In this document: positions 1 through 57,108 of the stretch, piece by piece
Numbering within the stretch: position 1 is the first letter of the stretch
Layout of the letters: each line of letters opens with the position of its first letter
DNA from: Priapulus caudatus
Lineage: Eukaryota; Priapulida; Priapulimorpha; Priapulimorphida; Priapulidae
Reading direction: 5' to 3'
NCBI RefSeq assembly: GCF_000485595.1
Contig: NW_014578084.1
Coordinates: 53,613 to 110,720 of the forward strand
Length of the DNA stretch: 57,108 nt
Made by a program: the position numbers and the translations under genes
Notes under the pieces: model-generated
Seen by the model: the letters and a program-made list of their open reading frames with translations, nothing else
What the model was told of the DNA's origin: nothing
Databases searched by the model: none

Positions 1-74
1 CGCCACATAGCTCTTTCAGTTGTGCAGCTTTTCAACCCCACTTTGCCAGCCCAGTTATACAGAAGGGCAACAGA
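1..74 (-). repeat. DUF4806-like exon repeat, cut by window edge
   Basis: Matches the interior of the dispersed repeat found at 1780-2245, 12030-12510 and 17035-17530. Only the part coding (minus strand) for the segment after the NWAGK motif is inside the window; homology stops abruptly near base 74. Confidence 0.65.
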
Positions 75-1017
75 AGGCATAAATATGCATAAACAGTTTC
101 TGCTTCTGAAACATTATGATAAGTAATATATGAACAATGTATAATCATATATAATGATAATAGCAAATAACTTGCTTCCATTGACTTGTTCAGTACTTAA
201 TTTCTTCAAGCCAAGTTCATTTGTAGCACAGCATTCCATACATTTGTACAACTTCGGTTTTGTGGACATTCTGTAAGCATTACAGAAGGATGTTTCACAA
301 AATGCTCAGCTTTTCATTCTTCACCATGAAATGCTTGAAATTGTTCGTCACCTTCCACTTCATCATTTCCGCTGTGGAAAGTACATTTCAACTGCAACAA
401 TATTTCTCAAGTATTTCTTCATGAAATAGAAAAGATCGTCTACATATCAGCGATATTTCCCATTACAGCTACTATGCTTTATCAATATTAAGTTTTACAT
501 ACTTCTAAAATGTTTGCTAGATTACCTCTGCCATGCGTTTTGGAGGGGACCTTGGCACAACTTGCAGGTGCATGTTACGAATACCTACAGCACAACAGCA
601 AGTGCGCATAATATATTATATATATGAAATCTGGGGTGAAAGAACTTATCAATTCTAAAAAGGATTACACGAGCATAATGCAGTATAATATTAACACATG
701 CACATGTCAACGACTCGTTGTACTCTATTTTTATCAATACAAATATACAATTTACATGAAATACACCACAATACTTTATCCTCCCTATGAATTTTGTGAA
801 TATACAATACATGGTATTCTATATTGGCGATTTCTGGAAATGAAATGAGGAAAGTGTAGCGTCAAGAAACATTTTAAAGGACCGAGTGATCTGGAGGATT
901 AGTTTATTGCTAATTTCTTGGCTTGGCGAGCATTCTTCGTCACTCTCTCCCGTGTTCCTTTTTCCCCTTTTGAGTTACACATGTGTTCGTCAATTGTGGC
1001 TTCGCCACGTTGAATGC
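75..1017. other. No gene recognised; AT-rich spacer
   Basis: AT-rich sequence with many stops in all frames. Overlapping 74-75 codon ORFs on both strands near 585-848 have no recognisable motif and look like chance. Confidence 0.5.
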
Positions 1018-1400
1018 TAATGTCCCAACAGGGATTTCGTTTACACTTTAGGAAGAATAGGACAAATAACGAAATTATTCACCACGTTTAGTAAATTTGG
1101 GGAAAATATTGCCAAGAAATTCGTCAATTCATATTTGCAAATGACACCACTGCATTACTTGATATTGCTGTGGTATACACAATAACTCATGAGTGTATAA
1201 TAATAACGTATTAGCCTATTCACTTTAAAATCCTCATGAAGTATGTATTGTAATCATCATAGAATACCGTTTGTTTTCTGATTCTTTAAAACATTGATTC
1301 ATTAATTGCGTATATTCATATATACTGTATCTATATGTACAAATGTTCTATATTCTATAAATACTTTAAATCGTCCCTAGTACATTATTTTCAAAGTACA
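1018..1400. repeat. Dispersed AT-rich repeat family 1
   Basis: About 380 bp that recurs at 5635-6015, in part at 7345-7475, and in diverged form at 17570-17800. Shared landmarks are a block starting TGTCCCAAC, a TATTCACCACG block and ATAATAACGTATTAGCC. No coding potential seen. Its identity as a transposon is unknown. Confidence 0.75.
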
Positions 1401-1779
1401 TTATATTACCATGGCATTACCCACCTAGCCACAGCATCGTTTCATAGTTTCTCTTCAACTTGCTAAACCTCTCCCTCTCGTAGTCACAGATGCCATGAGG
1501 CTGGTCTGGTTGTCGATACTCATCACTATCAATCTGTTTCGCTCAGTCTGCGTCGGTGTCTCCCAAGAACTTCATGGTGTGTGCGTTCATTGTCGATTAT
1601 GCTTTAAGCGGGAACATAAAGAAATGCCTTCACACTCACAGCTATCTCAACAATCGTCGGTTTTCATATGCCTCTACTAGTAGTACTAGTTCTATACTAT
1701 TACTATTACTAAGTTCAGTTACCTAGTAACGGAAAAGAATGTCATGCACAAATGACACATCCCCTGACACCTCCTGCAC

Positions 1780-2245
1780 TGCCAACATGTCCTGCCAAAG
1801 TCCTTAGAAACTGGTTGCCAAAGAAATCCCGTCTTCCTCTACGAACCATGCATAAGCGACGGCGGCATCGGCTTCCTGAGCAGGGATCGTTCGCTATTTC
1901 CAGGTTGCGGTCCAGCCATCTCAAACTTGCGACTAATACTGGAAGGCGCCATACTCAGGCGGGCCCAGCTCCATGACAGACGGTTGTTCAGCTCACGCCT
2001 CCATTGCGTGCAGCTGCTGCTGCTGCTGCTCATGCCGCGCACGATTCCAATACATCATCGCTGCCTCGGGAGGCATGTAGTTGGCGAAGCTGACATAGCT
2101 GTTTCAGTCGTGCAGGTTTTCCAGCGACTCTTCCCAGCCGAGTTGTACAGAAGGGCCACCTCCTGCGCTAGCACGTGATTCATTCATCCGCGCACCGCGT
2201 CCTTCAGGTCGCTCCCTGCCGTCATTGCGAAGTGGGCGATCTAGC
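1780..2245 (-). repeat. DUF4806-like exon repeat, copy 2
   Basis: On the minus strand this block reads as a degenerate exon: an AVRG-type segment, an LYN.AGK segment and a Gln/Ser-rich (CAG-type) run, with stops and frame slips. The pattern (x-D-x-K-x-A-V-R, then Y-N-W-A-G-K) resembles the C-terminal core of DUF4806 proteins; this is recognition from memory. Copies occur at 1-74, 12030-12510, 17035-17530, 38505-38674 plus 43386-43690, and 45413-45480. It differs in sequence from the intact DUF4806 gene at 50.7-52.0 kb, so it would derive from a paralogue. Confidence 0.6.
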
Positions 2246-2579
2246 AATACAATTATATTAGAATATCCCTTCGTTTCTGGCTTTCTGCATATAAGCTAGC
2301 TATAACGATATCCACTGACAATTACGTTGATATTTAATGAATCCATATATATCTTCTTTAGAAGATAGTTCGAATACTACATTATGTTTCAGACCATATG
2401 AAATACAATACAATAACAAGAAGCTATGTATTTAGTTTCTCGGCCACAATTTCAGCTGGAATGTATATTGTTATGCAAACACGCAGCTCATGCTTTTCAC
2501 TTCATTTCGACGATTCTCAGTTCTCATGTGGCACGAATGATTCGCTATGCTCGTATATAAATATACCTTCACCTTGCGT

Positions 2580-2909
2580 TTATATCATGATAATGATAAC
2601 AACATGCAGAAATTGTGCCTCACCAAGGTCTGTCTCACTCTCCAGATCAAGCTGGTCGGTAATGTCTCCAGTACTCATTCGTGTTACGTTCTGCGCCCGA
2701 AGAACGCAGTGTGGATAATGAGACGCCACCCCGTTTCTCGAACGATATACTTTACCGCACCTCCGACACGTGTAGTGCGATGGGAAAACACCATCGACTT
2801 TCTGCACGTCACCTTTCCATGATTTATGGAATAAGAATTCCTTACCCCTCTTGCAAAGGCAACAGGTTGTAAATGCATTGAGTGCATACGTCCAGACTGG
2901 GGCGTGCAC
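2580..2909 (-). pseudogene. CCHC zinc-finger fragment, possibly R2-like retrotransposon N-terminus
   Basis: A 109-codon minus-strand reading frame contains a clear CCHC finger at about 2703-2781: CRRCGK, an aromatic-Gly spacer, then HYPHC (C-x2-C-x12-H-x3-C). A further Cys pair (CCLC) lies upstream. Such N-terminal fingers occur in R2-type non-LTR retrotransposons, whose target is 28S rDNA. On this strand, the sequence immediately upstream (3077-3120) is 28S rRNA that stops a few bases before the canonical R2 cleavage site, which fits a 5' junction. No reverse transcriptase follows downstream, so this would be a truncated, dead copy. It could instead be any zinc-finger protein exon. Confidence 0.45.
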
Positions 2910-3076
2910 CTTACCAGTTGCGTGTGGAACAAAATCCTTGTGCAGTTGCCTGTCCGAGTCGTGATCATTACAATCAGTCCGGGTATTTTCAGTATAATTA
3001 CTTTGACGAACCGCTTTTTAAAGTGGTACGTCTGGTGAGGCCATAGCACCGCTTTGACAGGGGCTCCCGACCGTGT

Positions 3077-3120
3077 CAGAGTCATAGTTACTGCCGCCGT
3101 TTAGCCGCGCTTCGTTGAAT
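3077..3120 (-). pseudogene. 28S rRNA fragment ending near the R2 site
   Basis: The plus strand reads antisense to the conserved 28S segment around GTAACTATGACTCT. On the rRNA strand, homology ends at ATGACTCT, a few bases before CTTAAGG, the canonical R2 insertion site. Differences from the canonical core include G/C swaps (GCCGCCGTTTAGCCGCGC here for a core with CCC and ACC triplets). Confidence 0.7.
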
Positions 3121-3129
3121 GCGCTTCGT

Positions 3130-3500
3130 TGTGCGGATTCCACTTGCCCACTCCCCACACCCACATTGTTCTATAACATTGTTCTATCGACTAGAGGCTG
3201 TTGACCTTGGACACCTGTTGCGGATATGGGTACGATCCGGCACGAAAATCACACTGTCTCCCTCGGATTTTCAAGGGTCGACGGCAGTGCACCGGACACC
3301 GCAAGAGCCGCGGTGCTTTACGGAAACAACATCCCTATCTCCGGGCAAACCGATTCCAGGGAGTGCGCCCCTTACAAAGAAAACACAACTGTTGCCGGGA
3401 CTAGCGCCGACGTCTCCGAGTTCGTTTGCGTCACCGCACTCGACCCCGAAGGGCATGTCTCACTTCTCGAAGTCTCAGCTTCTCACAGCACCCTGCAACC
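3130..3500 (-). pseudogene. 28S rRNA pseudogene fragment
   Basis: Antisense 28S: the landmarks CTACATTGTTC, AGAGGCTGTTGACCTTGG and TGCGGATATGGGTACG are diagnostic of the 28S central domain. The fragment continues to the equivalent of the CATCTC segment near 3470. It is joined to the preceding 28S piece with several hundred bases missing, so it is rearranged and cannot be a functional rRNA. Open frames here (3119-3522) are artefacts of rRNA composition. Confidence 0.85.
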
Positions 3501-3824
3501 CCTTGTAATGCATCTCATTTGATATGTATGAAAGAATGCTTGGCAAGACCTACAAACGACATTTTATAACTGCGTAAGTAATTGAAATCGTCGAGTATAC
3601 GAGAGTTTTGACGCGAGGTAATGGCTCAGTAAGCGATGGGTGTAATGATGCGGATATCGCGAAGCCACCAGGCGAGGGAGCCAAGCCACCGAGCAGGGGG
3701 AGGGTGTGCGATGGGGGTGTTGACTGTTCACCCTGCCGCACGATGGACATTTCGCAATTATTACACTAAGATGGAGCGACCCGAGGTGAAATTGTTGGAA
3801 ATGTAGGAAAAACTAACGTTTGCC

Positions 3825-3895
3825 ATGGGGCCGCTTGGGGGGGTACATCGTTCGAACCCCCCCCCAACCCACCATGGCTACGGGCCTGTAACCCC
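3825..3895 (-). repeat. G-run/C-run dispersed repeat, end fragment
   Basis: Contains GTTCGAACCCCCCCCC and, read on the minus strand, the GGCCCGTAGCCA start seen also at 20640-20960 and 37875-38200. Orientation is opposite to those copies. The run pair could form a hairpin or G-quadruplex. Confidence 0.6.
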
Positions 3896-3899
3896 TAAC

Positions 3900-4603
3900 A
3901 CTATTCTGCTCATATATATGTATATATGATGAATAACACCAACGTGTAACACAGGGTTGGGAGTTTGACGGTAGACATTCATATTATCAATCATCATGCG
4001 TTCAATTCGACCAGTGTTTAAACCTATAGTGATTTACACAAACTTACAAACACTTTTCATGGCCACAGGTTACGTCTACATTGCAACCCGCCAAAACATC
4101 ACAAACATAACACAGTCCGGTTGTTGACCTTAAATATTTCAACACTTCTTCAATTCATTTCTAGTCGAGCTTCCACTTTCGAAACAAACTCTAACAGTTC
4201 AATTGCATTACTTCGTATTGCGCACTGCTGCTGTAGTTCACATGTGTGCAGTGTGCTCGCTTGTTCACACAGCCAAGGTGAGGTTACATGTGAGTGTCAC
4301 AGTTATTTCTTCTTAGATCTCTACCACATCACCATTGACTTATTATGCATTGCCATGTGTCATTATACAGCTAACTGTTTACTTCCAACGTGACATTTCA
4401 ACGGTTTTTTCTTCTTCGTTTTCTCTCGCGTGTGAGTTGTGTTGTGTGGGGGTGTTCAGATGAGGCCATTGTGCAAACGTAGCATCGCACAGATCGCGGG
4501 TGCCACAGAAGTGCGGGTGATGAGCAGCGACGTGAGGGCTTGCTCTCTCTCCTTGCTCCTGGCCGTCTTCGGCTTCCCTGCTACCCAACTGTGAAAATCT
4601 TGC
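3900..4603. other. No gene recognised
   Basis: Short ORFs only, no motif or repeat partner noticed in the window apart from TA-rich runs near 3913-3930. Confidence 0.4.
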
Positions 4604-4960
4604 ACCACACCCGTCAAGCTAATACGATTTCTTGCCCGTGTGAGTTTCTCGTCCGGATTTTGACGTTACACTCACGAGAAAAGGCTTTCATCACAATTCA
4701 CACTCATACGGTTTCTTGCTAATGTGAGGAACGTTCCCTGTGAAGCGACCAGCAATGGCACCGTTCACGCACATCCACTGGGGAATGCCTTCCTGCTCAC
4801 CGTCTTCTTCTCTCACCGTCTTCCGGTGTTAAAACGATTATCCCGGTCGTTACGTGCGTAAACTCGGCAAATATTGCATCCGGTCCGCGCGTCATGTTCG
4901 AAAGGACGCGACACCACTTAGTCCCAGCTTCTCCGCTAAGCTGTTAACGCGATGTACAGT
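4604..4960 (-). pseudogene. Degenerate C2H2 zinc-finger fragment
   Basis: On the minus strand this reads KKPYECEL, then after a one-base slip a C-D-E-S segment, and finally HTGKK, the typical linker between C2H2 fingers. The frame is broken by adjacent TGA codons. A related copy lies at 16480-17010 in the same orientation. It is a remnant of a poly-zinc-finger exon; no target can be inferred. Confidence 0.55.
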
Positions 4961-5634
4961 TGAGGTTCATGGAAGCTACGGCACGGATGCTTCCTGCAGC
5001 AAGCGAGTGACGGTTAGGTAGGTGCGATACTTCAAAGACTGTTTTTTCCAAGGTGTTCATAAGGTTTTTACAACGTCCACAACAACTCTTAGCATAATTC
5101 CCTACACAATATGTAACATAAATAACGATAATAACATTTAAATAGCATCACGCAATTACTTAAGGTTCTAAGTTGACATATGATATAGTCAATTCCATAA
5201 CTATACATGTCAATTGATAATAGAGAAACATCTATAATACCATATAGGTATGCAACGTCGTCATAGCGTTGTTTAAACCTTACTACATAACGTTGTCGGA
5301 AGGTTCGCATGTTACGTTTCTATAACGTTGCTGCAACCTTCTTCCTCACCCGACGAAACTACAGTAGGGTTCATGAGGGCGCAATGACTCCTATTAATGA
5401 ATATTGAATTCGACGCTGGCTGTCTCTAAGCTCGTCGTCCGCTCCCTCACGGGTATCGAGGCGAACTGTCATGGATCGTCAGTGTTAACAGAGCAATATT
5501 TCCGACGTTCCTTCAATCCTTGCACACATACCACAGATTAATGTCAATGTATTGTATGCAATATGAAATCATATAACATACACTTACTTTCTATTCAGTA
5601 CATAAATGTAGCCATTATACACCTTTCATCGTAT
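4961..5634. other. No gene; includes a short block shared with 22960-23030, 37020-37090 and 46405-46460
   Basis: Around 5400-5480 a block containing AAGCTCGTCGTCCGCTCC and CACGGGTATCGAGGCGAA recurs at the listed places, each time beside a different neighbour. On the minus strand it can be read as FASIPV.ERTTSL. Function unknown. Confidence 0.5.
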
Positions 5635-6015
5635 TGTCCCAACGGGGATTTCGTCTACAGTTTAGGAAGAACAGCAGAACTAACGCCATTATTCACCACG
5701 CTTAGTAAATTCGGGCCAAATATTCGGCAGAAATTCTTCAATTCATATTTCGAAATGATAACAGTGCATTACTTTATATTCGTGTGGTATACAGAACAAC
5801 TCATCAGTGTATAATAATAACGTATTAGCCTATTCACTTTACAATCCTGATTAAGTACCTATTGTAATGATCATAGAATGCGGTTTGTTTTCTGATTGTT
5901 TAAAACATTCATTCATTCATTGCCTATATTCATATATACTGTATGTATATGTACAAATGTTCTATATTCTGTAAATAGTTTCAATGGTGCCTAGTACATT
6001 ATTGTAAAAGTACGA
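5635..6015. repeat. Dispersed AT-rich repeat family 1, copy 2
   Basis: Second copy of 1018-1400 in the same orientation. Divergence is older than in other pairs, but C/G exchanges are still prominent among the differences. Confidence 0.75.
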
Positions 6016-7344
6016 TCTAGATGGCAGCCTTCCAGATCAATCCGAGTTGAACCACTTCGTGTACTTATCACAATAACCGACAGACGACTTTTTGGTAAAG
6101 TTCATCTTTCAGAATTTGTACATGACATTTCTTATCAAGGGCTAGGTTACAACAATAACGTACCTAAACATCTTTCGCAACATCCCGTAAACATCCATTA
6201 CCATTCACAACCCTTCTAGCAGCTGCTTCCATAATTTCAGCACTTCTATTCCCCCTATTTGTCTTTCGCTGGTACTTTCGGGGCATGATGTGTTAACCTG
6301 AAAAGAAGGGGTAACTTCTTACATACCTGGGGTAAATTCATACATGTGTAACAACTAGCCCCGACACAGGATTTGTAAGCATTTGCACGTGTACAGTCAA
6401 AACAGGTCATGGCCACAACCGTACGTTTTGTACAATCGAACGTCACTACATACACTTCCTATGGGCCTACAAATCACTGCATTGCATCCATAACTGCCGG
6501 AGTTCTAAACACATTGTTTTTTAGTCAAAAATGTCAGTTTCACGGTAAGATATCGCTTTTTGTGTCTTACCTTGTCTGCAAAACTGCGACCAATGCCAAT
6601 GCCTAGTGCAGTCCTGTTGTGCTCAAGAAAGCTTTCATGTGTTACAGTCATGCGCGTCCTGTATCACTCTAAGGTGGAAATAATGGCCTTCTAACAACTT
6701 GCCCGTGTAACAACTACACCCGGTCTCCCCTACATGTAAAACGTTAATATCTCTTCACGTTGAAACTAAAATAAGCACATGAATTTAACTTGAAGTGTAA
6801 AGATTAACATATTCTTCTTATATCGGAAACTAGCCGTGCCACATGAACTGCAATGCTTGCTGATCAGGCGTTCTTTGCTTTGCTACTGCGCCTCTTCCCT
6901 CTGTGTGACAAGCCACGTCCTTCACACTTTGACGTCCACTCTTTATTAAATATCATGCTATATTGCAACTTTTGACTAATACTATTTAACTATTTCCTCT
7001 ATTCTAACGATGATATGAATTGTAATGCTACAGTACTTTCGACAAATAGCAACACGTAGGTCGCTACATACGAATAGGAAGGTATTCCACATATACCTTC
7101 ATCTGTAGGCATTGCATGTTATGGAAATGCTGCGCCCATTTTGACGCACACACATACCTGTTATGTCAACATCAGGCACGACTTTGACAATCAATGAATA
7201 ACATTGGCCTGATAAAGACCATACAATGAAGTCACAGCAAACTGGCTGTCTGCCACCACACTTCGTGAACTTCACAAGGTATTTCAAGCAAAACGTCACA
7301 TCACATTTCATGTTTTTCAGCAATTATGTTGCAGCTGTGCACCA
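6016..7344. other. No gene recognised
   Basis: No ORF over 75 codons and no familiar motif. A Cys-rich 74-codon minus-strand frame at 7099-7323 has no recognised spacing. Confidence 0.4.
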
Positions 7345-7475
7345 GCAATAATAACACTGCATGACTTTATGTTCCTGTGCTATACACAATAACTGATCAG
7401 TGTATAATAATAACCTATTAGCCTATTCACTTTACAATCGTCATGAACTATGTATTGTAATGATCATAGAAAGAC
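7345..7475. repeat. Dispersed AT-rich repeat family 1, partial copy
   Basis: Contains the TATACACAATAACTGATCAG and CTATTAGCCTATTCAC landmarks of 1018-1400, followed by a block (about 7474-7512) that reappears next to 28S sequence at 17777-17815. Confidence 0.6.
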
Positions 7476-8294
7476 ATGATTGAAGTGTTGCATCATGTAT
7501 GAGTTATCCCGACGAATGTGAAGATGCTCGAGTGATTTCAACGCATCTATGCATTCCTCCCACTCGATGTTCTGTTGCACTGGTAGTGGTTCATCCGAGT
7601 CAGACGTTTGCGTGATGACATTCGTGAGTACGAGTTGCGCTGGCTGTCTGCGCTGAAGCTGGCAATGACGCGACATATGCCCAGGGTGTTTACATTAATG
7701 ACACATCGGGTGCTTGTCCGGTGTGTATGCATAGCGTGTGTTTCATTGAGCGTACGCTGGCAGCCTTTCTTCATTAAACTGTGTCTGTGCATAGCGAGCC
7801 GTTTCCGATGGAAAGACGTTCCGTGCGCTGTACTGCTGCTGAGCGGCTCGGTAATTCTTCAACGGCCCCGATTTATAAGACAAACGATAACGATCACCCT
7901 GTCTCGGACTAGCCATACGTGAATTATAGCGTGTCGGTTGTGCTTGGAACTGCCTATGGTTTATGTTAGTAGGACTACGCGCCTGTACATTGTCACCTAC
8001 TCCATTAGCCTTACGAGTTTCAGTAAAATCTGCCAGGATTTCTCTGAAATCCGCAATTTCCTGCTCAACAGTTTGTCAGGCTGTAATTTGTGAAACGTCA
8101 GAGATTTCAGGCTTCGATGATCTTATTTTCACTTCAACAGCTACCGCGCCCTCGTCATTTGCAATTTGAACTGCCTCAATCAATGATGACGGTTTGTTTC
8201 TTACCAAAGTTATTTGTAAACGATCATCTGCAAGTGCGTCGATGAACTGTTCGATCAGACGCGCATTATGAATTACATCTTTGTCTGTAATCAC
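7464..8294 (-). pseudogene. gag: Ty3/Gypsy gag remnant with CCHC knuckle
   Basis: Read on the minus strand, 8294-8076 encodes LIEQFIDALADDRLQ followed by a segment ending in an EAVQIA-type helix, typical of the Gypsy gag C-terminal capsid region. Further downstream (about 7700-7665) lies C-x2-CKHPGHMSRHC, a retroviral-type zinc knuckle. The two parts are in different frames with stops between them, so the gag is dead. No LTR, pol or primer site was found beside it. The fragment abuts the segmental duplication that begins near 8351. Confidence 0.75.
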
Positions 8295-8350
8295 TCCGAA
8301 CGCTATGTGTGCATGTGCCTCTATACCTCCGGTAGTCCTCTAGAGAGGCG

Positions 8351-9495
8351 GAGCCGGGTATACCTCCGTGGTCGCGACGTTTTCAAATGTATAGTTCAAC
8401 GGCGATGTTGCCAGCCGACACTGCACTTCCCACCCCTGTCTACTCCTTGGAGTGTTTTATTAGGCAGTAACCCTGAGAGACGCGCTACCGGGAAGGCGAT
8501 ACTGCTACGTAGCTGAGGTCTGTAGCGGTGCAGGATATCACGAGAGCAGTAAGAGTTGCGCAGGTTATTACGGGTAAACTGTAGCTGACTGTGCAAACGA
8601 GATCTAGTATATACGAATATGTATATTAGAATATACAGCAGGACGCGTTTGCAACGTACGTAGACAAATCGGAATAGCCCCAATTCTGAGATTTCCTATA
8701 GAATAAACTGCTAGCACGACCTCTGTTTCAGTTACACACTCACAACCACAAAAACGAACACAAGGTATCCATGATTATATCTAGCACTCTTATATTATGC
8801 GTACCCTTTACTTAATAACTCGTACTTAATAATAGATCTAACATATAAGAAATACACATAAGACACCTAACCCGGTGTTCAGTAAATACAAAACTAGATT
8901 GATGACTCATACTTTTGCAAATAGCCGACTCGATTGCTGTAAATATTTACGGATATAACAAAAACTATACGAGTATAAATAACTGGGCAAATACAAAACT
9001 GAATGTGCTTAATAGCATGGAGTGTGTAACAAACACGAATTTACACACCAATCATTAAGGTTATTATCAAAGTACACATCCAAACACGCAGTTAAGCACA
9101 TACAGAAGATTATGCAAAATATGATATAATCCAATACTACGAACAGTAAACAAACACGGAACCATTGCCAAGTGATACAGAACGTTGCAGACAATGTATC
9201 ATACAAGGCTGTAGAACAATGAATACACACATGAAACGCTGCAGACATTGATATAACACTAGTTGTCACACAGGCCATACAGTATCTCGACTTCGTCATC
9301 ATCAGAGACATCTAGAGGCGTCTCCAGCACGAGCGGAATTCCATCAAACCGTGGGTCGTTCATGAGAAACTGAAATCCTGCAATTCCTATGTGACCTTTA
9401 CCAATGTTCTCGTGCCGGTGGAGGTGACAGCCCAGGGCACCTGTATTAACAACAATGTCATCAACAAATGGCACGACAGGCAATCAGCGTTACTA
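8351..9495. repeat. Segmental duplication, copy 1 (partner 54599-55738)
   Basis: About 1.14 kb, nearly collinear with 54599-55738, starting at GCCGGGTATACCTCCG and ending just after the last endonuclease IV exon at CGTTACTAAA. In the part I aligned (to about 9060) roughly 18-20 differences are C/G exchanges and only about six are transitions. Beyond the right end copy 1 continues into the intron of the endonuclease gene, whereas copy 2 switches to the tyrosine recombinase gene. Confidence 0.9.
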
Positions 9496-9970
9496 AAGTA
9501 AGCTGATAATATTGACACACTCACATACTACACAATTGGCAAACGTACAAACAAGATTAACCCCAAAAGCACTGAGAGTAAATGTGCCATCACAAATGAC
9601 GCACCAACATTCAACAGTGAAATACAACGGAAATACGCAAATTCACAAGCACCATTATGATTTTGTCATCACGTGACGATGCGGATGCAGTCGTCAAATG
9701 CCTGCGCATTACATTCCGACCAGTGAGGAATGCTAGAGGCACAGAAACCTCTGAGTCGGTGGCGTACGTTCCGGGAGAGAACGTCTGTCTCACCTTTGGA
9801 GTCGTTCAGGTGAACGGCCTTGAGGTAGTTCATCCCGATGACGACCTTGAACTCATTCATCATGGCTTCGTATCCCAGCTTCGTCGCAAGGTCATGACCT
9901 GCGGCGAACGCGTGACACGTGTCCAGGCACACGCCAATCCTAGACTGGTCCTCGACTTTGTTCGGACTTC
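9259..9970 (-). CDS. Endonuclease IV (APN1/Nfo-type AP endonuclease), two 3'-terminal exons
   Basis: Exon 9970-9794 encodes SRIGVCLDTCHAFAAGHDL and ends in VHLNDSKG; exon 9440-9259 encodes GALGCHL, RHENIGKG, a MND.RF.GIPLVLETP motif and the C-terminus LYGLCDN. These are the zinc-ligand motifs of endonuclease IV, which cuts DNA 5' to abasic sites. Splice sites are good: acceptor CAG/GA near 9970, donor G/GTGAGA at 9793, acceptor AATACAG/GT at 9441; the phase-1 join gives HLNDSKGALGCHL. Upstream of 9970 no N-terminal exons were seen; instead repeat family 2 begins. In the family the motif is DRH with Asp and His both binding zinc; here it is HRH (CAC for GAC), while the 55.6-kb copy keeps DRH. 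So this gene is partial and probably inactive unless exons lie elsewhere. Confidence 0.85.
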
Positions 9971-10039
9971 CTGCCTCGTCTCATCTCTATGTATATAACA
10001 ATACTTCATTGAAACATTTGTGGTGTACCTCAATGATGT

Positions 10040-10550
10040 CGTAATGAAATACCTTTTTTCACTCTCATGCCATTGCAGTTCCACCTGCCTCGCGTAGACG
10101 TATTCGTTTAATGTTTTAGACGACATGACTTCACAAAGTATATGTGGCAGTATACATTCGAAATACTTCTACAACACTCGAGTAATTTCCTAAACATAAG
10201 CTGTATTAGTGATGGATTTTGGGGGTCGTCAGGTGGGCATCAATATGGATTTGATAGCCGTTCCCCCACTGTGCTTGCTCATCTTCCTTTGCATGTTACA
10301 TGACCTCTCGTGGTTGTAGCGAACTCTTGCATTCTTTGCTTTAGCACGAGTATAGAAATGATAATAAATTATGCGTACATTGACTGATGAAAACTTTTAT
10401 AGAACGATGTTGGTTTTATGAAGCATGTTACGCGTAGCTATGTCAATGTGTGTCACTTGTTTGAATAAGTTATGCATCATCTCTATCATTCATGGAAATA
10501 GTTCAATCTTCCAAGTGGCTTTCATCGTACTTCCACAATGACTTGCACAA
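10040..10550. repeat. Dispersed repeat family 2, copy 1
   Basis: Shares its length with 13245-13670 (landmarks ATATGTGGCAGTATACATT, CCGTTCCCCCACTGTGCTTG, TTACATGACCT) and its left end with 11430-11600. Non-coding. Differences between copies are again rich in C/G exchanges. Confidence 0.8.
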
Positions 10551-10555
10551 TTCTT

Positions 10556-11155
10556 TCAAACATTGTCCACTGCTAACTCATCACACTGGAAGAACATGTT
10601 CCTATGAAGAACAGGAATGCGCCCAAGCCCACTTTGAGGTTGCACTTCGTAAACTCGGGCATCCTCCGAGATCCTCCTCGTCACTACATCACTGTTCTGT
10701 TGCCAGTAGCATCTTACTTTTCCTGCTCCTCCCCGCTCATTCAAATTACGTACCACAACCCTGTCTCGAGTCTTAAATGTCGAACTCGTAAATCCCTTGT
10801 CATATTGTCTTTTGCACTTGTCGGCGGCGTTTTAAGCCTTTTCTTGTGCCATCCGATATGTCTCCTGCATTGCTTGCAACCACTGTTGTGCGGTCCCTCG
10901 GCCCCGGCAGTGCAAGCCAAATAAGAAAGGAACAGGTCATCTCGGCGAAAGATTCTACAGTAACCGAAACGCTGAGCATCCGGTAGCCTCATGCCTAGTG
11001 CAATTGTATGGAACAACCAGACGGTTAACCTGAGTGTTCCAGTCTGCTCTCTGTTTCCCATCTAAACTTCCGACCATTATTAACAAGGTGCAATTCATCC
11101 TGTCGCACTTCCCGTTCCCTTTACGGTGATAGGGTGTTCTTTTGCAATGAGCCAA
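10556..11155 (-). pseudogene. pol: Ty3/Gypsy integrase C-terminal remnant
   Basis: Minus strand 11155-10955 reads KRTPYH.KGNGKCDRMN, ADWNTQVN and YNCTRHEATG.SAF, the end of the integrase catalytic core with its flanking helix. After a frame change, 10756-10556 reads VRNLNERGGAGKVR, a W-containing loop, VYEVQP and LHRN, the GPY-type C-terminal domain. The catalytic-core Glu is replaced by Asp (KCDRMN), itself a possible C/G change. Frames are broken and the rest of the element is absent. It is not collinear with the gag remnant at 7.5-8.3 kb, since integrase lies upstream of gag here. Confidence 0.8.
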
Positions 11156-11159
11156 TCCT

Positions 11160-11600
11160 CCAACCTACTTTCCTTAGGGTCCTGCCTTGGGTGATGGCAA
11201 TGTACGCGTACACGCTCGGCGGCGGCGCTGTCGGACTGTAGGGTATTGGGCGCTCAACGTGTGACTGTAGACACTGCGACAGACGATGCTCATGCTGAGC
11301 TGGTCCCATAACATACTTCGTAGAGTCGTTGAAAAGTCCTTCAATTTCAAGGTAGTCCTTGAAAAGTAATTCCATTTATGTTGTCTATTATACTTATATG
11401 TTAGTTCAATTATACTTGTCTAACTCCGGTCAGTGGGTTCTCATGCCATTGCACTTTGACCTGCCTCACGTACACGTATTCGTGAAATGTTGTCGACGAC
11501 ATGACTTAACAATTATATGTCGCAGTATACATTCCAAAAACTTGTACAACATTGCAGTAATTTGCTGAACACAATATGTAATAGTGATGCATTTTGCGGG
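11160..11600. repeat. Composite of short shared blocks
   Basis: 11195-11255 (minus strand frame PYSPTAPPPSVYAYI) recurs at 23036-23095 beside a coiled-coil exon. 11280-11370 resembles 37320-37420. 11430-11600 matches the left end of family 2. The order of these blocks differs from place to place. Confidence 0.6.
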
Positions 11601-11628
11601 TCATTTCCAGCTATGTTTAGTAGCTAGG

Positions 11629-11712
11629 TGTTGTCTCGTGTGTGAGTGCGCATGTGTTTGTTGAGATCACTGCAACGACCACTCGTGTATCCGCACATGT
11701 CGCACGCAAACG
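11629..11712 (-). pseudogene. Single C2H2 zinc finger remnant
   Basis: Minus strand encodes FACDMCGYTSGRCSDLNKHM followed by RTHTRDN: C-x2-C-x12-H-x3-H spacing with the start of a linker. The following sequence leaves the frame. Likely one finger of a former poly-finger protein. Confidence 0.65.
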
Positions 11713-12029
11713 CCAAACGGCAAAGGCACATAACCTTTCCTGGTTTTACCCAACTCTTCGAATCTTTGCTTAGGTCAGCTGCATCTGTACACATGTTCGA
11801 CACCGTGTACACACGTCTGGGGCAGTCGGTTCACTCCTTTGCACTATCCTCATCGTTCGCGATATCCCATGAGACACCGTAACCACTAACTCGTTGTCTT
11901 CAGTATACACGGAGAACTGGAATAGAAAACGTGACCATGGTTGATGTTCAGGCTAACATTTGCGCTTCCATTAGTCGTTCAATATGCTACAGCGAAACCA
12001 TGAAGACATGAACACATCGAAGATGAAAT

Positions 12030-12510
12030 AGAGATTATTTATAATATATTCTCAACAACATATATATGAAGTACTCTATACAATACACACGTATATATAT
12101 ATGTGCATGCACACTCATAAACATGCATGTCCACAGTGCGTGTGTCCATCGACATTTACTCTTAACATTGTACAGAATTCTTCTCGCCTCAGGCGTCCGC
12201 CAACACATCACTTGCGACTAATACTTGAAGGCGCCATACTGAGGCGGGCCACGCTCCATCACAGACGCTTGCTCAGCTGACGCCTCCATTGCGTCCTCGA
12301 CTATGCACATACATCATCGCTGGCTCGGGAGCTATGTAGTTGCGCAACGCCACATACCTCTTTCAGTTGTGCACCTTTTCAACCCCCCACCTGCCAGCCG
12401 ACTTATACAGAAGGGCAACCTCCTGCGGTACCACGTCATTCATTGATCCGCGCAGCGCGTCGTTCAGGTCGCTCCCTGGCATCATTGCCATGTGGGCGAT
12501 ATTAAATACA
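12030..12510 (-). repeat. Composite repeat with DUF4806-like exon, copy 3
   Basis: Begins with a TA-rich block (ATATATATATGTGCATGCAC), then CTCGCCTCAGGCG, then the DUF4806-like exon. The same three-part arrangement recurs at 17035-17530, so the joint was duplicated as one unit. Confidence 0.75.
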
Positions 12511-12659
12511 ATACAAGAACAACAAGCTATGTTATGTTAAGTTACAATTAGAACTGAATCATAAGTTATGTTGCCTGAAAGACTAAGTCTAATGCGTTTC
12601 TTGGTTTAAAGATGAATGCGTTTCTTCCTGTAAAGTGTGATGTGTTTGTAACGCTGAAG

Positions 12660-13180
12660 TGACTGCAGTCTGGCGTCATGGCTGTCAAGCACGAGTTGCC
12701 CATTGCACAGCATCATCGAGAAGCTCGTTCATTGATGATCCTCAACTGTTCTGTTCGAACATGCATTGATCTTCGCACACTTTACTCATCTTGACTTCAC
12801 TTCGTCAGTACTGCTACCCAATTACCATTCATTGCATTTGTTCCTATAACCTTGTCTGATACTGCAGCCACACTACTACGATTTATTGCCTGCTATTCGT
12901 GGTATGCATCTTTACTGTTGTGTCACAACTCAGTCATATTAGCTATTGACTACCGCCGAAGTTGAACTTTCGCTTGCTCTGTTTCTGGTTTTGAACTAGA
13001 ACGTCTCTTCAAGTGACCATCACATGAGTAGTAACATGCACTGAGCATTGTATGGGTAGAAATTCCATATGGAAATGTGTTCACAACGTTTCACACATTG
13101 TCAATCGAATTCTATGAAGTCACTTCATTCTGAGCTGTACAATTCTCCCCTGTAATTCAACACATTGACGATATTAGTGT
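12660..13180. repeat. Dispersed repeat family 3, copy 1
   Basis: The first half recurs at 19855-20120 and 46768-46935; the second half (GTTGAACTTTCGCTTGCTC and following) recurs at 18905-19060 and 46935-47150, and its core also at 20598-20655 and 37851-37910. Non-coding as far as seen. Confidence 0.75.
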
Positions 13181-13244
13181 AGAATAAGTCATATTTGGCT
13201 TATTATTAGTATCATGACTAACTACTATATGTCTAACTACTAAC

Positions 13245-13670
13245 ACTTCACAAACTATATGTGGCAGTATACATTACAAATAGTTGTAGAAAACTCGAGT
13301 GATTTCCTAAACATAAGCTGTAATACTGATGGATTTTGTGGGTGGTGAGGTGGGCATGAATATGCATTTTGTAGCCGTTCCCCCACTGTGCTTGCTCATG
13401 TTCCTTTGCATGTTACATGACCTTTCGTGGTTGTAGCGAACTGTTGCATGATTTCCTTTAGCACGAGTATAGAAATGATACTCAATTCTACGTACATTGA
13501 CTCATCGAAAGTTGTATAGAACGATCTTTGTTTTATAAAGCATGTTACGCCTAGCTATATCAATGTGTGTGACTTGTTTCAATAAGTTATGCATGATCTG
13601 TATGATTCATGGAAATGCTTCAATCTTGCAAGTCGCTTTCATCGTACTTCCACAATCACTTCGGCATTGT
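13245..13670. repeat. Dispersed repeat family 2, copy 2
   Basis: Collinear with about 10125-10550. Nothing coding. Compared with copy 1, many differences are C/G exchanges (for example CATCTTCC/CATGTTCC and AACTCTTGC/AACTGTTGC). Confidence 0.8.
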
Positions 13671-14189
13671 CTTCCACCCGATGCTACTAATGTTCCATAT
13701 TGTCTTATTGGTAGCAAATACTTTCCCCCTGTTCTACATAAACCATTTCAAAGTCACATATACCGTCAGTGAACCGCAGTAGCACAATGTGTCGACAATT
13801 CACTGTGCGAGTGTGTGTGTATCTTCACATTTATGCTAGTTCTAACCACCCCGTAAAAAACGAGTAACATCAAACATCTTAGGTACATGGCAATCCCTAT
13901 TAATAATGAAATCACGAACATCACATACACTACTCACCGATGCGGCATGATGCTGAGCTTCATTTTCCAGCTTCCAATCATATATATGTAACTAGACATA
14001 TGGAATGGGTATACATTCATATAGGGAAGTATGTTTTGACGTATTTATGTTTGTGTTTGTAACCAACAATAAATATAATTCATGATAACGGATATCATAC
14101 CACACTGTCATAACCATAGCTGAATGCACTTGGAGTCAGCTCAGTTACGAATTCGTCATTTCACGAAGAACTCCACTTACTCATCGCCT
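13671..14189. other. No gene recognised
   Basis: No motif and no repeat partner noticed in the window. Confidence 0.35.
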
Positions 14190-14680
14190 TACCTTCATTG
14201 TTCTATGGACTAGAGGCTATTGACGTTGGACACCTGCTGCGGATATCGTTAGCATCACGCACGGAAATTACACTATGTTCCTGTCATCATGATGGAAGGT
14301 CGACGGCAGTGACCGCACACCGCAACAGCGACGGTGCTTTACGCAAACAACATTCCTTTCTCCGACAAAACCCATTGCAGGGAGTGCGCTCCTTACAAAC
14401 AAAACTGAACTGTTCCCGGGACTGCACCCGACGTCTCCGAGTTCGTTTGCCTTACAACACTCGACCCCAAACGGCCAATCTCCGTGTCCGGGTTGGCGAA
14501 TGTTAACCCCATTCCGTTTGCATCGACGGCGGCGAAAACACATTGCCCTAGCTTCCGAATGGCCTTCGCCTATCTCTTACCATCGACTCACCCATGTCGA
14601 AGTGCTGTTTACATGCAAGCGTTCTCCACTTCAGTCTTAAAACTTCTCATTTCAATATTTGCCACTACGACGAACCTCGC
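14190..14680 (-). pseudogene. 28S rRNA pseudogene fragment, central domain
   Basis: Antisense 28S from the TTGTTC..CTAGAGGCT segment through CACCTGCTGCGGATAT to TTCAATATTTGCCACTAC. It covers about 490 bp of the domain also present at 17812-18545 and 34215-35090. Internal differences from the canonical core are frequent and C/G-rich. It begins and ends inside the rRNA, with unrelated sequence on both sides. Confidence 0.85.
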
Positions 14681-14913
14681 AGCGTTTCCTTTCTGGAATG
14701 TCGTTGCATTGCACAACACTTGGCAGTGCCATACTCATTGCACCATTACGCGATGGTATGACAACGTCATTTGCCCTCCGCCCTACAGCGTTCCATTTAC
14801 CAGAGCAGGTGTTGCATATATATGGCATAGAATGTCTGCATGTGGGGGGAAACGCAATTGTATGATCATTACATGTACTACTTGTTTTCCCAATCAATTA
14901 CAAACATTGCATA

Positions 14914-15235
14914 TCATGTCAATAACACTATGAAATGGATGCATGCTTCGTTACTTGCAGCGGTTATTTCACGTCTTTCGTACGTATTCCAACAGTCGTT
15001 TGGGGCGCCATGATTGTTCATCAGATTTACAATCGTGCCGCTCGATCGATCCTTCTTCAATGACAGCCGCATTCTGCGCTGAATAATAAACCTTTTAACA
15101 GAACGGCTGCTTTCGCATGGCAGGGCCGATGTCGCGCTGCAAAACTCCTTCCATTGCATGCAAAGCATGTGCCAGTAATCAAACATATTTCCTACCATTC
15201 TTATGTCCTCGCACCTCGGGTCTATGATCGGTTGA
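14914..15235 (-). other. Unrecognised open reading frame, about 105 codons
   Basis: A protein-like minus-strand frame (PIIDPRCEDIRM, then MFDYWHMLCMQWKEFC, then an Arg/Lys-rich stretch). No domain recognised and no second copy in the window. Could be an exon or part of a transposon protein. Confidence 0.3.
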
Positions 15236-15494
15236 CGGCCTTATTACAGCGTAGTACGGCGTATAATCATGCATGTTGTATTTGTGTTTTACAATGGGTT
15301 CGAGGCGCGAGCGTAAAGCGCTAATTGTTCTTCTAGTGAGAACCTACGACATTACAGTGCGGCCCTTTTCACACTGAAACGCAAATAACTCGGAACTTCG
15401 ACATCTCGTTGTTCTTTAAGCACAGTAAGCACATATTCTTGACAATGTGTTGTAAACGACATAAGAAGCTCAATCGAAATAAAATATAAGCCGA

Positions 15495-15830
15495 CTAATA
15501 AGCATAGAAATGATAAAGATCATCACGGTTATCTATATCATTTTGATATATTCCCTCTGTTGCACACAGAGTCACAACTTTATCAAGTACGAAAAATGGA
15601 GAACATTTGTAATATTGTGGTAAAGTGTTGCAGATATCATCCGTCTTTGGAAAAACAACAAAGATATGTTTCCATAGCAATCTAGAGTGTTCCCATCCAT
15701 AGCACTCACACGATTGTTTGGTCATGTGCACCATGTATTCCATCTTTGCATCTGTCTGGCTTTTCACAATAAAGCTGTCGTCGGTTTCCCTTCGGATAAC
15801 ATGGTGACTAAAAGCAATAATAAATATGTA
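15495..15830 (-). pseudogene. SWIM-type zinc-finger remnant
   Basis: Minus strand reads MVHMTKQSCECYGWE, then LLWKHIFVVF, then TLPQYYKCSPFFVLD. The order C-x-C, W, (C)KH-I-F, then a Leu-Pro..Tyr..Ser-Pro-Phe-Phe tail is typical of SWIM domains in transposase-related animal proteins. The third metal ligand, normally Cys before Lys-His, is Trp (TGG, one C-to-G step from TGC). A second, more broken copy lies at 23883-24020 with the same Trp. Confidence 0.6.
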
Positions 15831-15899
15831 TGCAGGTACAATGTTATCAGTTTCAGTTTTTCTCATAGTGTTCTGCATTACGATTTCACGTAGTTATTG

Positions 15900-16180
15900 A
15901 ACTGCTAGACAAAACTTGACTTGTCATTCTGAATGACATGAATTCAATATCGGTAGGTGCCTTAATCTGTATTGACTGTAAAGTCTCAATGTCAAATGAC
16001 CCATGGTAACATGAATGAGCAATATCATCATCTGGTTATTACACATGTTTTCAGACGTTTACAGGATAATTGCTTTGCCAAATACGTCCAGACAATATTC
16101 ATACATCTGGCCAGTGTAGCTAGTGGAGTCAGGATATTATGTCTATCACAAATTCATACCACGTACGCTAACTGTTCTTC
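15900..16180. other. No gene recognised
   Basis: A 203-codon plus-strand ORF starts here (15972) but runs antisense through the zinc-finger remnant and the coiled-coil exon, so I do not treat it as a gene. Confidence 0.5.
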
Positions 16181-16189
16181 CGTCTCAGC

Positions 16190-16262
16190 TAGATCACTTT
16201 TGTGTGCAATGACGTTTTCCTTCATGTGTTCCAGCTGCTTGGTAAGTGCATTGTACCTGCCA
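16190..16262 (-). repeat. Coiled-coil exon repeat, short copy
   Basis: Minus strand of TCACTTTTGTGTGCAATGAC and flanks matches the exon encoding EQLQHMKEKVIAHKSDVAE at about 23160-23240. Confidence 0.65.
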
Positions 16263-16479
16263 CAACATGCACTACATGGGGTTGCTACTACATGGTTCGA
16301 TCAGTCTTGCGCCCCTATACCCAAGTTTGACGATGGATTTGCACGTCACAATCGCTACGATCTTGCACCACAGTTTCCTCTGGCTTCAACGTACTCACGC
16401 ATAGTTCACCCTGTTTGGGGTCCCAACATGCATGCTGTAGCTCTACCTGACCGACGTCGCCGACGAGATGGGCCCGCAC

Positions 16480-17010
16480 TGCGCCCGGACATCGGTATTC
16501 GGGGTTTTGCCTTAAGCCGACCGGAAAGTCCACCTTCACTTTCATTGCGCCTTTCAGTGTTCGATACCGAATCTCACCTATGAGTGAACAACTTGCGTTA
16601 CATACTGAACATTTATATGCCTTCTCTCCAGTGACAGTTCTCACATAGGCTTCCATGCTACCTAAATCGAAAACTTCCACCACACCTGGCACGCTAATAC
16701 CATTTCTCGCCCGTGTGGACAGTGCCGATTTCGACGTTGCACTCACGACAAAACGCTTTCATCACAATTCACACTCATACGGTTTCTTGATAATGTAAGC
16801 AACGTTGCCTGTCAAGCGACCAGCAATGGCACCGTTGACGTACATCGACTGGGGAATGCCTTCCTCCTGGCCGTCTTCTTCTCTCACCGTCTTCCGGTGT
16901 GAAAACGATTATGTGAGTAAAGTGAAAACACATTGCATCCGATTCGCGAGATGTTCCAGACGACGCGACACGACTTGCGAGTTACTCCCAGCTTCTCGGC
17001 TAAGCTCTTA
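16480..17010 (-). pseudogene. Degenerate C2H2 zinc-finger array
   Basis: Minus strand 16746-16560 reads VTGEKAYKCSVCNASCSL, a finger start with its TGEK linker but lacking the His pair. 16680-17010 repeats the degenerate finger block of 4604-4960. Both copies have the same orientation. Confidence 0.6.
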
Positions 17011-17034
17011 AGGAAGCTTAGCCGCTAAGCCAAT

Positions 17035-17530
17035 TATTGACAATATATTCTCCACAACATATATATGAACTATTCTATACAGTACACATCTATATATATA
17101 TATATGTGCATGCACACTCATAAATATGCATGTGCACAGTGCGTGTGTCAATCCACATTTACTCATAACATTTTACACAATTCTTCTCGCCTCAGGCGTG
17201 CGCCAACACATCACTTGCGACTAATACTTCAAGGCGCCATACTCAGGCGGGCCCGGCTCCATGACAGACGCTTGCTGAGCTCACGCCTCCATTGCGTCCT
17301 CGACTATTCACATGCATCATCGCTGCCTCGGGAGCCATGTAGTTGCGCAACGCGACATAGCTCTTTCACTTGTGCAGCTTTTCAACCCCAGTTTGCCAGC
17401 CCAGTTATACACAACGGCAACCTCCTGCGCTACGACGCCATTCATTGATCCGCGCACCGCGTCCTTGACGTCGCTCCCTGCAATCATTGCCATGTCGGCG
17501 ATATTAAATACAATACAATAACAAGAAGCT
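17035..17530 (-). repeat. Composite repeat with DUF4806-like exon, copy 4
   Basis: Closest copy to 12030-12510. The minus frame 17580-17317 runs 87 codons and reads AGSDVKDAVRGSMNGVVAQE then VVYNWAGKLGLK, the best preserved version of this exon. The downstream part shifts frame. Confidence 0.7.
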
Positions 17531-17569
17531 TGCAGTTCAGTTTCTTTACAGTTCAGCAACAATACTACA

Positions 17570-17800
17570 AATAACGACATTATTCACGACGTTCAGTAAA
17601 TTCGGTACAAAAATATTGGCAACAACTTCCTGAATTCATATTTTTAAATGCTAACACTCCATTAGTTTCTCTTCCTGCGGTATACACAATAACTCATCAC
17701 TCTATAATAACAACGTATTAGCCTATTCACTTTAGAATCGTCATGGAGTATGCATTGTAATGATCATAGAAACACATGATTAAAGTCTTGCATAATGTAT
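17570..17800. repeat. Dispersed AT-rich repeat family 1, copy 4
   Basis: Diverged copy of 1018-1400. Its right end (CATGATTAAAGTCTTGC) is shared with 7474-7512 and runs directly into 28S sequence. Confidence 0.6.
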
Positions 17801-17811
17801 GAGTTTTCCCG

Positions 17812-18545
17812 AGTTATAGTTACTGCCGCCGTTTAGCCGCGCTTCGTTGCATTTCTTGACTTTCACATTCACAGCACTGCGCAGAAATAACATTGCCTCA
17901 ACACCGACCAACGGCCATGCCGCACGAGACGGTTGCACAGCTCAGGCAATCCACGAGATGCGTTCCGTCGATCGGAGCACGACGTTGCGGTGTTGTCCAG
18001 TGCCCGTGCCAGTCCACGCGCGGTTCCTACCACAGCCCGACCGGCCCAGCCCTTACAGCGAGTCGTTTTGCCCAACTTACGCATTTGACTTGCCGACTTG
18101 CCTTACCTACATTCTTCTATCCACTAGAGGCTCTTGACCTTGGACACCTGCTGCGGATATCGCTACGATCCTCAACCAAAAGCACACTGTGTCCCTCGCA
18201 TTTTGAACGGTCGACGGCAGTGCACCAGACAGCGCAACAGCGGCGGTGCTTTACGCAAAGAACATGCCTATCTCCGGCCAAACGCATTCCACGGAGTGAG
18301 CCCGTTACAAAGAAAACACAACTCTTCACGGCACTACTGCCGACGTCTCCGAGTTCCTTTGCCTTGCCGCACTCGACCCCGAAGGGCCAATCTCCGTGGC
18401 CGGTTTCGAGAATATTAACCCCATTGCGTTTCCATCGACGGCGGGAAAAACACATTGCCGTCGCTTCCGAATGCCCTTCGCCTATCTCTTACGATTCACT
18501 CACCCACGTCGAAGTGCTTTTTACATGCAAACCTTCTCGACTTCC
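17812..18545 (-). pseudogene. 28S rRNA pseudogene fragment
   Basis: Antisense 28S from GTTATAGTTACTGCCGCC through GACTTTCACATTC, CATTGCCTCAACACC, CTTACCTACATTCTTC, ACACCTGCTGCGGATAT and GGCCAATCTCCGT to the CATGCAAACCTTCTC segment. Expansion-segment sequence is shortened. It is the second most complete central-domain block. On the rRNA strand it ends at AACTC, within a few bases of the R2 site. The 234-codon plus-strand ORF across it is an antisense artefact. Confidence 0.9.
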
Positions 18546-18844
18546 AGTTGGCTGCACGACGGAAATTAGCAATGCAGCTATTGCTCTTCCAAACTAAATC
18601 CACACTGTGCGCACGCTAACGTGTCCGCGTGCCCACCGCTTGTGGCTGGTTTGGTTACGCTTACTGTATATTTTGCATTGACTCGTCTTTCGGCATTGGC
18701 CTTTCGTCGTTACGCCCATCTCAACACTGCGTCAGTTGACAGCTATTCCTAACTCGTTCACACTTCGCACATTACACTTCCTGCATGTGTTGTGCACGGC
18801 ATGTTTGTACATGTATGTGTTATTGTTGTCCGTTATGCGCACAC

Positions 18845-19060
18845 AAAATAAATGCACCGACTGCGCCCCTTATAAAGAAAACACACATATTGCCGGGACT
18901 ACCGCCGAAGTTGAACTTTGGCTTGGTCTGTTTCTGGTTTTCAACTACAACGTCTATTGAACTTACCATGACATGAGTATACACATTCACTAAGCATTGT
19001 ATGGCTACAAATTCGTTATGGAAATCTGTTCACAACCTTTGACACATTTTCAGCGCAATT
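18845..19060. repeat. 28S scrap joined to repeat family 3
   Basis: 18862-18906 is 28S-like (GCGCCCCTTATAAAGAAAAC to GGGACTACCGCCG) and joins at once to the GAAGTTGAACTTTGGCTTG module. The same joint recurs near 37850, and its right half near 12950 and 46945. Confidence 0.65.
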
Positions 19061-19675
19061 TTACATCCATGAAAAACATGTAGGTTGCTGTTTATGTGCA
19101 CGTCAACTTTTCTACGTGTTCCATTGAGCATGTTGCGAAATTAATGGTTTTCCTGTTTTCTCATCATGCAATTCATTTCATCAACACAGATATTGCCACC
19201 GGGGTCAGCGGAAATATGAATATCTGTTCAATCCCTTCATCTCTCTCTGCCATCAAAATCAGTGTATTGAAACAAATGACTTCTGTTGGCTGTCCATGCC
19301 ACTGCCGCTATGTGTTTTGACCATGACATTGCGCCCATACATTCCATCATTGCTCTTGGCGGCATCGTTCTCAACGAACCTGCATAGGTCGTTGAACTCG
19401 TACATATTTGACAAACACATTTTGTCTGGTGCATATATATATATATATATGCATATGTCCAATGATCTTAGCTTCCCATGCATCTCCATGTAGACTAAAG
19501 AATGCTTTCAATTCAATGTCATTTGTGTTAGCTGCAATGGTGGAATGTTGCGAAATGCTCCGTTCGCATAAAATAATAACCATGAACTACCTTTGTAACA
19601 TTTCACCAGAAATATGGCATAATAACGACACAACACACAACATACACACGTGCTGCGCATGTCGGTGCGATGACG
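19061..19675. other. No gene; contains a (TA) palindrome at 19431-19452
   Basis: GC, nine AT units, GC form a self-complementary run. Minus-strand frames of 65-76 codons around 19237-19489 carry no recognised motif. Confidence 0.45.
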
Positions 19676-19850
19676 CGCTGAAATTACACTGTCTCCCTCG
19701 CATTGTGAAGGGTCATCGGCAGTGGATCGCACACCGCAACAGTGGCGGTGCTTTACACAAAACAACATCGTCATTTCCACACAAAGCAATTCGACGCACT
19801 CCGGGGGGCGTTATAAAGTCAAAAGACATATTGCCGGGACTCTGGCATCT
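19676..19850 (-). pseudogene. 28S rRNA fragment, diverged
   Basis: Antisense 28S landmarks ATTACACTGTCTCCCTCGCA, CACACCGCAACAG, GGTGCTTTAC and TTGCCGGGACT in the correct order, with short losses. Confidence 0.75.
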
Positions 19851-19854
19851 GACG

Positions 19855-20120
19855 TCATCGCTGTCAAGCAACAGTTGCCCATTGGACAGCATCATCGAGA
19901 ACCTTCTTCATTCATGATGCTGAACTGTTCTGTTGCAACATGCATTGATGTTCGCACACTTTACTCATCTTCACTTCACTTCATGAGTACTGCTAGCGAA
20001 TTACCATTCAGTGCATTTGTTGCTATGACCTTGTCTGATACTGCAGCCACGCCACTAACATTTATTCACTGCTATTGGTGGTATCCATCTTGACTGTTGT
20101 GTCACAACTCAGTAATATTA
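19855..20120. repeat. Dispersed repeat family 3, first-half copy
   Basis: Matches 12670-12945 (CATCATCGAGAA, CTTGTCTGATACTGCAGCC, GTCACAACTCAGT). Directly attached to 28S sequence on its left. Confidence 0.75.
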
Positions 20121-20179
20121 GGTTGAAGCGGGCCAGGCGCGCAGTGAGTGGTCAGTTCTGGCGCCAACCAGCCGTTACA

Positions 20180-20262
20180 GTCAATCGTTCTGGGTAAGTT
20201 ACGCATTTCAGTTGACCACTTCCCTTAGGGATTTGACTTGCCCACTTTCTTTACCTACATGA
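20180..20262 (-). pseudogene. Short 28S rRNA fragment
   Basis: CCAGCCGTTACAGTCAATCG, TAAGTTACGCATTTC, GACTTGCCCACTTTC and TTTACCTACAT follow the order of antisense 28S, with a small internal duplication. Confidence 0.55.
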
Positions 20263-20274
20263 GCAAACAACACA

Positions 20275-20620
20275 AAACAACTTTCTTCATTGCGTCGACC
20301 ATATCGTGCCAATGATCGGAGAATAAGAAATGCGTTGGTGGTGCCCTAGCCGGCGGAGAACGAGATGCGGTCGTTTACTCCGTGTCTCCGCTCCATTGCG
20401 ACCATGCTCGGCACACGCACTTCAAACGTTCTAATAACATATAATGTTCCTCTGCGAAATTTCTCGGCACAGTTGCTCTGCACAGTTCCTGTGCACAATT
20501 CCTCTGTGACACTGTGTACGATAAATATCGTCGCGCACATCGTCGCGAGCACGGCATATACTGGAATTTGTGCGTTGGCATTGTCACGACTCGCATTGTA
20601 CCGCCGGAGTTGAACTTTCG
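20275..20620. repeat. Dispersed repeat family 4, copy 1
   Basis: Partner at 24065-24335 (GCGTCGACCATATCGTGCC, GGTGCCCTAGCCGGCGGAGA, CACGGCATATACT). This copy carries an extra internal tandem of about 14 bp units around GCACAGTT near 20467-20510. Confidence 0.75.
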
Positions 20621-20639
20621 CTTGCTCTGTTTCTGGCTT

Positions 20640-20960
20640 TGAACTAGAACGTGTGTGGAACTCAGGCCCGTATCCAGGGGGGGGCCGGGGGGTTTCAACG
20701 AACCCCCCCCCAAGCCCCCCCAAGAACATTTCGTGTTTCTTTAATTTGCAATAATTTCACCTCAGGTGGCCTCCAACTGCGGTATTATTCCAGCGACCCG
20801 AGCGGGCGCATCCACCTCCCTGTGGCCCATTTCGTTCACCCCCCCCCCCGGGCCGCGCGATCCCTAATCGTGGCGCATGACCGCGAGGAGCGAGCGAAAA
20901 TCGCCTATTTCATTCCACAACTACTTTTGCCATTTCATCATAATAGTATATATACTATTA
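20640..20960 (+). repeat. G-run/C-run dispersed repeat, copy 1
   Basis: Starts CAGGCCCGTATCCAGGGGGG, followed within 45 bp by long C runs, then a GC-rich body ending near ATAGTATATATA. Partner at 37875-38200; an inverted end fragment lies at 3825-3895. Presumably a non-autonomous mobile repeat; no terminal duplication could be confirmed. Confidence 0.75.
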
Positions 20961-21775
20961 TATTAATCAATATTTTGATGTTTCCCTTGTCTTCCTCCAC
21001 CTCCTTGCCTGTCAGGTGCATATCGGAGGTAGTTAGAGATAGCATTCTGTATTGCTGCCTCCGTGCCATCGATAAATGTTCTGGACACACTTGCTGCAAA
21101 AGAACGTACACTTCATTAATTCAATAATTGCATCATTTGAACTGAACATCTAATATGTAAACAGCATTTGAATATAAGAAATAATGAAATTGGGGTTTAC
21201 ATGGAAGAGCCTTCAAAAATTCTTCATCTGACAATACTTATGCCATTTTCGAGCTGCATCAAATTAAATCTAACCTATATGTTCATACCTTGAATCACTT
21301 TGTAGATGGTGGTGGACACAAAGCCCACCTTGCCACCGCGGCCCTTCATATTTAGCTGGGCCATCACACCATTCGTCATTATGCTGTAACAAAACAATAC
21401 ATATTTAACCCACATCAAGATATAAATTTGTCACAAGAGCCCATTTCAACAATAAATTAAGCATACAACTTCCAGGAAATTGTAATCAAATTATGGCACA
21501 ATTCAAGGACTAAAAACACACGCATTCATGGCAGCAATAACAAACAAATTAACGACTACTAAATACAGGTTATCATGGCAGAAATCTCAAAGCGTGGTAA
21601 ACATTTGCTTATGTCTAAATGTATAACAAAGATATGAGAAATCTGTTATCGTGATTTTGAGAAAACTATCAAATTAATATATCAGAATACTCCAAAACCT
21701 AACTTTCTCTCTAACATCACGTGGTCTTCATACTTGAGAGTTGTAAGAAACACCTAACAATCTAGACACGCACCG
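20961..21775. other. No gene recognised; AT-rich
   Basis: No motif, no repeat partner noticed in the window, only short ORFs. Confidence 0.4.
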
Positions 21776-22327
21776 GCAACGCTTCGTTAATTCTGCTTCA
21801 CAATAATAGGAAGAGCCGACATCGAAGCATGAACAACGAAGGTCGCTATGAACCCGTGGCTGCCACAAGCCAGTTATCCCTGTCGTAGGTTTTGTCACAC
21901 CTCTTCGTTAAAACTCGTAAAGTGAAAACGATGGATAGGCGACGCTTTGACGGTGTGTATTCGTAGTCAAAATGAAAATCTAGCGACCTTTTCCCCTTTT
22001 CCTCTACGCGACGTTTCTGTCGTGGCTGAGCTCGCGTTACCAAACGTGCGTTACCCTTTCACAGCTGTACCGCCCAACTGAAACTCCCTGTCTGACAGTG
22101 ACACTGTCTTCGAGGCGCATTGCCGTCGGCACTACACCGACGGTTTCATTCCATAACAAACAGCCGTCACGCTCGCTTTCCGCTTCATGCACTAAGTGAA
22201 CACACGATGAAAGTAGTGGTATTTGACAGGCGTCCGAAGCGTCGCACCTATTCTACACCTGTCATGTCTCTTAACACAGTCCCACTACATTGCAGCTGAA
22301 CAGGGTGTTCTTTCCAAGCTCATTTGG

Positions 22328-22366
<39 letters not shown>

Positions 22367-22475
22367 CATAGGGACAGTGCGAATCTCGTTGATGCATTCA
22401 TGCGCGTCACTAATTCCATGACCAGCGATTGGGCTATTTTTTGTCGTCATTCCCGGGTTGTACGTGTGGAGGGAC
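21776..22475 (-). pseudogene. 28S rRNA 3'-domain pseudogene, copy A
   Basis: On the minus strand the order is GTGACGCGCATGAATG, CCACAGCCAAGGGAACGG, AATACCACTACTTTCATCG, GAATACACACCG, GGGATAACTGGCTTGTGGC and TGTCGGCTCTTCCTAT: an essentially collinear 28S 3' domain. Many universally conserved positions are changed, mostly by C/G exchange, so it is not functional. Homology to 28S becomes doubtful beyond about 22440, next to the R2 site. It is the first part of a 1.19-kb unit repeated at 35100-36287. Confidence 0.92.
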
Positions 22476-22962
22476 GCGGCATCGACGAATCCGTTTTGCG
22501 ATCTTGCAAACACTTTCGGCAGCATGCACGAATCGGATCGTCTGGAATTGCCGTTTCCACATTTCTTCACTTTCAAAATCCCGAGCGTCGGGTTCTGTAC
22601 TGGGCCAGTACTGGGCCAGTAGAGGGTGAGAAGCGGCCCAGTATTGTGCCAGCAGTGGCCCAGTGCTCTATTCAATATTAGATTGAGCACCACTATCATT
22701 ATAATAATGAGCAGTCCTATAATTATAATGACGAACAAGCACATATCAGTCATCAATAATCACTTTTCTACACAATTAGTGATTACACCGATTTCTAGGT
22801 ATTTTATAAAACAATGTATAAATTCGTGTATCGACTAATGCGAAGAATATCATTAAATATGACGTGTACACATATATATATGCTTTACACAAAACAACAT
22901 CGTCATCTCAACACAAAACAATTGCACGCAATGCGCCCCTTATAAACAAAAGACACATATTG
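22476..22962. repeat. Remainder of the duplicated 1.19-kb unit, copy A
   Basis: Collinear with 35800-36287. Contains a direct repeat of TACTGGGCCAG (22597-22620), small inverted repeats around CATTATAATAATG, and at 22868-22955 a strongly decayed 28S scrap (ATGCGCCCCTTATAAACAAA). Confidence 0.85.
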
Positions 22963-23029
22963 AATTCGACGCTGCCTGTGTGTAAGCTGGTCGTCCGCTC
23001 CCTGACGGGTATCGAGGCGAACGTGTGTG

Positions 23030-23260
23030 GGTCGTCAATGTACGCGTACACGCTCGGCGGCGGCGCTGTCGGACTGTAGGGTATTGGGCGGTGAAGGTGT
23101 TCCTGCAGCTTTTCGTTGTAATGGTTGTGCTGTTGTGTAAGCACCGCTATGTCTTGTTCTTTCTCAGCTACATCACTTTTGTGTGCAATCACCTTTTCCT
23201 TCATGTGTTGCAGCTGCTCGGTAAGTGCATTGTAGCTGCCATAACACATGTGCAATCCTA
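23030..23260 (-). repeat. Coiled-coil exon repeat, best preserved copy
   Basis: Minus strand reads NALTEQLQHMKEKVIAHKSD, then a second half ending HYNEKLQEHL: heptad-rich coiled coil, followed in frame by a Pro-rich PYSPTAPPPSVYAYI segment. Related copies are at 16190, 32510, 44145 and 49985. Parent gene not recognised. Confidence 0.6.
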
Positions 23261-23348
23261 AAATTACAACAATTCGGTGGTATGTGCTACTGGAAGTCTT
23301 TATCGACAACTTTATGTGCAAGCTTGAATTTCAACTTTATCTGCAACT

Positions 23349-23714
23349 TCATCGTGCTGCCAACACGTTAAACTTGTCTAAAGCGGCTTCCTTAACACTT
23401 GGTCGTCTTTCATTCAGTTGAACATTCACATTTACTAAATACTTCTTTCCCATGATTTCACCAGAACTGCCAAATCGCCCAGTTGCCGGGTGTCGTTGTT
23501 TTCGCATTTGAACTATTGAATATGTGAGCTTTTTTGTAGTTCGCTGACATTCGGTGAACATGTGAGATTTCATTTTCCACGCTAAGTTGTTCTCGACTAT
23601 AAACCCGCTGCTTTTGTGAGCAGATTCTTCTAATTTCAGCTCCATCTCGTCCACGGCGACTTCTACATTCTTCAGCATGTTACATTCTGTATTGACTTTA
23701 GCAGCTCCCTGCAC
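23349..23714 (-). other. Unrecognised open reading frame, 121 codons
   Basis: A protein-like minus-strand frame with an acidic helical start (KNVEVAVDEMELKLEESAHK) and a Lys/Arg-rich middle. It lies upstream on the same strand as the coiled-coil exon and may belong to the same former protein. No domain recognised. Confidence 0.35.
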
Positions 23715-23882
23715 TTCGGTCCTCCAGCACGTCCAGTATGGGTTTTTGTGGGTACCTGCCTATATTGTGTAACGTTAGTAGTACATTGCATTGCATGTGT
23801 AATATCATCATCACACTCAATGGTATTCATACCATCATCATTACTGCTACTGGCTCCCTGACAGTCTGCTTTTTACTCTCTT

Positions 23883-24020
23883 GCAGACAGAGTCACAACT
23901 TTATGAAGTACGAAAAATGCAGAACATTTCTAATATTCTCGTAAAGTGTTCGAGGTATGATCGGTGTTTGCAAAAACACCAAACATGTCTTTCCATGGCA
24001 ATGTAGAGTGTTGCTGAATG
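23883..24020 (-). pseudogene. SWIM-type zinc-finger remnant, copy 2
   Basis: Nucleotide homology to 15560-15700. Minus strand reads STLPWKDMFGVFANTDHTSN then NTLREY and a stop. Lys-His has become Lys-Asp (CAT/GAT, a C/G change). Confidence 0.6.
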
Positions 24021-24064
24021 ACGATAGCAGTGACAGGATGGTTTGCTAATGATCCGCAACGGAA

Positions 24065-24370
24065 AGCAACTTTCTTAATTGCGTCGACCATATCGTGCCA
24101 ATAATGCGAGAACAACGAACCCGTTCGTGGTGCCCTAGCCGGCGGAGAAGGAGATCCGGTGGTGTACTCGCTGTCTCCGCTCCATTCCGACCATGCTCGG
24201 CACAGGCACTTCAAACGTTTTAATAACATATCATGTTCCTGTGCTCAATTCCTCTGCGACACTCTGTACGATAACTATCGTCGAGCACATCGTCGCCAGC
24301 ACGGCATATACTCGAATTTGTGCGTTCCGATTCTCAGGACTGGAGAGATACACTGGCGAAATCATTGACG
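24065..24370. repeat. Dispersed repeat family 4, copy 2
   Basis: Collinear with 20280-20600 but lacks the internal tandem. It abuts the 3' side of the CR1/L2-type retrotransposon. Confidence 0.75.
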
Positions 24371-24760
24371 TCACGGCCCCCTCTATGCGTGTGTGAACCG
24401 TCTCAGACGACGCTTCCTTGTCTCAACATGGCTGCTTCAACGTTCTTTTTTGTATTTCTTCATTCATTTATGTAGGCAATTATCCATCATATACAATACA
24501 TTGCATACTTTTACAATAAACATTTGAATTCATAACATTGCATAATTACCAAGGATATATACACAAAAAGCATGACTACCACACTTATTTACATTGTGGT
24601 GCTTGTTTTGCTATGCCTTAATTGAATCTAACAATTGTAGTACTATATCACAAGAAACTATTCAAATATACAGATTTATAGTTTTAATCGGTCATACAAT
24701 GGTACATTTTCACAACATGATACAAACGTTTATTATGCCTATAATTTCACCCGAATTATT

Positions 24761-26680
24761 TTACTGAAAAACATACTCCTCTGCCTCTAATGATTCGACC
24801 TTTTCCATCAGACATTTCTTAACACTATACTTAAAACTAGAATAAACATCATTTGTCCTAACTTGCTGTGGTAGACAGTTCCAAGCTTCAATTGCAGTAT
24901 AAGTAAAATAGTTTTTCCCACTGCTTCCCACCCTCGGTTTAAAAATACACATCTCACCTTCCCTTGTATTGAAACTATGGACTTCTGACGTTAACATGAA
25001 ACCTTCTGTCATATACTGTGGGCCGAGATTATGTAATATTTGTAAAACCTTATTGACCTTCAGTTGCCTTACCCTAAACTCTACAGGAACCCAATTTACA
25101 GCCTTGAACTCTCTAGCACCTATGTGTGCTCTAGAACCTAGCTTCACAACACATCTAATAGCTTTCTTTTGACACACTTCGAGCTTAGCCCTTGTGTGCT
25201 TTGTGAGACTGCTGTACCATATGCTGGTTGCATAGTCGAAGTGACATTGAATTAGGGCAGAAAGAAGTAATGTTTTACATGCCGTATTTAAATACTTAGC
25301 TTTTCTGGAAATAAATTCCAATCTATTGTTAATCTTTTTTACAACCTTAATTCCCGTTATCTCACCACTCATGGTGTCTTCCAAGTCTATTCCTAGATAC
25401 TTAACTGTATTTTTATGTGCAATTGGCACCCCATTACATCTCATGTCCAGTTTTGGATTATCCCTGAGTTTGTGTTTAGTTCCACAAATAAGACTTTAAC
25501 TTTTTCCAAGATGCAACGATAAATTATTATCATTCAGCCATTTATTAATGGCATGGAATTCTCTACTTAATTGTTCCTGTATAGCCTGTACCTCTGTCCC
25601 TGTAACTACTAAGGCCGAATCGTCAGCATATAATAAAAGCTTGACGTTAACTGCCTTTGCCATGTCATTAATATAAATCAGAAATAACAGAGGACCCAAA
25701 ATCGAGCCTTGTCGTACTCCACATGTAATAGGGTCCTTATTAGACAAGGTACCTCCTACATCAGTTAATTGGCTTCTACCAGAGAGATAAGCACCGAAGC
25801 ATTTAACAGTGCTAACATCCATTGCGATAGTTTTTAGCTTGGCTAGTACAATTTTATGGTTAACGGTATCAAAAGCTTTTTGAACATGTAATAAAACCAT
25901 ACGACTTAGATTTCCTTTGTGCAACTCATTACGAAGAATATCAGTTAGATGGATTAAACTTGTGTCAGTTGAAAATGTTCATGTAAAGCCAGATTGCAAC
26001 TCATACAGTAAGCAATTTCCTATGAAATATTTCTCTATTTCCTTATAGGCTATTCGGTCCAAAACTTTGGACATGACACTTACAATTGACACAGGCCTAT
26101 AGTTTCCGCGTTCTGTTTTGCTATTCTTTTTATGTGCCTTCATGTCATCACGGATTTTTCCTTGGATGAATGACATGTTCATTACATGTGTAAGAGCTGA
26201 GGAAATAACGTTTCATCCATCTTTTCTAAATTGTGCAGCAATATTATCTAGCCCAATAGCCTTACCCGTATTAATGTTTTTCACGACCCGTAGTACCTCT
26301 TCCTCTCCCACCGCTGTAAAAGTCAATGCATTTTCTACTACGCCTTTGTTCCTATAATAATTTATAAGACTAATCTCATCATACGTGCCTTCCTTTTGTG
26401 GTACATCGTTGACCAAGTTTGAGGCCACACTTCTGAAATACTTATTAACATTATTTGCAACAATTGCTTTGTCAAAACATATATTTTCTCGCATTTTTAG
26501 CCCCACCCCGCCCAAGTTACTGGTTCCTTTCTTTTTCATCCCCATAATCTTTAAAGTCTGCCATAATTTGTTAGGGTCATTTTTGGGGTCCTCTAGCTTT
26601 TCCAAATAGTAATTAGCCTTTGCTTTCTTAATTTTATTTTGAACTTTGTTTGTAAGCAATTTAAAATGCTTGTATGTCAT
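24761..26680 (-). pseudogene. Reverse transcriptase region of the CR1/L2-type element
   Basis: 26680-26213: connection helices and VKNINTGKAIGLDNIAAQF, ending at TGA 26213. 26182-25979: GNYRPVSIVSVMSKVLDRI, then LQSGF and TGA 25979. 25924-25496: LLHVQKAFDTVNH (motif A, with His in place of the catalytic Asp at 25886-25888), GVRQGSILGPLLFLIYIND, LLYADDSALV (motif C intact), then TAA at 25496. 25444-24761: VKYLGIDLED thumb region and a 200-residue C-terminal part with HFDYATSIWYSSL. Frames are collinear except for the stops and a small loss before the HKKNSKTE segment. Confidence 0.9.
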
Positions 26681-27000
26681 TTCATCTTTATCCCTCGTGT
26701 AAAGCAGTACTTTTTTATCTGTTTCCAGAATAACCTCCCTAATCTCGCTATCAAACCATGGCTCAGTTCTTTGTTTTATTCTAACTTGTTGAATAGGGGC
26801 GACAGTGTCAATGGCCTCTAGGAGGTATTTCTGAACGATTTCGCATGCAACCTCTATAGAATCCGGATTAACAATTTCACACCATTGCTTCTCTTTTAAC
26901 TTATCTCTAAATACCTCTGCACTATATGTTTTTAATGATGTGATTCTCCTACTTTTATGCTTACCTATAACCTGTCTAGAAGTTTTCCTAGTACAGTAAG

Positions 27001-27786
27001 TTACAAAATCACTCCCTTGGCTATGATGCCCGATTCACTAATTTTCAGTGCATCAGAAACCATTATGAAATCAATGGCGGACTCACTTATATCAGTTACT
27101 CTGGTCGGAGTAGTGATTAGTTGTGTGAGATCATATTGGTAGCAGTAATGTTTAAGAGCCTTAAGCATTCTATCACATGTTCTCGTTGATTTTTCTACAA
27201 CGTTAACATTGAAATCCCCTAATATAATAATGTCCTGCTCATTGAACCTGTCAGCATTTATACTAATATTTTCCAATAGTTCGAAGAACTTGCCTTGTTT
27301 TGGTGGTCGATAGCATACCCCGGTCAATATTGGTTTCGATGTTGGTAGTAACATATCAACCCATATAGCTTCTAGCCCCACTTTATCCATATCAGTTCTT
27401 ATATTATATGCTAAATCATCCCTGATGAAAATACACACCCCACCACCTGATCTATCTCTATCCCGCCTTTCTACACTATAATTTTCAATTTTAATTTCAG
27501 AGTCATCAACTGAATCATCTAGCCAGGATTCAGATACCGCAATCACTGCAATTCTAGCTTGCATAGCAATATATCTAAATTGTTCTATTTTACGAAGGAT
27601 ACTGCGAGCATTGAAATGAATGAAATGTAGACCTTTCTTTTGGGAAAAGCTGAATTCTGATGTGGCGCGATGACATGGGTGTACTCCTGTCATTATGAAT
27701 CCTGTGTCTCGTTGAAACTTATCTGCCGGGTCTTCAAGTGTAGTGAGCTTGGAGCTCCTAGGGATTGGTTCCTCCGACGCTAGCAC
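27001..27786 (-). pseudogene. APE-type endonuclease domain of the CR1/L2-type element
   Basis: The frame begins with about 50 residues of linker, then FIHFNARSI (catalytic Asn), VSESWLDD (metal-binding Glu), GGGVCIFIRDD, GVCYRPP, ILGDFNVN (catalytic Asp-Asn) and SAIDFIMVSD. The last motif, normally S-D-H, is disrupted near 27010: the frame shifts and the stretch reads G-S-D-F, without the catalytic His. This nuclease nicks the target to prime reverse transcription. Otherwise the domain is well kept over 230 residues. Confidence 0.85.
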
Positions 27787-27833
27787 GATTGATGTATCCT
27801 GTGCTTCATCTGATGCCTTGAGGCCCCAACCTT

Positions 27834-28607
27834 CTAGTTTTCCTGAAGAACTTTAAGAAAGTTTCGAGCCAGTCGGTCTCCTCCCTTCCTGTTTACGTCA
27901 AGTCCGTCATAGGAGTAGAGGTCCCGCCTGCCCGCGAAGTCTGCCCAGTTGTCTAGAAACGTTATCCGACTTCCCTTGCACATGTTCTGGATGGTGTGGT
28001 TCATGGACATCAATTTGTGGTTGATGTGTTTAGATCTGAAACAAGGTATTGTACCTGAAACGACTAGCTTGCCTGTTATATCTTTGCTGCTGGCTTTTAT
28101 AATCAAACTTTGTATTTGTTTCCTAGCTACCTCTACATCCTTCTTTAGAACATCATTAACCCCTACATGCATAACTACTGTGCCCTGGGTATCTCAAACA
28201 TTTACTATCCTATCTACTCTTTCGTCTATATCTTTTGCTCCAGCCCCTCCAAAAGTCACAACACACCTATCATTTCTATCCCCATCATTAGAAATAGCTT
28301 TTACAGTTTGCCTAACTATTCAGTCCCCAATAACTAAAACGTTGTTTATGTATCGAAGTTCCTTTGGGTTCCTTCACGATGTATCTACTATTTCTTGCCC
28401 CATCTCCGTTGGAGGGTCCCGGAGTATCTCGTCTTCCGACTCAGGAGTCGAGTTGAGTTGATCCAGAACTTCATAGCTCATCTGCTCCTCTCTGCTCCTC
28501 AGCTCCTCCTTCAGGGTCTTCATTTCATCGCTGAGTGCTGCCTTTTCCTTCAGCCACTCCTCGTCAAACGTACATAAAGTGCAGTCATACACGAAATCAT
28601 CGGGCAT
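27834..28607 (-). pseudogene. CR1/L2-type ORF1: coiled coil and SGNH-type esterase
   Basis: From 28607 the frame gives a CTLC pair, an acidic/basic coiled coil (28374-28560), then VLVIGD followed by TGA at 28320-28322, precisely where the catalytic Ser of the G-D-S block should be. A second TGA lies at 28194-28196. Downstream, VVMHVGVNDVL matches the H-x-G-x-N-D block, and DNWADF..YDGLDVNRKG matches the last block, where the family's catalytic D-x-x-H reads D-G-L-D instead of D-G-L-H. In the family this esterase-like protein binds or traffics the element's RNA. The copy is dead. Confidence 0.75.
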
Positions 28608-28916
28608 AACATCGTCGGCGCATATGTTTTCCCATATATCGCATCTATTACACTTAGAACATTGAGCCGACCTATTACCAAATGTATCTACTTTGATGTT
28701 TTCTTCTTTTGACCCATTTAGCTTACATTACATCTATCAGTTTATACTTTATTGCCCAGGTTAGAGTTTATCTATCCAGATGAGACGGGATACTAGAGAA
28801 GCGTTGCCGAAAGGAGGTGTTGATCCGAAGCGCTGAGCGCAGATCTTGCGCGCAGTTCCGCGGCAAGGCGCACGCGACCGCGGGAACGTCCTAACGCAAT
28901 GTACGACAGTATGCAG

Positions 28917-28978
28917 CGCTGGCAGCTATGGATCCGTGCGCCGAATGCATAGGTCGGCACGATCCATAGCTGCCAGCG
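28917..28978. repeat. Perfect 18-bp inverted repeat (hairpin)
   Basis: Arms CGCTGGCAGCTATGGATC (28917-28934) and its exact complement (28961-28978) enclose 26 bases, whose ends (GTGC..GCAC) can extend the stem with a small bulge and whose centre holds ATGCAT. It lies about 170 bp beyond the estimated 5' end of the retrotransposon. Confidence 0.9.
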
Positions 28979-30839
28979 AACAGTCGAGAATTTTAGCGGG
29001 AATACAATGAAAGAGCTCAGCTGCATTCAGCTGCTGTTCTTTGCAAGTTCAATGGAAATATCAATGAAATTGTCAACACCTTCTATTTCTACACTGTGTT
29101 GTAGAAGTTTTATTATGAATTGTATTTTATTATGCGTCAGCGCCTTCATGTAACGAGCGGTAGCTGCAGCGGATACATAAGCTGGGTTTTATAAATAATA
29201 CATGCGGAAATAATATGCCTTTATTCATGTAAATAGACATGTTGACCTATATACAAACAATGAGCAGGTAATAGTCACAAATATTGTCAATACACATACA
29301 AATATTGTCATCACATTGGTCTCTTCAAGATAGATACGCGAAGTTGAAGCGGCACTGACGATTGCAGGGCTAGACTGGTAGGGACCTTCACTCAGCCAAC
29401 TATCTTTGGCTACACTGAAGTGAGTTACGCTAGCGTGTGGAACTGTCCACCGGGCAGCAGTCTAGCTGAGTAAGCCGAGCGTTGTGTAGAAGAACGACTT
29501 GAAAATGCTATGTACATGGACTCGTTGCACCATCTATGGGACGCCATAAGTTGCAAAACAATTTTAGGGCATGAAACAGCAGAAATGGTAAATTCGTTTT
29601 CTACAGAGAAACGACACGCGCCGAGCAGCAAACCAACAATTACCACCATTTGTATGAAATCTCTAGCTACGTGCGTAGTGAAAAGGGTTGTGGAATCGCG
29701 ACAACTGCGACTGTGGACTCTAAATCACTGTGTATTTGTGCATGCACAAGGGCGTGCGCGCTATGTGTTGCAGCGGTGTATTGGACGGTGTTGAAGTGAA
29801 GTTATTAGGTCAAATCAAACATTAAGAATATTACTGGTACTGGTACTGGTAGGGCTAGTAGTAGTAGTGACAAGTTGTATTTATGAACCATCGTTTTATT
29901 ATTGAAACGGTCCAAGTGCCTGTGACCACGGTAGTCATAATGAACGCTTACAAAGACATGACAATATATCGTATTATATGTTACAACTGTATATGGTTGA
30001 CATTGCACGCTCGTTCAATTGTGACACAGTGTGTTACAAAGTCAGAGTTACCACATACAACTTCATATTTCATATGCTAAGTCACTAATTTCTATGAAAA
30101 TAGTATAACATGCTTCATGACGAGCAGATGTGTCGCACATTCTATATGACAGAACTCCTGGTACAGGCGTGTGGCAGAGCGAAGGGCTATAGTTTTAGAG
30201 GTATTAAGTGACGTAATCCTGGCATAACGAACTATTCACAAAGTTGTGAACGCGGTCGTTCGTAGAATCCTAGCATTGCCGATGTAGTAGACTCCAGTGT
30301 AGACAGGATTTATAATGGTCGAGTGGCATGATGAACACATCGTAAGAATTGATTGCGACGATGGGCAATTACAGTTAAATTAGGAAATTCCCTAAAATAT
30401 AGTGATCTATATATCTAGTGATCTAGATATAGGGTTATAGTTCATGCAAACAATTGAAACTAACTGTTAACAAATACATGGTAACAATGTATTGTTAGTA
30501 CGATGTCTCATAAACTGTCTTCTTTCCATGTGATCTGCTAACAGCTAGTTGAAAAAATGCGACATAAGTTGATGAGTGATTTAATGAAGACACGGAAAGA
30601 ATGCATACGGAAGAATAGGCGTACTTACGAATACTTCATAATTACTAAGGTATACTTGAGCAGGGGCAAAATCACTATATAGGAAATAATACACTATATA
30701 ACACTTACTTGCGTCGCTCGCCACCACAAACGCATGCTATAGTTGTGCGCGCACGAACGAACAGTCACGCCTGCAGTTGTAACGACGCCGCAGAATGAAT
30801 GCACCCCCGGGTCACATCCTATCGCGCACAGGTCGTGAG
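28979..30839. other. No gene recognised
   Basis: No coding motif. 29500-29640 weakly resembles 31340-31480 (CCATCTAT and ACGCGCCGA landmarks), suggesting an old shared repeat. 29830-29870 is a short TACTGG/TAG microsatellite. 30402-30430 is a near-palindrome (TATCTAGTGATCTAGATA). Confidence 0.45.
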
Positions 30840-31111
30840 CACAGGCACTTGGGACAGAGTCAGTAAAAACTGAAAATAATATGAACACACATTCACAAAT
30901 AGGCCCTACTACCGTACACCTCTGTTACAGTTCCACTGTTGCCTCACTGTATATCAACTTTCCTTCATAAAAACCTATGTAAAACCTAACGCCGAACCCT
31001 TCCGCACTCGCCGCTGCGAGTGTGCTCTGACGCTATGATGATAATATATATATATGGAATGTGTGTTCATATTATTTTCAGTTTTTACTGACTCTGTCCC
31101 AAGTGCCTGTG
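30840..31111. repeat. Perfect 55-bp inverted repeat with 162-bp spacer
   Basis: 30840-30894 is the exact reverse complement of 31057-31111. Arm landmarks are ACAGGCACTTGGGACAGAG and AACTGAAAATAATATGAAC. No mismatch exists in the arms, and homology ends sharply on both sides. The spacer has no ORF of note. A transcript could form a long hairpin; alternatively the arms are ends of a foldback element. Confidence 0.92.
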
Positions 31112-32505
31112 GTCGTGAAAACCCCTACGCACCTAACTGCAAGCTAGCCAGATTACGTGCGCGTGCTGAGAGGTAGCGTTTTTGCCCCCTCCATCCGTGA
31201 ACATTTATTTACAAGTAAACTGCAATTAGCGTCTCGTCGGCGCCGAACTGCCGGGCGCGCGAGATGAATAATTACACCGGCTGCTTATACCTGCATATAG
31301 CCCGCCGAGCGGTGTGCAAGCAAAGTCGTAGGCAAATGATATGGATATAGACTCGTACATAGACTTGTGCCGCCATCTATTGAACGCAATATCGAGTAGA
31401 CAGATGTACACTGATTTAGAGTGATGGGGGGAAAACTAAACGTCTGTTTTTTACAGGAAACAAAGCGCGCCGAATAGCAAAATTTTGTGCGATCATTTCG
31501 AGCAGCCGTCTTCCTGCCTGGGTAGTCAAAGCCGCCTTGAGATGTGAACGCACCGATTATACGGCTTTGGCTTATACTAGGACCCGTTGAAGCTAATAGC
31601 TCCTGGAGAAAGGCAGCGAATACGTAAAAGATTGCCGCTGCGCGGCGTTGCGCGCTTCGCGCGGATATCCGGGCTGCAGATCGTCTAGTGGATGGGTAAA
31701 TTATAACTTTCCCGCCAAAAACCGACAATAACAAATATGGGCGCTCCCCTCTGCCTTTCTTAGTAAATTCTAGTCTAAAACCTAGCTTAAGTAAACTTTT
31801 AAACTGTATCCTCCACCATATAACTTACTGGAATGAAAAACTACTTCCTTTACGACTAAAGTAGAATCTCTTTCAGTGGTCGTAAGCTTTCAAAAGTCGT
31901 ATTCTTCACGTAATGTTTACTCCTTCATCGGAGAGATACAAAACACGTCCGTTCGCTGCGGTGGCGCTCCTAGTCTGAGTCTGAGTTATCTAGTGAAGGG
32001 TCGGCGTGTTCTGATGGGGTCGCTTCAGCGCGCGCTGCAGCTCCTTCGGCTGTAATCATACCCGCACACTCGCACTTTCGTTCTCCGTAATGGCAACGCT
32101 TGAAAGCGAGTTTCTCGGCTCCGTTTCACGCTTCCTAAAACGCATCGCTTCGATGTTATGGAGATAGCCAAGTCCGCCGCGTCGTTCGTCTTGCTGCATT
32201 TCTCCTGTAGCAGGAACATTCTGCATCCATTTGTGCTTCACCTTTGGTGGCATTACTGCAAACGAAAACATTTGCCACCATGGCTATCTTTCATGTTTGA
32301 CGCATTCCCGACAAGACTAAATGAATATGTCGATGTGCGTTTCTGCCTAACAGCCGTGATGCAGTAACGTCGCAATTTGTGCTGGGAGCTCGGTCGGCTT
32401 GCGGGATTTCGCAGCGGCTTCCACTTCCTCTTGCTGTTGTAACGTACCTCTTTCTTTCTTAAGGTGTGGCTGAATCTCGACATGTCAGCTTAATGTTGCC
32501 CATAT
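31112..32505. other. No gene recognised
   Basis: A 149-codon minus-strand frame (31285-31734) is Ser/Ala-rich without motif. GC-rich stretch near 31630-31680 (GCGCGGCGTTGCGCGCTTCG). Functional assignment not possible. Confidence 0.4.
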
Positions 32506-32900
32506 TCAGGCTCTGATCTTCAGTCGTTCTTCTTCTATAACAGCAACGTGTTCCTGGAGCTTTTTGTTGTAATGCTTCTGCTCTTCTCTAAGCAGCGCTA
32601 ACTGTTGTTGCGTCTCAGCTCCATAAGTTTTCTGTCCAATGACCTTTTCCTTCATGTGTTCCAGCTACTTCGTAAGTGCATTGTAGCCGCGATAACACAT
32701 GTGCAATCCTACAATGACATTCATTATGTTGTATCTGCTACTCCAAGCGTTTATGCACAACTCGTGCTATGATACCAATGCTACGAACTATGCACCGTAC
32801 AGCACGCAATGTTTGCTCATAGAAGTGCAGATTCATTACCATGCTACGTATGCAGGAACGCCACGAGCAGAAATCGACGTCTAGCAGTAACAGTATGAAG
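32506..32900 (-). repeat. Coiled-coil exon repeat, copy 3 with 3' flank
   Basis: Minus strand reads LEHMKEKVIGQK then LALLREEQKHYNKKLQEHVA and IEEERLKI, with a stop at the start of the helix. The flank (32695-32890, landmarks ACACATGTGCAATCCTAC, GAAGTGCAGATTCATTACC) is shared with 44330-44560 and 50075-50310. Confidence 0.65.
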
Positions 32901-32912
32901 CAATGCTTCATC

Positions 32913-33018
32913 GTGCGCGCGTGTGTGTGTGCGTGCGTGTCTGCGTGTGTGCGTGTGTGCGTCTGCGCGCGTGTGTGTGTGCGTGTATGTGTGCGTGTGC
33001 GTCGGTGTGTGTGTGTGC
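32913..33018. repeat. (GT)n/(GTGC) microsatellite
   Basis: About 105 bp of interrupted GT/GC dinucleotide repeat. It is the source of spurious Cys/Val and His/Thr-rich ORFs on both strands. Confidence 0.95.
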
Positions 33019-33699
33019 ATCGACACAAGCGCTGTGAAATGTCGGCAGCACCACGCGCTGTCTCGTTACGTCGCGTACGCACTTACTCACTTACTCGCTT
33101 CCCACTTACTCATGCCATCTGTGCATCAGCATGTTCACAGCTAATTGCAGAAGTTTCATACGCAACGGTTTTAATCATGTCGTATTTCCTTCATACTCCA
33201 CGTGGATAGCATCCCCATAACCTTCATATGTGTTTCACTGTCTCCTTTGTGTCGTGTCCATCAGAATATTGAACTCCATTCAAGTAAAATATAGAAGGAG
33301 CGCATTGAAGCATGTTCGTCAGCAATTAATGTATGATGATCACTCGTTATATTATACATTCATAGCGTAACATGGCATGCGAGCTCGTCAATCTTACGAA
33401 TTCCGTAACACACGCACCTTACACGTGGCACGACAACGTCCCATGTCAAAATGTTCTGACGTTGTGCATGTTGTGCGATTTGTGATGTCTTTCACCTTCA
33501 AACCTGCGCCCATACACATACTGATGGAACGGTTCACACCCAAAAGCTATACCTACACCTTCCTTTTCAATCTGCGCGTATCTCTCTGTTCACACTCTGT
33601 CATAGCCCTAGAGGCATATGCTACTGGTAACCAGTCTTCCCTTTCTAGGCATTTACACTGAAGCAACAGTGCTCCTATTGCTCTCTGGGATGCGTGAGT
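33019..33699. other. No gene recognised
   Basis: Short ORFs only; no motif or repeat partner noticed. Confidence 0.4.
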
Positions 33700-34060
33700 T
33701 GATATCACATATTATTCGATGATTCCTTTCGGTGGTTATGTCGTTAGGTCATTCGTGAATCGTTCCTGTTGGTGTTTCGTTCCGTGTTGCTATTTCGTTG
33801 TCATTATTGCGTGTTTACACGTGGAATGTGGGGAAAACTTCGAATATCATGTCGAAGCGCTCATACGTTCGTTCCACTTCTTGTTCCTCTTGTAACGTAG
33901 CTGTTTGTTTCTTGCGCTGTGCCTGAATCTCTACATGTGAGGATTGCTTATAGCTAGCTTCGTCTCGTATTTCCTACATCGCCACAAAAACATGACGACA
34001 TAGCAAATGTCGTGTTTACAATTTCTACTTGTAATATATAAATGCAACAGTTACAAATTA
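33700..34060. repeat. Dispersed repeat family 5, copy 1
   Basis: Partners at 36390-36740, 45837-46130 and 50310-50520 (landmarks TTTCGTGTTGCTATTTCGTT, GAATATCATGTCGAAGCG, GACGACATAGCAAATGTCG). Confidence 0.8.
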
Positions 34061-34214
34061 CAATATAAACATGAGTTCACAACCAGGATTCCTTAAGAGT
34101 TTTCATATGTTATAGAGGACATATTTCTGGGTATAAAACAGTTCATAGACTTTCTATTGCAATTTGTCCGAGGTTGACCCCATTCTGCATACCCCATTTT
34201 CTTGCAAAAATGCC

Positions 34215-35090
34215 TGGACTAGAAATCACATTGCGTCAACACCGACGAACGGCCATGCCAATGCTTTGTTTCAATTACACAGTGCCATTTCCCTGGTCCA
34301 TAGCACTTCTAAGTCGGCTGTTCGATGCCGGACGAAGCGAACCGCACGAGACGCTTGTACAACTGAGGCAATCGACGAGATGGGTTGCGACGGTCGGAGC
34401 ACGACCTTGCGGTGTAGTCCAGTGCCCGTGCCGATCCACACGTGCTTCCTACCACAGCCCGACCGGCCCAGCCCTTACAGCGAGTCGTTTTGCCCAACTT
34501 ACGCATTTCACTTGCCCACTTGCCTTACCTACATTCTTCTATCCACTAGAGGCTCTTCACGTTCGACACCTGCTGCGGATATGGATACGAGCCGCAAAGG
34601 AAATCACACTGTCTCCCTCGGATTTTCAATGGTCGACGGCAGTGCACCGGACAGCGGAAGAGCGGCGGTGCTTTACGGAAAGAACATCGCTATCTCCGGC
34701 CAAACGCATTGCAGGGAGTGCGCCGCTTAGAAACAAAACACAACTGTTCCCGGGACTACCGCCGACGTCTCCGAGTGCGTTTGCGTTACGGCACTCCACC
34801 CCGAAGGGGCAATCTGCGTGTCGTGGTTCCGGAATATTAACCGCATTCCCTTTTCATGCACGGCGGCCAAAACACATTGCCGTCGCTTCGGAATGGCCTT
34901 CACCTATCTCTGACGATCGACTGACCCATGTGGAACTGGTGTTCACGTGCAAACCTTCTCCACTTGAGTCTTGAAACTTGTTATTTCAATATTTCCTACT
35001 ACGACCAAGATGTACGCCACCGGCGGCTGCGGGCGGGCTCGCGCCCGACTCGTTCAACACGCAGCGCTCCCACCCTCCTCCTGCACGCAA
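34215..35090 (-). pseudogene. 28S rRNA pseudogene, longest central-domain block
   Basis: Antisense 28S runs from AGAAATCACATTGCGTCAAC through ATGCTTTGTTTCAATTACAC, TTCCCTGGTCCATAGCA, CGACCGGCCCAGCCC, CTTACCTACATTC, ACACCTGCTGCGGATATGG, ACTGACCCATGTGGAACTG and TACTACGACCAAGATGTACG to a GC-rich end. On the plus strand the 28S 3' domain follows it directly, although in true antisense order it should precede. So the two halves are swapped, as if joined head-to-tail across a circle or between adjacent units. The 188- and 266-codon plus-strand ORFs are artefacts. Confidence 0.93.
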
Positions 35091-35800
35091 CGCACTCCAC
35101 GCAACGCTTCGTTAATTCTGCTTCAGAATAATAGGAAGAGCCGACATCGAAGCATCAAAAACCAAGGTCGCTATGAACCCGTGGCTGGCACAAGCCAGTT
35201 ATCCCTGTCGTAGGTTTTGTCACACCTCTTCGTTAAAACTCGTCAAATGAAAACGATGGATAGGCCACGCTTTGACGGTGTGTATTCGTAGTGAAAATGA
35301 AAATCTACCGACCTTTTCCCCTTTTGCTGTACGCGACGTTTCTGTCGTGGCTGAGCTCGCCTTACCAAACGTGCGTTACCCTTTCACAGCTGTACCGCCC
35401 AACTGAAACTCCGTGTGTGACAGTGACACTGTCTTCGAGGCGCATTGCCGTCGGCACTACACCGACGGTTTCATTCCATAACAAACAGCCGTCACGCTCG
35501 CTTTCCGCTTCATGCACTAAGTCAACACACGATGAAAGTAGTGGTATTTGACAGGCGTCCGAAGCGTCGCACCTATTCTACACCTGTCATGTCTCTTAAG
35601 ACAGTCCCACTACAGTGCAGCTGAACAGGGTGTTCTTTCCAACCTCATTTGGCCAAGCCCGTTCCCTTGGCTGTGGTTGCGCTAGATAGTACATATGCAC
35701 AGTGCGAATCTCGTTGATGCATTCATGCGCGTCACTAATTCCATGACCAGCGATTCGGCTATTTTGTGTGGTCATTCCCGGTTTGTACGTGTGGAGGGAC
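35091..35800 (-). pseudogene. 28S rRNA 3'-domain pseudogene, copy B
   Basis: Collinear with copy A (21776-22475) and copy C (44850-45412). Contains TGTCGGCTCTTCCTATTATT, AACTGGCTTGTGCCAGCC and the CCAAGGGAACGGGCTTGG core on the minus strand. Over the full 1.19-kb unit, 27 of 39 differences from copy A are C/G exchanges. Confidence 0.92.
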
Positions 35801-36287
35801 GCGGCATCGACGAATCCGTTTTGCGATCTTGCAAACACTTTCGGCAGCATGCACGAATCGGATCGTCTGGAATTGCCGTTTCCACATTTCTTTACTTTCA
35901 AAATCCCGAGCGTCGGGTTGTGTACTGGGCCAGTACTGGGCCAGTAGAGGGTGAGAAGCGGCCGAGTATTGTGCCAGCAGTGGCCCAGTGCTCTATTCAA
36001 TATTATATTGAGCACCACTATCATTATAATAATGAGCAGTCGTATAATTATAATCACGAACAAGCACATATCAGTCATCAATAATCACTTTTCTACACAA
36101 TTAGTGATTACACCGATTTCTAGGTATTTTATAAACCAATGTATAAATTGCTGTATCGACTAATGCGAAGAATATCATTAAATATGACGTGTACACATAT
36201 ATATATGCTTTATACAAAACAACATCGTCATCTCAACACAAAACAATTGCACGGAATGCGCCCCTTATAAAGAAAACACACATATTG
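35801..36287. repeat. Remainder of the duplicated 1.19-kb unit, copy B
   Basis: Collinear with 22476-22962, including the TACTGGGCCAG direct repeat and the decayed 28S scrap at 36207-36287. Confidence 0.88.
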
Positions 36288-36389
36288 AATTCTGTAACAA
36301 GCTCAACAGCTGTACATTCAGCTTACAGACAGGCAGCAGCAGGATACACATTGATTATAATGTCGATGTGCCAGTCGATGTGCACACAT

Positions 36390-37310
36390 ATTATTGGATA
36401 ATTGCTTTCCGTGGTTATGTCGTTAGGTGATTCGTGAGTCGTTCCTCTTGGTGTTTCGTTTCGTGTTGCTATTTCGTTCTCACTATTTCGTGTTTACACG
36501 TCCAATGTGCGAAAAACTTCCAATATCATGTCGAAGCGGTCATACGTTCGTTGAAGTTGTTGTTGCTGTTGTAACCTAGCTGTTTCTTTCTTGCGCTGTG
36601 CCTGAATCTGTACATGTCAGGATAGCTTATAGCTTCGTCTCGTATTTCCTACATCGCCACAAAAACATGACGACATAGCAAATGTCGTGTTAACAATTTC
36701 TACTTGTAATATATCAATGGAACAGTTACAAATTTCAATATAAACATTAGGTCCCTACAGTATAATATAGGGAACATGGAACAACATAGAACAATAAATG
36801 AAATAGAATATCATTATTGACTGTCATGCGTGAAAGTCACACAATAAATGCCTGCGACTAAAAACACAAATTACACAACTGTACTATTACAGTTACGCAC
36901 AACTTTTAAATATGTAACTGCCATATGCACGAGAACATGAAATGCACACAGGGTGACAAAAATGATCCATTCACCACGAAGGAACACACACATTTTACAC
37001 CCCACTAAATGAACCTCAAGATATAGTCAACGGATCGTAAGCTCGTCGTGCGCTCCGTCACGGGTATCGAGGCGAACGTGTGTCGGTGGGCAACGTGCCG
37101 ACTATCACTGAGCACTGATGCAATGGCTTCACACAACACATCACGAACACAACGTTTTGCAACGGAGGCAATACACGAGAACACGCACGTCGCTGTCACA
37201 TGACCAAAGAAACATGTGGCATCGGCGGGTTTGTGACAAAACCATCCTTTTCCATTCGCCGACTTCTATATGGTTATGTATTTGTGGCTATATATTACAA
37301 GGTTGACGTA
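36390..37310. repeat. Dispersed repeat family 5, long copy
   Basis: 36430-37310 is collinear with 45837-46700 over about 870 bp. I counted about 34 C/G exchanges, seven transitions, two A/T and about eight other transversions between them. No coding motif. Confidence 0.88.
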
Positions 37311-37694
37311 AACCGAATTCATGAAGATGCTCATGCTCAGCTCGTCCCATAACATGGTTGGTACAGTCCTTGAAAAGTCCGTACATTTCGGGCCAGCCCG
37401 TCAAAACTAGTTACATTTACTAAATGTCGAGTTTCTGCTTGAAAACTGCTGGAATTTCATGGAAATGTCCTTGAATTTGATAGAAATGTGCTTCAATTTC
37501 TATAAAGAATCATTGCCATCTCATGAATAATGTGTAAAGGTCAATACAAATTGCGTGGAATGACCTCAACACCCTATACATACGATAGACAGTTCAATGC
37601 TCATAACAAATTACAGTAAGTCACTCAAATGAGTGAGTACATAAAGGTATGTTGCAGAAGTCACAGTGTGTACAAGGGTTCATTCATCTCATCC
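37311..37694. other. No gene; partly similar to 11280-11380
   Basis: 37322-37420 shares GAAGATGCTCATGCTCAGCT and flanking sequence with 11285-11375; followed by short degenerate tandem units around TGGAAATGTCCTTGAAT. Confidence 0.5.
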
Positions 37695-37870
37695 AGGTCA
37701 CTTTTCCCTCGCATTGTCAAGGGTCAACGGCAGTGCACCACACACCGCAACAGTCGCGGCGCTTTACACAAAACAACATGGTCATCTCAACACAAAACAA
37801 TTCCACGGACTGCGCCCCTTATAAAGAAAAGACACATATTGCCCACACTACCGCCGGAGTTGAACTTTGG
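37695..37870 (-). pseudogene. 28S rRNA fragment, diverged
   Basis: Antisense 28S landmarks CCCTCGCATTGTCAAGGGTC, GTGCACCACACACCGCA, GCGCCCCTTATAAAGAAAA and CACTACCGCCG, then an abrupt switch to the GAGTTGAACTTTGG module. Confidence 0.75.
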
Positions 37871-38200
37871 CTTGCTCTGTTTCTGGCTTTGAACTAGAAC
37901 GTGTGTGGAACTCAGGCCCGTATCCAGGGGGGGCCGGGACGTTGGAACCAACCCCCCCGAGCCCCCCCAAGAACATTTCGTGTTTCTTGAATTTGCAATA
38001 ATTTGACCTCAGGTGGCCTGGAACTGCGGTATTATCCCAGCGACCCGAGCGGGCGCATCGACCTCCCTGTGGCGCATTTCGTTCACCCCCCCCCCGGGCC
38101 GCGCGATCCCTAATCGTGGCGCATGACCGCGAGGAGCGAGCGAAAATCGCCTATTTCATTCCACAACTACTTTTGCCATTTCATCATAATAGTATATATA
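37871..38200 (+). repeat. G-run/C-run dispersed repeat, copy 2
   Basis: Collinear with 20640-20960 (CAGGCCCGTATCCAGGGGGG to CATCATAATAGTATATATA). Both copies are preceded by the same GTTGAACTTT module, so they were copied with their flank and not inserted separately. Confidence 0.8.
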
Positions 38201-38504
38201 CAGCCATTGCAATTTACCAACAAATACAACAATAAATAACGAAATAATAACAACAATAACTACATACTTTTCGATCGATGCAATGTTTTCCTGGTTTCAG
38301 TGTGTCGATTCATACACTGGTTTGGCAAGAAATAACATGGGTAACCTGGGCTCGTCTGACTACGGAAAGATTCCCGTTCATTCCATGTTCGCATTTCAAC
38401 CATTTCGACCCGACTAATCGATAGTTTACTCACAAAGAACCCCAACCTCCCGGACCTATTATATCATGTGCCGAAGATATGTGTGCATCTCGTTGAATTG
38501 CGGA
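38201..38504. other. No gene recognised
   Basis: A 61-codon minus-strand frame (38260-38445) lacks motifs. AT-rich left part. Confidence 0.35.
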
Positions 38505-38674
38505 TAACATGTCCTTGCAACGTCCTTCAAAACTCCTTCCAAAACACACTCCGTCTTCTTCTACGAACCATGCATAAGCGACGGCCGCATCGGCTTCCTT
38601 AGCAGGGATCCTTCGCTATTTTCACGTTGCGGTCCAGCCATGTCAAACTTGGGACTAATACTGGAAGCCTCCAT
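38505..38674 (-). repeat. DUF4806-like repeat, left half, split by Gypsy insertion
   Basis: Matches 1785-1955 (CGAACCATGCATAAGCGACG, GCGGTCCAGCCAT, GACTAATACTGGAAG). The right half resumes at 43386. The last five bases TCCAT (38670-38674) are repeated after the 3' LTR. Confidence 0.85.
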
Positions 38675-38792
38675 TGTGGCGATATGTACAGTATTGATAT
38701 ACGAGCGCCACCTATGGACGAGTATTGTACGAAACTATAATAAATCAGTTGTTGTTACACGCCCGCCATCTTTGGTTGTTCTCCACGTTATA
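38675..38792 (+). repeat. Gypsy 5' LTR, 118 bp
   Basis: Identical to 43268-43385. Unusually short for an LTR. Contains GCGCCACCTATGG and an AATAAA-like ATAATAAATC. Confidence 0.95.
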
Positions 38793-38816
38793 TGGTGTCA
38801 GAAATTGTGTTTCACA

Positions 38817-39660
38817 ATGAATGCCGGACCGTTTAGACGCCCTAAGGAATTGAAACTCACAGGAAATGTGAGTGAGAACTGGAAAAAGTTCAAACAGGAA
38901 TATGAAATTTTCCTGTCGGCGTGTGGTATCGATGATGCAAACGACCAACGAAAGGTCAGTGTATTGCTCAATGTGATCGGACCAGACGGACTTGAGCTGT
39001 AATAATACTTTCACTCGTGGAGAATGAGGGGATGAATCTGAAACAGAAAGACAGTGTGTGATAAGTTCGAAACGCATTGCAACCCAAAAGAAAAACGAAA
39101 CGTACGAAAGGCATTTGTTCAAGTGTCCGCGTACAGAATGATGGCGAATCAGTGATCAGTTTGTCATCTGATTTACCGTAGACTTGCCAAATCATGCGGA
39201 TTCGATGCTTTGCGCAGCAATCCCTCATTAGAGATCAGATCGTGTCAGGTGTGCGCGACTTTCACATCATAAGAACGGCTACTTCGAGAACCTGAGTTAT
39301 CGCTGGCTAGAGCGGTGCAGATTTGCCGAGCTGCTGAAGTAAGCAAAATGCATGTGCAAAGATTTGAAACTTGCGACACCACATTCCGCAGTAACTCTAA
39401 TGTCGTTCATGCTATTGGCCGTGCCGGTGCACGTGCGTTCATGGCGAGAGGGACAACGTCGGGGACACAAAGGGGGAGGGGCGAGGTCTAGGCCTGAAAT
39501 GATGGAGAAGAAAAGCCCAGCCAGGACCCCCATGTTCAAAAATGTGGATATACATACCACAAGTCAGGACAGTGTCCAGCGTTGGATAGAAATTGTAGTA
39601 AGTGTAAGAGACGGGGACACTTTGCAAAGTGTTGTAGATCGGCTGTTTCAAAAGCATGTC
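38817..39660 (+). pseudogene. gag: Gypsy gag with CCHC knuckle, frame-broken
   Basis: ATG at 38817 opens MNAGPFRRPKELKLTGNVSE and continues as a capsid-like helical region to a stop at 39000. The stop results from an extra A in the run at 38999-39004; past it the other frame continues. Near 39588-39650 the sequence encodes C-S-K-C-K-R-R-G-H-F-A-K-C-C, the nucleocapsid zinc knuckle, in a further frame. Gag would form the particle and bind the RNA. Confidence 0.8.
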
Positions 39661-39855
39661 ACTTGGTTGAAGATCGCGACCAGTAATGATGAACAAGACG
39701 ACTATGGGTTGTTCATTGACATGATACACACTGATTCGGTGACAGCAACTCAGAGAAACCAGTGGCAAGTTAATGTGGAATGGAAACAGCAACCAGTTTC
39801 ATTCAAGTTAGATACAGGGGCAGAGATTAAACTGTATCCCGAGAACATTGTGTGA
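39661..39855 (+). pseudogene. pol: Gypsy protease region
   Basis: Encodes WKQQPVSFKLDTGAEI with the catalytic aspartate triad D-T-G at 39811-39819, then a stop at 39853. Downstream, 39900-40235 continues in a new frame with the linker VLGLPTCLHMKLI and YTDVFDI. A normal pepsin-like monomer is about 100 residues; here it is split. Confidence 0.75.
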
Positions 39856-40189
39856 CCAATTGAACATTGCACACTCCATCAAGCCATCCAGTGTGAAGCT
39901 TGTTGGCTACTTTGGACAAAAGCGGAAGCCGTGGAAAGGTGACACTCAACGTCAAATATAAAGATGGTATATTCCCGACGGAATTCCATGTAATTGACGG
40001 AATGGTGGCGGTGAGACCTGTTCTTGGACTCCCCACATGTTTGCACATGAAGCTCATTGAGAGAGTGTATGCAGTCAGAGAATACATGGAACCAGAGAAC
40101 AGGCCAGAGGAAATTCTGGACAAATACACAGACGTGTTTGATATCTGGGCTGTCTGCCGACTACTTATGACATTAAAATTGATGAGACG

Positions 40190-40830
40190 GTATCACCAGT
40201 TGTACATCCGCCCAGGCGAGTGCCCTATGCCTTGAGAGACAAAGTGAAGGCACAGTTGAAGAAAATGACACAAGAAGGAAGTATATAGAACCTGTTGAAG
40301 AAACCTAGTGAATGGGTCAATTCCATGGTGGTGATTGAGAAAACGAATGGGAGTTTGCGCATTTGCATCGACCCGAAGGACTTGAACCGAGCTATTAAAC
40401 GGGAGCATCACCCTATGAAAGCACTGGATGAAGTCGCCGTCCGAAATTTTGTCTGGAGCACAGTACTTCAGTGTTTTGGATGCTGGACAAGCATACTACC
40501 AAGTGCCTGTTACCCAGCGGAGTGCCAAGCTGTTGACGTTCAATACGCCGTTCGGACGACATCGGTTTAAACGCATGGCATTCGGTATAAATCAGCCTCC
40601 GGAAGTGGTGGCAGAGAATTGCGTCAGCAGATGTTTGACGACATGGATGGAGTCGAGGTGATTATGAGACGATATCTTGATATGGGAAAAACCATCCAGG
40701 AACACAATGCGAGAACTTCATACAGTGTTTGCGCCGTGTCCGTGAGTATAACCTCACACTGATCGTGCGAAATGCAAAGTTGGACTGACATCAGTCGCAT
40801 ACATGGGCAACGTGCTGACACGAGAATGGA
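40190..40830 (+). pseudogene. pol: Gypsy reverse transcriptase, frame-broken
   Basis: Successive frames give EWVNSMVVIEKTNGSLRICI with DPKDLNRAIKREHHP, then AQYFSVLDAGQAYYQVPV and TFNTPFGRHRFKRMAFGI. The catalytic Y/V-x-D-D box is interrupted at about 40660-40675 by a one-base insertion (ATTATGAGACGATATC). Earlier frame change lies near 40430-40450. Converts the RNA to cDNA in intact relatives. Confidence 0.85.
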
Positions 40831-41034
40831 CTACAATGTCGAAAGAGCGCATAACAGCAATCACGCGCAGATGAAATCGCCAAAGGACAAAACTGGTTTG
40901 GCAGAGATTTCTAGGAATGGTGAATTTTGTTGGAAAATTCCTTCCTAACCTCTCCAAGCGGCAGTGAGCCAATTGCGTGAGTTGCTACGGAAAGATGTAG
41001 CATGGCCACTGGGATGAGCATCACCAGGCGAGTA

Positions 41035-41470
41035 TGGATGACCTCAAATCAGCCCTGACATGAGAAGACACCAGTTCTTGCTTACTACAACCCAGAGGAA
41101 GCCGTCACACTCTCGGTTGATGCTTCTCAAGAAGGTTTAGGTGCATGTCTAATTCAGGGAGGAAGGCCAGTAGCATATGCTTCACGCTCGCTGAGTAGTG
41201 CTGAAAGAAATTATGCCAACATTGAACGTGAGATGCTAGCCATTGTATGGGGCTGTACAAAGTTCCATGACTACATTTATGGGAGATCGGGCGTGGTTGT
41301 GGAAACCGACCATAAGCCATTAGAAGCCCTGACCGAAAGCTGTTGACATCAGCACCTCCAAGAATACAGAGGTGGCTCATCAGATTGCAGAAATATGATC
41401 TGCAGGTCCAGTATAAACCTGGAAAGGAGATGTTTATTGCTGATGCACTAAGTCGAGCTCCAGTGGGCTT
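41035..41470 (+). pseudogene. pol: Gypsy RNase H and connection region
   Basis: From 41080 the frame reads PVLAYYNPEEAVTLSVDASQ, GLGACLIQGGRPVAYASRSL, NIEREMLAIVWGCTKFHDYI and TDHKPLEAL: RNase H with its Asp, Glu and Asp residues. After a slip at 41340 it continues RIQRWLIRLQKYDLQVQYKP and ADALSR, the conserved end of the domain. Confidence 0.88.
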
Positions 41471-41742
41471 GCCCGAGCAAGAAGGTGAAGAGGATGGACA
41501 TGTTCACACAGTGGAAAACATGCCAATCACCGAGGAAAGGTTGAAAGAGTTTCAGCTGGCAACACAACGAGACAGTACTTTACACAGTCTGAAAGAGTAC
41601 ATTGTCATGGGTTGGCCGGAGGAACGGTCAAAAGTATCTGTAACGTGAGACAGTATTGGTCATATCGTGAGGAACTGAGCTGTAGTAATGGGTTTACTAC
41701 TGAGTCAGAGAGAATTATTGTGCCAGAGGTCTTCGTGCGGAC

Positions 41743-42426
41743 ATGTTGGATCGTATCCACAGTAGTCATCTAGGTGTTGAGAAGTGCCAGCGGAGAGCGA
41801 GAGATATCCTGTTTTGGCCAAGTATGAATGACCAGATAAAGGAGCTAGTGAGTCGATGTGACATTTGTCTGTCATTTCGAAACAAACAGCAGAAGGAACC
41901 ACTGAAGTCTCATGCGATTCCTCAGAGGCCATGGCAAAAAGTCGCAACAGACTTGTTTGAAATCGACGGAGTTATGTACATTTGCTTGGTAGACTACTAC
42001 TCGAAGTTTGTCGAGTTTACCAAAGTATCTGACACTAAGAGTGCAACTGTGATTGAGTGGCTAAAAGAACAGTTTGCACGTTATGGCCTCCCAGAAGAAG
42101 TCATTTCCGATAATGGTCCCCAATACTCCAGTGATGTGTTCGCAGAGTTTGCACGCAAATACGAGTTTCAGCATCATACCTCCTCCCCGGAGTACCCGCA
42201 AAGCAACGGTATGGCTGAACGGGCTGTGCAGACCTTGAAACGGTTGTTGAAGAAAGTAGGCCGAGCTGGACGTGATCCCTACTTGGCAATATTGGAGTGG
42301 AGAAACACCCCTCTCCAAGGAATGGGCTCACCCAGTCAGATGTTGATGGGTCGAAGAACAAGGTCCCGTCTGCCTGCAACTGGAAAGTTGTTGAAATCAC
42401 CTAACTTCAACGATAACAGTAACTGA
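41743..42426 (+). pseudogene. pol: Gypsy integrase, intact HHCC and DDE core
   Basis: A single 227-codon frame holds the zinc-binding HHCC segment (HSSHLGVEKC..DICLSF) and the catalytic core: ATDLFEI (Asp), VISDNGPQYSS (Asp) and NGMAERAVQTLKR (Glu). Linkers and the downstream helix (EWRNTPLQGMGSPSQMLMGR) are as in the family. The C-terminal tail is broken by stops after 42426. This is the best-kept domain of the element. Confidence 0.92.
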
Positions 42427-43267
42427 GCAGCTTGGGAAAAATCACGTCGAAACAACAGCATTATTATGATCATGGTGCCAGAGCACTTCCTCCAATTGCT
42501 GTTGGAGAGACAGTGAGAATGCACGTATGAGGAAACTCTGAAGACCCAGCTGTTGTGAGGGAGAAGTCAGCAGAGCCGAGATCATTCATAGTCGAGCGAA
42601 ATGTCGGCAATACAGGAGAAACCGGAAGCATCTGTTGAAAACAGGTGAATCAGCGGTGGTCGTGCCGGAGGTTCTGGATGTTCCAGTTGGTCGAGAGACA
42701 GATGAAGGTAGAGACCGTGCTATAGTATGTGATCCGATGGAGAGTCGCCAACCTACATGTGCTGGTCCAGTAAGCAGTGCCGTGACTCATAGATCGGAAG
42801 CAGCGCCAGTTTGTGTCTACTCGTTCTGGGAGAGTAATCAACCACACGAGTAGATTTAAGGACTTTGTGTAGCATGGGCAATATGCCTAAGTCGATCAGT
42901 ATGTGACAGCTATCAGGAAGGATGCTAGTTGGAAATTAGAGTAGAATAGGATTTGGATTACTTGTTTAAACTGTGAATGTTGAACTGAACCTAGTCATAT
43001 ACAGATTGTATATGTGATTGTAGTATGATTTATTTCAGAAAGTGTAAAGCATACACCGATGTAGTTCTTTATATATTTGATCAGTTTAGTTCAAACATAG
43101 AAATGAAAACATACATTACATTGATGGAACGGATTTGAACATAGAGACATATCGTTAGTACAGTAAAACATATTCTTTCATTTTTATTAGTTGAAGAATC
43201 TCCTGTAGGAATTAGCACAGAGAGAGTTGGAATTGAGTTAAAGTATAGTTCATACTTGGAAGGGAGA

Positions 43268-43385
43268 TGTGGCGATATGTACAGTATTGATATACGAGCG
43301 CCACCTATGGACGAGTATTGTACGAAACTATAATAAATCAGTTGTTGTTACACGCCCGCCATCTTTGGTTGTTCTCCACGTTATA
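43268..43385 (+). repeat. Gypsy 3' LTR, 118 bp
   Basis: No difference from the 5' LTR. Preceded by the polypurine tract and followed by the TCCAT target duplication (43386-43390). Confidence 0.95.
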
Positions 43386-43454
43386 TCCATGACAGACGCT
43401 TCCTCAGCTGACGCCTCCATTGCGTGCAGCTACCCCCCCCACTACTGAACCTAA

Positions 43455-43518
<64 letters not shown>

Positions 43519-43519
43519 G

Positions 43520-43557
<38 letters not shown>

Positions 43558-43690
43558 GCTACTACTACCAGTACTGGTACTAATACTGGAAGGCGCTATA
43601 CTCAGGCGCGCCCAGCTCCATGACAGCCGGTTGCTCAGCTGACGCGTCCATTGCGTGCAGCTGCTGCTGCTGCTGCTGCTCATGCCGCGC
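43386..43690 (-). repeat. DUF4806-like repeat, right half, with microsatellite
   Basis: Resumes at CCATGACAGACGCT, matching 1972-2040 and ending in the CAG/CTG run at 43660-43680. Inside it sits a (TAC/CTA)n microsatellite (43451-43590, about 140 bp, a few variant units), giving spurious poly-Thr, poly-Leu and poly-Ser ORFs. Confidence 0.85.
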
Positions 43691-44144
43691 ACTATTAAAC
43701 GAAACACATTCCTGTTAAAGGCACAGATACCAGCGACTTCAAATCGTTTTTTGCAAATATTTACTCGGGGTAGCTGCAAGGGGAAGTGCTTCTTTTCATT
43801 GGCGCTCATCTTCTATTTTGGCCGCCATCTTCGAAATGGGTCACCTCAGCCAAATGCCATCACCAGCATCTGTTTCAGTCACCCCAAAAACCCCTGAATT
43901 GTCACCTCATTTATTCATTTGCGATTTTGACAGCCACATATACGAGATATCTTTCTTTTTGCCGGTCATGTTCGATTTTCGCCCTCATGTTGGAAAATCG
44001 GAACCGATGAAGTGGGTTCCACGCATGAAATCAATAGATACGCCGAAAATGAACTCCATCGAACATTTCCTACTACCGTCCGGCCGGTAACATTAATCCT
44101 GAACATGTTTGCTAAGCCACGTGACTATAATGTTCGCGATATTG
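43691..44144. other. No gene recognised
   Basis: Overlapping ORFs of 65-90 codons without motif on the plus strand. Confidence 0.4.
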
Positions 44145-44560
44145 ACGCTCTGATCTTCAGTCGTTCTTATTCTATAACAGCAAGGTGTTCCTGCAGCTTT
44201 GTGTTGTAATGTTTCTAGTGTTGTGTAAGCAGCGCTATCTGTTCTTGCGTGTCATCTACATAAGTTGTCTGTGAAATGACGTTTTGCTTGATGTCTTCCA
44301 GCTGCTTTGTAAGTGCATTGTACCATGTGCAATGCTTAAATTACAATAAGTTCGTTGTGTGTGCTACTCAAACTGTTTATCCACAACTCGTGCTATGATA
44401 GCACCAGTAGGAACTGTGCATCGTACACCACGCCATTTTGTGACATAAAAGTGCACATTGATGACCATGCTAGGTATGCATCAACGACACCAGCACAAAT
44501 CCACCTATAGCAGTAACACTATTAAGCAATCGTGAATCCTACGAGACGCACGTCGGTAAC
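44145..44560 (-). repeat. Coiled-coil exon repeat, copy 4 with flank
   Basis: Matches 32510-32890 in order (TCGTTCTT..CTATAACAGCAA, TTGTAAGTGCATTGTA, GTGCACATTGATGACCATGC). Confidence 0.65.
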
Positions 44561-44845
44561 GTTAGTAAAGACCACCGCATTGTCACATACCTCTTCAGTG
44601 CTGCTGTCTGCGCGGACTCGCTCCCATTTAGAAGTGCGGTGACCTCGTGTTCGGTCTGCTGCAGTGTATCGTGCTGCGCGTCGCAGTTAACCAGCTGCTC
44701 CTGTAGCGTGGCGATGTTCATCGGATCGACCTCCTCGTCATTTCCCTACTCACCGATGTCGTACCGCTTCTTACACAGAGCTTCCTCGATCCGCATGATG
44801 TTGTGTTTTCCGTACGGTCTAAACCGATATGACCTTGCCTATTAG
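44561..44845 (-). pseudogene. Coiled-coil protein exon with one in-frame stop
   Basis: Minus strand reads YGKHNIMRIEEALCKKRYDI, then TAG, then MNIATLQEQLVNCDAQ and TALLNGSESAQTAALKR, ending at a donor-like AGAG/GTATGT near 44590. Strong heptad pattern. The TAG is one C-to-G step from a Tyr codon. It may be the upstream exon of the protein whose next exon is the 44145-44340 repeat. Parent family not recognised. Confidence 0.45.
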
Positions 44846-44849
44846 TGCG

Positions 44850-44875
44850 TCAACAATGCAACGCTTCGTGAATTC

Positions 44876-44909
<34 letters not shown>

Positions 44910-45412
44910 CATCAAAAAGCAAGGTCGCTATGAACGCGTGGTTGCCACAAGCCAGTTATCCCTGTCGTAGGTTTTGTCACACTTCTTCGTTAAAACTCCT
45001 AAAGTGAAAACGATGGATAGGCGACGCTTTCACGGTGTGTATTCGTAGTCAAAATGAACATCAAGCGACCTTTTCCCGTTTTGCTGTACGTGACGTTTCT
45101 GTCGTGGCTGAGCTCGCCTTACCAAACGTGCGTTACCCTTTGACAGCTGTACCGCCTTAGTGAAACTCCCTGTCTGACAGTGACACTGTGTTCGAGGCGC
45201 ATTGCCGTCGGCACTACACCGACGGTTTCATTCCATAACAAACAGCCGTCACGCTCGCTTTCCGCTTCATGCACTAAGTGAACACACGATGAAAGTAGTG
45301 GTATTTGACAGGCGTCCGAAGCGTCGCACCTATTCTACACCTGTCATGTCTCTTAACACAGTCCCACTACAGTGCAGCTGAAGAGGGTGTTCTTTCCAAC
45401 CTCATTTGGCGA
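44850..45412 (-). pseudogene. 28S rRNA 3'-domain pseudogene, copy C
   Basis: Collinear with copies A and B but stops inside CTCATTTGGCGAAGCTCC, where it switches to the DUF4806-like repeat at a short microhomology (AAGC/CTCC). At one site this copy keeps the canonical base (CTTTGACAG) where A and B read CTTTCACAG, showing the exchange occurred in the A/B lineage. Confidence 0.9.
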
Positions 45413-45480
45413 AGCTCCATGACAGACGGTTACTCAGCTCACGCCTCCATTGCGTGCAGCTGCTGCTGCTGCTGCTCATT
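45413..45480 (-). repeat. DUF4806-like repeat, short piece fused to 28S
   Basis: CCATGACAGACGGTTACTCA to the CTG run, as in 1972-2030. Confidence 0.75.
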
Positions 45481-45520
45481 GACTCAAAACTTGCACTTGT
45501 ATTGTATCGTATTGCGTGCT

Positions 45521-45616
45521 ATTACGTTCACGTGTCTCATTACACTGTTCCTCTCCTCCAGGGCGTCGCATTACGTTGACGTGTCTCATTACACTCCTCT
45601 CCTTCAGGGCGTGGCG
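45521..45616. repeat. Two-unit tandem repeat, about 48 bp per unit
   Basis: ATTACGTTCACGTGTCTCAT...CCAGGGCGTCGC followed by the same unit with GTTGACGTG, three bases shorter. One of the unit differences is again C/G. Confidence 0.8.
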
Positions 45617-45836
45617 TTACAATGTCAATATGCGCGTTGGCCAACTGCACAGGCTGGTATATTACGTTGAAGCGCGGCCGGCGCGCAGTGAATGAGCACT
45701 CAGTCGTGCCGCCACTGTGCAGGGAGCCAGCGAGGTAGCAGTGAGTCGTGGCGATGCACTTGTCGTAGAAAGGCGCCGACTATCACTCCGCACTGATGGA
45801 ATGGCTTCAGAGAACAAAGGACGCACACGACTGGTT

Positions 45837-46700
45837 CGTTTGGTGTTGCTATTTCGTTGTCATTATTTCGTGTTTACACGTGGAATGTGCGAAAAACTTC
45901 GAATATCATGTCGAAGCGGTCATACGTTCGTTGGACTTGTTGTTGCTCTTGTAACCTAGCTGTTTCTTTCTTGCGCTGTGCCTGAATCTCTACATGTCAG
46001 GATAGCTTATAGCTTCGTCTCGTATTTCCTACATCGCCACAAAAACATCACGACATAGCAAATGTCGTGTTTACAATTTCTACTTGTAATATATAAATCG
46101 AAGAGTTACAAATTACAATATCAACATTAGGGGCCTACAGTATAATATAGGCAACATCGAACAACATAGAACAATAAATCAAATAGAATATCATTATTCA
46201 CTGTCATGCGTGAAAGTCACACAATAAATGCGTGCGACTAAAAACACAAATTACACAACTGTACTATTACAGTTACGCAGAACTTTTAAATATGTAACTG
46301 CCATATGCACGAGAACATGAAATGCAGACAGGGTGAGAAAAATGATCGATTCACCACAAAGGAACACAGACATTTTACACCCCACTAAATGAACGTCAAG
46401 ATATAGTCAACGGATCGTAAGCTCGTCGTGCGCTCCGTGACGGGTATGGAGCCGAACGTGTGTCAGTGGGCAACGTGGCGACTATCACTGAGCACTGATG
46501 CAATGGCTTGACACAACACATGACGGACACAACGTTTTGCAACGGAGGCAATACACGACAACACGCACGTCGCTGTCACATCACCAAAGGAACATGTGGC
46601 ATCGGCGGGTTTGTGACAAAACCATCCTTTTCCATTCGCCCACTTCTATATGGTTCTTTATTTTGCGCTATATATTGCAAGGTGCACGTAAACCGAATTC
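45837..46700. repeat. Dispersed repeat family 5, long copy 2
   Basis: Collinear with 36430-37310. Non-coding. Followed by a short CTA/ACT microsatellite at 46720-46768. Confidence 0.88.
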
Positions 46701-46767
46701 ATCAACACGAATCACAAAACACTAACTACTACTAACTACTACTACTACTATTAGTACTAATTAGTAC

Positions 46768-47150
46768 ACTTTACTCATGTTGACTTCACTTCGTCAGTAC
46801 TGCTACCCAATTAGCATTCAGTGCATTTCTTCCTATAAACTTGTCTGATACTGCAGCCACACTACTACGATTTATTCCGTGCTATTCGTGGTATCCATCT
46901 TGACTGTTGTGTCACAACTCGGTCATATTAGCTATTGACTACCGCCGAAGTTGAACTTTCGCTTCCTCTGTTTCTGGTTTGGAACTACAACGTCTGTTCA
47001 AGTTACGATCACATGACTTGTAACATGCACTTAGCATTGTATGGGTCGAAATTCCTTATGGAAATGTGTTGACAACGCTTCAGACATTGTCAATGCAATT
47101 GTATGAAGTCACTTCATTATGAGCTGTACAATTCTCCCCTGTAATACAGA
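46768..47150. repeat. Dispersed repeat family 3, full copy
   Basis: Collinear with 12785-13170 (TTTACTCATGTTGACTTCAC to ATTCTCCCCTGTAAT). Confidence 0.8.
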
Positions 47151-48007
47151 CATTACAGACATTACATTACATATATTATATATATATTTCATTGTTCAGC
47201 GATTGTTGCAACTTTACACACAGATACGTTTGTGTATTTTTCGAAATGGACTACGTTAACCATGCGCCTGTGACTAAAGCCGCATCGATGAAGCGGTACG
47301 ATTCAAAATGTTGTGAAGAATCGTCGGGCACCAAAGGAGTGTTGAAATACGTGGGAAATACATGAACTAAGCACTGCAACTAATTCAATTGAGAATAATG
47401 GAATGCTTGGCTAGAACTATTAAATTGATGTGTTGACGATGTGTTTTCGCTTTATGACTGCATGCTACTTTGTATATGCGTTGTACATTGGTTCATTGAA
47501 TAACCCCATTATGAATCACTTCATGCGATGTCGCGTCACAAACACTCGCGCAGGCATATCTTACAAGAGAACTGCTACAGGAGAGAATGTTTAAAACTTA
47601 CTTCTTACAAAAATAAACTGCGGAAGTGCACAAGAAATACGTGTTAGCCACACATTAAAAGCAAGACCCGATAAAAGTTTATACATTGGTAGTTTATTTT
47701 ACGAGTACCATAATAAAGACATGGGTTTACCAAACGTCATAATTTGCGTACCAAAAATAAGCACAAATTTACAATGTCTGCCACTTCATCACCATGGCAA
47801 CCACCCACAATCACAATCACCATCGGGTATATAAATACCTATTACACAGACTTCTCGTTCGTTCTAAAATAAACCTCACAACCTGCAATAACTTAATAAA
47901 CTCTATGAAGGACGAGTGAGTGAAATACAATCCTGCACCATTCGTGGCATTTACTATCGTCACCATAACATTTCATGTTCTAAAATTTGCATTAAAAATG
48001 TCTGTCG
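47151..48007. other. No gene recognised; possible 3' UTR of the next exon
   Basis: For the minus-strand exon ending at 48008, a reverse-complement AATAAA (TTTATT near 47692) could serve as poly(A) signal about 310 bp downstream. Otherwise featureless. Confidence 0.4.
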
Positions 48008-48230
48008 TCATACGCCATTAATCTTGACGGCATTGCCGTTCACGTCAGCTGTGGGCGGTGGTTTGCGCAGCAACCGGTCTCTCAGCTTCTGGAGGTTGAT
48101 AACTCGCAGCTTCACCAGAAGGATGCCGTTAACAATGACGAGAAGTGCCGCTATCATCACAACAATGCACGCGATGGCGGCTCCAGACAGTGGTCCCACC
48201 GTACCATGTTCACTTGCTAGATCAGGATCT
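48008..48230 (-). CDS. Terminal exon of a single-pass membrane protein
   Basis: Minus-strand exon starting after a TTTGACAG acceptor near 48231. It encodes a short acidic stretch (DPDLASEHGTVG), one hydrophobic helix of about 22 residues (IACIVVMIAALLVIVNGILL), then a basic stop-transfer region and a cytoplasmic tail of about 35 residues ending NGNAVKINGV. The layout fits a type I membrane protein with its ectodomain on upstream exons outside or not seen in this window. Family not recognised. No frame lesions, and codon use is even, so I read it as a host exon. Confidence 0.55.
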
Positions 48231-48381
48231 CTGTCAAACACGTGAGTGACCGTTGTTTAAATACGTCACCATTGAAAACCAGCCCATAAGAAGTCATTAT
48301 ACATTAAACATATTTCGTTCATGTTTTATTCTTTCTGTATGAAGTATAGAAGAATTTGAATGTTTTCCTGATACTTCCCAA

Positions 48382-49029
48382 TTACTCTAAGTATACATTT
48401 TTATCAACAATATAAATGGCAGTGAAGGTATCCAATCGTAGCTCTACCCTGAGCCTCCTCTCATCACAGGCTACGATAAGCAGCTTCGTAAACGCATGCT
48501 TCGTATTGAAGAGGATGCGATATTTGTGGGAATGACGAGCACTCATGTTTTCCAGACGTTCCTTACATCTCAAGAGTCCTCCATCCTCAAAGAGGCCAAG
48601 TTTAGTTTTCCATGTTGCAAATAATGCATCATGCAACACACATCTGTGGCATTCGTTTATCCAACACTCCTCTGCTTGTTGTATGTCTCTCGCAGTGACA
48701 TCTGCTGTCACTTGGCCCTTCCTGAAGCGTCCCACCAATTTTAACACAAGGGCCGTAACTCTCACAAGTCATCTCCGTGTACTGAAGTCACTAATATCCA
48801 TAATGATTCTAATTGTGGCAGGAAATTGATGTTATGTGGTCAACATGACCAGCTCTCTCTTCGCCTTCACCTTCAATTCGTTCAGGCACTCAATGGGTAC
48901 ATGCATCTGTGACACGTCATCCTCTTCTGGGAGGACATCGAGATTATGTGGGGTGTCACTGTGTTTTAGCCAGTAACGACCATCAATGCAGCCCTCACTA
49001 GTGATACAGCACATTCGTTGCTTGTACAT
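48382..49029 (-). pseudogene. pol: BEL/Pao retrotransposon pol remnant
   Basis: One minus-strand frame with a few stops reads YWLKHSDTPHNLDVLPEEDD, PIECLNELKVKAKRE, FSTRR, LVRVTALVLKLVGRF, RDIQQAEECWI and GLFEDGGLLRCKERLEN. This is the BEL/Pao region between RNase H and integrase, including the E-x2-W and DGLLR-x-x-x-RL signatures. In-frame TAA near 48,837 and TGA near 48,771 kill it. LTRs were not found. Confidence 0.85.
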
Positions 49030-49261
49030 TCACTTTTCTGCCACGTCATCTTTGGCCCGATGTTGCAACTATGGTCGTTAGAATTGAACTAGCGCTCTTT
49101 CCATTTCAGCTTAAACACCATGTGATGAATGCTTATAGGGATTTCACGTAATCAATTACCAAAATAATGTTCTTACAAATTAGAAATAATGTAATGAACA
49201 TTACAGATAACTACATATAATTAGTGATCAGTAGAGCATGACGTAGGCAACACGCCTTGTG

Positions 49262-49345
49262 ATTGTCACACAGCACTGGGCAGAAATGACATTGCATGAA
49301 CACCGACCAACGGCCATCCGAATGGTTTGTTTTAATGAATAATGC
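49262..49345 (-). pseudogene. Short 28S rRNA fragment
   Basis: AGCACTGGGCAGAAATGACA, TGAACACCGACCAACGGCCA and TTTGTTTTAATGAATAATGC follow antisense 28S; the same segment begins the 34,215 block. Confidence 0.8.
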
Positions 49346-49759
49346 TTTGTTATGTAACAATATTGCTCTTAACAAAAGCAAGAAGTAATAAAGAATATAT
49401 GGGAAATGTATACGAAGTTGTACCATGAAGAATGCCACAATTGTTTGCAATCAGCAAGAACGGAACTCGTATGTAACCACTCCTATTTTAAGTCCATTTC
49501 CCCAGCATATTCCGTCACAACTGCACCCTAAGGGGTGCACGTTTCAACATATATCGATGGTTCCAAATATTAAGCCTTCCTCCCATGACAGCTACAAATA
49601 CACACACAAATACTATGTATATTCACTATTCCAATTTATTGATCACGAAACAATATTGCTGTTAACAAAAGTAATAAGTAATCAACAATATATGGCCAAT
49701 GTATAGCAAGTTGTACCATGAGAAATGCCACAATTTCCAACTTTGCAAGATATTCAATG
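49346..49759. other. No gene; internal direct repeat
   Basis: 49360-49440 and 49650-49735 are near copies (ACAATATTGCT.TTAACAAAAG, ATATATGG..AATGTATA, TTGTACCATGA), so a block of about 85 bp is directly repeated at about 290 bp spacing. Confidence 0.6.
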
Positions 49760-49959
49760 AATCCTACGAATCGACGCAAGTCTTCGTTGCTTTGTGGTGT
49801 TCGCATGTTAGCGACTGCTTTGACCTCATCAGGGTGTACCTTCAGTCCTGCTGCAGTGACGATGTGTCCCACATACTTCACACTGCTCTTCTTTACTTCA
49901 CACTTCCCAAACTTTACTCTGAAGTTGCACTCCTTTGCACGTGCCACGACGTTCGTCAT
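49760..49959 (-). pseudogene. pol: Ty3/Gypsy reverse transcriptase fragment
   Basis: Minus strand reads ARAKECNFRVKFGKCEVKKS, SSVKYVGHIVTAAGLKVHPD and RRFVGFIEYLAKL, the segment just after the catalytic box. Only about 66 codons remain; it is a different lineage from the 38.7-kb element. Confidence 0.85.
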
Positions 49960-49984
49960 GCCACCCCCACATTCATAGCACGTA

Positions 49985-50310
49985 GCCTATCTGTTGTTCC
50001 GTCTCAGCTATATCACTTTTCTGTGGAATGACCTTTTCCTTGATGTCTTCCAGCTGCTTGGTAAGTGCACATGTGCAATCCGAAAATTAGTCAAATGCGG
50101 TTCTATGTGCTACTGCAACTCTTTATACACAACTGCTGCTATTATAGCAATGGCACGAACCATGCATCGTACACCAGCCAATCTTTCCCCATAGAAGTGC
50201 ACATTCATTACCATGCTACGTATGCATGAACGACACGAGCAGAAATGCACCTATAGCAGTAACAGTATTAAGCAATCGTTAATGCTACGAGACGCACGTC
50301 CGTCACGTTA
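49985..50310 (-). repeat. Coiled-coil exon repeat, copy 5 with flank
   Basis: TCAGCTATATCACTTTTCTG, CTTCCAGCTGCTTGGTAAGT and the CAGTAACAGTATTAAGCAAT flank match 32,600-32,890 and 44,270-44,525. Confidence 0.65.
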
Positions 50311-50520
50311 ACCTTATAGCTTGGTGTCGTATTTCCTATATGGCCACAAATACATCAGTACCTACCAAATGCGTTGTTGACAATTTCGACTTTTAATATA
50401 TAAATGGAATAGTTACAAATCGCAATATAAACATTACGGGCCTACAAGATCATATAGGCAACATCGAACAACATAGAACAATAAATGAAATAGAATATCA
50501 TTATTTAGTGTCATGCGTCA
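50311..50520. repeat. Dispersed repeat family 5, short copy
   Basis: Matches 36640-36830 (GTCGTATTTCCTA, ATCGAACAACATAGAACAAT). Confidence 0.75.
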
Positions 50521-50667
50521 AAGTGAGACATGAATTCCCTATAAGCTACGCTATAACTAACTACAGTGACAGTGATAACAGCACACATGCAACAAACACA
50601 TGCACATGCACATGCATGGTACATGGTGAAATATGATACAGGTTAGCTGTTTGTTGTTTATTGATAA

Positions 50668-52006
50668 CTAACATAATCCAGCTATGCACTGGAAAGCAAC
50701 AATAACTGAATTGGCAGATTGAAACACATAAACAAAATAAGCACCGAAAAGTAAGGTGCTACAATTGTGTTTGACCTTGTATTTTGCTCCTGCTTTGTGT
50801 TTTGGACCATACTTAAGGCAGTCTCCAATTTCCTCCTGTATCTCTGACGCCTTTGCCTTTGCATGCTTCTTCATGCATGCTCCTGGGAAAAAAGTAACGT
50901 CAAACTCATATGTAAAAGCAAGAGTGATAACAGGACATTATATTAGTCAAACACAAATATAATGTCACCTACACTCATAAAACTTGCAATGATGAACCTC
51001 ACTGATGTTTTTATAATTGACACCAATTCAATATTTGTAAAGCAAATGTATTAGCTTCACTCTGTGACGGACAAATGTCCGACTCTGAAACGAGCTGCAC
51101 TGTATGTTTAGACACGAAAACATTGAAATTGTGCATCCATATGAAAAGAAATAGCAGTGTTGATTAGAAGAAAGTGACATGTGAAGAGTTTCGACAACAC
51201 AGCTACACTACGCTCACATTTGTGTATAACATGGATATTGTTCTTGACATATTTAGTAAACTTTAAGAAATATGTGTTTGTGGTCATTGGGTATAAAAAT
51301 GAATGAGGCATCATAAATATTGTTCATTGCCATGTTCCTTGATAATCTGTACGGTCAGCACCTCAAATATGCTTCAAGCAACAAAGAAGGTTGTTTTTGA
51401 CACAATAATAAACAACCCACTGCACATGTATTTTGTGTTGAAAACCTACGTGTTATGAGTATGGCGACTGATAGCTCTATAAAACATCCTTTGCCTTTCT
51501 TGCCCTTCATGCTGTAGTTGGACCACAACGCATTGGTCCCAACTGTTCTTAGCATTCTTGTAATAGTATCACCTATGTTGCGGCCGCCCAAGGAAGTCAA
51601 ATAGCAAGTCTGCAAAGTAGATAATAAGTGCTCTTAGTCAATGACATCTAAAAACATAAAAATGTTTACTGCCATATATATATCTAACATAAAAGTACTT
51701 TAGTTATTAAACTAATTATTAGTCACATAGATAGTTAAGCATGAAACTTTCACTTTAAACTTGCACTTGCATTTTTTTCTTTCTTAAAAGTAACACGTAC
51801 CATTTGTTTCTTAAAAGAGTGATCAGTCAGGCGGTTGCACAGTTGTTCCAGCTCTTCGACTGTGTCTGCTGGGCCTGATAGTATTTCTTCCAGGTCTTCT
51901 TCTTCTGCCGCTTTGCTGGCAGAGGTCAGGGAGCGCAGCATTTGAAAGATTTGAGCCTGTGCTTCTTCGATGTTTTGCAGGCGCAAAAGCACTTTGCTCT
52001 GGAATC
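50668..52006 (-). CDS. DUF4806-type protein, three 3' exons
   Basis: Exon 52006-51801 begins after TTTGCAACAG and encodes FQSKVLLRLQNIEEAQAQIF, an acidic stretch and DTVEELEQLCNRLTDHSFKK; donor ATG/GTACGT. Exon 51609-51450 begins after TCTACTTTGCAG and encodes YLTSLGGRNIGDTITRML, a W-S-N-Y-S-M-K-G-K-K-G-K-G segment and IELSVAILIT; donor AC/GTAGGT. Exon 50882-50668 begins after TTTTTTCCCAG and encodes KKHAKAKASEIQEEIGDCLK and a Lys-rich tail. Phases 0 and 1 join cleanly. The N-terminal helix plus V-E-E-L-x-x-L-x-x-x-L and the G-G-x-x-x..G-K-K-G-K-G-x-F core match DUF4806 proteins (function unknown). 5' exons and promoter, if in the window, would be above 52.0 kb; not identified. Confidence 0.75.
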
Positions 52007-54598
52007 CTGTTGCAAACGCAATGTACGCTGTAAATGTAATGTCTTCTGTACGCTTTGAAAAGATTTTTCTAAGAATTGACATGTTTTCGTTCAAGATATA
52101 CGCACTACAGCAATATCACTGCAATTTTTTTATAGGTCTTAACTTGCAGTTATAAACAATAATTTCAAGTTACTTAAGGTTCTAGGAAATGAAGCTAGAT
52201 TCCAAGCTGTAACTGGATTGACAAGATAATTGGAATGTGAAGCGAACACCATAATCTTAATTTCCTAATTTTTATAAGAAAGGCAAACTGTAAGTAGCAT
52301 CAGTATATTGCTCTTCATTTTATATTCCAGCAACGTAGTCACTTTTACATTAGGTTAGGGTCTCCGAAGTACATCCTGTGTATAAAAACAGAAATGAAGC
52401 AATTTTGTTGTGAGCCACGATTTCTTAGTTAATAAGAAATGAAATTAAAAACAACGCAAATGCAGATTCTGTGTTTTAATGAATTGCAAAATGTACTTTA
52501 CTGCTAGATACCTGATCTTCAGTAACTGCTACGAGCCACAGATACAGTTTTACTAGGCAGAATGGTATTCCCAGCTCTACAGCCACAGGCACTTCAAGCG
52601 TTTCAATAAAATGTAATGGTAACTAAATACAAAATCTATTTAGTACCAAATTACTAGAAGCAGTACCATGTTGTTCACAAGTTCTTGTGCAACTTGTCGG
52701 TTTAAAACTTTGGAAACAAAGTAGCATATGATATGTAGCCAAACAATTCCAAGATATAAATACACAAAGAATGTGGGTTTTCATGCTCGACTTTATATAC
52801 ACTCACACGAGGGAGTACCGGAGTGTTTGAAATGTATAAATGACAGTTGAGTTTGAATGTTCAGTAGTTATATATGTAGTATTGTACAATTAGTAAACTG
52901 TCATTTGCACGAAAATGCACATTGTTAATATTACTTCCTGCTACAAATAACATGAACAAACAACAAATTCTTCAACTCCACTGTTATCCTACAGCTATTC
53001 TGCTATGCAATCGAGTGTGCATTCGTAAAGATATATAGATAAATAGACAGCACTTCTACCACATACATGGAAAAACGTCCTCCACTATCATACCATATAA
53101 AACTTTACTCAACTTATAAACAAATTAGCTGTTAAATGCATTCTACTATCGTCATATGTTGGTTCGCATTTTATACTCATATCGCCGTTACTCGAATTGT
53201 TTCACTACCACATCAATACAATCTGGAGATTCCATCTCCAAGTCATTAGGCGTTTCACATCCAAACATTTCTTCACCGTGAAATTCAAATCTCATCCACT
53301 TCAACGTCATACCTCGCATAGTCCAACATTAGTTTACAGATTGGCTCCCACTGCAAAAAACTAAAACAATAATGAAAACATTGATGTCCTTGACAACACA
53401 CACAATACATATCAGAAATACTGCTATACACATCACAACGCTGACGACTCTGTATGTGCATTGAACCTTACCCGTATACGAAGGTTACCGCAGCTAGATC
53501 GACTTCAATCGGTCATGCTTCTTGGTGCAATTTAAAATTGGAGAATGTACTATTTCACGAGAAATACTGCATCATGTGTCCTACACCTATTTGTAAACTT
53601 AAGATTAGTTTGAGCATGTGAGGTTCAGGAGGATTAGTTGCTGAGATAGGTGTGAAGTTAGTCACCTAAAGACTACTACAGTCTAGGAATGTCCCAAATG
53701 AACCCAGTTAGGTTTGTGCATATCACTATATAAACACATTATGTAAGCTTTACCAAGCTACGTAATGCAAAAGCATCAAGATGATAAATTGTAGCTCACA
53801 TGACCAATGACAGGTAATTCTCAGGAACATGACAAATCAAAACCACATAGCATGCAAATTTGAAATTTGAAATTTGAACGTTAGCTGCAATTACACACCC
53901 ACATCCCCGCACCCACCCGCTCGCGCAATACTCAGTTCCGAGATTGATATCATATAAGATGGACGATATATTATATTGGAGGACAAAACGATTTGCACGG
54001 GCAGCGGACGGCACGAGAGGAGGAGCGGCGAGGCGGAGAGGGAAGGGAGAGGAAGGAATGGCCAGCTGGGAATTAGAGAAATATATTACGATCATTACCG
54101 GCATCGTAACAATGCCGGTGCCAATTAACGCGCTCATGCATTACGCAGAGTAATGAAGCTGAGACAGCAGCAGTAAGTAACTAACGTCGGCCTTATGCAG
54201 ACATCGGAGGGGCTGCCTCGCAGCACGACCTCCCTCCATCCACATCAGTGACCGTTATGAGCGACAGCTGTCGGAGCTATATGACAGGTAATGTCATAAG
54301 CGAGGCGTCCACTTATCGCTGATAATCGCGAAGAGGAACGCATAAATTATGCAACGCGACGAGCGAGAGAGCAGCCCGGTGTTTTTTGATGTAATGCATT
54401 CGTTCAGCGAATGCCGACATTCCATTTGGTTATAATAAAGTAGACATTTAGAACTGCGCGAAGACATTTCTGCGCACTGCACACATCTTTGCAGGGCGCT
54501 CTGTGTGCACAGCAGCTGTTAAAATCCCAGCGCCATGTCCAGCTGAAACTAACTCACTTACTTACTGACGCACTTACAACGATTACGTGTAAAGCAGC
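52007..54598. other. No gene recognised; GC-rich CpG block at 53,880-54,150
   Basis: 52.0-53.85 kb is AT-rich without motifs. 53,860-53,880 has three tandem ATTTGAA units. 53,880-54,270 is clearly richer in CpG and purine-rich (GAGAGGAGGAGCGGCGAGGC) and could be a promoter region for the minus-strand DUF4806 gene, which is inference. A small hairpin CCGGCAT..ATGCCGG lies at 54,097-54,117. Confidence 0.4.
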
Positions 54599-55738
54599 GC
54601 CGGGTATACCTCCGTGGTCGCGACGTTTTCAAATGTATAGTTCAACGGCGATGTTGGCAGCCGACACTGCACTTCCCACCCCTGTCTACTCCTTGGAGTC
54701 TTTTATTAGGCAGTAACCCTGAGAGACGCGCTACCGGGAAGGCGATACTGCTACGTAGCTGAGGTGTGTAGTAGAGCATATCACGAGAGCAGTAAGAGTT
54801 GCGCAGGTTATTACGGGTAAACTGTAGCTGACTGTGCAAACGAGATGTAGTATATACGAATATGTATATTACAATATACAGCAGGACGCGTTTGCAACGT
54901 ACCCACAGAAATCGGAATGGCCCCAATTCTGAGATTTTCTATACAATAAACTGCTAGCACGACCTCTGTTTCACTTACACACTCACAACCACAAAAACGA
55001 ACACAAGGTATCCATGATTATATCTACCACTCTTATATTATGCGTACCCTTTACTTAATAACTCGTACTTAATAATATATCTAACATATAAGAAATACAC
55101 ATAACACACGTAACCCGGTGTTCAATAAATACAAAACTACATTCATGACTCATACTTTTGCAAATAGCCCACTCGATTGCTGTAAACATTTACGATTATA
55201 TAACAAACTATACGAGTATAAATAACTGGGGAAATACAAAACTAAATCTGCTTAATAGCATGGAATGTGTAACAAACAGGAATTTACACAGAAATCATGA
55301 ACGTTATTATCAAAGTACACATCCAAACACGCAGTTAAGCACATACACAAGATTATGCCAAATATGATATAATCCAATACTAGGAACAGTAAACAAACAC
55401 GGAACCATTGCGAAGTGATACAGAACGTTGCAGACAATGTATCATACAAGGCTGTAGAACAATGAATACACACATGAAACGCTGCAGACATTGATATAAC
55501 ACTAGTTGTCACACAGGCCATAGAGTATCTCGACTTCGTGATCATCACAGACATCTAGAGGCGTCTCCAGCACTAGCGGAATTCCATCAAACCGTCGGTC
55601 GTTCATGACAAACTGAAATCCTGCAATTCCTATGTCACCTTTACCAATGTTCTCGTGCCGGTCGAGGTGACAGCCCAGGGCACCTGTATTAACAACAATG
55701 TTATCAACAAATGGCACGACAGGCAATGATCGTTACTA
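54599..55738. repeat. Segmental duplication, copy 2 (partner 8351-9495)
   Basis: Collinear with copy 1 from GCCGGGTATACCTCCG to CGTTACTAAA. Its right edge coincides with the start of the tyrosine recombinase open frame. Confidence 0.9.
55502..55683 (-). pseudogene. Endonuclease IV last exon, duplicated orphan copy
   Basis: Encodes GALGCHLDRHENIGKGDIG, MNDRRFDGIPLVLETP and LYGLCDN, with the acceptor CAG/GT kept. Unlike the 9.3-kb copy it keeps the zinc-binding Asp of the DRH motif. Its partner exon is missing: 55 bp upstream on this strand the sequence becomes the tyrosine recombinase gene in the opposite direction. So it is an isolated exon. Of eight amino-acid differences from the other copy, seven are C/G changes. 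Confidence 0.85.
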
Positions 55739-55740
55739 AA

Positions 55741-57010
55741 CGCTGGAGGAGCAAAGTCCGAAAAAAGTACCCAGCAGCATTTTCCCCAGGCTTCGCACAT
55801 CATACAATTAATGGGCCTCACCACCATCAAGGACCTCGAGGTAGAAGGCCCAGACTTGATTGAGTCTGCGATACGTCTACTAAAGGGACAAAAGATAGTA
55901 GCAGGCTCAATCAGGTCATACCTAACAAGCCTGAACATTTTTGTAAAGATGGTGCTGCTGAATGTGCAGATGGGGCGACTCGGCGGAGACGTGGAGAGGC
56001 TGAGGGCCGTTATAACAACAATCTCCAACCATGACAGGCCTCTACTAAGAATGAATGAAGAAATGCAAGTGGAGCTTTGTGTGTCGGAGCTGCGCAATGT
56101 GATCACACCTGAGAACATCAGGACATTTGACAGCTCCGACAGGTGCCAACTAGCAAGGGACCTGTTGCAGGAGGCAGCAACCAACCTGCCGGTGGCAGAT
56201 TGCACCTTCGTAAGGGACTACCTGCTATCCAACATGTTCCTGAGCAGTGGAGGAGAGGGTTAGGGAGACCCTAACCCTAACCCACCGCCATCGGACCCCT
56301 GACGGTGGGGTCCGTCAATTCTGCTCAGGAGCAGGGAGGATTTCACGTGCTAATCCAAGAAAAACATAAGACCGACGGTCTTCCGGGGCGGCAAGGTTCG
56401 CCGTGACCAAGGATGTCTACCGCATGCTCAACAGCTATGTTGAGCACATCCTGCCATGCCTGGTCGGAAAGGTGAGGGAGTCATCGCCCCTATTTCCTTC
56501 AGCTGGAGGACTCCTATTTGCTAACCCCGACAACATCAGCCGGCTCTTCACCGCTTTCTGGAGCTCTGCGATGCCCTCAGGAGCTAATCAAATTTCGTTG
56601 ACCACCTGGAGGAAGTCAATGGCCACAATGATGTTAAACCAGAGGCCGGACTTTAAATCCATGAGCCACCGTGAGACGACGCAGGCTAAGTACTATGACT
56701 TAGCTCAGTCAGTCGCGTCATACACGGTACGGTGGTGGCCGCCGCCTACCAGGAGGTCTTTGGGGAGCCATCGACCTCGTCAAGACGTGAGTCAATTGCA
56801 ATTGTATGAAATTGTACAAATACACAGTTGTAAGACAAAATTAAGCAAGTAACAAACTATAGACAAATGTTTTGAAAATATCCTTTCTTTTGACATATTT
56901 AGGATCCCCCACCGCACTGGAGGAGCTGTACGAGGGAGACGAGGAGGAGGAAGACTCGCCCTGCCGACAGGGAGAGTCCCTGTCAACTCGCTCATCGTCG
57001 CCTGAGCAAC
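55741..57010 (+). pseudogene. Crypton-like tyrosine recombinase, frame-broken, with spliced acidic tail
   Basis: Open from about 55741 (ATG at 55811) to a stop at 56261: IKDLEVEGPDLIESAIRLLK and a long helical N-terminal core-binding domain ending DYLLSNMFLSS. After a telomere-like insertion the frame resumes LTVGSVNSAQEQGGFHVLIQ with the HKT motif near 56370, slips, and continues VTKDVYRMLNSYVEHI, LFAN, LTTWRKSMATMML (catalytic Arg), MSHRETTQAKYYDL (catalytic His, Arg and Tyr). A 5-bp tandem duplication ACGGT (56724-56733) shifts frame; beyond it VVAAAYQEVFGEPSTSS reaches donor GAC/GTGAGT (56786). Exon 56903-57010, after CATATTTAG, adds an acidic Ser-rich tail (ALEELYEGDEEEEDSP). Cryptons are DNA transposons using such recombinases; a domesticated gene is an alternative. 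Confidence 0.75.
56257..56283. repeat. Telomere-like inverted motif
   Basis: GGGTTAGGG, then AGA, then CCCTAACCC and TAACCC: an inverted pair of TTAGGG-type units inside the recombinase reading frame, at the point where the frame is lost. A second small inverted repeat, GGACCCC..GGGGTCC, follows at about 56293-56313. Confidence 0.85.
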
Positions 57011-57079
57011 GCGAGTCAATTGCAATCGTATGAAATTGTACAAATACACAGTTGTAAGACAAAATTAAGCGAGTAACAA
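56787..57079 (+). repeat. Tandem duplication of an intron start around the acidic exon
   Basis: 56787-56855 and 57011-57079 are near-identical 69-bp blocks, each starting at a splice-donor position (GTGAGTCAATTGCAA and GCGAGTCAATTGCAA). The second donor is of the GC type. The unit (about 224 bp) includes the acidic exon and may continue past the window edge. Confidence 0.85.
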
Positions 57080-57108
57080 CTTAGCTTATAAGTGTATTGA
57101 AAGTTTCA

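What the first reader, a model, noticed from the sequence alone, without database searches (positions are those of the whole stretch)
1..57108. Repeat copies differ mainly by C<->G exchange
Counted by eye: the 1.19-kb unit at 21776-22962 versus 35100-36287 has 39 substitutions, of which 27 are C/G, three are transitions and none are A/T. The 870-bp pair 36430-37310 versus 45837-46700 has about 34 C/G of about 51, with seven transitions. The first 700 bp of 8351-9495 versus 54599-55738 shows roughly 18-20 C/G against about six transitions. In ordinary animal DNA, transitions dominate and C/G is among the rarer classes. The pattern occurs in unrelated non-coding, rRNA-derived and exon-derived blocks. 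No flanking-base preference was obvious: TpC context fits about 12 of 19 sites in one pair, near chance. Known routes to C>G include REV1 inserting C opposite abasic sites and the C>G clusters linked to double-strand-break repair in human germlines. A base-calling or polishing fault is the main rival explanation.
Basis: partly seen in the sequence, partly recalled or inferred. Interest (0 to 1): 0.9.

Follow-up and report, generated by a model that had tools for sequence, protein, structure and literature searches.

The report
Local C-to-G mutation zones in Priapulus
In a marine worm's genome, certain patchwork stretches have kept swapping C for G at particular neighbouring bases, while comparison repeats elsewhere in the same genome mutate normally, which points to an undescribed locally acting source of inherited mutations.

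Summary
Over window repeats it is 1140 of 2161 substitutions (53%), against 269 of 2584 (10%) among control repeats of the same genome. COX1 places the genome in Priapulus caudatus. The bias is not genome-wide: besides the window it appears among pieces of nine other contigs sharing its mosaic blocks. Polarised against outside copies, C:G>G:C makes 205 of 397 changes, versus 16 of 202 on control branches. A LINE inserted in the window shows the bias on its window branch only, 19 of 41 versus 2 of 37, so location rather than local duplication matters. A young gypsy-type insert does not show it (0 of 5). Events are unclustered and grow with age. Base-calling error is very unlikely. Best reading: chronic abasic-site formation at YpC cytosines, bypassed by dCMP insertion (REV1-like). 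No AID/APOBEC gene was found; the initiating enzyme is unknown.

The parts
21776..22967 (+). 1.19-kb mosaic unit, copy 1 (includes LSU rRNA fragment on - strand)
   Evidence: 27 of 39 differences to copy 2 are C/G
35101..36292 (+). 1.19-kb mosaic unit, copy 2
44858..45415 (+). third copy of the rRNA-derived half of that unit
   Evidence: 16 of 27 and 19 of 30 differences are C/G; derived C/G changes shared with copies 1 and 2
8353..9961 (+). block with a 95% parent at C530:209748-211349
54352..55740 (+). second window copy of the C530 block; 32 of 54 differences to the first are C/G
36452..37325 (+). 874-bp unit, copy 1
45832..46705 (+). 874-bp unit, copy 2; 35 of 53 differences C/G
17920..18543 (+). 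LSU-rRNA-derived block repeated at 34342-34965; 52 of 87 differences C/G; relatives at C1368, C979, C37
7639..8326 (+). 688-bp block cut from a repeat with normal-spectrum copies at C767, C1409, C884; the window branch carries the C/G changes
15551..16166 (+). block shared with C39 and C2517, also C/G biased between those two contigs (55 of 91)
24500..28500 (-). LINE-type retrotransposon (reverse transcriptase and endonuclease domains; approximate ends) inserted in the mosaic; window branch 19 of 41 changes C<->G, sister copies 2 of 10 and 0 of 27
38600..43200 (+). gypsy-type element (integrase domain; ends approximate, LTRs not checked), young insert; 881 aligned columns: 5 window-branch changes, none C/G

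Best explanation
A locus-restricted, long-running germline mutation process in Priapulus turns C:G into G:C at YpC cytosines (TC > CC) on both strands. SHOWN (by sequence comparison): locality relative to the controls examined, direction, context, lack of C>T and C>A preference at TC, lack of clustering, growth with age, and an effect on a LINE inserted there. INFERRED: cytosines in these mosaic loci are converted to abasic sites, most simply by a TC-preferring cytosine deaminase followed by uracil excision, while the DNA is single-stranded (transcription, break repair or replication of these rearrangement-prone arrays). Translesion synthesis then inserts dC opposite the abasic site (REV1-like), giving C>G almost exclusively. 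The mosaic structure would come from repeated same-orientation duplication and deletion of the same arrays, plausibly through the same fragile, recombining state.
For: Window-window 1140 of 2161 C/G vs control 269 of 2584; pieces of nine other mosaic contigs among themselves 417 of 856. Polarised 205 of 397 vs 16 of 202. Context TC 90/706, CC 39/513, AC 41/817, GC 23/673; CCC 1/105; GCG 1/139. C>G at TC 98/827 vs 97/2159 elsewhere (p 7e-12), but C>T 14/827 vs 33/2159 and C>A 10/827 vs 22/2159, so the extra product is C>G. LINE: 19 of 41 vs 2 of 37 on sister branches, p 3e-5, similar gradient TC 14/152, CC 6/121, AC 3/109, GC 3/92 (TC vs rest p 0.018). No clustering: 38 neighbour pairs within 10 bp, 44.8 +/- 5.0 expected, 168 events in 8 pairs. 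C/G divergence rises 2.7, 5.5, 7.4, 8.2, 9.7% over bins in which other divergence rises from 1.6% to 11.6% (44 pairs). Hot trinucleotides are depleted against their C>G products in most long-resident mosaic DNA of the window (index 1.6-2.1 by segment) but not in the LINE (0.84), the gypsy-type insert (1.12) or the random control C10 (0.88) (exceptions in the full report). T>G share is also raised, 62 of 136 vs 36 of 123 (p 0.007), as expected if dC is inserted opposite other template bases. Uracil excision plus dC insertion by Rev1 gives C>G in yeast and in antibody somatic hypermutation (PMC6765108, PMC4889928; passages read).
Against: No AID/APOBEC-like gene was found: PF18778 none at E <= 1; PF08210 one 18.3-bit partial match below cut-off, probably chance. 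UDG and SNAD4 searches did not complete; REV1 was not searched. Known APOBEC mutagenesis also leaves C>T at TC, which is absent here. Gypsy-type insert 0 of 5 (chance ~0.05 at the LINE's rate). No strand-coordinated runs (z -0.28). Nothing shows these loci are single-stranded or transcribed. Control and mosaic labels were partly given after seeing spectra. A linear fit of C/G on other divergence has a positive intercept (0.028), which saturation explains but a burst at duplication could add to.
Confidence: 0.5

Rival explanations
1. Break-repair or meiosis-linked C>G mutagenesis, as at human germline C>G hotspots and X-linked meiotic breaks: the arrays are break-prone and error-prone repair leaves C>G, without a dedicated deaminase.
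For: [quoted passage not shown] The loci are heavily rearranged: 224 direct vs 5 inverted self-HSP rows (each pair listed both ways), sharp junctions.
Against: The human autosomal C>G mutations described there are clustered; here there is no clustering and no strand runs. Whether the human process has a TC context was not established here.
Confidence: 0.25
2. A targeted genome-defence or diversification system: an unidentified cytosine-attacking enzyme (deaminase, or a glycosylase removing cytosine directly) is directed to these loci, an animal counterpart of fungal RIP with a C>G product.
For: Bias in mosaic pieces on ten contigs with normal controls elsewhere, action on an inserted LINE, C>G product without TC-linked C>T. 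In nine of nine tested blocks minus-strand cytosines are hit slightly more than expected (143 C>G of 309, 178.9 expected, z -4.2; -2.9 without C1716, C179 and C12), as a directional targeting process might give.
Against: No enzyme found. The strand bias could partly come from changes on parent branches. Control repeats elsewhere are untouched, so repetition alone is not the trigger.
Confidence: 0.15
3. Base-calling, polishing or assembly fault.
For: Only one assembly is available here; raw reads could not be seen.
Against: Control repeats in the same assembly have 10% C/G. The changes have a trinucleotide context that recurs in the LINE. In the rRNA-derived block 12 C>G and 9 G>C changes are shared by three copies about 10-23 kb apart, as inheritance predicts.
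Confidence: 0.03
4. 5-methyl- or 5-hydroxymethylcytosine instability, or guanine oxidation.
For: A paper links hydroxymethylated cytosines to C>G rates (PMC4161303, title and abstract start in the search listing only).
Against: CpG cytosines are hit less than others, 18/555 vs 175/2154. GGG, a preferred site of guanine oxidation (recalled), is nearly immune: CCC 1/105.
Confidence: 0.04

Closest known systems
APOBEC/UNG/REV1 mutagenesis (COSMIC SBS13; name and profile recalled)
   Same: C>G on either strand, strongest at TC; abasic-site bypass gives C>G
   Different: Inherited and confined to certain loci here; CC also hit; no TC-linked C>T; no clusters; no deaminase found
Human germline C>G hotspots and X meiotic-break C>G signature (PMC6731651, passages)
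   Same: Regional, heritable C>G excess
   Different: The human autosomal events are clustered; here C>G is about half of all substitutions and unclustered
Break-induced replication with APOBEC3A in yeast (PMC6765108, passages)
   Same: Rearrangement-prone DNA, C>G through Rev1
   Different: C>T and C>G about equal there, in clusters; here C>G only and dispersed
Fungal repeat-induced point mutation (PMC7296669, abstract start in listing)
   Same: Heritable, directed at certain DNA
   Different: RIP targets repeats with C>T; here C>G, and control repeats elsewhere are spared
Antibody somatic hypermutation (PMC4889928, passages)
   Same: C>G from abasic sites at a defined locus
   Different: Somatic, AID-driven with several mutation classes; here germline and C>G-dominated

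Membership tests
APOBEC/UNG/REV1 (SBS13-like) mutagenesis | C>G concentrated at TC | tested here: met
   TC 98/827 vs 97/2159 elsewhere (this set includes the LINE); LINE alone TC 14/152 vs 12/322; without the LINE TC 90/706 vs 103/2003
APOBEC/UNG/REV1 (SBS13-like) mutagenesis | accompanying C>T at TC | tested here: not met
   C>T at TC 14/827 vs 33/2159
APOBEC/UNG/REV1 (SBS13-like) mutagenesis | AID/APOBEC-family deaminase in the genome | tested here: inconclusive
   PF18778 none; PF08210 one 18.3-bit sub-threshold match; split exons could be missed; SNAD4 search unanswered; other clades not searched
APOBEC/UNG/REV1 (SBS13-like) mutagenesis | clustered, strand-coordinated mutations (kataegis form) | tested here: not met
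Human-type germline C>G hotspots | regional C>G excess in the germline | tested here: met
Human-type germline C>G hotspots | clustered de novo mutations, link to parental age and breaks | tested here: inconclusive
   no clustering in 168 events, but these are long-fixed differences; age and breaks not testable
Repeat-induced point mutation | C>T changes in repeated DNA | tested here: not met
   C>G instead, and control repeats are normal
5mC/5hmC-driven mutation | CpG preference | tested here: not met
   CpG 18/555 vs 175/2154

The most novel reading that the evidence does not exclude
An animal germline DNA-editing system that repeatedly attacks cytosines at chosen, mosaic, directionally organised loci and converts them to guanine: an animal analogue of RIP with a transversion product, using a deaminase or a direct cytosine glycosylase not yet described.
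Probability: 0.2. Interest if true: 0.95.

Novelty: new variant of a known kind. Interest (0 to 1): 0.82.

Why it matters
Germline mutation spectra usually differ between regions by small amounts (general knowledge). Here about half of all substitutions in certain loci are one normally rare class, with a sharp context and little by-product, in an ecdysozoan. It offers a natural system to study heritable abasic-site/REV1 mutagenesis, what marks a locus for it, and whether animals edit their own germline DNA at chosen places.

Tried and rejected
Genome-wide bias: rejected by control repeats. Base-calling fault: see rivals. One burst at each duplication: C/G divergence keeps rising with other divergence and flattens (a linear fit has a positive intercept of 0.028, so an added burst is not fully excluded). 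5mC/5hmC and guanine oxidation: context is against both. Splicing or retrocopying as origin of the blocks: junctions of ten block-parent pairs show no consistent splice signals (by eye; one parent flank was not held). Telomeric location: one exact two-unit TTAGGG match in the window, at 56269-56280. tRNA genes: none found. AID/APOBEC gene: NAD1 none; APOBEC_N gave a 31-residue open stretch with an SPCxxC motif at C46. As a 30-residue peptide it matches six AID/APOBEC Pfam families at E 6e-4 to 0.12 and, in the PDB, six APOBEC3G sequences at E 0.39 to 0.78 and nothing else. But it was picked as the best of a whole genome (E 0.4), is bounded by stops, and starts inside a likely splice donor (GTAAAC) that ends a coding-looking stretch of another frame (by eye), so I count it as probable chance. 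Early remark that C1024:1-53612 lacks such repeats: void, that stretch reads N. Literature: searches listed (6 to 15 papers each) no paper I recognised as describing this in Priapulus; they cover open-licence PMC papers only.
Full report
What was checked. The window is the last 57,108 bases of contig C1024 in a 385-Mb, 2952-contig genome. Its contig C2952 (14,919 bp) encodes a COX1 whose best match is Priapulus caudatus, 96% with a translation that leaves ATA as Ile; the matching NCBI protein also sits on a 14,919-bp contig. So this is a priapulid worm, very probably P. caudatus. The stretch of C1024 before the window reads N, so the edges of the region are unknown.

The observation. All identity bands show the excess: 152 of 247 substitutions at 93% identity or more, 204 of 335 at 88-93%, 521 of 988 at 80-88%, 313 of 677 below. 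Control repeats of the same genome do not. With one rule for all (HSPs of at least 80 bp, E <= 1e-8) control-control pairs give 269 C/G of 2584 with 1140 transitions. Window-window pairs give 1140 C/G of 2161 with 480 transitions. Caveats: HSPs overlap. Only C10 (L036) was a randomly taken control that could be read (by itself 29 of 199); C1 and C5 were taken too but read N. The other controls are places that matched the window, and control or mosaic labels were partly given after looking at spectra.

Where it occurs. The window is a patchwork. Of 229 self-HSP rows (each pair listed both ways) 224 are direct and 5 inverted. A 20-kb query finds pieces of it on many contigs (39 of 719 candidates scored). 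Pieces of nine contigs (C1368, C39, C2517, C2401, C2059, C1092, C352, C979, C1057) share blocks. Pairs among these pieces give 417 C/G of 856, and pairs with the window 1423 of 2691; in a given pair it is not always known which side changed. Other copies of the same blocks are normal or nearly so towards one another. C767/C1409/C884 give 10 of 76, 6 of 62 and 9 of 78. The rDNA-like copies at C37, C202 and C1344 give 8 of 33, 7 of 32 and 8 of 37, somewhat above the control mean. Against: two C979 copies at 98.6% show 1 of 12, two C39 copies 2 of 6 and C1092-C352 5 of 14; these are few changes.

Direction and context. With outside copies as ancestors, unique changes on window branches are G>C 113, C>G 92, all other ten classes together 192 (397 in all). 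Control branches have 16 of 202, one of them (C37 vs C202) not truly polarised. Two of the eight window blocks (C1716, C179) use a single parent of unproven normality. Rates per ancestral cytosine: TCT 0.188, CCT 0.135, TCC 0.131, TCA 0.124, down to CCC 0.010 and GCG 0.007. In a set that drops C1716 and C179 and adds the LINE (one outgroup) and C12 (normality also unproven), C>G is 98/827 at TC and 97/2159 elsewhere, whereas C>T is 14/827 vs 33/2159 and C>A 10/827 vs 22/2159. So the TC-linked extra mutations are C>G only. T>G is modestly raised too, 62 of 136 A:T changes vs 36 of 123.

Position, not local duplication. A LINE at about 24.5-28.5 kb has many copies elsewhere (62 matches, the window included, from 40 scored of 271 candidates). 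I fetched pieces of two. The three-way comparison puts 19 C<->G among 41 changes on the window branch, 2 among 10 and 0 among 27 on the other two (p 3e-5), with a similar TC > CC > AC/GC order (which also uses columns with one outgroup). A gypsy-type element at about 38.6-43.2 kb is younger: 5 window-branch changes in 881 columns, none C/G; its two other copies have 1 of 8 and 6 of 24. That is compatible with recent insertion but counts weakly against (probability 0.046 at the LINE's rate).

Time course. C/G divergence climbs with other divergence and then flattens (2.7, 5.5, 7.4, 8.2, 9.7%; 44 pairs), as a continuing process with hot sites that saturate would give. Much of the long-resident mosaic DNA is depleted in the hot trinucleotides relative to their C>G products (index 1.80 at 1-24 kb, 1.59 at 28.5-32.5 kb, 2.05 at 32.5-38.5 kb, 2.14 at 43.6-50.6 kb, 1.61 at 50.6-54.3 kb); the LINE (0.84), the gypsy-type element (1.12), the last 1.3 kb (0.80) and random C10 (0.88) are not. 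But several ordinary loci reach 1.4-1.6, the C767/C1409/C884 pieces 2.0, and some mosaic pieces are low (C1057 1.10, one C1368 piece 1.39), so the index alone is not diagnostic.

Arrangement of events. C/G events are not clumped (8 pairs, 168 events) and show no runs by strand. There is a mild excess of G>C on the + strand in all nine tested blocks (143 C>G of 309 against 178.9 expected, z -4.2; -2.9 without C1716, C179 and C12). Changes on the parent branches would pull in the same direction where the plus strand is C-rich, so I treat it as suggestive.

Mechanism. Pure C>G at TC/CC with little at CpG or GGG points to abasic sites at cytosines, bypassed by dC insertion. The papers whose passages I read describe this for Rev1 after APOBEC3A and uracil excision in yeast, where C>T and C>G are about equal (PMC6765108), and for somatic hypermutation and TpC>G in tumours (PMC4889928). 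AID/APOBEC-like proteins are described in sea urchin (PMC5956068, passages). In this genome NAD1 gave nothing and APOBEC_N one weak, probably chance, match. UDG and SNAD4 searches did not complete. The initiating enzyme and the reason for locality are therefore open. Break-linked C>G of the kind reported for the human germline (PMC6731651, passages) is the main rival; the lack of clustering speaks against it.

Verdict. Closest in chemistry to SBS13 (recalled), in being regional and inherited to human C>G hotspots, but not a member of the first by the tests made here, and not shown to be one of the second.

Noticed in passing
window 1-57108: Self-repeats are almost all in direct orientation (224 of 229 HSP rows), and most other mosaic contigs largely keep one orientation towards the window (C1092 is mixed; a few C1368 and C352 pieces are reversed).
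   Followed up: partly
window 14208-45392 (- strand): Six LSU rRNA fragments, all on the minus strand, from three separate parts of the rRNA and not in collinear order.
   Followed up: partly
window 55811-56852: Two open frames of 150 and 149 aa with no Pfam match; the stretch lacks the C>G steady-state signature (index 0.80), so it may be a recent insert.
   Followed up: no
window 56269-56280 (- strand): One exact TTAGGGTTAGGG (0.04 matches expected with up to one mismatch).
   Followed up: no
L058 (C1568:73993-77988): A 96% copy of about 4 kb of the mitochondrial genome with an ordinary, transition-rich difference spectrum (C/G 1 of 27): nuclear copy or second mitochondrial assembly.
   Followed up: partly
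L061 (C46:46380-46680): 31-residue open stretch with SPCVTC resembling the zinc motif of AID/APOBEC enzymes; probably chance.
   Followed up: partly
window polarised blocks: T>G (A>C) changes take a larger share of A:T changes than on control branches (62 of 136 vs 36 of 123).
   Followed up: partly
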